A stretch of DNA of 64,000 nucleotides from Plasmopara viticola (lineage: Eukaryota; Oomycota; Peronosporomycetes; Peronosporales; Peronosporaceae). The stretch lies in the NCBI GenBank assembly GCA_001695595.3, contig MBPM02000022.1, positions 682,001-746,000 on the forward strand. The letters run 5' to 3'. The notes under the pieces are model-generated. The model searched no databases. It was not told the origin of the DNA and saw nothing but the letters and a program-made list of their open reading frames with translations. Positions 1 through 64,000 of the stretch are shown here, one piece after another (positions within the stretch are counted from its first letter, which is position 1; every line of letters starts with the position of its first letter). Position numbers and translations under genes: made by a program.

Positions 1-1904
1 GGTGAGCTTCGAAACGATTGCAGCAAGCGCATGCGCTCGCGCTCTCCGGTACCGCCGTAGATGTAACCCTTGTTGAGCTTCGTCGCGTAAAGACGGAGAG
101 CAAAGACGTCGTCTGAGAAGAGCAGGATTTTATCACCCCGCTCCTCGTGGTACTGAATAAGAAATTCAGCAGCAGTAAACTTGTTTGGATTAGCCACATA
201 GAGTAATGCACGCTTTCGAGCGCTTTTACTCTCGCGCAGATATTCACGATAAAATTCGCCGGCCATAGGACACCAAACTTCAACGCACGAGACATTTGCG
301 AGAAATCCGCTCTGAGTCAAATCCATCCAATTGGCCTCATACAACTTTGGGCCAATCAAGAAGTTCAAATCGCCAATCAAATCATCCTCACGCACCAAAG
401 TAGCAGTTAAACCAAGTTTGCAATGGCACGCGATGGAGCCAATGACTTTGCGAAACATCTTGGCGGGCACAACGTGAACTTCATCCAGCAGAATGCATCC
501 CCACTCGCGTCCTTGGATAAGCTGCATGACTTCCTCCGACGCACGAGCTCGGCGTCCTCCGAATGCGACCATTGTGTATGTAGTCACAATTACACCTGAT
601 TCGGGGTCGATAAAGTCTTTCGCCACAGAAGTAAAGCGAGCAATCTTTTTCTCTGGAATGTTCGTCCACATTTTAAATTGCGCCGTCCATTGTTCCACAG
701 ACACTGCAGACGTACATAGGCACAAACACGACTTTTTGATCGTCGATGCCGCCGTCACACCTGTCAGCGTCTTGCCTGCACCACACGGCAACACAATAAT
801 ACCCGATCGAGCCCGGCCATTGCCAAACATCTTACTCAACGACTTTTCTTGGTACTCTCGAATACGTGTGGTGGGCTTGAGATCCATTTCTAAATCAGGT
901 ATCGTTTTATCATTTCGAAAGTCGTACTCCTCCATGAGTGGGTAGTCGAGATCCAGACACGCGCGTTTGACTTGTTCAACCATTGATTTGCGAATTTTGA
1001 ATGACACTGTACGCACGGTCTTTTGCTGATCACTTGATGCTTTGCCCGGGTGGTTCTCGTCCGCCACGTTATAGTCTTCGTTCAACAGCTTTTGGTACTG
1101 CAGATTCGCCTGGTCTTCTGCCGATACTTCCTTTTGTATAAACCCACTCGCATCTTCAGTTCTTGCTCCACCAGAAGCAACGGCTGGCGTAGCGTCAATT
1201 GAAGCGTTGGCAGTGATAGTCCCCGTCGTCTCTTTTACACGTGCAGCTCGAATGTGTTCATGCTCTAGCAATTTACGTAATACTTCTGGATACAAACTTT
1301 CGACGTAAAACTCATTATGATGCAGCACGAGCTTGGCCTTGCCGTAACTTAGTGTACAGTCCTTGATAAAGGCCACAATGCCCTCAGGTAGACGGTTCTT
1401 CGACAGTCTCTCTAGCACCTTGAGAATGCTCTCAGTCTCAATAGCTACAGACACGGCTGCGTAGAGAGAATAAGGTGTGAGTTTATACTCGTGAATAAAT
1501 TCCGGACGAGACACTGGTTCGGAAATTGCCACAAGAAAGTCGTAGGCCTGTTTGTAGATGGGAGAAAAGGCCTCTAAGAAGATACGGCCATTCGGACAGA
1601 CCCAAACGGGACGAGCTTCGTGGTCGGATTTCATATCAAGCGTCGAAAAGTCATAGTAGCCAGATATTTCTCCATCTCCACTTGTGGTCTGCGCCACCTC
1701 ATTTAACTTTTGCAAACGGTTTTGGATGCGGCGCGATAGATTGCTCGAGGCGCCAACACTGTCGACCGACTGCTGCACTCCACCAGTCGCTTCTTCGCTT
1801 TCCATGTACTCGAGAAGATCTTCACCTACCGATCCGCCATAGTCCTCGGCCAGCGACTTGCGCTTTTGTCGCTGCTTCTGCACGGCCTTGCTACTACTAC
1901 TCAT
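1..1904 (-). CDS. XPB: TFIIH DNA helicase subunit XPB/ERCC3, N-terminal 634 codons (C-terminus beyond left edge)
   Basis: 3'-5' DNA translocase/ATPase of TFIIH, acting in promoter opening and nucleotide-excision repair in the nucleus. Reading from ATG at 1904-1902 the frame stays open to base 1 with no intron. Seen: a basic, acidic-patched N-terminus; the XPB N-terminal domain from about residue 98 (RPVWVCPNGRIFLEAFSP); a low-complexity linker at about 228-290; Walker A GAGKT at 375-379 (Lys378); the family-specific DEVH box at 474-477; motif III TAT at 500-502, running straight into the RED motif (505-507) that is diagnostic of XPB; then the EVWCP..FYREY thumb region and the start of helicase domain 2 (YIYGGTGERERM). 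Motifs V and VI lie beyond the window, so the final 150-200 residues expected from family length are missing here. Start chosen because it is the first ATG of the frame and gives a plausible MSSSSKAVQKQRQKRK leader. Divergent neighbour at 2019. Certain as a family call. Confidence 0.97.
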   Translation of the reverse strand, partial: MSSSSKAVQKQRQKRKSLAEDYGGSVGEDLLEYMESEEATGGVQQSVDSVGASSNLSRRIQNRLQKLNEVAQTTSGDGEISGYYDFSTLDMKSDHEARPVWVCPNGRIFLEAFSPIYKQAYDFLVAISEPVSRPEFIHEYKLTPYSLYAAVSVAIETESILKVLERLSKNRLPEGIVAFIKDCTLSYGKAKLVLHHNEFYVESLYPEVLRKLLEHEHIRAARVKETTGTITANASIDATPAVASGGARTEDASGFIQKEVSAEDQANLQYQKLLNEDYNVADENHPGKASSDQQKTVRTVSFKIRKSMVEQVKRACLDLDYPLMEEYDFRNDKTIPDLEMDLKPTTRIREYQEKSLSKMFGNGRARSGIIVLPCGAGKTLTGVTAASTIKKSCLCLCTSAVSVEQWTAQFKMWTNIPEKKIARFTSVAKDFIDPESGVIVTTYTMVAFGGRRARASEEVMQLIQGREWGCILLDEVHVVPAKMFRKVIGSIACHCKLGLTATLVREDDLIGDLNFLIGPKLYEANWMDLTQSGFLANVSCVEVWCPMAGEFYREYLRESKSARKRALLYVANPNKFTAAEFLIQYHEERGDKILLFSDDVFALRLYATKLNKGYIYGGTGERERMRLLQSFRSS

Positions 1905-1907
1905 TCC
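1901..1907 (+). promoter_or_regulatory. Oomycete initiator-like heptamer TCATTCC (candidate transcription start of the EEP gene)
   Basis: The plus strand reads ctacTCATTCCtcacag. TCATTCC is the core of the initiator described for oomycete promoters, normally followed by a CAWTTT-type flanking element, which is not seen here. It lies about 115 nt upstream of the EEP ATG at 2019 and overlaps the complement of the XPB start codon, so the match may be fortuitous. Confidence 0.25.
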
Positions 1908-2018
1908 TCACAGCACGACGAAAGAACTACTGATTAGCCAAGAATTATCTCTTATCTGTAATTTTAGTTGTTTTATTTTGCGAGCGATGATAACCGATTT
2001 TTAGAGGTGGGCTTTTTC
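1905..2018. promoter_or_regulatory. Short bidirectional promoter region between XPB and the EEP gene
   Basis: Only 114 bp separate the XPB start codon from the first in-frame ATG of the divergent EEP gene (162 bp to its second ATG). The stretch is AT-rich in its right half (runs such as attttagttgttttatttt, 1961-1979). No TATA box or recognised operator is evident. A shared core promoter is inferred from the head-to-head layout alone. Confidence 0.5.
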
Positions 2019-3083
2019 ATGCCGACGGCTTGCTATACAAGGCCCAAGTCAGGTTTAAAAACAATCATGCTGGTCGAGACACTGCGTCGCCGGCGATCGC
2101 TGTCGCTCATGACGTTTAATCTCCTCGCACCCTGCTACTTTCGACATGGTGGACAATTGGAAAGTAGTGATGCAACGTCGTTTCTTTCTCGCGCCCAGGC
2201 CGCCATTTGTGCCATCAAACGCGAACAATGCGACGTCATTTGTTTGCAAGAATTTTGGTTTGATCGCGCGTACCAACGCGCCTTCTACCACGCGTTTCAT
2301 CACACACATCATGTACACACAGTCAAGCGACCAGGTGCTAAACAGGACGGACTCGCTGCCTTTGTGGACAAGCGCAAGCTGGAGGTGCACTATGCAGAAA
2401 GTGTGGATCTTGTTGAGGAAGCGGGCGATCGCGTGGCGTTGCTGCTTCATGTGGCCACTAAATGGAATCGCGAGACAGCGCCACTGGATCAACGCTCGTT
2501 TTTGGTTGTAAATTCGCATTTGACGTTCCCACATGGGGACATGTACGCGAGTCTGCGTCTCAACGAGATCAATCGCGTGCTGTTGGCAGTGCGCAAGTAC
2601 GTGGCGCGTAAAGAATTGCTCAACGTACCCGTGCTGCTCTGTGGGGACTTTAATGACTATAACGATCCCGTGTATAGACTCGTGACAAGACACAAATTTT
2701 CTAGTATCTTTGCTCGCTTGCATGGGCGAGAGGCGCGAATAACTCACTGCAATCACAACAATAGGGAGGTAAGTGTGGACTTTATCTTCGGCTCTAGGTT
2801 AGACAATGGCCAAGTGATTACAGACGATGGCAGTTTACGTGAGAAGCCGACACTGCAGCTTCAACCCGTTGACTGCCACCTCGTGCCACGTCAACTACCG
2901 GACGTTGCACGCTTAAAGCGCCCACATTTTGGGCACGACTGGCGCACTGTACAGTCGCCTGCATTATTAAAAGAAGAAAAGGATCTTGTCGATTATTGGC
3001 GAATGGTGTCCGACCATAGGCCGCTCGTGGCCAGGTTCGACGTGCTAGATGACAAGCGATTAAAAATTGCGTCACGGCCATGA
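2019..3083 (+). CDS. Endonuclease/exonuclease/phosphatase (EEP) superfamily protein
   Basis: Predicted metal-dependent phosphodiesterase of the DNase I/CCR4/neutral sphingomyelinase superfamily, 354 codons from the ATG at 2019. All signature blocks are present (residues counted from that ATG): MTFNLLAP with Asn34; ICLQEFW with the metal-binding Glu78; NSHLTFPH with Asn165/His167; LLCGDFND with Asp210/Asn212; SVDFIFG with Asp254; and SDHRPL with Asp332/His333. The set implies an active hydrolase, but the substrate (RNA poly(A), phospholipid, phosphoinositide or DNA) cannot be read from sequence. The order and the CNHNNREVSVDFIFG block recall plant-type EEP proteins annotated as calcium-binding (At1g02270-like), but no EF-hand is seen. 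No clear signal peptide or membrane segment. The frame also extends upstream to a TTG at 1968, which is unlikely to be used in a eukaryote. A second ATG at 2067 has A at -3 and would give 338 residues, still keeping the whole domain; it may be the true start. No intron needed. Divergent from XPB. Confidence 0.88.
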   Translation: MPTACYTRPKSGLKTIMLVETLRRRRSLSLMTFNLLAPCYFRHGGQLESSDATSFLSRAQAAICAIKREQCDVICLQEFWFDRAYQRAFYHAFHHTHHVHTVKRPGAKQDGLAAFVDKRKLEVHYAESVDLVEEAGDRVALLLHVATKWNRETAPLDQRSFLVVNSHLTFPHGDMYASLRLNEINRVLLAVRKYVARKELLNVPVLLCGDFNDYNDPVYRLVTRHKFSSIFARLHGREARITHCNHNNREVSVDFIFGSRLDNGQVITDDGSLREKPTLQLQPVDCHLVPRQLPDVARLKRPHFGHDWRTVQSPALLKEEKDLVDYWRMVSDHRPLVARFDVLDDKRLKIASRP

Positions 3084-4409
3084 GACTTCGCTGCACTTTG
3101 TGTGGGTTGTGGTAAGTTTTACCCATGCAAATTTTTTCGTCGAGTTAAATATTTCAAATCGGTAAGCTTAGTTTAATTTCGCTTGTCGTCCATTGTATTA
3201 ATAGCACCATCCACTTTGCGCATTTGCTACTTACTTCGAGGGTATACTATTTCGATTTGCATACAAAGGTTACAGAGTCCATCATTGGTACACCAGATGA
3301 ACAAATGAATCAGTCTTCAAACTGCATTTCTATTGCACACGTCGATCCCCTTAAGACGTAAGATTATAAACAGCCGTTCACGAAAGATCGTATGTGCCTC
3401 CTGTTCATATTGTTATGTGACCCCATCACACCGAGCACTTGTAGTCAATCCTACACCCAAACAAGTAGATTGACTTCTTAAGCTTCCGCAAAGGTTTCGG
3501 GATAGTTGCAACCACTTTACCGCATCTTTCGGACGTGCAGTTTCTTCTGCTCGAAAGACTGGCTTGAGAAGGCGACTACATTGAAACATTTACATAGGCC
3601 AAGGACAATGGCTTTGAATTTCAAAAGCAAAGTCTAGGCTTGAGGACACAATGAGCACAAGCTTAGGTTGTTTCGACGGTAGCGCCTATGTGGGGTTATT
3701 ATTCGAATCAGCTATTTACAGAGGAAAGAGAAAGCAGAAGCTTCTATTCTGGGTGAAGAAGGTACTTGAGCGACCTTGTCATTATATGATCGGGTGCGCT
3801 TGGCGTTTGCACTCTTTTACCTTTGGATCCGGGCCAAAAGCTGGACACTGACTTGTAAAGCAGCTTCGCCGAAGCGTTTTGTGTTCTAACAGCAAACTGA
3901 ACTTCGCCAGCGCGAGCACACAAGCGAGAAAAAGGAAATTATGCTCAGGAGAAAAAACTTGAAAACCCACACTATTGGGACACCACTCCTCGAACAAGCA
4001 GTGATAACTATGTAGAACGTATTGGTAAACTAATCTTTTTAAATGCAGGCTGTGACCATGACAGAGGCAATACAAGACTGAGCCTCAAAAAGAGTACAGT
4101 TACAGACAGGGTAGCCCCTCCGGGACAGCAAAAATGGGCTGCCCCTTGTCGTATATGAACCATCGTAGTGGTGTCCGTAGATCTGCTATTTAAGTCCAAT
4201 TCCAGTTGACTTATTGGTTCGAATGCTGCCAGTTAAAAGAATGCTCGCTGCTAGGCTGCAAAGAAGCAGAAGACATGATCGATGTACGTCCAGATAAAGG
4301 CATGTGAAGTAAATCTGAAAGGATCACTGGCAGAAGTCGTTCCCTCAGTTCTGAAGAAAGGCTGAATACCGGCAGAGATATTTCACTCTACTGGAAAAGC
4401 GAATTCTTT
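3084..4409. other. Gene-poor spacer between the EEP gene and the satellite array
   Basis: Unique-looking sequence with no frame I recognise. It presumably contains the EEP 3'UTR and terminator at its left end, but I see no canonical polyadenylation hexamer I would stand behind. A possible decayed reading frame lies at 3469-3651. A 66-codon frame at 3651-3851 is unsupported. No sign of satellite monomer until about 4,410. Confidence 0.6.
3469..3651 (+). pseudogene. Possible relic of an unidentified coding sequence with in-frame stops
   Basis: One frame reads with protein-like composition (FRKGFGIVATTLPHLSD, then QFLLLERLA) but is broken by TGA at 3565-3567, TAG at 3595-3597 and TGA at 3652-3654. 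All three stops could derive from CGA/CAG/CGA by single C-to-T changes. The segments between stops (EGDYIETFT, AKDNGFEFQKQSLGLRT) keep the same frame and look like ordinary protein. I do not recognise a family, and chance is a real alternative for so short a stretch. Confidence 0.2.
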
Positions 4410-5464
4410 GAATGACTTTCTAGAGCGCTGAAACACTGTACGACCATAGAAACGTCTATTTTATTGCTCTAAAAGTGCATAGACGCAATAGAGCTGCAAC
4501 TAGGCGTAAAAACGCTTTTGAAGCGCTGATTTGTGAGCAGCTACAGATACATTCTTTCTATCATCATAGACGTGCACAAAAGAATTAGAGCCACAACCTA
4601 GCGCACATTCACTCTTTGAAGCGCTGATATGCTGTAAAGCCACAAATAAGCCATTCGTATCGTTCGAGACGTGCGCAGGCGCAATAGCGCCACGACTAAG
4701 CATACAATCAAGCGCCAAGACATTGTATGACCAAGGTTACGTCTTTTCTATCAAGCTTGACGTGTGCAGACGCAAAAGAGTCACAACCAAGCGTATATTG
4801 GCTCGTTTGACGCGCTGAGATGCTATACGACCACAGATTCATCTTTTTAATATAGCAAGACATGCACAGACGTAATAGAGCCACGACCAAGCGTATAAAT
4901 CTTTTCTTAAAGCGTTACTGCCACAGATACGTCCTTTCGATTATCGTAGACGTTTACAGATGCAATAAGGCTACAACTAAGCGCATAATAGATTTAAAGT
5001 GCTCGTATAATGTACGGTCACAGATACGTCCTTTAAATCTACTTGACGTGCACAGACGCAATAGCACCACAACTAAGCTTATAGTAATCCTTTCGAGCCG
5101 CTAAAAGCTGTACGGTCTCAGAGATGTCCTTTTTATAAGTCTAGATGTGCGCAGGCGCAATAGAGCCAAAACTAATCGTGTAAGCACTCTCTGAAACGTT
5201 GACACACCGTAGAATCACAAAGACGTTCTATCTATTATATAAACGTACGCTGTCGCAATAGAGGCACAGCAACGCGTAAAACCTTTTTGAAGCGCTGATA
5301 TGCTGTATGACCACAGATACGTCCATCCTATCATTCTAGACGTGTACACACGCAATAGAGCCGCAACTTTTCGTATGATTTTTCTTTTAGAGCAATGAGA
5401 CGATGTGCAGCTACTATCATTTAGATGTGAATATTCGCCATAGAGCCACAACCAAGCGTATGAT

Positions 5465-5500
5465 CACTCTGTGAAGCGCTTATCATCGCTTCAAAGAGTG
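5465..5500. repeat. Inverted-repeat hairpin at the left inversion breakpoint
   Basis: Arms cactctgtgaagcg (5465-5478) and cgcttcaaagagtg (5487-5500) pair with one mismatch around an 8-nt loop. It is formed by two monomers meeting head to head. Confidence 0.8.
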
Positions 5501-5878
5501 AATATAAGCTAAGTAGTGACTCTATTGCGTCTGTGCATGCTCAATTTGATTAAAAGGACGATTCTATGGTCGTACAGCTTATCCGCGCTTCAGAGAGTAA
5601 TTACATGCTTAGTTGTGGCTTTTTGCGTCTGTGTACGTTCAGAATTATAGAAAATTCGTGTCTGTGGTCGTGCATCATCTCAGCGCGTCAAAAGAAATAT
5701 ATCAAGCTTAGCCGCGGCTCTGTAAGGTCCGTTCATGCCTAGTAGACTAAAAAGGACGTGTATGTGGTCGTACAACATATCATCGCTCCAAACGAGTAAT
5801 AACGCGCTTAGTTTTAACTCTGTCGCGTCTATAATGGTAAAAAGAACGTATCTGTGGTCCTACAACCTCAGCAGCGTG
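5479..5878 (-). repeat. Inverted block of four monomers inside layer 1
   Basis: Within this 400-bp stretch the monomers read in reverse complement: attgcgtctgtgcatg, cttagttgtggct, aaaaggacg and tctgtggtcgtac all appear on the plus strand, while both flanks carry the forward forms. The length is four monomers and both breakpoints fall at the same monomer position (around gcgctgaga), so the repeat phase is kept across the inversion. Confidence 0.85.
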
Positions 5879-6489
5879 TGGCCACGGATGCGTCAATTTG
5901 ACCTATCCAGACATGCACAGACGCAACAGAGAAACAATTAAGCGTATAACCCTATGAAGCACTGAGAGAATGCACGGCCTCATATACGTCTTTTTTCCAT
6001 TCTAGACATGCACAGACGTGATGAAATCAAAGTTAAGCTTTGAAGCACTCTTTTGAAGCGCTGAGATGGTGATTGGCTGCGATAACGTCCTTTCTATCAT
6101 TCAAGACGTGTCAGACGCAATAGAGCCACAGTTAAGCGTATCATAACTCGTTTGAAGCGCTGAAACAATGTACGGTCATACATACGTTCTTTTGATCTCT
6201 ATAGACATGCACAGATGCATTCGGGCTGCACCTAAGCCTATATTGACGGTTCTGGAGCGCTGAGATGATTTACGACCACAGGTACGTCTTTTCAGTCACT
6301 ATCAACGTGCACAGGCGCAAAAGAGCCACAAGTAAGCGTAAAAGCACTATTTAAAGCTGTAGGACAGAAGATACTTCCTATCCATCATTGTAAATGTGCA
6401 CAGACGCACTACAATTGACCTAAGCCTATATAGACTCTTTGAAGAACTGAGATGATGTACTTCCAGAATACGTCCTTTCTGTTATTCTA

Positions 6490-8242
6490 GACGTGCCCAC
6501 ACGCAACAGCGCCGCAATTAATCGTTTGATAACTTTTTTGAGTGCTGAGATAAAGTACGGCCTCATATACGTCATTTCAATATGCATAGACGCGTAAGAG
6601 TCGCAATTTACGGTATAATGACTCTTTTGGAGGGCTGGGACGACGTACGGCCACAAATACATTCTTTCTATTATACTAGACGTACCCGAAACGAAGCGTA
6701 TAATCACTCTTGGAAGAACCGAGACGCTGAGGGACCGAGAAAACGTTCTTTCTATCATTCTAGACGTGCACAGACGCAATAGAGTCAAGACAACACGTTT
6801 AAACACTCTTTTGAAGCGCTGGTATGTGGTGCGACCTCTATATGTCCTTTCTTCTTTTAGACGTGCGAAGACGCAATAGCACCGCAACCAAGCGTACACT
6901 AACTTTTGTGAAGTTCTGAGACAATGTACGGCCACGTATACGTCTTGTCATTTTATCTAGACATGCACAGACGCATTAGAGTCCCAACTTACCTGATAAT
7001 GACTCTTTTGGAGAGCTGCGATGTCGTACGACCACAGATTCATCCTTTCGATTATACTAGACGTGCCCACAATAGAGACAAAAGGAAGCTTAAATAACCC
7101 ATGGAAGCACCGAGACGCTGAAGGACCGAGGGTACGTCCTTTTCTATCACTTTAGACGTTCAAAGACGCAAAAGAGTCACGACAATGTGTATAAACACTT
7201 TTTGGAGTGCTAGTATGTCGACAATCACAGATACATCCGTTCTATCATTTTAGACGTGCATAGACGCAATAGCGCCGCTTTCAAGCTTTTTGACGTTTTG
7301 AAACATTGTACAGCCACATATACGTCTTTTCAATCTATCTAGACTTGTACAGAAATATAAAAGTCGCAACTTAAGCTATAATGACTCTTTTGAGGGCTGG
7401 GATACCGTACGACCACAGATACATCCTTTCTTTCATACTAGACGTGCCCAGGGGCAATAGAGCCAGAACGAAGCAAAAAGTCACTCTTGGAAGCACCTAG
7501 ATAACGTTCCTTCTATTATTCTAGACGTCACGCCAAAACGTATTAATACTCATTTGAAGCGCTGGTATGCGATGTGATGGAAAGGACGGAATAGCGCCGC
7601 AACCGAGCGTACAATAACTCTTTTGAGGTACCGAGAAAACTTACGGCTGCACGTACGTCCTTTTGGTCTATCTAGATCTGCACAGACGCATTAGATCTGC
7701 AACTTACGCTCTAACGGCGTTTTTGGAGGGCTGGGATGACGTAAGACTACAGATGCACCCTTTCTTTCAGACTAAACGTGCCCAGGGGCAAAAGAGCCAA
7801 AACGAAGCGTATAGTCACTCTTGGAAGCACCCGAGACACTGAAGGACCGAGGATACGTCCTTTCTATCATTTTAGACGTGCAAAGACGAAATAAATTCAC
7901 GTTAACACTCTTTGAAAGCTCTGGTATGTAGTGCAACCACACACTAGTCCTTTCTATCATTTTACACGTGCATAGACGCAATAGCGCCGCTTCCAAGCGT
8001 ACAACAACTCTTTTGTAGTTATGAAACAATGTACAGCCAGGAATTCGTCCTTTCAATCCATCTAGAATTGCACAGACGCATTAGATTCGCAACTTAGCCG
8101 ATAATGACTCTTTTGGAGAGCTGGGATGACGTACAACCACAATTACATCCTTTCTCGATCATACTAGACGTGCCCAGGGGCAATAAAGCCAAAAACAAGC
8201 GTATAATCACTCGTGGAAGCACCGAGACGTTAAAGGACCGAG
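6490..8242 (+). repeat. Layer 2: four-monomer higher-order repeat (about 385 bp), nearly five copies
   Basis: Four distinguishable monomer types alternate in fixed order. P has caatagcgccgcaacc and later cggccacgtatacgtc. Q has cgcattagagtcgcaactta and actcttttggagggctggga. R has gtgcccaggggcaatagagc, then cttggaagcaccgagacgct and gaaggaccgag. S has gagtcacgacaa and gcgctggtatgt. The Q landmark ggagggctggga (or a close variant) recurs near 6627, 7009, 7386, 7723 and 8112, spacings of about 377-389 except one shortened unit. The third S copy is truncated (about 7525-7570). The last R copy is cut off at about 8242 by a non-satellite insert. Confidence 0.8.
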
Positions 8243-8578
8243 ATATTCGAAGCCTTCATTGGCGTGCTACATTTGCGCTTGCACCTGAGCTTGTATATGA
8301 GCTTGATATTGATGCTGCTGTTGTATAAGATGCACAAGCAGCTGCTACATGGACATTGTGTCGGGTCCAGCAGTTGCAGACGGAGTTGATGTCGCTGGGG
8401 CCGGTTCTTCCGCTTGACTATTCGCGTTAGCCCCACTTGATGATGCTTGCGCTCGAGTACTTGAGCGTGTTGCAGAGCGTGAGGATCCGGTGTCACTCCT
8501 AACACTCACTCTACTCTGCTGACGAGGTCTAGGGTTTGAGAATAGGCGCTCAGCTGCACGACTTCTTCTTTGAGTCAT
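8243..8578 (-). pseudogene. Decayed gag-like reading frame (N-terminal part)
   Basis: From ATG at 8578 the minus strand gives 77 codons that are Arg/Ser/Ala/Thr-rich and probably disordered (MTQRRSRAAERLF, then SSRSATRSSTRAQASSSG), then TAG at 8347-8345. The same frame continues with a Gln/His-rich segment (QLLVHLIQQQHQYQ), a second TAG at 8269-8267, and HANEGFEYLG before homology is lost. A disordered basic N-terminus followed by a Gln-rich helix is common at the start of LTR-retrotransposon gag proteins, which is why this is suggested. No zinc knuckle, protease or reverse transcriptase follows. Both stops could be CAG-to-TAG changes. It could instead be a fragment of an unrelated Gln-rich host protein. 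Confidence 0.4.
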
Positions 8579-8606
8579 GTCAGCTGGACTTCTCTAGCGC
8601 ACTGTA
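8243..8606 (-). mobile_element. Non-satellite insert between two satellite layers, gag-like retroelement fragment
   Basis: About 364 bp that does not match the monomer. The left edge breaks an R monomer just after aaaggaccgag; satellite resumes near cgagccacatcgaactg. No terminal repeats, poly(A) tail or clear target-site duplication is visible. The satellite families on its two sides are different, so it sits on a layer boundary rather than inside one layer. It carries the broken reading frame described separately. Confidence 0.5.
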
Positions 8607-10072
8607 CTAATCTACCATTCGAGCCACATCGAACTGTACATTCATTCTTTTTAGACACTGAGATACTGTAGAGACAAAATACCGTCCTTCCTATCCTTCT
8701 AGACGGCCACAGATGCAATAGAGCCCCAAATAAGCGTATATTTCTTTTTGAAGCGTTGGGATGCTTAACGGCCCAAGCTCTGTCCTTTCTGTCTTTCTAG
8801 ACGTTCATCGATGCGATAGAGCAACAACTAAGCGTGCATTTCTTTTTTAGAAGCGCTAACATGCTGTACGGTCACATATACGTCCTGGCTATCTTCCTAG
8901 ACACCCACAGATGCAATCGAGCCACAACCTGTTATATATTCATTCTTTCAAGACGCTGAGATGCTGTAAGGACAAAAATCCGTCCTTTTTATCCTTTTAA
9001 ACGTCCACAGATACAAGAAAGCCCCAACTAAGCGTATATTTCTTCTTCAAACGCGCTGGGACGCTGTACGACCCAAGCTCTGTCCTTTCTGTCTTTCTAG
9101 ACGTTCATAGATACGATAGAGCAACCAACAAGCGTGCATTTATATATTAAAAGCGCTTACATGCTGTGCGGCCAAAGATACGGCCCGTCTATCTTTCTAC
9201 ACGCCCACAGATGCATTCGAGCCACAACTTATGTAAATTAATTCTTCCAAGTCGCTGAGATGCTGTACGGACAAAAACCTGTTCTTTTCCTCTTTCTAGG
9301 CATCCACAGATGCGATAGAGCCACAACTAAATACATATATGTTGACTCTCTTGAGGTGATGACAGAGCAACAACTAAACGTGCGTTTCTTCTTTAGAAGT
9401 GCTTACATCCCGTGCGGCCACAGATACGTCTTGTCTATCTTTTTAGACACCCACTTATGCATTCGAGCCACAACTAATTGTATATTTATTCTTTCAAGAC
9501 ACTGAGATGCTTTACGGACATAAACCCGTCCTTTCTATCCTTCTAGACGTTCACAGATGAAAAAGAGCCACATAAAAAGTATGATGACTCTCTAGAAGAA
9601 GTGAAACGCTGTTCGGCCCAAGATCTGTCCTTTCTGTTTTTTAAGACGTCCACAGATGCGACAGAGCTACAACTAAGCGTGCATATACTCTATTATAGCG
9701 TTAACATGCTGTGCGGCCACAGATACGTCTTGTCTATCTTTCTAGACACCCACAGTATGACGACTCCTAAGAAGTGCTGAGATGCTGTACGGCCAGAGAT
9801 CTGTTCTTTCTGTCTTCAAGACGTTCATAGATGCGATAGAGCAACAACTAAGCGTGCATTTATTCTTTAGAAGCGCTGACATGCTGTGCGGCCACAGATA
9901 CGTCTTGTCTATCTTTCTAGACACCCATATATGCAATCGAGCCACAAGTAGCTGTGTATTTAATCTTCCAAGTCGCTAAGATGTTGTAGAAAAAAAAGTC
10001 CTTTCTCTCTTTCTAGGCGTCCACACATGCAATAGAGCCACAATTAAAAGTATGACGACTCTTTTTAAAAGC
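8607..10072 (+). repeat. Layer 3: second three-monomer higher-order repeat (D-E-F, about 298 bp), about five copies
   Basis: Same ancestral monomer, but a subfamily not found elsewhere in the window. D has gacaaaaatccgtcc, then cgtccacagatgcaatagag. E has ggcccaagctctgtcctttc and cgttcatagatgcgatagag, then caacaactaagcgtgcattt. F has gcggccacagatacgtc and acacccacagatgcaatcga. Monomer starts fall near 8700, 8799, 8899, 8997, 9097, 9197 and 9296, i.e. a strict D-E-F order at about 99 bp. Later copies (9.34 and 9.75 kb) are recombined, with parts of E or F missing. It joins layer 4 at about 10,073, where a D monomer runs into a B monomer. Confidence 0.82.
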
Positions 10073-13000
10073 ACGACGTGCAAAGATGCATTACAGACAC
10101 AACAAAGCGTATACTCACCTTCTTTGAGGGCTTAGACGCTGTACGACATGAGCTACGTCCTTTCGATCTATTAAGACGTTCACAGATGCAACAGGGTCAC
10201 AACTAAGCGCAAAATCAATCCATTTAAGCGCTGAGACGCTGAACGTCAGGAGATACTTATTATCTATCCGCTTAGACGTGCAAAGCCGCAATAGGGCCAC
10301 AACTCAGCTTGTAATCACATTTCAAAAGTGCTTAAATGATGTGCGACGACAGATACGACCTTACTATCTCTCAAGACGTGTACAGATGCATTAGAGACAG
10401 ACCAAAGTGTATACATACCCTCTTAAAGCGCTAAGACGTTGTACAACTATAGCTACGTACTTTTTATCTATCTAGACGTTCACAGACGCAATAGGGTCAC
10501 AACTAAGCGCATATTCAATTCATTTAAGCGCTGAGACGCTTAACATCAGCAGATACGTCCTTTCATTCCTCTTAGACGCGCACAGATACAATAGGGACAC
10601 ACTATGACTTTCGTTAAATGCTCAGATGACGTGCGACGACAGAAACGTTCTCTCTATCTCTAAGATGTGCACGGATGCATTAGAGACACAACAAAGCGAA
10701 TATTCACCCTCTTTAAGGGCTGAGACGCTGTTTGACCATAGCTACGTCCTCTCGCTCTATCAAGACGTTTAGAGACGCAACAGGGTCACAACTAAGCGCA
10801 TATCCAATTCATTTGAGCGCTGAGACGCTATATATCAGCAGAAACGTCCTTTCTATCCTCTTAGACGTGCACAGACGCAATAGGGCCACAACGAAGCATC
10901 AAACCACTTTTTTCAAGTGCCCAGATGATGTGGGACGACAAATACGTCCTATCTATCTCTTTAGACGTGCACAGATGCATTAGAGACACATCAAAGTGTA
11001 TACTTACCCTCTTTAAGCGCTGAAACGAGCTACGACCATAGCTACGTTCTTTTGATCTATCTAGACGTTCACAGATGCAATAGGGTCACAAGACAGCGCA
11101 TGTCCAATTCATTTAAGCGCTAAGCCGCTATACGTCAGCAGAAACGTCCTTTCTATCCTCTTTGACGTGCACAGACGCAATAGGGCCACAACGAAGCATG
11201 AAACAGCTTTTCTAAAGTGCCCAGATGATGTGGGACGACAAATACGTCCTTTCTATCTTTTTAGACATGTACAGATGCATTAAAGACACAACAAAGAGTA
11301 TATTCACCTTCTTTAAGCGCTGAGACGCTGTACGACCATAGCTACGTTCTTTCGATCTATCTAGACGTTCACAGACGCAATAGCGTCACATGAAAGCGCA
11401 AATTCAATTCATTTGAGCGTTAAGACGCTGTACGTCAGCAGATACGTCCTTTCTATTCTCTTAGATGGTCACAGACGCAAAAGGGCCACAACTCAGCATC
11501 AAACCACTTTTCTTAAGTGCTTAGATGATGTGGGACGACCGATACGTTCTTTCTATCTCTTATAATGTACAGCTGAATTAGAGACTCAACTAAGAGTATA
11601 TTCACCTTCTTTAAGCGCTGAGACGCTGTACGACGATAGCTACGCTCTTTTGATCTATCTAGACGTTCACAGACGCAACAGGGTCACAAGAAAGCGCAAA
11701 ATCAATTCAACTAAGCGTTAAGACGCTGTACGTCAGCAGATACGTCCTTTCTATCCTCTTAGACGTGCACAGACGCAATAGGGCCACAACGAAGCATGAA
11801 AGCACTTTTCTAAAGTAATCAGATGATGTGGGACGACAGATACGTTCTTTCTATTTCTTGAGACGTGCACAGATGCATTAGAGACACAACAAAGCGTATA
11901 CTTACCCTCTTTACAGGCTTAGACGCTGTTCGACCATACCTACGTTCTTTCGATCTATCTAGACGTTCACACACGAAATAGCGTCAAAACTAAGCGCATA
12001 ATCAATTCATTTGAGCGCTAAGACGCTGTACGTTAGCAGATGCGTCTTTTCTGTCCTCTTAGATGTGAACAGACGAAATAGGGCCACAACTCAGCATCAA
12101 ACCACTTTTCTAAAGTGCTCAGATGATGTGGGACGACAAATACGTCCTTCCTAACTCTTAAGACAAATAAAGATGCATTAGAGACACAACAAAGAGTATA
12201 TTCACCTTCTTTAAGCGCTGAGACGCTGTACGACCATAGCTACGTTCTTTCGATCTATCTAGACGTTCATACACGCAATAACGTCAAAACTAAGCGCAAA
12301 TTCAATTCATTTAAGCGTTAAGACGCTGTTCGTCAGAAAATACGTCCTTTCTATCCTCTTAGACGTGCACAGACGCAAAGGGGCCACAACGAAGCATCAA
12401 GCCACTTTTCTAAAGTGCCCGGATGATGTGAGACGACAAATACGTCCTTTCTATCTATTTAGACACACACAGATGCATTAGAGACACACAAAAGAGTATA
12501 CTCACCCTCATAAGCGCTGAGAAGATGTACGAACATAGCTACGTTCTTTCGATCTATCTAGACGTTCACAGACGCAATAGCGCCAAAACTAAGCGCATAT
12601 TCAATTCATTTGAGCGCTAAGACGCTGTACGTCAGCAGATACCTCTTTTCTGTCCTCTTAGACGTGAACATACGCAATAGGGCCACAACCAAGCATGAAA
12701 CAGCTTTTCTAAGGTGCCCAGATGATGTGGGACGACAAATACGTCCTCTCTATCTCTTTAGACGTGCACAGATGCATTCGAGACACACCAAAGTGTATAC
12801 TTACCCTCTTTAAGTGCTGAGACGATGTACGATCATAGCTACGCTCTTTCGATCTATCTAGACATTCACAGACGCAACAGGGTCACAAGAAAGCGCAAAA
12901 TCAATTCAACTAAGCGTTAAGACGCTGTACGTCAGCAGATACGTCTTTTCTAACCACTTAGACGTGCACAGACGCAATAGGGCCACAACGAAACATGAAA

Positions 13001-14629
13001 CCACTTTTCTTAAGTAATCAGATGATGTGGGACGACAGATACGTCCTTTCTATTTCTTGAGACGTGCACAGATGCATTAGAGACACAACAAAGAGTATAC
13101 TTACCCTCTTTAAAGGCTTAAACGCTGTTCGACCAAACCTACGTTCTTTCGATCTATCTAGACGTTCACACACGAAAAAGCGTCAAAACTAAGCGCATAT
13201 TAAATTCATATAAGCGTTAAGACGCTGTACCTCAGCAGATACGTCTTTTCTATCCTCTTAGACGTGAACAGACGCAATAGGGCCACTCGAAGCATGAAAC
13301 AGCTTTTCTAAAGTGCCCAGATGATGTGGGACGACGAATACGTCCTTCCTATCTCTTCAGACGTGCACAGATGCAATAGAGACACACTAAAGTGTATACT
13401 TACCCTCTTTAAGTGTTGAGACGATAAACGACCATAGCTACGCTCTTTCGATCTATCTAGACATTCACAGACGCAACAGGGTCACAAGGAAGCGCAAAAT
13501 CAATTCATTTAAGCGCTTAGACGCTGTACGTCAGCAGATACGTCTATTCTATCCTCTTAGACGTGCACAGACGCAATAGGGCCACAACGAAGCATAAAAG
13601 CACTTTTCTAAAGTAATCAGATGATGTGGGACGACAGATACGTCCTTTCTATTTCTTGAGACGTGCACAGATGCATTAGAGACACAACAAAGCGTATACT
13701 TACCCTCTTTAAAGGCTTAGACGCTGTTCGACCATACCTACGTTCTTTCGATCTATCTAGACGTTCACACACGAAATAGCGTCAAAACTAAGCGCATATT
13801 CTTTATTTGAGCGCTAAGACGCTGTACGTCAGCAGAAACGTCCTTTCTATACTCTTAGACGTGCACAGACGCAATAGGGTCACAACTAAGCATCAAACCA
13901 CTTTTCTAAAGTGATCAGATGATGTGGGACGACCGATACGTCCTTTCTATCTTTTAAGACGTGCACAGATGCATTAGAGACACACCAAAGAGTATATTCA
14001 CATTCCTTAAGTGCTGAGACGATGTACGACCATAGCTACGTTTGTTCGATCTATCTAGACATTCACAGACGCAATAGGGTCACAAAAAAGCGCAAATTCA
14101 ATTCATTTAAGCTTTAAGACGCTGTACGTCAGCAGATACGTCCTTTCTATCCTCTTAGACGTGCGCAGACGCAATAGGGCCACAACGAAGCATGAAACCA
14201 CTTTTCAAAGTGATCAGATGCTGTAGGACGACAGATACGTCCTTTCTATCTCTCAAGATGTGCACAGATGCATTAAAGACACATTAAAGTGTATACTTAC
14301 CCTTTTAAAGCGCTGAGACGATGTGCGACTATAGCTTCGTTCTTTCGATCTATCTAGACGTTCACAGACGCAATAGCGTCAGAACAAAGCGCATATTCAA
14401 TTCATTTAAGCGCTAAGACGCTGTACGTCAGCGGGTACGTCCTTTCTATCCTCTTAGATGTGCACAGACGCAATAGGACCACAACTAAGCATGTAATCAC
14501 TTTTCTAAAGCGATAAGATGATGTTCGACGACAGATACGTCCTTTCTATCTCTTAAGACGTGCACAGATGCATTAGAGACACACCAAAGTGTATACTCAC
14601 CCTCTTTAAGTGCTGAGACAATGTACAAC

Positions 14630-15245
14630 CATAGCTACGCTCTTTCGATCTATCTAGACATTCACAGACGCAATAGGCTCACAAGAAAACGCATATTCAA
14701 TTCATTTAAGCTTTAAGACGCTGTACGTCAGCAGATACGTCCTTTCTATCCTCTTAGACGTGCACAGACGCAATAGGGCCACAACGAAGCATAAAGGCAC
14801 TTTTCTAAAGTAATCAGATGATGTGGGACGACAGATACGTTCTTTCTATTTCTTGAGACGTGCACAGATGCATTAGAGACACAACAAAGCGTATACTTAC
14901 CCTCTTTACAGGCTTAGACGCTGTTCGACCATACCTACGTTCTTTCGATCTATCTAGACGTTCACACACAAAATAGCGTCAAAACTAAGCGCATATTAAA
15001 TTCATTTAAGCGTTAAGACGCTGTACGTCAGCAGATACGTCCTTTCTATCCTCTTAGACGTGCCAAACGCAATAGGGCCACAACGAAGCATGAAACAGCT
15101 TTTCTAAAGTGCCCAAATGATGTGGGACGAAAAATGCGTCCTTTCTATTTCTTGAGACGTGCACAGATGCAGTGGAGACACACCAAAATGTGTACTCACC
15201 CTCTTTAAGTGCTGAGACAATGTACGACCATAGCTACGTTCTTTC
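14630..15245 (+). repeat. Duplicated segment, copy 1 (partner at 19,720)
   Basis: Shares a private combination of variants with 19720-20332 at an offset of about 5,089 bp: cgcaataggctcacaagaaa, cataaaggcac, the shortened gtgccaaacgcaataggg and gggacgaaaaatgcgtcc. Homology fades just before and after. Confidence 0.75.
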
Positions 15246-15777
15246 GATCTATCTAGACATTCACAGACGCAATAGGTCACAAGAAAACGCGTATTCAATT
15301 CATCTAAGCGTTTAGACGCTGTACGTCAGCAGATACGTCCTTTCTATCCTCTTAGACGTGCACAGATTCAATAGGGCCACAACGAAGCATGAAACCACTT
15401 TTCAAAGTGATCAGATTATGTGGGACGACAGATACGTCCTTTCTATTTCTTGAGACGTGCACAGATGCGTTAGAGACACACCAAAGTGTATATTCACCTT
15501 CTTTAAGCGCTGAGACGCTGTACGACCATAGCTACGTTCTTTTGATCTATCTGGACGTTCACAGACGCAATAGCGCCAAAACTAAGCGCATATTCAATTC
15601 ATTTGAGCGCTAAGACGCTGTACGTCAGCAGATACGTCCTTTCTATGCTCTTAGACGTGCACATACGCAATAGGGCCACGACTAAGATTGAAACAGCTTT
15701 TCTACAGTGCCCAGATGATGTGGGACGACAAAGACGTCCTTCCTATCTCTTCAGACGTGCACAGATGCATTAGAGAC

Positions 15778-15789
15778 ACACCAAAGTGT
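15778..15789. other. Representative dyad in B monomers: acac / gtgt
   Basis: acac-caaa-gtgt. Present in B copies with acaccaaagtgtata, absent from the acaacaaagcgtata form. Short enough to be incidental. Confidence 0.35.
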
Positions 15790-16322
15790 ATACTTACCCT
15801 CTTTAAGTGCTGAGACGATGTACGACCATAGCTACGCTCTTTCGATCTATTTAGACATTCACAGACGCAATAGGGTGACAAGAAAGCGCAAAATCAATTC
15901 ATTTAAGCGTTTAGACGCTGTACGTCAGCAGATACGTCTTTTCTATCCACTTAGACGTGCACAGACGCAATAGGGCCACAACGAAGCATGAAACTACTTT
16001 TCTAAAGTGATCAGATGATGTGGGACGACAGATACGTCCTTTCTATTTCTTGAGACGTGCACAGATGCATTAGAGACACAACAAAGCGTATACTTACCCT
16101 CTTTAAAGGCTTAGACGCTGTTCGACGAAACCTACGTTCTTTCGATCTATCTAGACGTTCACACACGAAATAGCGTCAAAACTAAGCGCATATTCAATTT
16201 ATTTGAGCGCTAAGACGCTGTACGTCAGCATAAACGTCCTTTCTATACTCTTAGACGCGCACAGACGCAATAGGGCCACAACTAAGCATCAAACCACTTT
16301 TCTTAAGTGATCAGATGATGTG

Positions 16323-16339
16323 GGACGACCGATACGTCC
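16323..16339. other. Representative dyad in A monomers: ggacg / cgtcc
   Basis: Arms ggacg and cgtcc flank a 7-nt loop. The arrangement gggacgac-n-atacgtcc recurs in most A monomers. In layer 3 the D monomers have acgga / tccgt at the same position with a different loop. The B and C monomers lack the full pairing. Confidence 0.6.
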
Positions 16340-19300
16340 TATCTATCTCTTAAGACGTGCACAGATGCGTTAGAGACACACCAAAGAGTATATTCACATT
16401 CCTTAAGTGCTGAGACGATGTACGACCATAGCTACGTTCTTTCGATCTATCTAGACATTCACAGACGCATTAGGGTCACAAAAAAGCGCATATTCAATTC
16501 ATTTCAGCGCTAAGACGCTGTACGTCAGCAGATACGTCCTTTCTATCCGCTTAGACGTGCACAGACGCAATAGGGCCACAACGAAGCATGAAACCACTTT
16601 CCAAAATGATCAGATGATGTGGGACGACCGATACGTTATTTCTATTTCTTGAGACGTGCACAGATGCATTAGAGACACTACAAAGCGTATACTCACCCTC
16701 TTTAAGTGCTGAGACAATGTACAACCATAGCTACGTTCTTTTGATCTATCTAGACTTTTACAGACGCAATAGGGTCACAACTAAGCATCAAACCACTTTT
16801 CTAAAGTGATCAGATGATGTGGGACGACCGATACGTCCTTTCTACCTCTTAAGACGTGCACAGATGCATTAGAGACACACCAAAGTGTATATTCACATTC
16901 CTTAAGTGCTGAGACGATGTACGACCATAGCTACGTTTGTTCGATCTATCTAGACATTCACAGACGCAATAGGGTCACAAGAAAGCGCAAATTCAATTCA
17001 TTTAAGCTTTAAGACGCTGTACGTCAGCAGATACGTCCTTTCTATCCTCTTAGACGTGAGCAGACGCAATAGGGCCACAACGAAGCATGAAACCACTTTT
17101 CAAAGTGATCAGATGCTGTAGGACGACAGATACGTCCTTTCTATCTCTCAATATGTGCACAGATGCATTAAAGACACACCAAAGTGTATATTCACCTTCT
17201 TTAAGCGCCTAGACGATGTACGACCATAGCTACGTTCGTTCGACCTATCTAGACATTCACAGACGCAATAGGGTCACAAGAAAGCGCAAATTCAATTCAT
17301 TTAAGCGTTAAGACGCTGTACGACCATACCTACGTTCTTTCGATCTATCTAGACGTTCACACACGAAATAGCGTCAAACCTAAGCGCATATTCTTTATTT
17401 GAGCGCTAAGACGCTGTACGTCAGCATAAACGTCCTTTTTATACTCTTAGACGTGCACAGACGCAATAGGGTCACAACTAAGCATCAAACCACTTTTCTA
17501 AAGTGATCAGATGATGTGGGACGACCGATACGTCCTTTCTATCTCTTAAGACGTGCACAGATGCGTTAGAGACACACCAAAGAGTATATTCACATTCCTT
17601 AAGTGCTGAGACGATGTACGACCATAGTTACGTTCTTTCGATCTATCTAGACATTCACAGACGCAGTAGGGTCACAAAAAAGCGCATATTCAATTCATTT
17701 CAGCGCTAAGACGCTGTACGTCAGCAGATACGTCCTTTCTATCCTCTTAGACGTGCACAGACGCAATAGGGCCACAACGAAGCATGAAACCACTTTTCAA
17801 AGTGATCAGATGATGTGGGACGACAGATACGTTATTTCTATTTCTTGAGACGTGCACAGATGCATTAGAGACACAACAAACCGTATACTTACCCTCTTTA
17901 AAGGCTTAGACGCTGTTCGACTATACCTACGTTCTTTCGATCTATCTAGACGTTCACACACGAAATAGCGTCAAAACTAAGCACATATTCAATTCATTTG
18001 AGCGCTAAGACGCTGTACGTCAGCAGATACGTCCTTTCTATCCTCTTAGACGTGCACAGACGCAATAGGGCCACAACGAAGCATGAAACCACTCTTCAAA
18101 GTGATCAGATGATGTGGGACGACCGATACGTCCTTTCTATCTCTCAAGACGTGCACAGATGCAGTGGAGACACACCAAAATGTGTACTCACCCTCTTTAA
18201 GTGCTGAGACAATGTACGACCATAGCAACGTTCTTTTGATCTATCTAGACGTTCACAGATGCAATAGGCTCACAAGAAAACGCATATTCAATTCATTTAA
18301 GCTTTAAGACGCTGTACGTCAGCAGATACGTACTTTCTATCCTCTTAGACGTGCACAGACGCAATAGGGCCACAATGAAGCATGAAAGCACTTTTCAAAG
18401 TGATCAGATGATGTGGGACGACAGATACGTCCTTTCTATTTCTTGAGACGTGCACAGATGCGTTAAAGACACAACAAAGCGTATACTTACCCTCTTTAAA
18501 GGCTTAGACACTGTTCGACGATACCTACGTTCTTTCGATCTATCTAGACGTTCACACACGCAATAGCGTCAAAACTAAGCGCATATTAAATTCATTTAAG
18601 CGTTAAAACGCTGTACCTCAGCAGATACGTCTTTTCTATCCTCTTAGACGTGAACAGACGCAATAGGGCCACAACGAAGCATGAAACAGCTTTTCTAAAG
18701 TGCCCAGATGATGTGGGACGACAAATACGTCCTTTCTATCTCTTTACACGTGCACAGATGCATTAGAGACACACCAAAGTGTATACTCACCCTCTTTAAG
18801 CGCTGAGGCGAGCTACGACCATAGCTACGTTCTTTCGATCTATCTAGACGTTCACAGACGCAATAGGGTCACAAGAAAGCGCAAATTCAAATCATTTAAG
18901 CGTTAAGACGCTGTACGTCAGCAGATACGTCCTTTCTATCCTCTTAGACGTGCACAGACACAATAGGGCCACAACGAAGCATGAAACCACTTTTCAAAGT
19001 GATCAGATACTGTAGGACGACCGATACGTCCTTTCTATCTCTCAGGATGTGCACAGATGCAATAAAGACACACCAAAGTGTACACTTACTTTCTTCAAGC
19101 GCTGAGACGATGTGCGACTATAGCTTCGTTCTTTCGATCTATCTAGACGTTCACAGACGCAATAGCGTCAGAACAAAGCGCATATTCAATTCATTTAAGC
19201 GCTAAGACGCTGTACGTCAGCGGGTACGTCTTTTCTATCCTCTTAGATGTGCACAGACGCAATAGGACCACAACTAAGCATGTAATCACTTTTCTAAACC

Positions 19301-19719
19301 GGTAAGATGATGTTCGACGACAGATACCTTCTTTCTATCTCTTAAGACGTGCACAGATGCATTAGAGACACACCAAAGTGTATACTCACCCTCTTTAAGT
19401 GCTGAGACGTTGTACAACCATAGCTACGTTCTTTTGATCTATCTAGACGTTCACAGATGCAATAGGGTCACAAGAAAACGCATATTCAATTCATTTAAGC
19501 GTTTAGACGCTGTACGTCAGCAGAAACGTCCTTTCTATCCTCTTTGACGTGCACAGACGCAATAGGGCCACGACTAAGCATGAAACAGCTTTTCTAAAGT
19601 GCCCAGATGATGTGGGACGACAAATACGTCCTTCCTATCTCTTCAGACGTGCACAGATGCAATAGAGACACACCAAAGTGTATACTTACCCTCTTTAAGT
19701 GCTGAGACGATGTACGACC

Positions 19720-20332
19720 ATAGCTACGCTCTTTCGATCTATCTAGACATTCACAGACGCAATAGGCTCACAAGAAAACGCATATTCAATTCATTTAAGC
19801 TTTAAGACGCTGTACGTCAGCAGATACGTCCTTTCTATCCTCTTAGACGTGCACAGACGCAATAGGGCCACAACGAAGCATAAAGGCACTTTTCTAAAGT
19901 AATCAGATGATGTGGGACGACAGATACGTTCTTTCTATTTCTTGAGACGTGCACAGATGCATTAGAGACACAACAAAGCGTATACTTACCCTCTTTACAG
20001 GCTTAGACGCTGTTCGACCATACCTACGTTCTTTCGATCTATCTAGACGTTCACAGACGAAATAGCGTCAAAACTAAGCGCATATTAAATTCATTTAAGC
20101 GTTAAGACGCTGTACGTCAGCAGATACGTCCTTTCTATCCTCTTAGACGTGCCAAACGCAATAGGGCCACAACGAAGCATGAAACAGCTTTTCTAAAGTG
20201 CCCAAATGATGTGGGACGAAAAATGCGTCCTTTCTATTTCTTGAGACGTGCACAGATGCAGTGGAGACACACCAAAATGTGTACTCACCCTCTTTAAGTG
20301 CTGAGACAATGTACGACCATAGCTACGTTCTT
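19720..20332 (+). repeat. Duplicated segment, copy 2 (partner at 14,630)
   Basis: Second member of the pair; see the same rare variants at 19,758, 19,880, 20,150 and 20,213. The interval between copies (about 5.1 kb, near 51 monomers) indicates a dispersed rather than adjacent duplication within the array. Confidence 0.75.
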
Positions 20333-21982
20333 TTGATCTATCTAGACGTTCACAGATGCAATGGGGTCACAAGAAAACGCATATTCAATTCATTTAAGCG
20401 TTTAGACGCTGTACGTCAGCAGATACGTCCTTTCTATCCTCTTAGACGTGCACAGACGCAATAGGGTCATAACGAAGCATGAAACCACTTTTCAAAGTGC
20501 TCAGACGATGTGGAACGACCGATACGTCCTTTCTAGCTCTTCAGACATGTACAGAAGCATTGGAGACACAACAAAGAGTATATTCACCTTCTTTAAGCGC
20601 TGAGACGCTGTACGACCATAGCTACGTTCTTTCGATCTATCTAGACATTCACAGACGCAGTAGGGTCACAAAAAAGCGCATATTCAATGCATTTGAGCGC
20701 TAAGACACTGTACGTCAGCAGAAACGTCCTTTCTATCCTCTTAGACGTGCACAGACGTAATAGGGCCACAACGAAGCAGGAAACTACTTTTCTAAAGTGC
20801 TCAAATAATGTTAGACGACAGATACCTCCTTTCTTTTTCTTAAGACGTGCACAGCTGCATTAGAGACACACAAAAGTGTATACTCACCCTCTTTAAGCAC
20901 GGAGACGATGTACGACCATAGCTACGTTCTTTCGATCTACCTAGACATTCACAGACGCAGTAGGGTCACAAGAAAGCGCATATTCAATTCATTTCAGCGC
21001 TAAGACGCTGTACGTCAGCAGATACGTCCTTTCTATCCTCTTTAACGTGCACAGACGCAATAGGGCCACAACGAAGCATGAAACCACTTTTCAAAGTGAT
21101 CAGATGATGTGGGACGACAGATACGTTATTTCTATTTCTTGAGACGTGCACAGATGCGTTAGAGACACAACAAAGCGTAAACTTACCCTCTTTAACGGCT
21201 TAGACGCTGTTCGACGAAACCTACGTTCTTTCGATCTATCTAGACGTTCACACACGAAATAGCGTCAAAACTAAGCACATATTCAATTCATTTGAGCGCT
21301 AAGACGCTGTACGTCAGCAGATACGTCCTTTCTATCCTCTCAGACGTGCACAGACGCAATAGGGCCACAACGAAGCATGAAACCACTTTTCAAAGTGATC
21401 AGATGATGTGGGACGACAGATACGTTATTTCTATTTCTTGAGACGTGCACAGATGCGTTAGAGACACAACAAAGCGTATACTTACCCTCTTTAAAGGCTT
21501 AGACGCTGTTCGACGAAACCTACGTTCTTTCGATCTATCTAGACGTTCACACACGAAATAGCGTCAAAACTAAGCACATATTCAATTCATTTGAGCGCTA
21601 AGACGCTGTACGTCAGCAGATACGTCCTTTCTATACTCTTAGACGTGCACAGACGCAATAGGGTCACAACTAAGCATCAAACCACTTTTCTAAAATGATC
21701 AGATGATGTGGGACGACCGATACGTCCTTTCTTTCTCTCAAGACGTGCACAGATGCAGTGGAGACACACCAAAATGTGTACTCACCCTCTTTAAGTGCTG
21801 AGACAATGTACGACCATAGCAACGTTCTTGTCATCTATCTAGACGTTCACAGATGCAATAGGCTCACAAGAAAACGCATATTCAATTCATTTAAGCTTTA
21901 AGACGCTGTACGTCAGCAGATACGTCCTTTCTATCCTCTTAGACGTGCACAGACGCAATAGGGCCACAACGAAGCATGAAAC

Positions 21983-21996
21983 CACTTTTCAAAGTG
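21983..21996. other. Representative dyad in A monomers: cacttt / aaagtg
   Basis: Perfect 6-nt arms around a 2-nt loop. Other copies have a 3-nt loop (cacttttctaaagtg). The cagcttttctaaagtg variant of A loses the pairing, so it is a polymorphic feature of the array. Confidence 0.55.
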
Positions 21997-23640
21997 ATCA
22001 GATGATGTGGGACGACAGATACGTCCTTTCTATTTCTTAAAACGTGCACAGATGCGTTAGAGACACAACAAAGCGTATACTTATTCTCTTAAAAGGCTTA
22101 GGCACTGTTGACCATAGCTACGTTCTTTCGATCTATCTAGACGTTCACACACGCAATAGCGTCAAAACTAAGCGCATATTTAATTCATTTAAGCGTTAAG
22201 ACGCTGTACTTCAGCAGATACGTCTTTTCTGTTCTCCTAGACGTGAACAGACGCAATAGGGCCACAACCAAGCATGAAACAGCTGTTCTAAAGTGCCCAG
22301 ATGATGTGGGACGACAAATACGTCCTTTCTATCTCTTTCAACGTGCACAGATGCATTAGAGACACACCAAAGTGTATACTTACCCTCTTCAAGTGCTGAG
22401 ACGATGTACGACCATAGCTACGTTCTTTCGATCTATCTAGACATTCACAGACGCAACAGGGTCACAAGAAAGCGCAAAATCAATTCATTTAAGCGTTAAG
22501 ACGCTGTACGTCAGCAGATACGTCTTTTCTAACCACTTAGACGTGCACAGACGCAATAGGGTCACAACTAAGCATCAAACCACTTTTCAAAGTGATCAGA
22601 TGATGTGGGACGACCGATACGTCCTTTCTATCTCTTAAGACGTGCACAGATGCAGTGGAGACACACCAAAATGTGTACTCACCCTCTTTAAGTGCTGAGA
22701 CAATGTACGACCATAGCAACGTTCTTGTTATCTATCTAGACATTCACAGACGCAGTAGGGTCACCAGAAAGCGCATATTTAATGCATTTGAGCGCTAAGA
22801 CACTGTACGTCAGAAGATACGTCCTTTCTATCCTCTTAGACGTGCACAGACGCAATAGGGTCACAACTAAGCATGAAACCACTTTTCAAAGTGATCAGAT
22901 GATGTGAGACGACAGATACGTCCTTTCTATCTCTTAAGACGTGCACAGATGCAGTGGAAACACACCAAAATGTGTACTCACCCTCTTTAATTGCTGAGAC
23001 AATGTACGGCTATAGCTACGTTCTTTTGATCTATCTAGACGTTCACAGATGCAATAGGGTCACAAGAAAACGCATAATCAATTCATTTAAGTGTTTAGAC
23101 GCTGTACGTCAGCAGAAACGTCCTTTCTATCCTCTTTGACGTGCACAGACGCAATAGGGCCACGACTAAGCATGTACCAGCTTTTCTTAAGTGCCCAGAT
23201 GATGTGGGACGACAAAAACGTCCTTTCTAGCTCTTAAGACATGTACAGATGCATTAGAGACACAACAAAGAGTATATTCACCTTCTTTAAGCGCTGAGAC
23301 GCTGTACGACCATAGCTACGTTCTTTCGATCTATCTAGACATTCACAGACGCAATAGGGTCACAAGAAAACGCATATTCAATTCATTTGAGCGCCAAAAC
23401 ACTGTACGTCAGCAGAAACGTCCTTTCTATCCTCTTAGACGTGCACCGACGTAATAGGGCCACAACGAAGCATGAAACTACTTTTCTAAAGTGCTCAAAT
23501 AATGTTAGACGACGGATACCTCCTTTCTTTTTCTTAAGACGTGCACAGCTGCATTAGAGACACACCAAAGTGTATACTCCCCCTCTTCAAGTGCTGAGAC
23601 GATGTTCGACCATAGCTACGTTCTTTCGATCTATCTAGAC

Positions 23641-25536
23641 ATTCACAGACGCAGTAGGGTCACAAGAAAGCGCAAATCCAATTCATTTAAGCGTTAAGAC
23701 GCTGTACGTCAGCAGATACGTTTTTTCTATCCTCTTAGACGTGAACAGACGCAATAGGGCCACAACGAAGCATGAAACAGCTTTTCTAAAGTGCCCAGAT
23801 GATGTGGGACGACAAATACGTCCTTCCTATCTCTTCAGACGTGCACAGATGCAATAGAGACACACTAAAGTGTATACTTACCCTCTTTAAGTGTTGAGAC
23901 GATAAACGACCATAGCTACGCTCTTTCGATCTATCTAGACGTTCACAGACGCAATAGGTCACAACAAAGCGCATATTCAATTCATTTAAGCGTTAAGACG
24001 CTGTACGTCAGCAGATACGTCCTTTCTATCCTCTTAGACGTGCACAGACGCAATAGGGCCACAACAAAGCATGAAACCACTTTTCTAAAGTGATCAGATG
24101 ATGTGGGACGAAAGATACGTCTTTTCTATCTCTTGAGACGTGCACAGATGCGTTAGAGACACAACAAAGCGTATACTTACCCTCTTTAAAGGCTTAGACG
24201 CTGTTCGACCATACCTACGTTCTTTCGATCTATCTAGACGTTCACACACGAAATAGCGTCGAAACTAAGCGCATATTCAATTTATTTGAGCGCTAAGACG
24301 CTGTACGTCAGCAGAAACGTCCTTTCTATACTCTTAGACGTGCACAGACGCAATAGGGTCACAACTAAGCATCAAACCACTTTTCTAAAGTGATCAGATG
24401 ATGTGGGACGACCGATACGTCCTCTCTATCTCTTAAGACGTGCCAAACGCAATAGGGCCACAACGAAGCATGAAACCACTTTTCAAAGTGATCAGATGAT
24501 GTGAGACGACAGATACGTCCTTTCTATCTCTTAAGACGTGCACAGATGCAGTGGAGACACACCAAAATGTGTACTCACCCTCTTTAAGTGCTGAGACAAT
24601 GTACGACCATAGCTACGTTCTTTCAATCTATCTAGACATTCACAGACGCAATAGGGTCACAAGAAAACGCATATTCAATTCATTTAAGCGTTTAGACGCT
24701 GTACGTCAGCAGATACGTCCTTTCTATCCTCTTAGACGTGCACAGACGCAATAGGGTCATAACTGAGCATCAAACCACTTTTCTAAAGTGCTCAGACGAT
24801 GTGGAACGACCGATACGTCCTTTCAATCTCTTAAGACGTGCACAGATGCATTAGAGACACACCAAAGTGTATATTCACCTTCTTTAAGCGCTGAGACGAT
24901 GTACGACCATAGCTACGTTCGTTCGATCTATCTAGACATTAACAGACGCAATAGGGTCACAAGAAAGCGCAAATTCAATTCATTTAAGCGTTAAGACGCT
25001 GTACGTCAGCAGATACGTCCTTTCTATCCTCTTAGACGTGCACAGACGCAATAGGGCCACAACGAAGCATGAAACCACTTTTTAAAGTGATCAGATGATG
25101 TGGGACGACCGATACGTCCTTTCTATCTCTTAAGACGTGCACAGATGCAGTGGAGACACACCAAAATGTGTAATCACCCTCTTTAAGCGCTGAGACGACG
25201 TACGACCTTAGCTGCGTTCATTCGATCTATCGAGACGTTCACAGACGCAATAGGGTCACAACAAAGCGCATATTCAATTCATTTTAGCGTTAAGACGCTG
25301 TACGTCAGCAGATACGTCCTTTCTATTCTCTTAGACGTGCACAGACGCAATAGGTCCACAACGAAGCATGAAACCACTTTTCTATAGTGCTCAGATGATA
25401 TGGGACGACAAATACGTCCTTTCTAGCTCTTAAGACATGTACAGATGCATTAGAGACACAACAAAGAGTATATTCACCTTCTTTAAGCGCTGAGACGCTG
25501 TACGATCATAGCTACGCTCTTTCGATCTATCTAGAC
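23641..25536 (+). repeat. 1,896-bp higher-order unit, copy 1
   Basis: Starts at attcacagacgcagtagggt and repeats almost unchanged from 25537. It is about 19 monomers, not a multiple of three. The trimer register is broken near 24,445, where an A monomer is followed directly by another, shortened A (taagacgtgccaaacgcaat). Confidence 0.85.
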
Positions 25537-27432
25537 ATTCACAGACGCAATAGGGTCACAAGAAAGCGCAAATCCAATTCATTTAAGCGTTAAGACGCTG
25601 TACGTCAGCAGATACGTTTTTTCTATCCTCTTAGACGTGAACAGACGCAATAGGGCCACAACGAAGCATGAAACAGCTTTTCTAAAGTGCCCAGATGATG
25701 TGGGACGACAAATACGTCCTTCCTATCTCTTCAGACGTGCACAGATGCAATAGAGACACACTAAAGTGTATACTTACCCTCTTTAAGTGTTGAGACGATA
25801 AACGACCATAGCTACGCTCTTTCGATCTATCTAGACGTTCACAGACGCAATAGGGTCACAACAAAGCGCATATTCAATTCATTTAAGCGTTAAGACGCTG
25901 TACGTCAGCAGATACGTCCTTTCTATCCTCTTAGACGTGCACAGACGCAATAGGGCCACAACAAAGCATGAAACCACTTTTCTAAAGTGATCAGATGATG
26001 TGGGACGAAAGATACGTCTTTTCTGTCTCTTGAGACGTGCACAGATGCGTTAGAGACACAACAAAGCGTATACTTACCCTCTTTAAAGGCTTAGACGCTG
26101 TTCGACCATACCTACGTTCTTTCGATCTATCTAGACGTTCACACACGAAATAGCGTCGAAACTAAGCGCATATTCAATTTATTTGAGCGCTAAGACGCTG
26201 TACGTCAGCAGAAACGTCCTTTCTATACTCTTAGACGTGCACAGACGCAATAGGGTCACAACTAAGCATCAAACCACTTTTCTAAAGTGATCAGATGATG
26301 TGGGACGACCGATACGTCCTCTCTATCTCTTAAGACGTGCCAAACGCAATAGGGCCACAACGAAGCATGAAACCACTTTTCAAAGTGATCAGATGATGTG
26401 AGACGACAGATACGTCCTTTCTATCTCTTAAGACGTGCACAGATGCAGTGGAGACACACCAAAATGTGTACTCACCCTCTTTAAGTGCTGAGACAATGTA
26501 CGACCATAGCTACGTTCTTTCAATCTATCTAGACATTCACAGACGCAATAGGGTCACAAGAAAACGCATATTCAATTCATTTAAGCGTTTAGACGCTGTA
26601 CGTCAGCAGATACGTCCTTTCTATCCTCTTAGACGTGCACAGACGCAATAGGGTCATAACTGAGCATCAAACCACTTTTCTAAAGTGCTCAGACGATGTG
26701 GAACGACCGATACGTCCTTTCTATCTCTTAAGACGTGCACAGATGCATTAGAGACACACCAAAGTGTATATTCACCTTCTTTAAGCGCTGAGACGATGTA
26801 CGACCATAGCTACGTTCGTTCGATCTATCTAGACATTCACAGACGCAATAGGGTCACAAGAAAGCGCAAATTCAATTCATTTAAGCGTTAAGACGCTGTA
26901 CGTCAGCAGATACGTCCTTTCTATCCTCTTAGACGTGCACAGACGCAATAGGGCCACAACGAAGCATGAAACCACTTTTTAAAGTGATCAGATGATGTGG
27001 GACGACCGATACGTCCTTTCTATCTCTTAAGACGTGCACAGATGCAGTGGAGACACACCAAAATGTGTAATCACCCTCTTTAAGCGCTGAGACGACGTAC
27101 GACCTTAGCTGCGTTCATTCGATCTATCGAGACGTTCACAGACGCAATAGGGTCACAACAAAGCGCATATTCAATTCATTTTAGCGTTAAGACGCTGTAC
27201 GTCAGCAGATACGTCCTTTCTATTCTCTTAGACGTGCACAGACGCAATAGGTCCACAACGAAGCATGAAACCATTTTTCTATAGTGCTCAGATGATATGG
27301 GACGACAAATACGTCCTTTCTAGCTCTTAAGACATGTACAGATGCATTAGAGACACAACAAAGAGTATATTCACCTTCTTTAAGCGCTGAGACGCTGTAC
27401 GATCATAGCTACGCTCTTTCGATCTATCTAGA
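25537..27432 (+). repeat. 1,896-bp higher-order unit, copy 2
   Basis: Near-identical to the preceding unit, including the A-to-A junction near 26,335. The following sequence (27433 onward, hybrid C/A monomer gggtcacaactaagcatcaa) departs from the unit. Confidence 0.85.
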
Positions 27433-28834
27433 CATTCACAGACGCAATAGGGTCACAACTAAGCATCAAACCACTTTTCTAAATTGCTCAGACGATGTGG
27501 GACGACCAATACGTCCTTTCTATCTCTTAAGACGTGCACAGATGCAGTGGAGACACACCAAAATGTGTACTATCCATTTTTAGGTGCTGAGACAATGTAC
27601 AACCATAGCTACGTTCTTTTGATCTATCTAGACGTTCACAGACGCAATAGCGTCAAAACTAAGCGCATATTCAATTCATTTGAGCGCTAAGACACTGTAC
27701 GTCAGCAGATACGTCCTTTCTATCCTCTTAGATGGTCACAGATGCAGTAGGGCCACAACGAAGCATGAAACTACTTTTCTAAAGTGCTCAAATAATGTTA
27801 GACGACAGATACCTCCTTTCTATCTCTTAAGACGTGCACAGCTGCATTAGAGACACACCAAAGTGTATACTCACCCTCTTTAAGCACTGAGACGATGTAC
27901 GACCATAGCTACGTTCTTTCGATCTATCTAGACATTCACAGACGCAGTAGGGTCCCAAAAAATCGCATATTCAATTAATTTCAGCGCTAAGACGCTGTAC
28001 GTCAGCAGATACGTCCTTCTATCCTCTTAGACGTGCACAGATGCAATAGGGTCACAACAAAGCACCAAACCATTTTTTCAAAGTGCTCAGATGATGTGGG
28101 ACGACAAAATCGTCCTTTCTATCTCTTAAGACATGTACAGATGCATTAGAGACACAACAAAGAGTATATTAACCTTCTTTAAGCGCTGAGACGCTGTATG
28201 ACCATAGCTACGTTCTTTCGATCTATCTAGACGTTCACACACGCAATAGCGTCAAAACAAAGCGCATATTCCATTCATTTAAGGGTTAAGACGCTGTACG
28301 TCAGCAGATACGTCCTTTCTATCCTCTTAGACGTGCACAGACGCAATAGGGCCACAACGAAGCATTAAACAGCTTTTCTAAAGTGCCCAGATGATGTGGT
28401 ACGAAAAATACGACCTTTCTATCTCTTGATACGTGCACAGATGCATTAGAGACACACCAAAGTGTATACTCACCCTCTTTAAGCGCTGAGGCATGCTACG
28501 ACCATAGCTACGTTTTTTCGATCTATGTAGACATTCACAGACGCAATAGGGTCACAAGAAAACGCATATTCAATTCATTTGAGCGTTAAGACGCTGTACG
28601 TCAGCAGATACGTCCTTTCTATCCTCTTAGACGTGCACAGATGCAATAGGGCCACAACGAAGCATGAAACCACTTTTCAAAGTGATCAGATGATGTGGGA
28701 CGACAGATACGTCCTTTCTATTTCTTGAGACGTGCACAGATGCGTTAGAGACACAACAAAGCGTATACTTACCCTCTTTAAAGGCTTAGACGCTGTTCGA
28801 CCATACCTACGTTCTTTCGATCTATCTAGACGTT

Positions 28835-31800
28835 CACACACGCAATAGGGTCACAAGAAAGCGCATATTCAATTCATTAAGGCGTTAAGACGCTGTATGT
28901 CAGCAGATACGTCTTTTCTATCCTCTTAGACCTGCTCATACGCAATAGAGCCACGACTAAGCATAAAACAGCTTTTCTAAAGTTCCCAGATAATGTGGGA
29001 CGACAGATACGTCCTTTCTATCTCTTTAGACGTGCACAGATGCGTTAGAGACACACCAAAGTGTATACTTACCCTCTTTAAGTGCTGAGACGATGTACGA
29101 CCATACCTACGTTCTTTCGATCTATCTAGACATTCACAGACGCAATAGGGTCACAAGAAAGCGCAAATTCAATTCATTTTAGCGTTTAGACGCTGTACGC
29201 CAGCAGATACGTCCTATCTATCTTCTTAGACAGTCATAGACGCAATAGGGCCACAATGAAGCATGAAACCACTTTTCTAAAGTGCTCAGATGCTGTAGGA
29301 CGACAGATACGTCCTTTCTATCTCTCAAGATGTGCACAGATGCATTAGAGATACAACAAAGCGAATGCTCACCCTCATTCAGGGCTGAGACGATGTTTGA
29401 CCATAGCTACGTTCTTTCGATCTATCTAGACGTTTACACACGCAATCGCGTCATAACGAAGCGCATACTCGATTCATTTAAGCGCTAAGACGCTGTACGT
29501 CAGCGGGTACGTCCTTTCTATCCTCTTAGATGTGCACAGACGCAATAAGACCACAACTAAGCATGTAATCACTTTTCTGAAGCGCTCAGATGATGTTCGA
29601 CGACAGACACGTCATTTCTATCTCTTGAGACGTGCACAGATGCATTAGAGACACACCAAAGCGTACACTCACCCTCTTTAAGCGCTAAGACGATGTACGA
29701 CCACAGCTACATTTTTTCGATCTATCTAGACTTTCACAGACGGAATAGGGTCACAAGAAAGCGCATTTTCAATTCATTTAAGCGCTTAGACGCTGTACGT
29801 CAGCAAAAACGTCCTTTCTATCCTTTTAGACGTGCACAGACGCAATAGGGCCACAACGAAGCATGAAACAGCTTTTCTAAAGTGCTCAGATGATGTGGGA
29901 CGACAAATACGTCCTTTCTATCTCCTAAGACGTGCACAGATGTATTAGAGACACACCAAAGTGTATACTTACCCTCTTTTAGTGCTGAAACGATGTACGA
30001 CCATAGCTACGTTTTTTCGATCTATCAAGACTTTCACAGACGCAATAGGGTCACCAGAAAGCGCATATTCAATTCATTTAAGCGCTAAGACACTGTACGT
30101 CAGCAGATACGTCCTTTCTATCCTCTTAGAGGTCACAGACGCAATAGGGCTACAACGAAGCATGAAACTACTTTTCTAAAGTACTTAAATGATGTTAGAC
30201 GACAGATACGTCCTTTTTATCGCTTAAGACGTTCACAGCTGCATTAGAGACACACCAAAGTGTATACTCACCCTCTATTAGCGCTGAGACGATGTACGAC
30301 CATAGCTACGTTCTTTCGATCTATCTAGACGTTCACAGATGCAATAGAGTCACAAGAAAACGCATATTCAATTCATTTAAGAGTTTAGACGCTGTACGCC
30401 AGAAGATACGTCCTTTCTATCCTCTTAGACGTTCACAGACGCAATAGGGCCACAATGAAGCATGAAACCACTTTTCTAAAGTGCTCAGATGATGTAGGAC
30501 GACAGATACGTCCTTATTATCTCTCAAGATGTGCACAGATGCATTAAAGACACACCAAAGTGTATACTTACCCTCTTTAAGCGCTGAGACAATGTGCGAC
30601 TATAGCTTCGTTCTTTCGATCTATCTAGACGTTCTCAGACGCAATAGCGATGAGAACAAAGCGCATATTCAATTCATTTAAGCGTTAAGACGCTGTACGT
30701 CAGCAGTTACGTCCTTTCCATCCTCTTAGACGTGCCAAACGCAATAGGGCCACAACGAAGCATGAAACCACTTTTCAAAGTGATCAGATGATGTGGGACG
30801 ACAGATACGTCCTTTCTATTTCTTGAGACGTGCACAGATGCGTTAGAGACACAACAAAGCGTATACTTACCCTCTTTAACGGCTTAGACGCTGTTCGACC
30901 ATACCTACGTTCTTTCGATCTATCTAGACGTTCACACACGCAATAGGGTCACAAGAAAGCGCAAATTCAATTCATTTGAGCGCTAAGACGCTGTATGTCA
31001 GCAGATACGTCTTTTCTATCCTCTTAGAGGTCACAGACGCAATAGGGCTACAACGAAGCATGAAACTACTTTTCTAAAGTACTTAAATGATGTTAGACGA
31101 CAGATACGTCCTTTTTATCGCTTAAGACGTTCACAGCTGCATTAGAGACACACCAAAGTGTATACTCACCCTCTATAAGCGCTGAGACGATGTACGACCA
31201 TAGCTACGTTCTTTCGATTTATTTAGACGTTCACAGATGCAATAGGGTCACAAGAAAACGCGTATTCAATTCATTTGAGAGTTTAGACGCTGTACGCCAG
31301 AAGATACGTCCTTTCTATCTTCTTAGACGTTCACAGACGCAATAGGGCCACAATGAAGCATGAAACCACTTTTCTAATGTGCTCAGATGTGGTAGGACGA
31401 CAGATACGTCCTTTCTATCTCTCAAGATGTGCACAGATGCATTAAAGACACACCAAAGTGTATACTCACCCTCTATAAGCGCTGAGACGATGTGCGACTA
31501 TAGCTTCGTTCTTTCGATCTATCTAGACGTTCACAGACGCAATAGCGTCAGAACAAAGCGCATATTCAATTCATTTGAGCGCTAAGACGCTGTACGTCAG
31601 CGGGTACGTCCTTTATATTTTCTTAGATGTGCACAGACGCAAAAGGACCACAACTAAGCATGTAATCTCTTTTCTAAAGCGATAGGATGATGTTCGACGA
31701 CAGATACGTCCTTTCTATCTCTTAAGACGTGCACAGATGCATTAGAGACACACCAAAGTGTATACTCACCCTCTTTAAGCAATGAGAAGCTGTACGACCA

Positions 31801-32729
31801 TAGCTACGTTCATTTGATCTATCTAGAGGTTCATACGCGCAATAGCGTCAAAATAAATCGCATATTCAATTAGTTTTAGCGCTAAGACGCTGTACGTCAG
31901 AAGATACGTCCTTTCTATCCTCTTAGATGGTCATAGACGCAATAGGGCCACAACTAAGCATGAAACCACTTTTCTATAGTGCTCAGATGATTTGGGACGA
32001 CCGATACGTCCTTTCTATCTCTTAAGACATGTACAGATGCATTAGAGACACAACAAAGAGTATATTCACCTTCTTTCTGCGCTTCGACGATGTACGACAA
32101 TAGCTACGTTCTTTCGATCTATCTAGACGTTCACAGACGCAATAGGGTCACAAGAAAGCGCATATTCAATTCATTTAAGCGCTAAGACGCTGTACGTCAG
32201 CAAATACGTCTTTTCCATCCTCTTAAAAGTGCACAGACGCATCAGGGCCACAGCTAAGCATGAAACAGCTTTTCCATAGTGCTCAGATGATATGGGACGA
32301 CAGATACGTCCTTTCTATCTCTTTCGACGTGCACAGATGCATTATAGACACACCAAAGTGTATACTCACCCTCTTTAAGCACTTAGAAGCTGCACGACCA
32401 TAGCTACGTTCTTTCGATCTATCTAGACATTCACAGACGCAATAGGGTCACAAGAAAGCGCAAATTCAATTCATTTAAGCGTTAAGACGCTGTACGTCAG
32501 CAGATACGTCCTTTCTATCCTCTTAGACGTGCCAAACGCAATAGGGCCACAACGAAGCATGAAACCACTTTTCAAAGTGATCAGATGATGTGGGACGACA
32601 GATACATCCTTTCTATTTCTTGAGACGTGCACAGATGCGTTAGAGACACAACAAAGCGTATACTTACCCTCTTTAAGCGCTAAGACGATGTACGACCACA
32701 GCTACATTTTTTCGATCTATCTAGACTTT
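28835..32729 (+). repeat. 3,895-bp higher-order unit, copy 1
   Basis: Starts at cacacacgcaatagggtcac and contains private landmarks that recur in order in the next units: attaaggcgttaagacgctg, tagacctgctcatacgcaat, agacagtcatagacgc, ctcttagaggtcacag, tgatttgggacgaccg and gcacagacgcatcagggcc. About 39 monomers. Contains an internal duplication at an offset of 898 bp (ctcttagaggtcacag at 30123 and 31021, homology of about 560 bp). Confidence 0.88.
30123..31020 (+). repeat. Internal 898-bp step (about nine monomers) within the 3,895-bp unit
   Basis: The block beginning ctcttagaggtcacag is followed 898 bp later by a second block with the same start and about 560 bp of shared sequence. The same step is present in unit 2 (34,019 and 34,917) and absent in units 3 and 4, which explains their shorter length. 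Confidence 0.8.
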
Positions 32730-35700
32730 CACACACGCAATAGGGTCACAAGAAAGCGCATATTCAATTCATTAAGGCGTTAAGACGCTGTATGTCAGCA
32801 GATACGTCTTTTCTATCCTCTTAGACCTGCTCATACGCAATAGAGCCACGACTAAGCATAAAACAGCTTTTCTAAAGTTCCCGGATAATGTGGGACGACA
32901 AATACGTCCTTTTTATCTCTTTAGACGTGCACAGATGCGTTAGAGACACACCAAAGTGTATACTTACCCTCTTTAAGTGCTGAGACGATGTACGACCATA
33001 CCTACGTTCTTTCGATCTATCTAGACATTCACACACGCAATAGGGTCACAAGAAAGCGCAAATTCAATTCATTTTAACGTTTAGACGCTGTACGCCAGCA
33101 GATACGTCCTATCTATCTTCTTAGACAGTCATAGACGCAATAGGGCCACAATGAAGCATGAAACCACTTTTCTAAAGTGCTCAGATGCTGTAGGACGACA
33201 GATACGTCCTTTCTATCTCTCAAAATGTGCACAGATGCATTAGAGATACAACAAAGCGAATGCTCACCCTCATTTAGGGCTGAGACGATGTTTGACCATA
33301 GCTACGTTCTTTCGATCTATCTAGACGTTTACACACGCAATCGCGTCATAACAAAGCGCATATTCGATTCATTTAAGCGCTAAGACGCTGTACGTCAGCG
33401 GGTACGTCCTTTCTATCCTCTTAGATGTGCACAGACGCAATAAGACCACAACTAAGCATGTAATCACTTTTCTGAAGCGCTCAGATGATGTTCGACGACA
33501 GACACGTCATTTCTATCTCTTGAGACGTGCACAGATGCATTAGAGACACACCAAAGCGTACACTCACCCTCTTTAAGCGCTAAGACGATGTACGACCACA
33601 GCTACATTTTTTCGATCTATCTAGACTTTCACAGACGGAATAGGGTCACAAGAAAGCGCATTTTCAATTCATTTAAGCGCTTAGACGCTGTACGTCAGCA
33701 AAAACGTCCTTTCTATCCTTTTAGACGTGCACAGACGCAATAGGGCCACAACGAAGCATGAAACAGCTTTTCTAAAGTGCTCAGATGATGTGGGACGACA
33801 AATACGTCCTTTCTATCTCCTAAGACGTGCACAGATGTATTAGAGACACACCAAAGTGTATACTTACCCTCTTTTAGTGCTGAAACGATGTACGACCATA
33901 GCTACGTTTTTTCGATCTATCAAGACTTTCACAGACGCAATAGGGTCACCAGAAAGCGCATATTCAATTCATTTAAGCGCTAAGACACTGTACGTCAGCA
34001 GATACGTCCTTTCTATCCTCTTAGAGGTCACAGACGCAATAGGGCTACAACGAAGCATGAAACTACTTTTCTAAAGTACTTAAATGATGTTAGACGACAG
34101 ATACGTCCTTTTTATCGCTTAAGACGTTCACAGCTGCATTAGAGACACACCAAAGTGTATACTCACCCTCTATTAGCGCTGAGACGATGTACGACCATAG
34201 CTACGTTCTTTCGATCTATCTAGACGTTCACAGATGCAATAGAGTCACAAGAAAACGCATATTCAATTCATTTAAGAGTTTAGACGCTGTACGCCAGAAG
34301 ATACGTCCTTTCTATCCTCTTAGACGTTCACAGACGCAATAGGGCCACAATGAAGCATGAAACCACTTTTCTAAAGTGCTCAGATGATGTAGGACGACAG
34401 ATACGTCCTTATTATCTCTCAAGATGTGCACAGATGCATTAAAGACACACCAAAGTGTATACTTACCCTCTTTAAGCGCTGAGACAATGTGCGACTATAG
34501 CTTCGTTCTTTCGATCTATCTAGACGTTCTCAGACGCAATAGCGATGAGAACAAAGCGCATATTCAATTCATTTAAGCGTTAAGACGCTGTACGTCAGCA
34601 GTTACGTCCTTTCCATCCTCTTAGACGTGCCAAACGCAATAGGGCCACAACGAAGCATGAAACCACTTTTCAAAGTGATCAGATGATGTGGGACGACAGA
34701 TACGTCCTTTCTATTTCTTGAGACGTGCACAGATGCGTTAGAGACACAACAAAGCGTATACTTACCCTCTTTAACGGCTTAGACGCTGTTCGACCATACC
34801 TACGTTCTTTCGATCTATCTAGACGTTCACACACGCAATAGGGTCACAAGAAAGCGCAAATTCAATTCATTTGAGCGCTAAGACGCTGTATGTCAGCAGA
34901 TACGTCTTTTCTATCCTCTTAGAGGTCACAGACGCAATAGGGCTACAACGAAGCATGAAACTACTTTTCTAAAGTACTTAAATGATGTTAGACGACAGAT
35001 ACGTCCTTTTTATCGCTTAAGACGTTCACAGCTGCATTAGAGACACACCAAAGTGTATACTCACCCTCTATAAGCGCTGAGACGATGTACGACCATAGCT
35101 ACGTTCTTTCGATTTATTTAGACGTTCACAGATGCAATAGGGTCACAAGAAAACGCGTATTCAATTCATTTGAGAGTTTAGACGCTGTACGCCAGAAGAT
35201 ACGTCCTTTCTATCTTCTTAGACGTTCACAGACGCAATAGGGCCACAATGAAGCATGAAACCACTTTTCTAATGTGCTCAGATGGTAGGACGACAGATAC
35301 GTCCTTTCTATCTCTCAAGATGTGCACAGATCCATTAAAGACACACCAAAGTGTATACTCACCCTCTATAAGCGCTGAGACGATGTGCGACTATAGTTTC
35401 GTTCTTTCGATCTATCTAGACGTTCACAGACGCAATAGCGTCAGAACAAAGCGCATATTCAATTCATTTGAGCGCTAAGACGCTGTACGTCAGCGGGTAC
35501 GTCCTTTATATTTTCTTAGATGTGCACAGACGCAAAAGGACCACAACTAAGCATGTAATCTCTTTTCTAAAGCGATAGGATGATGTTCGACGACAGATAC
35601 GTCCTTTCTATCTCTTAAGACGTGCACAGATGCATTAGAGACACACCAAAGTGTATACTCACCCTCTTTAAGCAATGAGAAGCTGTACGACCATAGCTAC

Positions 35701-36622
35701 GTTCATTTGATCTATCTAGAGGTTCATACGCGCAATAGCGTCAAAATAAATCGCATATTCAATTAGTTTTAGCGCTAAGACGCTGTACGTCAGAAGATAC
35801 GTCCTTTCTATCCTCTTAGATGGTCATAGACGCAATAGGGCCACAACTAAGCATGAAACCACTTTTCTATAGTGCTCAGATGATTTGGGACGACCGATAC
35901 GTCCTTTCTATCTCTTAAGACATGTACAGATGCATTAGAGACACAACAAAGAGTATATTCACCTTCTTTCTGCGCTTCGACGATGTACGACAATAGCTAC
36001 GTTCTTTCGATCTATCTAGACGTTCACAGACGCAATAGGGTCACAAGAAAGCGCATATTCAATTCATTTAAGCGCTAAGACGCTGTACGTCAGCAAATAC
36101 GTCTTTTCCATCCTCTTAAAAGTGCACAGACGCATCAGGGCCACAGCTAAGCATGAAACAGCTTTTCCATAGTGCTCAGATGATATGGGACGACAGATAC
36201 GTCCTTTCTATCTCTTTCGACGTGCACAGATGCATTATAGACACACCAAAGTGTATACTCACCCTCTTTAAGCACTTAGAAGCTGCACGACCATAGCTAC
36301 GTTCTTTCGATCTATCTAGACATTCACAGACGCAATAGGGTCACAAGAAAGCGCAAATTCAATTCATTTAAGCGTTAAGACGCTGTACGTCAGCAGATAC
36401 GTCCTTTCTATCCTCTTAGACGTGCCAAACGCAATAGGGCCACAACGAAGCATGAAACCACTTTTCAAAGTGATCAGATGATGTGGGACGACAGATACGT
36501 CCTTTCTATTTCTTGAGACGTGCACAGATGCGTTAGAGACACAACAAAGCGTATACTTACCCTCTTTAAAGGCTTAGACGCTGTTCGACGAAACCTACGT
36601 TCTTTCGATCTATCTAGACGTT
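32730..36622 (+). repeat. 3,893-bp higher-order unit, copy 2
   Basis: Follows copy 1 at an offset of 3,895 bp with the same landmarks. Differences seen are few, for example cccggataatg for cccagataatg and cagatggtagg for cagatgtggtagg. It keeps the internal 898-bp step. Confidence 0.88.
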
Positions 36623-39613
36623 CACACACGCAATAGGGTCACAAGAAAGCGCATATTCAATTCATTAAGGCGTTAAGACGCTGTATGTCAGCAGATACGT
36701 CTTTTCTATCCTCTTAGACCTGCTCATACGCAATAGAGCCACGACTAAGCATAAAACAGCTTTTCTAAAGTTCCGGATAATGTGGGACGACAAATACGTC
36801 CTTTTTATCTCTTTAGACGTGCACAGATGCGTTAGAGACACACCAAAGTGTATACTTACCCTCTTTAAGTGCTGAGACGATGTACGACCATACCTACGTT
36901 CTTTCGATCTATCTAGACATTCACACACGCAATAGGGTCACAAGAAAGCGCAAATTCAATTCATTTTAACGTTTAGACGCTGTACGCCAGCAGATACGTC
37001 CTATCTATCTTCTTAGACAGTCATAGACGCAATAGGGCCACAATGAAGCATGAAACCACTTTTCTAAAGTGCTCAGATGCTGTAGGACGACAGATACGTC
37101 CTTTCTATCTCTCAAAATGTGCACAGATGCATTAAAGATACAACAAAGCGAATGCTCACCCTCATTTAGGCTGAGACGATGTTTGACCATAGCTACGTTC
37201 TTTCGATCTATCTAGACGTTTACACACGCAATCGCGTCATAACAAAGCGCATATTCGATTCATTTAAGCGCTAAGACGCTGTACGTCAGCGGGTACGTCC
37301 TTTCTATCCTCTTAGATGTGCACAGACGCAATAAGACCACAACTAAGCATGTAATCACTTTTCTGAAGCGCTCAGATGATGTTCGACGACAGACACGTCA
37401 TTTCTATCTCTTGAGACGTGCACAGATGCATTAGAGACACACCAAAGCGTACACTCACCCTCTTTAAGCGCTGAGACGATGTACGACCCCAGCTACATTT
37501 TTTCGATCTATCTAGACTTTCACAGACGGAATAGGGTCACAAGAAAGCGCATTTTCAATTCATTTAAGCGCTTAGACGCTGTACGTCAGCAAAAACGTCC
37601 TTTCTATCCTTTTAGACGTGCACAGACGCAATAGGGCCACAACGAAGCATGAAACAGCTTTTCTAAAGTGATCAGATGATGTGGGACGACGATACGTCCT
37701 TTCTATCTCCTAAGACGTGCACAGATGTATTAGAGACACACCAAAGTGTATACTTACCCTCTTTAAGTGCTGAAACGATGTACGACCATAGCTACGTTTT
37801 TTCGATCTATCAAGACTTTCACAGACGCAATAGGGTCACCAGAAAGCGCATATTCAATTCATTTAAGCGCTAAGACGCTGTACGTCAGCAGATACGTCCT
37901 TTCTATCCTCTTAGAGGTCACAGACGCAATAGGGCTACAACGAAGCATGAACCTACTTTTCTAAAGTATTTTAATGATGTTAGACGACAGATACGTCCTT
38001 TTTATCGCTTAAGACGTTCACAGCTGCATTAGAGACACACCAAAGTGTATACTCACCTTCTATAAGCGCTGAGACGATGTACGACCATAGCTACGTTCTT
38101 TCGATCTATCTAGACGTTCACAGATGCAATAGGGTCACAAGAAAACGCATATTCAATTCATTTGAGAGTTGAGACGCTGTACGCCAGAAGATACGTCCTT
38201 TCTATCCTCTTAGACGTTCACAGACGAAATAGGGCCACAATGAAGCATGAAACCACTTTTCTAAAGTGCTCAGATGCTGTAGGACGACAGATACGTCCTT
38301 TCTATCTCTCAAGATGTGCACAGATGCATTAAAGACACACCAAAGTGTATACTTACCCTCTTCAAGTGCTGAGACGATGTGCGACTATAGTTTCGTTCTT
38401 TCGATCTATCTAGACGTTCACAGACGCAATAGCGTCAGAACAAAGCGCATATTCAATTAATTTGAGCGCTAGGACGCTGTACGTCAGCGGGTACGTCCTT
38501 TCTATCCTCTTAGATGTGCACAGACGCAATAGGACCACAACTAAGCATGTAATCACTTTTCTAAAGCGATAAGTTGATGTTCGACGACAGATGCGTCCTT
38601 TCTATCTCAAGACGTGCACAGATGCATTAGAGACACACTAAAGTGTATACTCACCCTCTTTAAGCAATGAGAAGCTGTACGACCATAGCTACGTTCATTC
38701 GATCTATCCAGACGTTCAAACGCGCAATAGCGTCAAAATAAATCGCATATTCAATTAGTTTTAGCGCTAAGACGCTGTACGTCAGAAGATACGTCCTTTC
38801 TATCCTCTTAGATGGTCATAGACGCAATAGGGCCACAACTAAGCATGAAACCACTTTTCTATAGTGCTCAGATGATTTGGGACGACCGATACGTCCTTTC
38901 TATCTCTTAAGACATGTACAGATGCATTAGAGACACAACAAAGAGTATATTCACCTTCTTTCTGCGCTTCGACGATGTACGACAATAGCTACGTTCTTTC
39001 GATCTATCTAGACGTTCACAGACGCAATAGGGTCACAAGAAAGCGCATATTCAATTCATTTAAGCGCTAAGACGCTGTACGTCAGCAAATACGTCTTTTC
39101 CATCCTCTTAAAAGTGCACAGACGCATCAGGGCCACAGCTAAGCATGAAACAGCTTTTCCATAGTGCTCAGATGATATGGGACGACAGATACGTCCTTTC
39201 TATCTCTTTCGACGTGCACAGATGCATTATAGACACACCAAAGTGTATACTCACCCTCTTTAAGCACTTAGAAGCTGCACGACCATAGCTACGTTCTTTC
39301 GATCTATCTAGACATTCACAGACGCAATAGGGTCACAAGAAAGCGCAAATTCAATTCATTTAAGCGTTAAGACGCTGTACGTCAGCAGATACGTCCTTTC
39401 TATCCTCTTAGACGTGCCAAACGCAATAGGGCCACAACGAAGCATGAAACCACTTTTCAAAGTGATCAGATGATGTGGGACGACAGATACGTCCTTTCTA
39501 TTTCTTGAGACGTGCACAGATGCGTTAGAGACACAACAAAGCGTATACTTACCCTCTTTAAAGGCTTAGACGCTGTTCGACGAACCTACGTTCTTTCGAT
39601 CTATCTAGACGTT
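36623..39613 (+). repeat. 2,991-bp derivative of the higher-order unit, copy 3
   Basis: Same start and end landmarks as copies 1 and 2 but shorter by about 900 bp, because the internal 898-bp step is absent: ctcttagaggtcacag occurs once, at 37,911. About 30 monomers. Confidence 0.87.
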
Positions 39614-41808
39614 CACACACGCAATAGGGTCACAAGAAAGCGCATATTCAATTCATTAAGGCGTTAAGACGCTGTATGTCAGCAGATACGTCTTTTCTAT
39701 CCTCTTAGACCTGCTCATACGCAATAGAGCCACGACTAAGCATAAAACAGCTTTTCTAAAGTTCCCGGATAATGTGGGACGACAAATACGTCCTTTTTAT
39801 CTCTTTAGACGTGCACAGATGCGTTAGAGACACACCAAAGTGTATACTTACCCTCTTTAAGTGCTGAGACGATGTACGACCATACCTACGTTCTTTCGAT
39901 CTATCTAGACATTCACACACGCAATAGGGTCACAAGAAAGCGCAAATTTAATTCATTTAACGTTTAGACGCTGTACGCCAGCAGATACGTCCTATCTATC
40001 TTCTTAGACAGTCATAGACGCAATAGGGCCACAATGAAGCATGAAACACTTTTCTAAAGTGCTCAGATGCTGTAGGACGACAGATACGTCCTTTCTATCT
40101 CTCAAAATGTGCACAGATGCATTAGAGATACAACAAAGCGAATGCTCACCCTCATTTAGGGCTGAGACGATGTTTGACCATAGCTACGTTCTTTCGATCT
40201 ATCTAGACGTTTACACACGCAATCGCGTCATAACAAAGACGCATATTCGATTCATTTAAGCGCTAAGACGCTGTACGTCAGCGGGTACGTCCTTTCTATC
40301 CTCTTAGATGTGCACAGACGCAATAAGACCACAACTAAGCATGTAATCACTTTTCTGAAGCGCTCAGATGATGTTCGACGACAGACACGTCATTTCTATC
40401 TCTTGAGACGTGCACAGATGCATTAGAGACACACCAAAGCGTACACTCACCCTCTTTAAGCGCTGAGACGATGTACGACCCAGCTACATTTTTCGATCTA
40501 TCTAGACTTTCACAGACGGAATAGGTCACAAGAAAGCGCATTTTCAATTCATTTAAGCGCTTAGACGCTGTACGTCAGCAAAAACGTCCTTTCTATCCTT
40601 TTAGACGTGCACAGACGCAATAGGGCCACAACGAAGCATGAAACAGCTTTTCTAAAGTGATCAGATGATGTGGGACGACCGATACGTCCTTTCTATCTCC
40701 TAAGACGTGCACAGATGTATTAGAGACACACCAAAGTGTATACTTACCCTCTTTAAGTGCTGAAACGATGTACGACCATAGCTACCTTTTTTCGATCTAT
40801 CAAGACTTTCACAGACGCAATAGGGTCACCAGAAAGCGCATATTCAATTCATTTAAGCGCTAAGACGCTGTACGTCAGCAGATACGTCCTTTCTATCCTC
40901 TTAGAGGTCACAGACGCAATAGGGCTACAACGAAGCATGAACCTACTTTTCTAAAGTATTTTAATGATGTTAGACGACAGATACGTCCTTTTTATCGCTT
41001 AAGACGTTCACAGCTGCATTAGAGACACACCAAAGTGTATACTCACCTTCTATAAGCGCTGAGACGATGTACGACCATAGCTACGTTCTTTCGATCTATC
41101 TAGACGTTCACAATGCAATAGGGTCACAAGAAAACGCATATTCAATTCATTTGAGAGTTGAGACGCTGTACGCCAGAAGATACGTCCTTTCTATCCTCTT
41201 AGACGTTCACAGACGAAATAGGGCCACAATGAAGCATGAAACCACTTTTCTAAAGTGCTCAGATGCTGTAGGACGACAGATACGTCCTTTCTATCTCTCA
41301 AGATGTGCACAGATGCATTAAAGACACACCAAAGTGTATACTTACCCTCTTCAAGCGCTGAGACGATGTGCGACTATAGTTTCGTTCTTTCGATCTATCT
41401 AGACGTTCACAGACGCAATAGCGTCAGAACAAAGCGCATATTCAATTAATTTGAGCGCTAGGACGCTGTACGTCAGCGGGTACGTCCTTTCTATCCTCTT
41501 AGATGTGCACAGACGCAATAGGACCACAACTAAGCATGTAATCACTTTTCTAAAGCGATAAGTTGATGTTCGACGACAGATGCGTCCTTTCTATCTCTTA
41601 AGACGTGCACAGATGCATTAGAGACACACTAAAGTGTATACTCACCCTCTTTAAGCAATGAGAAGCTGTACGACCATAGCTACGTTCATTCGATCTATCC
41701 AGACGTTCAAACGCGCAATAGCGTCAAAATAAATCGCATATTCAATTAGTTTTAGCGCTAAGACGCTGTACGTCAGAAGATACGTCCTTTCTATCCTCTT
41801 AGATGGTC
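39614..41808 (+). repeat. Derivative higher-order unit, copy 4, truncated
   Basis: Matches copy 3 at an offset of about 2,990 bp with only scattered single-base indels, then leaves it at about 41,808: after gatggtcac it continues agacgcaataggaccacaa, where copy 3 has gatggtcatag and then agggccac. The final 0.8 kb of the unit is missing. Confidence 0.85.
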
Positions 41809-44800
41809 ACAGACGCAATAGGACCACAACGAAGCATAAAACCACTTTTCTAAAGCGCTCAGATATGTGGGACGACAGATACGTCCTTTCTATCTCTTTA
41901 GACGTGCAGAGATGCATTAGAGACACACCAAAGTGTATACTCACCCTCTTTAAGCACTGAGAAGCTGTACGACCATAGCTACGTTCTTTCGATTTATCTA
42001 GACTTTCAAAGACGCAATAGGGTCACAAGAAAGCGCATATTCAATTCATTTAAGCGCTAAGACACTGTATGTCAGCGGAAACGTCTTTTCTATCCGCTTA
42101 GACGTCCACAGACGCAATAGGTCCACAACCAAGCATGAAACAGCTTTTCTAAAGTGCTCAGATATGTGGGACGACAGATACGTCCTTTCTATCTTCTTAG
42201 ACGTGCACAGATGCATTAGAGACACACCAAAGCGTATATTCACCTTCTTTAAGCGCTGAGACGATGGACGACCATAGCTTCGTTCTTTCGATCTATCTAG
42301 ACGTTCACACACCCAATTGCGTCAAAACTAAGCGCATTTTCAATTCATTTGAGCGCTAAGACACTGTACGTCAGCAGATACGTCTTTTCTGTCCCCTTAG
42401 ACGTGAACAGGCGCAATAGGGCCACAACGAAGCATGAAACAGTTTTCTAAAGTGCCTAGATGATGTGGGACGACAAATACGTCCTTTCTATCTCTTTAGA
42501 CGTGCGCAGATGCATTAGAGACACACCAAAGTGTATACTCACCCTCTTTAAGCACTGAGAAGCTGTACGACCATAGCTACGTTCTTTCGATCTATCTAGA
42601 CTTTCAAAGACGCAATAGGGTCACAAGAAAGCGCATATTCAATTCATTTAAGCGCTAAGACACTGTATGTCAGCGGATACGTCCTTTCTATCCGCTTAGA
42701 CGTCCACAGACGCAATAGGTCCACAACCAAGCATGAAACAGCTTTTCTAAAGTGCTCAGATATGTGGGACGACAGATACGTCCTTTCTATCTCCTTAGAC
42801 GTGCACAGATGCATTAGAGACACACCAAAGAGTATTTCACCTTCTTTAAGCGCTGAGACGATGTACGACCATAGCTTCGTTCTTTCGATCTATCTAGACG
42901 TTCACACACCCAATTGCGTCAAAACTAAGCGCATTTTCAATTCATTTGAGCGCTAAGACACTGTACGTCAGCAGATACGTCTTTTCTGTCCTCTTAGACG
43001 TGAACAGGCGCAATAGGGCCACAACGAAGCATGAAACAGCTTTCTAAAGTGCCTAGATGATGTGGGACGACAAATACGTCCTTTCTATCTCTTGAGACTT
43101 GCACAGATGCATTATAGATTGTATACTTACCCTCTTTAAGCGCTAAGACGACGTACGACCATAGCTGCGTTCATTCGATCTATCGAGACGTTCACAGACG
43201 CAATAGGGTCAAAACTAAGCGCATATTTAATTCATTTAAGCGTTAAGACGCTGTACTTCAGCAGATACGTCTTTTCTGTTCTCCTAGACGTGAACAGACG
43301 CAATAGGGCCACAACCAAGCATGAAACAGCTGTTCTAAAGTGCCCAGATGATGTGGGACGACAAATACGTCCTTTCTATCTCTCGAGACGTGCGCAGATG
43401 CATTATAGACACACCAAAGTGTATACTCACCCTCTTTAAGTGCTGAGACGACGTACGACCATAGCTACGTTCTTTCGATCTATCTAGACGTTCACAGACG
43501 CAATAGCGTCAAAACTACGCGCATATTCAATTCATTTGCGCGTTTAGACGCTGTACGTCAGCAGATACGTCCTTTCTATCCTCTTAGACGTGCCCAGATT
43601 CAATAGGGCCACAACGAAGCATGAAACAGCTTTTCTAAAGTGCTCAGATGATGTGGGACGACAGATACGTCCTCTCTATCTCTTAAGACGTGCACAGATG
43701 CATTAGAGACACATCAAATTGTCTACTTACCCTCTTTAAGCGCTGAGACGATGTACGACCATAAGTACGTTCTTTCGATCTATCTAGACTTTTACAGACG
43801 CAATAGCGTCACAAGAAAGCGCATATTCAATTCATTTCAGCGCTAAGACGCTGTACGTCAGCGGATACGTCCTTTCTATCCTCTTAGACGTGCACAGACG
43901 CAAAAGGGCCAAACCGAAGCATGAAACACTTTTTCAAAAGTGCCTAGATGATGTGGGACGACAAATACGTCCTTTCTATCTCTTGAGACGTGCATAGATG
44001 CATTATAGACAAACCAAAGTGTATACTCACCCTCTTAGAGCGCTGAGACGACGTACGACCATAGCTACGTTCTTTCGATCTATCTAGACGTTCACAGACG
44101 CAATAGCGTCAAAACTAAGCGCATATTTAATTAATTTTAGTGCTAAGACGCTGTACGTCAGCAGATACGTCCTTTCTACCCCCTTACACGTGCACAGACG
44201 CAACAGAGCCACAAAGAAGCATGAAACAGCTTTTTTCAAAGTGCCCAGATGATGTGGGACGACAAATACGTCCTCTCTATCCTCTTAGACGTGCACAGAC
44301 GCAATAGGGTCACAACTAAGCATGAAACAGCTTTTCTAAAGTGCTGAGATGATGTGGGACGACAAATACGTCCTTTCTATCTCTTGAGACTTGCACAGAT
44401 GCATTATAGATTGTATACTTACCCTCTTTAAGCGCTGAGACGACGTACGACCTTAGCTGCGTTCATTCGATCTATCGAGACGTTCACAGACGCAAAAGGG
44501 TCACAACAAAGCGCATATTCAATTCATTTTAGCGTTAAGACGCTGTACGTCAGCAGATACGTCTTTTCTATCCTCTCAGACGTGCACAGAAGCAATAGGG
44601 CCACAACTAAGCATGAAACCACTTTTCTATAGTGCTTAGATGATTTGGGACGACCGATACGTCCTTTCTGTCTCTTAAGACATGTACAGATGCATTAGAG
44701 ACACAACAAAGAGTATATTCACCTTCATTCAGCGCTTCGACGATGTACGACGATAGCTACGTTCTTTCGATCTATCTAGACGTTCATACACGCAATAGCG

Positions 44801-47429
44801 TCAAAACTAAGCGCATATTCAATTAATTTTAGTGCTAAACGATGTACGTCAGCAGATACGTCCTTTCTATCCTCTTAGACGTGCACAGACGCAATAGGGC
44901 CACAACGAAGCATGAAACAGCTTTTCTAAAGTGCCCAGATGATGTGGGACGACAAATACGTCCTCCCTATCGTCTTAGACGTGCACAGAAGCAATAGGGC
45001 TACAACGAAGCATGAAACCACTTTTCTAAAGTGCTCAGATGATTTGGGACGACCGATACGTCCTTTCTGTCTCTTAAGACATGTACATATGCATTAGAGA
45101 CACAACAAATATTTTATTCACCTTCTTTAAGCGCTTCGACGATGTACGACCATAGCTACGTTCGTTCGATCTATCTCGACATTCATAGACGCAATAGCGT
45201 CATAATTAAGCGCATATTCAATCCATTTAAGCGCTAAGACGCTGTACGTCAGCAGATACGTCCTTTCTATCCTCTTAGACGTGCACAGACGCAATAGGGC
45301 CACAACGAAGCATGAAACAACTTTTCAAAAGTGCCTAGATGATGTGGGACGACAAATACGTCCTTTCTATCTCTTGAGACTTGCACAGATGCATTATAGA
45401 TTGTATACTTACCCTCTTTAAGCGCTGAGACGACGTACGACCATAGCTGCGTTCATTCGATCTATCGAGACGTTCACAGACGCAATAGGGTCACAACAAA
45501 GCGCATGTTCAATTCATTTAAGCGCTAAGACACTGTACGTCAGCAGATACGTCTTTTCTATCCTCTTAGACGTGCACAGAAGCAATAGGGCCACAACTAA
45601 GCATGAAACCACTTTTCTATAGTCCTCATATGATAAGGGACGACAAATACGTCCTTTCTATCTCCTTAGACGTGCACAGATGCATTAGAGACACACCAAA
45701 GTGTATACTTACCCTCTATAAGTGCTGAGACGATGTACGACCATAGCTACGTTCTTTCGATCTATCTAGACGTTCACACACGCAATAGCGTCAAGACTAA
45801 GCGCATTTTCAATTCATTTAAGCGCTAAGACGCTGTACTTCAGCAGATACGTCCTTTCTATCCTCTTAGACGTGCACAGACGCAATAGGTCCACAACGAA
45901 GTATGAAACAGCTTTTCTAAAGTGCCCAGATGATGTGGGACGACAAATACGTCCATTCTATCTCTTGAGACGTGCACAGATGCATTAGAGACACACCAAA
46001 CTGTATACTCACCCTTTTTAAGCGCTGAGTCGATGTACGGCCATAGCTACGTTCTTTTGATCTATTTAGACGTTCACACACGCAATAGCGTAAAAATAAG
46101 CGCACATTCAATTAACTTAAGCGTTTATACGCTGTACGTCAGCGGATACGTCCTTTCTATCCTATGAGACGTACACAGACGCAATAGGGCCACGACTAAG
46201 CATGAAACAGCTTTTCTAAAGTACTCAGATGATGTGGGACGACCGATACGTCCTTTCTATCTCTTAAGACATCTACAAGATGCATTAGAGACACAACAAC
46301 GAGTATATTCACCTTCTCTAAGCGCTGAGACGATGTACGACCATAGCTACGTTCGTTCGATCTATCTAGACGTTAATACACGCAATAGCGTTAAAACTAA
46401 GCGCATATTTAATTAATTTTAGTGCTAAGACGCTGTACGTCAGCAGATACGTCCTTTCTATCCTCTTAGACGTGAACAGGCGCAATAGGGCCACGACTTA
46501 GCATGAAAACACTTTTCAAAAGTGCTCAAATAATGTTTAATGGCAGATACGTCCTTTCTATCTCTTTAGACGTGCACAGATGCATTAGAGACACACCAAA
46601 GTGGATACTCACCCTATTTAAGCGCTGAGACGACGTACGACCATAGCTACGCTCTTTCGATCTTTCTAGACGTTCACAGACGAAATAGCGTCAAAACTAA
46701 GCGCATATTCAATTCATTTTAGCGCAAAGACGCTGCACGTCAGCAGATACGTCCTTTTTATCCTCTTAGACGTGCACAGACGCAATAAGGCCACAAAGAA
46801 GCATGAAACAGCTTTTCTAAAGTGGTCAGATGATGTGGGACGACCGATACGTCCTTTCTGTCTCTTAAGACATGTACATATGCATTAGAGACACAACAAA
46901 GAGTATATTCACCTTCTTTAAGCGCTTCGACGATGTACGACCATAGCTACGTTCGTTCGATCTATCTCGACATTCATAGACGCAATAGCGTCATAATTAA
47001 GCGCATATTCAATCCATTTAAGCGCTAAGACGCTGTACGTCAGCAGATACGTCCTTTCTATCCTCTTAGACGTGCACAGACGCAATAGGGCCACAACGAA
47101 GCATGAAACAACTTTTCAAAAGTGCCTAGATGATGTGGGACGACAGATACGTCCTTTCTATTTCTTGAGACGTGCATAGATGCATTATAGACAAACCAAA
47201 GTGTATACTCACCCTCTTTGAGCGCTGAGACGACGTACGACCATAGCTACGTTCTTTCGATCTATCTAGACGTTCACAGACGCAATAGCGTCAAACCTAA
47301 GCGCATATTTAATTAATTTTAGTGCTAAGACTCTGTACGTCAGCAGATACGTCCTTTCTACCCTCTTACACGTGCACAGACGCAACAGAGCCACAAAGAA
47401 GCATGAACCAGCTTTTCTAAAGTGCCCAG
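41809..47429 (+). repeat. Layer 4d: mixed A-B-C trimers with patchy duplications
   Basis: No single larger unit. Seen: a roughly 600-bp tandem step (aagacactgtatgtcagcgg at 42,058 and 42,657); first appearance of the shortened B monomer (gcattatagattgtatac, near 43,109) that characterises the next block; an early single seven-monomer unit at 44,249-44,938; and a pair of roughly 0.3-kb segments at an offset of 1,791 bp (attcatagacgcaatagcgt at 45,181 and 46,972). It looks like the zone from which the 692-bp unit was assembled. Confidence 0.75.
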
Positions 47430-48120
47430 ATGATGTGGGACGACAAGTACGTCCTCTCTATCTTCTTAGACGTGCACAGACGCAATAGGGTCACAACTAA
47501 GCATGAAACAGCTTTTCTAAAGTGCTGAGATGATGTGGGACGACAAATACGTCCTTTCTATCTCTTGAGACTTGCACAGATGCATTATAGATTGTATACT
47601 TACCCTCTTTAAGCGCTAAGACGACGTACGACCTAAGCTGCGTTCATTCGATCTATCGAGACGTTCACAGACGCAATAGGGTCACAACAAAGCGCATATT
47701 CAATTCATTTTAGCGTTAAGACGCTGTACGTCAGCAGATACGTCTTTTCTATCCCTTAGACGTGCACAGAAGCAATAGGGCCACAACAAAGCATGAAGCT
47801 ATTTTTCTATAGTGCTCAGATGACTTGGGACGACCGATACGTCCTTTCTGTCTCTTAAGACATGTACAGATGCATTAGAGACACAACAAAGAGTATATTC
47901 ACCTTCATTCAGCGCTTCGACGATGTACGACAATAGCTACGTTCATTCGATCTATCTAGACGTTCATACAAGCAATAGCGTCAAAACTAAGCGCATATTC
48001 AATTAGTTTTAGTGCTAAGACGCTGTACGTCAGCAGATACGTCCTTTCTATCCTCTTAGACGTGCACAGACGCAATAGGGCCTTAAAGAAGCATGAAACA
48101 GCTTTTTTCAAAGTGCCCAG

Positions 48121-50194
48121 ATGATGTGGGACGACAAATACGTCCTCTCTATCTTCTTAGACGTGCACAGACGCAATAGGGCCACAACAAAGCATGAAAC
48201 AGCTTTTCTAAAGTGCCTAGATGATGTGGGACGACAAATACGTCCTTTCTATCTCTTGAGACTTGCACAGATGCATTATAGATTGTATACTTACCCTCTT
48301 TAAGCGCTGAGACGACGTACGACCTTAGCTGCGTTCATTCGATCTATCGAGACGTTCACAGACGCAATAGGGTCACAACAAAGCGCATATTCAATTCATT
48401 TTAGCGTTAAGACGCTGTACGTCAGCAGATACGTCTTTTCTATCCTCTTAGACGTGCACAGAAGCAATAGGGCCACAACTAAGCATGAAACCACTTTTCT
48501 ATAGTGCTCAGATGATTTGGGACGACCGATACGTCCTTTCTGTCTCTTAAGACATGTACAGATGCATTAGAGACACAACAAAGAGTATATTCACCTTCTT
48601 TCAGCGCTTCGACGATGTACGACAATAGCTACGTTCTTTCGATCTATCTAGACGTTCATACACGCAATAGCGTCAAAACTAAGCGCATATTCAATTAGTT
48701 TTAGTGCTAAGACGCTGTACGTCAGCAGATACGTCCTTTCTACCCTCTTACACGTGCACAGACGCAACAGAGCCACAAAGTAGCATGAACCAGCTTTTCT
48801 AAAGTGCCCAGATGATGTGGGACGACAAATACGTCCTCTCTATCTTCTTAGACGTGCACAGACGCAATAGGTCCACAACTAAGCATGAAACAGCTTTTCT
48901 AAAGTGCCTAGATGATGTGGGACGACAAATACGTCCTTTCTATCTCTTGAGACTTGCACAGATGCATTATAGATTGTATACTTACCCTCTTTAAGCGCTA
49001 AGACGACGTACGACCATAGCTGCGTTCATTCGATCTATCGAGACGATCACAGACGCAATAGCGTCAAACCTAAGCGCATATTCAATTCATTTTAGCGTTA
49101 AGACACTGTACGTCAGCAGATACGTCTTTTCTATCCTCTTAGACGTGCACAGAAGCAATAGGGCCACAACTAAGCATGAAACCACTTTTCTATAGTGCTC
49201 AGATGATTTGGGACGACCGATACGTCCTTTCTGTCTCTTAAGACATGTACAGATGCATTAGAGACACAACAAAGAGTATATTCACCTTCTTTCAGCGCTT
49301 CGACGATGTACGACAATAGCGACGTTCTTTCGATCTATCTAGACGTTCATACACGCAATAGCGTCAAAACTAAGCGCATATTCAATTCATTTTATTGCTA
49401 AGACGCTGTACGTCAGCAGATACGTCCTTTCTACCCTCTTACACGTGCACAGACGCAACAGAGCCACAAAGAAACATGAACCAGCTTTTCTAAAGTGCCC
49501 AGATGATGTGGGACGACAAATACGTCCTCTCTATCGTCTTAGACGTGCACAGACGCAATAGGTCCACAACTAAGCATGAAACAGCTTTTCTAAAGTGCTG
49601 AGATGATGTGGGACGACAAATACGTCCTTTCTATCTCTTGAGACTTGCACAGATGCATTATAGATTGTATACTTACCCTCTTTAAGCGCTAAGACGACGT
49701 ACGACCATAGCTGCGTTCATTCGATCTATCGAGACGTTCACAGACGCAATAGGGTCACAACAAAGCGCATATTCAATTCATTTTAGCGTTAAGACGCTGT
49801 ACGTCAGCAGATACGTCTTTTCTATCCCCTTAGACGTGCACAGAAGCAATAGGGCCACAACAAAGCATGAAGCCATTTTTCTATAGTGCTCAGATGACTT
49901 GGGACGACCGATACGTCCTTTCTGTCTCTTAAGACATGTACAGATGCATTAGAGACACAACAAAGAGTATATTCACCTTCTTTCAGCGCTTCGACGATGT
50001 ACGACAATAGCTACGTTCATTCGATCTATCTAGACGTTCATACAAGCAATAGCGTCAAAACTAAGCGCATATTCAATTAGTTTTAGTGCTAAGACGCTGT
50101 ACGTCAGCAGATACGTCCTTTCTATCCTCTTAGACGTGCACAGACGCAATAGGGCCTTAAAGAAGCATGAAACAGCTTTTTTCAAAGTGCCCAG
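48121..50194 (+). repeat. 2,074-bp unit, copy 1 (alpha-beta-gamma)
   Basis: By eye indistinguishable from copy 2 over the stretches compared (48,121-48,220; about 49,020; about 49,800). Ends with the marker gggccttaaagaagcatg, seen also just before copies 1 and 3. Confidence 0.88.
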
Positions 50195-52268
50195 ATGATG
50201 TGGGACGACAAATACGTCCTCTCTATCTTCTTAGACGTGCACAGACGCAATAGGGCCACAACAAAGCATGAAACAGCTTTTCTAAAGTGCCTAGATGATG
50301 TGGGACGACAAATACGTCCTTTCTATCTCTTGAGACTTGCACAGATGCATTATAGATTGTATACTTACCCTCTTTAAGCGCTGAGACGACGTACGACCTT
50401 AGCTGCGTTCATTCGATCTATCGAGACGTTCACAGACGCAATAGGGTCACAACAAAGCGCATATTCAATTCATTTTAGCGTTAAGACGCTGTACGTCAGC
50501 AGATACGTCTTTTCTATCCTCTTAGACGTGCACAGAAGCAATAGGGCCACAACTAAGCATGAAACCACTTTTCTATAGTGCTCAGATGATTTGGGACGAC
50601 CGATACGTCCTTTCTGTCTCTTAAGACATGTACAGATGCATTAGAGACACAACAAAGAGTATATTCACCTTCTTTCAGCGCTTCGACGATGTACGACAAT
50701 AGCTACGTTCTTTCGATCTATCTAGACGTTCATACACGCAATAGCGTCAAAACTAAGCGCATATTCAATTAGTTTTAGTGCTAAGACGCTGTACGTCAGC
50801 AGATACGTCCTTTCTACCCTCTTACACGTGCACAGACGCAACAGAGCCACAAAGAAGCATGAACCAGCTTTTCTAAAGTGCCCAGATGATGTGGGACGAC
50901 AAATACGTCCTCTCTATCTTCTTAGACGTGCACAGACGCAATAGGTCCACAACTAAGCATGAAACAGCTTTTCTAAAGTGCCTAGATGATGTGGGACGAC
51001 AAATACGTCCTTTCTATCTCTTGAGACTTGCACAGATGCATTATAGATTGTATACTTACCCTCTTTAAGCGCTAAGACGACGTACGACCATAGCTGCGTT
51101 CATTCGATCTATCGAGACGATCACAGACGCAATAGCGTCAAACCTAAGCGCATATTCAATTCATTTTAGCGTTAAGACACTGTACGTCAGCAGATACGTC
51201 TTTTCTATCCTCTTAGACGTGCACAGAAGCAATAGGGCCACAACTAAGCATGAAACCACTTTTCTATAGTGCTCAGATGATTTGGGACGACCGATACGTC
51301 CTTTCTGTCTCTTAAGACATGTACAGATGCATTAGAGACACAACAAAGAGTATATTCACCTTCTTTCAGCGCTTCGACGATGTACGACAATAGCGACGTT
51401 CTTTCGATCTATCTAGACGTTCATACACGCAATAGCGTCAAAACTAAGCGCATATTCAATTCATTTTATTGCTAAGACGCTGTACGTCAGCAGATACGTC
51501 CTTTCTACCCTCTTACACGTGCACAGACGCAACAGAGCCACAAAGAAACATGAACCAGCTTTTCTAAAGTGCCCAGATGATGTGGGACGACAAATACGTC
51601 CTCTCTATCGTCTTAGACGTGCACAGACGCAATAGGTCCACAACTAAGCATGAAACAGCTTTTCTAAAGTGCTGAGATGATGTGGGACGACAAATACGTC
51701 CTTTCTATCTCTTGAGACTTGCACAGATGCATTATAGATTGTATACTTACCCTCTTTAAGCGCTAAGACGACGTACGACCATAGCTGCGTTCATTCGATC
51801 TATCGAGACGTTCACAGACGCAATAGGGTCACAACAAAGCGCATATTCAATTCATTTTAGCGTTAAGACGCTGTACGTCAGCAGATACGTCTTTTCTATC
51901 CCCTTAGACGTGCACAGAAGCAATAGGGCCACAACAAAGCATGAAGCCATTTTTCTATAGTGCTCAGATGACTTGGGACGACCGATACGTCCTTTCTGTC
52001 TCTTAAGACATGTACAGATGCATTAGAGACACAACAAAGAGTATATTCACCTTCTTTCAGCGCTTCGACGATGTACGACAATAGCTACGTTCTTTCGATC
52101 TATCTAGACGTTCAAACACGCAATAGCGTCAAAACTAAGCGCATATTCAATTAGTTTTAGTGCTAAGACGCTGTACGTCAGCAGATACGTCCTTTCTATC
52201 CTCTTAGACGTGCACAGACGCAATAGGGCCACAAAGAAGCATGAAACAGCTTTTTTCAAAGTGCCCAG
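50195..52268 (+). repeat. 2,074-bp unit, copy 2 (alpha-beta-gamma)
   Basis: Same order as copy 1. Its last monomers differ (gttcaaacacgcaatag and gggccacaaagaagcatg instead of gttcatacaagcaatag and gggccttaaag), placing a crossover at or near its right end. Confidence 0.88.
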
Positions 52269-52960
52269 ATGATGTGGGACGACAAATACGTCCTCTCTAT
52301 CTTCTTAGACGTGCACAGACGCAATAGGGTCACAACTAAGCATGAAACAGCTTTTCTAAAGTGCTGAGATGATGTGGGACGACAAATACGTCCTTTCTAT
52401 CTCTTGAGACTTGCACAGATGCATTATAGATTGTATACTTACCCTCTTTAAGCGCTAAGACGACATACGACCTAAGCTGCGTTCATTCGATCTATCGAGA
52501 CGTTCACAGACGCAATAGGGTCACAACAAAGCGCATATTCAATTCATTTTAGCGTTAAGACGCTGTACGTCAGCAGATACGTCTTTTCTATCCCCTTAGA
52601 CGTGCACAGAAGCAATAGGGCCACAACAAAGCATGAAGCCATTTTTCTATAGTGCTCAGATGACTTGGGACGACCGATACGTCCTTTCTGTCTCTTAAGA
52701 CATGTACAGATGCATTAGAGACACAACAAAGAGTATATTCACCTTCTTTCAGCGCTTCGACGATGTACGACAATAGCTACGTTCTTTCGATCTATCTAGA
52801 CGTTCATACACGCAATAGCGTCAAAACTAAGCGCATATTCAATTAGTTTTAGTGCTAAGACGCTGTACGTCAGCAGATACGTCCTTTCTATCCTCTTAGA
52901 CGTGCACAGACGCAATAGGGCCTTAAAGAAGCATGAAACAGCTTTTTTCAAAGTGCCCAG
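52269..52960 (+). repeat. Extra gamma-like 692-bp unit breaking the alpha-beta-gamma order
   Basis: Two gamma-type units follow one another (atgaagccatttttc at 51,942 and 52,634, 692 bp apart). This one resembles the unit at 47430 (cgcaatagggtcacaactaa in its first A, gacctaagctgcg in its shortened B) more than the canonical gamma. Confidence 0.8.
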
Positions 52961-55033
52961 ATGATGTGGGACGACAAATACGTCCTCTCTATCTTCTTAG
53001 ACGTGCACAGACGCAATAGGGTCACAACAAAGCATGAAACAGCTTTTCTAAAGTGCTTAGATGATGTGGGACGACAAATACGTCCTTTCTATCTCTTGAG
53101 ACTTGCACAGATGCATTATAGATTGTATACTTACCCTCTTTAAGCGCTGAGACGACGTACGACCTTAGCTGCGTTCATTCGATCTATCGAGACGTTCACA
53201 GACGCAATAGGGTCACAACAAAGCGCATATTCAATTCATTTTAGCGTTAAGACGCTGTACGTCAGCAGATACGTCTTTTCTATCCTCTTAGACGTGCACA
53301 GAAGCAATAGGGCCACAACTAAGCATGAAACCATTTTTCTATAGTGCTCAGATGATTTGGGACGACCGATACGTCCTTTCTGTCTCTTAAGACATGTACA
53401 GATGCATTAGAGACACAACAAAGAGTATATTCACCTTCTTTCAGCGCTTCGACGATGTACGACAATAGCTACGTTCTTTCGATCTATCTAGACGTTCATA
53501 CACGCAATAGCGTCAAAAATAAGCGCATATTCAATTAGTTTTAGTGCTAAGACGCTGTACGTCAGCAGATACGTCCTTTCTATCCTCTTAGACGTGCACA
53601 GACGCAACAGAGCCACAAAGAAGCATGAACCAGCTTTTCTAAAGTGCCCAGATGATGTGGGACGACAAATACGTCCTCTCTATCTTCTTAGACGTGCACA
53701 GACGCAATAGGTCCACAACTAAGCATGAAACAGCTTTTCTAAAGTGCCTAGATGATGTGGGACGACAAATACGTCCTTTCTATCTCTTGAGACTTGCACA
53801 GATGCATTATAGATTGTATACTTACCCTCTTTAAGCGCTAAGACGACGTACGACCATAGCTGCGTTCATTCGATCTATCGAGACGATCACAGACGCAATA
53901 GCGTCAAACCTAAGCGCATATTCAATTCATTTTAGCGTTAAGACACTGTACGTCAGCAGAAACGTCTTTTCTATCCTCTTAGACGTGCACAGAAGCAATA
54001 GGGCCACAACTAAGCATGAAACCACTTTTCTATAGTGCTCAGATGATTTGGGACGACCGATACGTCCTTTCTGTCTCTTAAGACATGTACAGATGCATTA
54101 AAAACACAACAAAGAGTATATTCACCTTCTTTCAGCGCTTCGACGATGTACGACAATAGCGACGTTCTTTCGATCTATCTAGACGTTCATACACGCAATA
54201 GCGTCAAAACTAAGCGCATATTCAATTCATTTTATTGCTAAGACGCTGTACGTCAGCAGATACGTCCTTTCTACCCTCTTACACGTGCACAGACGCAACA
54301 GAGCCACAAAGAAACATGAACCAGCTTTTCTAAAGTGCCCAGATGATGTGGGACGACCAATACGTCCTCTCTATCGTCTTAGACGTGCACAGACGCAATA
54401 GGTCCACAACTAAGCATGAAACAGCTTTTCTAAAGTGCTGAGATGATGTGGGACGACAAATACGTCCTTTCTATCTCTTGAGACTTGCACAGATGCATTA
54501 TAGATTGTATACTTACCCTCTTTAAGCGCTAAGACGACGTACGACCATAGCTGCGTTCATTCGATCTATCGAGACATTCACAGACGCAATAGGGTCACAA
54601 CAAAGCGCATATTCAATTCATTTTAGCGTTAAGACGCTGTACGTCAGCAGATACGTCTTTTCTATCCCTTAGACGTGCACAGAAGCAATAGGGCCACAAC
54701 AAAGCATGAAGCCATTTTTCTATAGTGCTCAGATGACTTGGGACGACCGATACGTCCTTTCTGTCTCTTAAGACATGTACAGATGCATTAGAGACACAAC
54801 AAAGAGTATATTCACCTTCTTTCAGCGCTTCGACGATGTACGACAATAGCTACGTTCTTTCGATCTATCTAGACGTTCATACACGCAATAGCGTCAAAAC
54901 TAAGCGCATATTCAATTAGTTTTAGTGCTAAGACGCTGTACGTCAGCAGATACGTCCTTTCTATCCTCTTAGACGTGCACAGACGCAATAGGGCCACAAA
55001 GAAGCATGAAACAGCTTTTTTCAAAGTGCCCAG
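52961..55033 (+). repeat. 2,073-bp unit, copy 3 (alpha-beta-gamma)
   Basis: Same order. Small private changes include gggtcacaacaaagc in the first A and gacgaccaatacgtcctc at 54,352. One C is lost in tatcccttagacg (54,663) relative to the other gamma copies. Confidence 0.87.
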
Positions 55034-57107
55034 ATGATGTGGGACGACAAATACGTCCTCTCTATCTTCTTAGACGTGCAAAGACGCAATAGGGCCACAA
55101 CTAAGCATGAAACAGCTTTTCTAAAGTGCTTAGATGATGTGGGACGACAAATACGTCCTTTCTATCTCTTGAGACTTGCACAGATGCATTATAGATTGTA
55201 TACTTACCCTCTTTAAGCGCTGAGACGACGTACGACCTTAGCTGCGTTCATTCGATCTATCGAGACGTTCACAGACGCAATAGGGTCACAACAAAGCGCA
55301 TATTCAATTCATTTTAGCGTTAAGACGCTGTACGTCAGCAGATACGTCTTTTCTATCCTCTTAGACGTGCACAGAAGCAATAGGGCCACAACTAAGCATG
55401 AAACCATTTTTCTATAGTGCTCAGATGATTTGGGACGACCGATACGTCCTTTCTGTCTCTTAAGACATGTACAGATGCATTAGAGACACAACAAAGAGTA
55501 TATTCACCTTCTTTCAGCGCTTCGACGATGTACGACAATAGCTACGTTCTTTCGATCTATCTAGACGTTCATACACGCAATAGCGTCAAAAATAAGCGCA
55601 TATTCAATTAGTTTTAGTGCTAAGACGCTGTACGTCAGCAGATACGTCCTTTCTATCCTCTTAGACGTGCACAGACGCAATAGGGCCACAAAGAAGCATG
55701 AACCAGCTTTTCGAAAGTGCCTAGATGATGTGGGACGACAAATACGTCCTCTTTATCCTCTTAGACGTGCACAGACGCAATAGGGCCACAACTAAGCATG
55801 AAACAGCTTTTCTAAAGTGCCTAGATGATGTGGGACGACAAATACGTCCTTTCTATCTCTTGAGACTTGCACAGATGCATTATAGATTGTATACTTACCC
55901 TCTTTAAGCGCTAAGACGACGTACGACCATAGCTGCGTTCATTCGATCTATCGAGACGATCACAGACGCAATAGCGTCAAACCTAAGCGCATATTCAATT
56001 CATTTTAGCGTTAAGACACTGTACGTCAGCAGATACGTCTTTTCTATCCTCTTAGACGTGCACAGAAGCAATAGGGCCACAACTAAGCATGAAACCACTT
56101 TTCTATAGTGCTCAGATGATTTGGGACGACCGATACGTCCTTTCTGTCTCTTAAGACATGTACAGATGCATTAGAGACACAACAAAGAGTATATTCACCT
56201 TCTTTCAGCGCTTCGACGATGTACGACAATAGCGACGTTCTTTCGATCTATCTAGACGTTCATACACGCAATAGCGTCAAAACAAAGCGCATATTCAATT
56301 CATTTTATTGCTAAGACGCTGTACGTCAGCAGATACGTCCTTTCTACCCTCTTACACGTGCACAGACGCAACAGAGCCACAAAGAAACATGAACCAGCTT
56401 TTCTAAAGTGCCCAGATGATGTGGGACGACAAATACGTCCTCTCTATCGTCTTAGACGTGCACAGACGCAATAGGTCCACAACTAAGCATGAAACAGCTT
56501 TTCTAAAGTGCTGAGATGATGTGGGACGACAAATACGTCCTTTCTATCTCTTGAGACTTGCACAGATGCATTATAGATTGTATACTTACCCTCTTTAAGC
56601 GCTAAGACGACGTACGACCATAGCTGCGTTCATTCGATCTATCGAGACGTTCACAGACGCAATAGGGTCACAACAAAGCGCATATTCAATTCATTTTAGC
56701 GTTAAGACGCTGTACGTCAGCAGATACGTCTTTTCTATCCCCTTAGACGTGCACAGAAGCAATAGGGCCACAACAAAGCATGAAGCCATTTTTCTATAGT
56801 GCTCAGATGACTTGGGACGACCGATACGTCCTTTCTGTCTCTTAAGACATGTACAGATGCATTAGAGACACAACAAAGAGTATATTCACCTTCTTTCAGC
56901 GCTTCGACGATGTACGACAATAGCTACGTTCTTTCGATCTATCTAGACGTTCATACACGCAATAGCGTCAAAACTAAGCGCATATTCAATTAGTTTTAGT
57001 GCTAAGACGCTGTACGTCAGCAGATACGTCCTTTCTATCCTCTTAGACGTGCACAGACGCAATAGGGCCACAAAGAAGCATGAAACAGCTTTTTTCAAAG
57101 TGCCCAG
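55034..57107 (+). repeat. 2,074-bp unit, copy 4 (alpha-beta-gamma)
   Basis: Same order, preceded and followed by the gggccacaaagaag form of the marker. Private changes include tgcaaagacgcaatagggcc (55,078) and cctctttatcctcttagacg (55,748). Confidence 0.87.
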
Positions 57108-58429
57108 ATGATGTGGGACGACAAATACGTCCTCTCTATCTTCTTAGACGTGCATAGACGCAAAAGGGCCACAACTAAGCATGAAACAGCTTTTCTAAAG
57201 TGCCTAGATGATGTGGGACGACAAATACGTCCTTTCTTTCTCTTGAGACTTGCACAGATGCATTATAGATTGTATACTTACCCTCTTTAAGCGCTAAGAC
57301 GACGTACGACCATAGCTGCGTTCATTCGATCTATCGAGACGTTCACAGACGCAATAGCGTCAAACCTAAGCGCATATTCAATTCATTTTAGCGTTTAGAC
57401 GCTGTACGTCAGCAGATACGTCTTTACTATCCTCTTAGACGTGCACAGAAGCAATAGGGCCACAACTAAGCATGAAACCACTTTTCTATAGTGCTCAGAT
57501 GATTTGGGACGACCGATACGTCCTTTCTGTCTCTTAAGACATGTACAGATGCAATAGAGACACAACAAAGAGTATATTCACCTTCTTTCAGCGCTTCGAC
57601 GATGTACGACAATAGCGACTTTCTTTCGATCTATCTAGACGTTCGTACACGCAATAGCGTCAAAACTAAGCGCATATTCAATTCATTTTATTGCTAAGAC
57701 GCTGTACGTCAGCAGATACGTCCTTTCTACCCTCTTACACGTGCACAGACGCAACAGAGCCACAACGAAGCATGAAACAGCTTTTCTAAAGTGCCCAGAT
57801 GATGTGGGACGACAAATACGTCCTCTCTATCCTCTTAGACGTGCACAGACGCAATAGGTCCACAACTAAGCATGAAACAGCTTTTCTAAAGTGCTGAGAT
57901 GATGTGGGACGACAAATACGTCCTTTCTATCTCTTGAGACTTGCACAGATGCATTATAGATTGTATACTTACCCTCTTTAAGCGCTGAGACGACGTACGA
58001 CCATAGCTGCGTTCATTCGATCTATCGAGACGTTCACAGACGCAATAGGGTCACAACAAAGCGCATATTCAATTCATTTTAGCGCTAAGACACCGTACGT
58101 CAGCAGATACGTCTTTTCTATCCTCTTAGACGTGCACAGAAGCAATAGGGCCACAACTAAGCATGAAACCACTTTTCTATAGTGCTCAGATGATTTGGGA
58201 CGACCGATACGTCCTTTCTATCTCTTAAGACATGTACAGATGCATTAGAGACACAACAAAGAGTATATTCACCTTCTTTCTGCGCTTCGACGATGTACGA
58301 CAATAGCTACGTTCTTTCGATCTATCTAGACGTTCATACACGCAATAGCGTCAAAACTAAGTGCATATTCAATTAGTTTTAGTGCTAAGACGATGTACGT
58401 CAGCAGATAGGTCCTTTCTATCCTCTTAG
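57108..58429 (+). repeat. Terminal partial 2,074-bp unit (alpha then gamma-like; beta missing)
   Basis: An alpha-type unit (57108-57798) passes into a gamma-like unit (57799 on) with features of the mixed block at 44 kb. The series ends where sequence homologous to 22.24 kb begins. Changes such as cgttcgtacacgcaatag (57,642) mark this as the more divergent end. Confidence 0.75.
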
Positions 58430-61400
58430 ACGTGCACAGACGCAATAGGGCCACAACCAAGCATGAAACAGCTGTTCTAAAGTGCCCAGATGATGTGGGA
58501 CGACAAATACGTCCTTTCTATCTCTTTCAACGTGCACAGATGCATTAGAGACACACCAAAGTGTATACTTACCCTCTTCAAGTGCTGAGACGATGTACGA
58601 CCATAGCTACGTTCTTTCGATCTATCTAGACATTCACAGACGCAACAGGGTCACAAGAAAGCGCAAAATCAATTCATTTAAGCGTTAAGACGCTGTACGT
58701 CAGCAGATACGTCTTTTCTAACCACTTAGACGTGCACAGACGCAATAGGGTCACAACTAAGCATCAAACCACTTTTCAAAGTGATCAGATGATGTGGGAC
58801 GACCGATACGTCCTTTCTATCTCTTAAGACGTGCACAGATGCAGTGGAGACACACCAAAATGTGTACTCACCCTCTTTAAGTGCTGAGACAATGTACGAC
58901 CATAGCAACGTTCTTGTTATCTATCTAGACATTCACAGACGCAGTAGGGTCACCAGAAAGCGCATATTTAATGCATTTGAGCGCTAAGACACTGTACGTC
59001 AGAAGATACGTCCTTTCTATCCTCTTAGACGTGCACAGACGCAATAGGGCCACAACGAAGCATGAAACTACTTTTCTAAAGTGCTCAAATAATGTTAGAC
59101 GACGGATACCTCCTTTCTTTTTCTTAAGACGTGCACAGCTGCATTAGAGACACACCAAAGTGTATACTCCCCCTCTTCAAGTGCTGAGACGATGTTCGAC
59201 CATAGCTACGTTCTTTCGATCTATCTAGACATTCACAGACGCAGTAGGGTCACAAGAAAGCGCAAATCCAATTCATTTAAGCGTTAAGACGCTGTACGTC
59301 AGCAGATACGTTTTTTCTATCCTCTTAGACGTGAACAGACGCAATAGGGCCACAACGAAGCATGAAACAGCTTTTCTAAAGTGCCCAGATGTTGTGGGAC
59401 GACAAATACGTCCTTCCTATCTCTTCAGACGTGCACAGATGCAATAGAGACACACTAAAGTGTATACTTACCCTCTTTAAGTGTTGAGACGATAAACGAC
59501 CATAGCTACGCTCTTTCGATCTATCTAGACGTTCACAGACGCAATAGGGTCACAACAAAGCGCATATTCAATTCATTTAAGCGTTAAGACGCTGTACGTC
59601 AGCAGATACGTCCTTTCTATCCTCTTAGACGTGCACAGACGCAATAGGGCCACAACAAAGCATGAAAACACTTTTCTAAAGTGATCAGATGATGTGGGAC
59701 GAAAGATACGTCCTTTCTATCTCTTGAGACGTGCACAGATGCATTAGAGACACAACAAAGCGTATACTTACCCTCTTTAAAGGCTTAGACGCTGTTCGAC
59801 CATACCTACGTTCTTTCGATCTATCTAGACGTTCACACACGAAATAGCGTCGAAACTAAGCGCATATTCAATTTATTTGAGCGCTAAGACGCTGTACGTC
59901 AGCAGAAACGTCCTTTCTATACTCTTAGACGTGCACAGACGCAATAGGGTCACAACTAAGCATCAAACCACTTTTCTAAAGTGATCAGATGATGTGGGAC
60001 GACCGATACGTCCTCTCTATCTCTTAAGACGTGCCAAACGCAATAGGGCCACAACGAAGCATGAAACCACTTTTCAAAGTGATCAGATGATGTGAGACGA
60101 CAGATACGTCCTTTCTATCTCTTAAGACGTGCACAGATGCAGTGGAGACACACCAAAATGTGTACTCACCCTCTTTAAGTGCTGAGACAATGTACGACCA
60201 TAGCTACGTTCTTTCAATCTATCTAGACATTCACAGACGCAATAGGGTCACAAGAAAACGCATATTATATTCATTTAAGCGTTTAGACGCTGTACGTCAG
60301 CAGATACGTCCTTTCTATCCTCTTAGACGTGCACAGACGCAATAGGGTCATAACTAAGCTTCAAACCACTTTTCTAAAGTGCTCAGACGATGTGGAACGA
60401 CCGATACGTCCTTTCTATCTCTTAAGACGTGCACAGATGCATTAGAGACACACCAAAGTGTATATTCACCTTCTTTAAGCGCTGAGACGATGTACGACCA
60501 TAGCTACGTTCGTTCGATCTATCTAGACATTCACAGACGCAATAGGGTCACAAGAAAGCGCAAATTCAATTCATTTAAGCGTTAAGACGCTGTACGTCAG
60601 CAGATACGTCCTTTCTATCCTCTTAGACGTGCACAGACGCAATAGGGCCACAACGAAGCATGAAACCACTTTTTAAAGTGATCAGATGATGTGGGACGAC
60701 CGATACGTCCTTTCTATCTCTTAAGACGTGCACAGATGCAGTGGAGACACACCAAAATGTGTAATCACCCTCTTTAAGCGCTGAGACGACGTACGACCTT
60801 AGCTGCGTTCATTCGATCTATCGAGACGTTCACAGACGCAATAGGGTCACAACAAAGCGCATATTCAATTCATTTTAGCGTTAAGACGCTGTACGTCAGC
60901 AGATACGTCCTTTCTATTCTCTTAGACGTGCACAGACGCAATAGGTCCACAACGAAGCATGAAACCACTTTTCTATAGTGCTCAGATGATATGGGACGAC
61001 AAATACGTCCTTTCTAGCTCTTAAGACATGTACAGATGCATTAGAGACACAACAAAGAGTATATTCACCTTCTTTAAGCGCTGAGACGCTGTACGATCAT
61101 AGCTACGCTCTTTCGATCTATCTAGACATTCACAGACGCAATAGGGTCACAACTAAGCATCAAACCACTTTTCTAAATTGCTCAGACGATGTGGGACGAC
61201 CAATACGTCCTTTCTATCTCTTAAGACGTGCACAGATGCAGTGGAGACACACCAAAATGTGTACTATCCATTTTTAAGTGCTGAGACAATGTACAACCAT
61301 AGCTACGTTCTTTTGATCTATCTAGACGTTCACAGACGCAATAGCGTCAAAACTAAGCGCATATTCAATTCATTTGAGCGCTAAGACACTGTACGTCAGC

Positions 61401-64000
61401 AGATACGTCCTTTCTATCCTCTTAGATGGTCACAGATGCAGTAGGGCCACAACGAAGCATGAAACTACTTTTCTAAAGTGCTCAAATAATGTTAGACGAC
61501 AGATACCTCCTTTCTATCTCTTAAGACGTGCACAGCTGCATTAGAGACACACCAAAGTGTATACTCACCCTCTTTAAGCACTGAGACGATGTACGACCAT
61601 AGCTACGTTCTTTCGATCTATCTAGACATTCACAGACGCAGTAGGGTCCCAAAAAATCGCATATTCAATTAATTTCAGCGCTAAGACGCTGTACGTCAGC
61701 AGATACGTCCTTTCTATCCTCTTAGACGTGCACAGACGCAATAGGGTCATAACTAAGCATCAAACCACTTTTCTAAAGTGCTCAGACGATGTGGAACGAC
61801 CGATACGTCCTTTCTATCTCTTAAGACGTGCACAGATGCATTAGAGACACACCAAAGTGTATATTCACCTTCTTTAAGCGCTGAGACGATGTACGACCAT
61901 AGCTACGTTCGTTCGATCTATCTAGACATTCACAGACGCAATAGGGTCACAAGAAAGCGCAAATTCAATTCATTTAAGCGTTAAGACGCTGTACGTCAGC
62001 AGATACGTCCTTTCTATCCTCTTAGACGTGCACAGACGCAATAGGGCCACAACGAAGCATGAAACCACTTTTTAAAGTGATCAGATGATGTGGGACGACC
62101 GATACGTCCTTTCTATCTCTTAAGACGTGCACAGATGCAGTGGAGACACACCAAAATGTGTAATCACCCTCTTTAAGCGCTGAGACGACGTACGACCTTA
62201 GCTGCGTTTATTCGATCTATCGAGACGTTCACAGACGCAATAGGGTCACAACAAAGCGCATATTCAATTCATTTTAGCGTTAAGACGCTGTACGTCAGCA
62301 GATACGTCCTTTCTATTCTCTTAGACGTGCACAGACGCAATAGGTCCACAACGAAGCATGAAACCACTTTTCTATAGTGCTCAGATGATATGGGACGACA
62401 AATACGTCCTTTCTAGCTCTTAAGACATGTACAGATGCATTAGAGACACAACAAAGAGTATGTTCACCTTCTTTAAGCGCTGAGACGCTGTACGATCATA
62501 GCTACGCTCTTTCGATCTATCTAGACATTCACAGACGCAATAGGGTCACAACTAAGCATCAAACCACTTTTCTAAATTGCTCAGACGATGTGGGACGACC
62601 AATACGTCCTTTCTATCTCTTAAGACGTGCACAGATGCAGTGGAGACACACCAAAATGTGTACTATCCATTTTTAAGTGCTGAGACAATGTACAACCATA
62701 GCTACGTTCTTTTGATCTATCTAGACGTTCACAGACGCAATAGCGTCAAAACTAAGCGCATATTCAATTCATTTGAGCGCTAAGACACTGTACGTCAGCA
62801 GATACGTCCTTTCTATCCTCTTAGATGGTCACAGATGCAGTAGGGCCACAACGAAGCATGAAACTACTTTTCTAAAGTGCTCAAATAATGTTAGACGACA
62901 GATACCTCCTTTCTATCTCTTAAGACGTGCACAGCTGCATTAGAGACACACCAAAGTGTATACTCACCCTCTTTAAGCACTGAGACGATGTACGACCATA
63001 GCTACGTTCTTTCGATCTATCTAGACATTCACAGACGCAGTAGGGTCCCAAAAAATCGCATATTCAATTAATTTCAGCGCTAAGACGCTGTACGTCAGCA
63101 GATACGTCCCTTCTATCCTCTTAGACGTGCACAGATGCAATAGGGTCACAACAAAGCACCAAACCATTTTTTCAAAGTGCTCAGATGATGTGGGACGACA
63201 AAATCGTCCTTTCTATCTCTTAAGACATGTACAGATGCATTAGAGACACAACAAAGAGTATATTAACCTTCTTTAAGCGCTGAGACGCTGTATGACAATA
63301 GCTACGTTCTTTCGATCTATCTAGACGTTCACACACGCAATAGCGTCAAAACAAAGCGCATATTCCATTCATTTAAGGGTTAAGACGCTGTACGTCAGCA
63401 GATACGTCCTTTCTATCCTCTTAGACGTGCACAGACGCAATAGGGCCACAACGAAGCATTAAACAGCTTTTCTAAAGTGCCCAGATGATGTGGTACGAAA
63501 AATACGTCCTTTCTATCTCTTGAGACGTGCACAGATGCATTAGAGACACACCAAAGTGTATACTCACCCTCTTTAAGCGCTGAGGCATGCTACGACCATA
63601 GCTACGTTTTTTCGATCTATGTAGACATTCACAGACGCAATAGGGTCACAAGAAAACGCATATTCAATTCATTTGAGCGTTAAGACGCTGTACGTCAGCA
63701 GATACGTCCTTTCTATCCTCTTAGACGTGCACAGATGCAATAGGGCCACAACGAAGCATGAAACCACTTTTCAAAGTGATCAGATGATGTGGGACGACAG
63801 ATACGTCCTTTCTATTTCTTGAGACGTGCACAGATGCGTTAGAGACACAACAAAGCGTATACTTACCCTCTTTAAAGGCTTAGACGCTGTTCGACCATAC
63901 CTACGTTCTTTCGATCTATCTAGACGTTCACACACGCAATAGGGTCACAAGAAAGCGCATATTCAATTCATTAAGGCGTTAAGACGCTGTATGTCAGCAG
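58430..64000 (+). repeat. Layer 4f: second copy of the 22.2-28.9 kb segment
   Basis: Collinear with 22.24-28.9 kb but at stepwise offsets: +36,189 up to about 59,040; +35,590 from about 59,040 (599 bp fewer); +33,695 after 61,128 (one 1,896-bp unit fewer); +35,094 near 63,929 (one extra 1,399-bp unit). The end of the window matches the start of the 3,895-bp unit at 28,835, so the right-hand neighbour is probably another such unit. Confidence 0.87.
60342..63139 (+). repeat. Tandem pair of 1,399-bp units
   Basis: The marker atagggtcataactaagc starts at 60342 and 61741. The two units are near-identical, with the same A-to-A and hybrid monomer junctions. About 14 monomers each. The second ends at about 63,139, where sequence matching 28.03 kb takes over. 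The homologous stretch in the left copy (26,651 to about 28,030) is single. Confidence 0.85.

Follow-up and report, generated by a model that had tools for sequence, protein, structure and literature searches.

Described oomycete centromeres are clusters of retroelements. The CENP-A regions of Phytophthora sojae coincide with CoLT clusters (PMC7082073), and so do the Hi-C centromeres of P. agathidicida (PMC9667082) and, except on chromosomes 1 and 15, of Peronospora effusa (PMC11540230); here and below, statements taken from PMC-numbered papers refer to the parts of those papers available to us. In those parts, the CoLT-type centromeres of the three species are retroelement-rich, with no description of a flanking satellite array like the one reported here. 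The downy mildew Peronosclerospora sorghi carries CoLTs on every chromosome with no enrichment near its Hi-C centromeres, the assembled centromeres being incomplete (PMC9997571), a pattern that counts against the reading favored below, in which a satellite flanks Copia-type centromere cores. For Plasmopara viticola itself, the downy mildew of grapevine, a linkage map gave putative centromeres on 13 of the 17 chromosomes (PMC11979753). In the literature on Plasmopara and on oomycete satellites, we found no description of the present satellite or of its flank layout.

The window analyzed here is a stretch of 64,000 bp (positions 682,001 to 746,000) of the 937,216-bp contig MBPM02000022.1, hereafter C22, from the P. 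viticola assembly (92.94 Mb, 358 scaffolds), a source that supports the oomycete placement made in an earlier note from the letters alone. Its first kilobases contain a reading frame for the TFIIH helicase XPB/ERCC3 (3..1904, minus strand; Pfam PF16203, E 2.4e-45, and PF13625, E 3.4e-36), which extends past the window start and is part of the last gene-rich DNA ahead of the block, and an endonuclease/exonuclease/phosphatase-family frame (1968..3083, plus strand; PF03372, E 1.3e-8), the recognized gene closest to the satellite. A satellite of ~100 bp starts at 4410 and runs through to the window end at 64000. A profile HMM derived from the window's own sequence placed 600 monomers between 4413 and 64000, which together account for 93.5% of 4410-64000; they lie on the plus strand except for five at 5479-5869, and 8240-8616 is the sole non-satellite gap. 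The claim that one ~100-bp monomer makes up the whole 59.6 kb thus stands, apart from this insert and the five inverted copies. TRF reported a single array of period 100/200 (10075-63986); lag-100 self-identity is 0.51-0.61 from 10 kb on, and the GC content of the satellite in 2-kb windows is 0.42-0.44. Beyond the window, all 15 pieces sampled between 746,001 and 936,000 consist of the satellite, which brings the C22 block to ~250 kb (window plus sampled pieces). A contiguous 194 kb that includes the window yielded 1910 monomer hits, 5 of them inverted, and 1490 of the spacings between hits measure exactly 100 bp. C22 terminates inside the array or at most 1.2 kb from it, the arm genes lying on the array's other side. 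The exact assembled length of the array may be wrong.

Tandem tRNA arrays occur in oomycetes (PMC9584435), and repeats can be misassembled in noisy long-read contigs, but an array of small RNA genes, another coding repeat or an assembly artefact can hardly account for this block. An RNA-gene array was rejected, with no Rfam match and no tRNA within the window, and the window's array contains a single frame of at least 100 aa (169 aa); an artefact would not be expected to give an orderly diverged edge, inverted monomers and different variants across many contigs. The monomer was also examined for a special DNA fold, which was rejected (z 0.46).

The first ~5.6 kb of the array are made of diverged monomers, the inverted group and a foreign insert, and HOR (higher-order repeat) organization follows thereafter. 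From the gene side, diverged monomers (4410..5478, plus strand), with mutual identities of 0.60-0.63 at lags 1-7, are followed by the five inverted monomers (5479..5869, minus strand), and then by diverged monomers with a weak unit of ~381 bp, or about four monomers (5870..8240, plus strand; TRF array of 381 bp x 2.2 at 6595-7450, lag scan over 6420-8240). The tetramer HOR proposed earlier is therefore present but weak and short: over 16 monomers at 6.4-8.2 kb, identity is 0.65 at lag 4, 0.65 at lag 6 and 0.69 at lag 10. The non-satellite insert (8241..8615, minus strand) bears a short frame whose translation contains stops and which may resemble the start of a retroelement gag. A transition zone (8616..10074, plus strand; lag-3 identity 0.77) contains TRF arrays of 300 bp, or three monomers, at 8640-9330 and of 175 bp at 9578-9927. 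Averaged over the monomers sampled, best local identity confirms the diverged monomeric edge: the mean rises from 0.69 at 4.4-6.4 kb (n 4), 0.74 at 6.4-8.3 kb (n 4) and 0.77 at 8.6-10.1 kb (n 3) to 0.93 at 10.1-14 kb (n 10) and 0.98-0.99 up to 64 kb (n 125).

Inward of this edge lies a trimer HOR of 300 bp (10075..46769, plus strand), also recognized in the earlier note, with larger duplications, for example of 2.99 kb; three stretches taken between 10 and 30 kb show identities of 0.84-0.86 at lag 3 versus 0.62-0.67 at lags 1, 2, 4 and 5. Self-identity then reveals a heptamer HOR of 691 bp (47169..57638, plus strand), and a second trimer zone (58029..64000, plus strand) has larger units of 1.4 and 1.7 kb, the satellite going on beyond the window in all sampled pieces to at least 936,000. 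The layered order described before was right as to the trimer zones and larger units, and had missed the heptamer between them. This 7-monomer HOR occurs twice on C22, at 729-740 kb (in the window) and at 768-776 kb (past it). The block is thus a long head-to-tail array whose multi-monomer units are more alike than neighboring monomers, that is, a HOR satellite. Homogenization along C22 increases inward overall, but not monotonically: lag-3 identity starts at 0.58 in the first 40 monomers and lies at 0.77-0.99 in the ten bins between 706 and 876 kb, while the bin at 896-906 kb has 0.85 and that at 926-936 kb has 0.94. Such arrays may grow and homogenize internally by unequal crossing-over and gene conversion; old diverged monomers, the small inversion and the insertion would persist at the border with unique DNA because exchange is ineffective there.

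Arrays of this satellite are present on at least 31 contigs, in both orientations, so that, as far as contigs show, it is not confined to one chromosome. Small dispersed pieces lie inside arms, and small interior arrays occur on C10, C20, C48 and others, while many large arrays sit at contig ends and not between genes. Nor is the satellite restricted to chromosome ends, as far as the contigs show: among the matches listed, none of the 27 contigs with known telomere repeats (a lower bound, about 34 chromosome ends being expected) has a large array near the repeats. Only one of them, C28, has a large array among these matches, and there the telomere repeat, at ~4.5 kb, and the array, which begins at ~803.5 kb and reaches at least 829.8 kb on a contig of 831.0 kb, lie at opposite ends. 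The brown alga Ectocarpus has a subtelomeric satellite of ~98 bp (PMC11541908), and a subtelomeric satellite here too would fit the similar monomer size and the fact that no telomere was seen beyond the array at the C22 end. We nevertheless consider it very improbable, given this separation and several further observations: a test for subtelomeric location was negative at all seven non-telomeric tips probed; isolated copies on C4, C7, C41 and C117 are separated by 123 kb or more from the telomere repeat; and the array, unlike the Ectocarpus monomers, shows no enrichment of telomere motifs (CCCTAAA, 0 versus 20 expected; TTTAGGG, 3 versus 7 expected).

Clusters of a Copia family are present on about 20 contigs of the same genome. 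A 33-bp LTR word of this family has 321 exact copies; the 100 copies listed (complete for C1 to C53, partial for C54) fall on 8 contigs only, with 99 grouped in sets of 3 to 32, and Copia RVT_2 and gag matches group in the same way. We infer that the family is CoLT-like, setting it together with CoLT by kind and clustering, not by sequence. The satellite is contiguous with these clusters on several contigs. On C54, C85, C104, C120 and C50, the Copia cluster is followed by short other DNA and then by satellite to the tip (on C50, Copia extends up to 592.4 kb and the satellite starts at 592.7 kb), and C67, C119 and C167 display the mirrored order, from satellite tip to Copia cluster. Nine of the 19 Copia-cluster contigs, which were chosen by eye from RVT_2 matches, contain the satellite, eight at a tip and one in the interior. 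Counted by tips, satellite is found at 8 of 31 on Copia-cluster contigs versus 1 of 20 controls, a difference that is not significant (Fisher one-sided p 0.058, rising to 0.15 with the inclusion of one stray monomer on C74). This tally omits C105, which has two Copia hits and satellite at 72 kb, as well as C6, C18, C51 and C148; its sole positive control tip belongs to C61, kept as a control with two clustered-type Copia gag copies ~400 kb away. Satellite-free tips are both tips of C63 and C91, the end of C24, the start of C62 and C8 and, among small Copia contigs, both tips of C168, C188, C213, C242 and C252 and the start of C186. C22 is absent from the 150 best Copia matches of either search and carries no copy of the LTR word. 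A non-centromeric heterochromatic knob satellite, lying in arms and near centromeres by chance, would be compatible with the small interior arrays and with the borderline tip contrast, but the large arrays at so many contig ends and the order of Copia cluster, satellite and tip repeated on eight contigs argue against it, and we regard it as improbable.

The HORs are largely array-specific. Among the four best contigs listed per probe, C22 appears at 84% or less for every probe but the tip of C100, where it reaches up to 99%. The HOR is thus common to C22 and one other contig: the right tip of C100 is 98-99% identical to the C22 HOR over 400 bp in the best matches and 96-99% across the 24 C22 matches listed, the next best contig reaching 87%. 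Other close pairs are C240-C267 (93.8%) and C131-C92 (92.5%); lag scans of samples from C135, C49 and C28 showed no trimer. Two genome searches with highly specific monomer words gave 4 and 1 matches. Monomers have the same orientation at the right tips of C22 and C100, so the two contigs may represent two haplotypes, or else two flanks separated by an inversion. C100 has one listed Copia RVT_2 match, with a score equal to those of clustered copies on C63, C104 and C242.

We consider it likely that the window is the gene-side edge of a pericentromeric HOR satellite array beside Copia-type centromere cores, and the proposed centromere edge is retained as a neighborhood: the satellite occurs on many contigs, its large arrays were not seen next to telomere repeats, and it borders Copia clusters. 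Because long blocks adjoin Copia clusters and none were seen in bulk near chromosome tips, the satellite most likely belongs to centromere flanks. It would form long, largely array-specific arrays between the arm genes and a CoLT-like Copia cluster, which the C22 array itself would also adjoin; the block would then be pericentromeric heterochromatin of low recombination, adjacent to a Copia cluster on which the CENP-A core would sit. The idea of a different centromere type is not established by these data: Copia clusters occur in P. viticola too, and a retroelement core with a satellite flank is the simpler reading.

Hybrid centromeres made of satellite plus centromeric retroelement exist in many plants. 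The satellite could likewise bear CENP-A itself on some or all chromosomes, as a hybrid of HOR satellite and centromeric retroelement, which we hold to be possible though rather unlikely. An array of ~250 kb with homogenized, largely array-specific HORs, contiguous with Copia clusters, would be compatible with it, as would the similar size of the CENP-A regions of P. sojae (211-356 kb; PMC7082073), the four of 17 P. viticola chromosomes without a reliably placed centromere (PMC11979753) and P. effusa chromosomes 1 and 15, which lack CoLT enrichment (PMC11540230). Against it, the position of the centromere matches that of CoLT clusters, by CENP-A mapping in P. sojae and by Hi-C in P. effusa and P. 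agathidicida, Copia clusters are found on about 20 contigs here, and the CENP-B box motif has no exact match on either strand of 189,591 bp of array. A composite centromere, whose kinetochore domain would include chromosome-specific HOR arrays over hundreds of kilobases fused to a CoLT core, is a similarly tentative proposition.

If the flank reading is right, HOR satellites beside retroelement centromeres would be a lineage-specific addition, and oomycetes, remote from both animals and plants, a group in which to study how such centromeres are invaded or replaced by satellites. A composite centromere, if real, would replace or extend the retroelement-only type of the relatives and represent an independent stramenopile invention of the primate- or plant-type satellite centromere. 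In P. viticola, a major crop pathogen, the mating-type locus and a putative centromere overlap, and about 5% of the progeny showed karyotypic anomalies (PMC11979753), so the structure of its centromeres matters for recombination and aneuploidy. The satellite accounts in part for contig breaks as well and offers a practical marker of unassembled pericentromeres.

Primate alpha satellite combines a diverged monomeric edge with a homogenized interior and array-specific HORs. The likeness proposed earlier is borne out for the diverged flank and the HORs inward of it, best local identity climbing within the first 10-20 kb from 0.69 to 0.98 with few edge monomers sampled, though homogenization is not monotonic further in; the organism is unrelated, the monomer is 100 bp long, no CENP-B box was found, and retroelement clusters lie alongside. 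The Ectocarpus satellite is from another stramenopile and has a similar monomer length, but it is subtelomeric with TTAGGG in each monomer (PMC11541908), neither of which was found here. The AeSat families of Aphanomyces euteiches are oomycete tandem repeats of 100-500 bp in up to >3000 copies, with no higher-order structure or chromosomal place given in the available parts of the source (PMC8780586). P. parasitica has PpSat1 (337 bp, 36.8% GC), proposed as a candidate for the centromere and carrying mutated repeats near the ends of its arrays, and PpSat2 (143 bp, 58.8% GC; PMC7290008). By these descriptions, length and GC set the P. viticola satellite (100 bp, 43%) apart from both; their most divergent repeats are 91% and 89% identical to consensus, whereas neighboring P. 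viticola monomers are about 65% identical and arranged in HORs, and PpSat1 is associated with telomeric repeats (PMC7290008), which was not found for the P. viticola satellite. In CoLT-type oomycete centromeres, one Copia family is clustered in gene-poor regions; P. viticola likewise has Copia clusters, which lie on the same contig as a satellite tip in eight cases.

The satellite, a family of monomers of about 100 bp, occupies the right part of contig MBPM02000022.1 (here C22; other contigs of the Plasmopara viticola genome are numbered likewise), of which the window spans bases 682,001–746,000. By using an HMM built from the window, we identified 600 monomers from window position 4413 to the window end and none in the 20 kb preceding the window. 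Ordinary genes flank the array: XPB/ERCC3 and an endonuclease/exonuclease/phosphatase frame, both inside the window, and EF-Ts and spermidine synthase at most 10 kb farther outward. Satellite was present in all 15 pieces sampled from bases 746,001–936,000 (150 of 190 kb), on the plus strand and with 94–95% coverage, the last sample reaching 936,000 in a contig that ends at 937,216. The contiguous 194 kb counted from the window start gave 1910 monomer matches, five of them inverted; neighbors are spaced 100 bp apart 1490 times and 99 bp apart 228 times. The sole sizeable non-satellite stretch within the array is a foreign gap of approximately 376 bp (window 8241–8615), containing a short minus-strand frame that presumably resembles the start of a retroelement gag. 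Only one frame of at least 100 aa (169 aa) lies inside the window's array, and no Rfam match or tRNA was found across the window.

At the outer edge (window 4.4–5.5 kb), identity between monomers one to seven positions apart (lags 1–7) is about 0.60. A weak 381-bp unit, about four monomers, occupies 6.4–8.2 kb, and from 10 kb on a trimer prevails, with a lag-3 identity of 0.84–0.86 against 0.62–0.67 at lags 1, 2, 4, and 5. Scanning revealed trimer zones over most of C22 686–876 kb, 7-monomer (691 bp) zones at 729.2–739.6 and 768.4–776.0 kb, and bigger duplications, for example of 30 or 39 monomers. The layered higher-order repeats (HORs) described in the earlier note, which called the block a candidate centromere edge, therefore hold in outline, but the tetramer is slight and the heptamer had been overlooked. 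Likewise, its proposal that the array is younger inward agrees with the best local identity of sampled monomers, which climbs from 0.69 to 0.98 across the first 10–20 kb, but not with a monotonic trend deeper in C22, where lag-3 identity is uneven (0.77–0.99 in bins of 706–876 kb, 0.85 at 896–906 kb, and 0.94 at 926–936 kb).

We searched the whole genome (92,937,831 bases in 358 contigs) with a 29-bp satellite word, allowing at most one mismatch, and obtained 2029 matches on both strands, and none with the reversed control word. An array was called from at least four adjoining monomers by HMM (27 contigs) or at least ten pattern matches (C21, C50, C121, C128), and among the matches listed at least 31 contigs qualify, with short arrays on some (C10, C20, C48). 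Large arrays reach contig tips or nearly so: C21 (936.9 kb long; satellite from 888.7 to 935.9 kb or beyond), C28 (831.0 kb long; satellite from about 803.5 to 829.8 kb or beyond), C49 (matches from base 144 to 253 kb), C86, C100, C135 (both tips), and C240. Fragments only one to three monomers long are dispersed in arms (C2, C3, C7). Array samples also differ in structure, C135 (0.85), C49 (0.76), and C28 (0.73) being monomeric whereas C22 is trimeric. Listed monomers flip strand once, from plus to minus, in C128:813-113478 and C240:152-50381, indicating large inversions within arrays, and matches of mixed orientation lie in the interior of long contigs at C20:41735-47363 and C8:377142-425201.

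The final 400 bp of C100 are 96–99% identical to the C22 HOR (861–897 kb) in the 24 matches listed (best 99.3%), the next contig reaching 87%. C22 and C100 are therefore likely to belong to a single array, or to represent its two haplotypes. At the right ends of both contigs the monomers lie on the plus strand, so that an arrangement of C22 and C100 as flanks needs an inversion between them. Probes between 170 kb and the end of C100 (244 kb) detected satellite, and at 3.7 kb this contig carries a Copia RVT_2 match with a bit score equal to that of clustered copies elsewhere; no Copia was found on C22 among the matches listed. Satellite orientation in C100 switches from minus to plus between approximately 180 and 196 kb.

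The satellite is probably not telomeric. Telomere-repeat runs occur on at least 27 contigs, where about 34 chromosome ends are expected from the 17 chromosomes of P. viticola (PMC11979753); some of these contigs may be haplotype copies. Among the matches listed, C28 alone of the 27 has a large array, at the opposite end from its telomere repeat, and isolated satellite matches on C4, C7, C41, and C117 lie at least 123 kb from the telomere repeat, the comparison beyond C48 using sparser satellite words. Telomere words showed no enrichment in the array. Telomere-repeat runs lie 4.3–4.8 kb apart at C4:2261114-2265669, C6:1845225-1850173, and C195:25121-29869, and C15, C28, and C339 have such runs some 4.5–5 kb inside their starts, as if an element of about 4.5 kb lay between or beyond them; telomere-targeted retroelements are one idea.

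Clusters of CoLT-like Copia retroelements were located with RVT_2, gag, and an LTR word. The best 150 of 2394 RVT_2 candidates are mostly clustered, and the best 150 of 1860 gag candidates share many of those contigs and add smaller ones, a distinct 1376-aa gag family being scattered singly. The genome contains 321 exact copies of a 33-bp LTR word taken from the C50 cluster; the 100 listed, covering C1–C53 and part of C54, fall only on C6 (3), C8 (21), C18 (11), C24 (8), C40 (1), C50 (32), C51 (9), and C54 (at least 15). Tandem repeats derived from retroelements occur inside the clusters, with Copia pieces spaced by 4416–4417 bp at C85:102982-116965 and C6:579256-584410, and gag pieces recurring eight times at intervals of about 1.6 kb at C54:295222-307081. 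At C8:4044-29361, in a centromere-type cluster, RVT_2 matches recur four times with a period of about 7.04 kb, forming a tandem array of paired Copia elements.

We probed 30 tips (16 starts, 14 ends) of 19 Copia-cluster contigs, chosen by eye from the best 150 RVT_2 candidates, and found satellite at seven: the starts of C67, C119, and C167 and the ends of C54, C85, C104, and C120. Adding C50, on the basis of pattern matches up to 605.7 of 608.3 kb, gives 8 of 31 tips and 8 of the 19 contigs; C8 also has an interior block (377–425 kb). Among control tips, satellite was found at none of seven non-telomeric tips of telomere contigs and at one of the starts of 13 other contigs (C61), with a lone monomer at C74. 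The contrast is suggestive but not significant (Fisher p = 0.058; 0.15 with C74 counted).

The order along contigs, profiled from probes 10–25 kb apart and listed matches, says more. Copia precedes satellite on five contigs. On four of them, probes with neither lie in between (positions in kb, the last one being the contig end): C54 (Copia 295–465, neither 485–525, satellite 545 and 566), C85 (Copia up to 225, neither 245–265, satellite 285 and 300), C104 (Copia up to 184, neither 196, satellite 208 and 220), and C120 (Copia 30–71, neither 80, satellite 100–140 and 170). On C50, Copia extends to 592.4 kb, followed by satellite from 592.7 kb. The order is reversed in C67 (satellite 1–55 kb; neither at 75; Copia 110–194), C119 (satellite 1–20 kb; neither in the probe at 30; Copia beyond 50), and C167 (satellite 1–12 kb; Copia from 21). 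Satellite was not found at the places probed on C24, C62, C63, and C91 (at least 100 kb, with Copia clusters), nor where probed on six small Copia-cluster contigs. The clusters at C18:10945-193284, C24:813495-869306, C51:141-260342, and C6:578237-587103 have no satellite array listed; these are possibly centromeres without satellite, or the satellite lies beyond the contig.

The best supported reading is that this HOR satellite is pericentromeric and adjoins centromere cores of the Copia type. By analogy with relatives, CENP-A would sit on the Copia core and the satellite would form heterochromatin; alternatively, the satellite could share CENP-A. The main texts of Dussert 2019 (PMC6660063) and of the linkage paper (PMC11979753) lack, respectively, "satellite", "tandem", "centromer", and "telomer", and "satellite" and "tandem repeat"; among the titles and abstract openings listed, subscription papers and supplements aside, none concerned the ~100-bp satellite. 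Oomycete satellites are already published, namely PpSat1 (337 bp) and PpSat2 (143 bp) (PMC7290008) and the AeSat families (PMC8780586). As for a Copia core, CENP-A chromatin of Phytophthora sojae is reported to be enriched for clustered Copia elements (CoLT); CoLT-like clusters have also been described in Bremia lactucae and, at centromeres mapped by Hi-C, in Peronospora effusa and Phytophthora agathidicida (PMC7082073, PMC11540230, PMC9667082). A counter-case is Peronosclerospora sorghi, whose CoLTs are described as unenriched near Hi-C centromeres, in an assembly with incompletely assembled centromeres (PMC9997571). In P. viticola itself, CoLT and synteny have been used to assign putative centromeres to 13 of the 17 chromosomes (PMC11979753).
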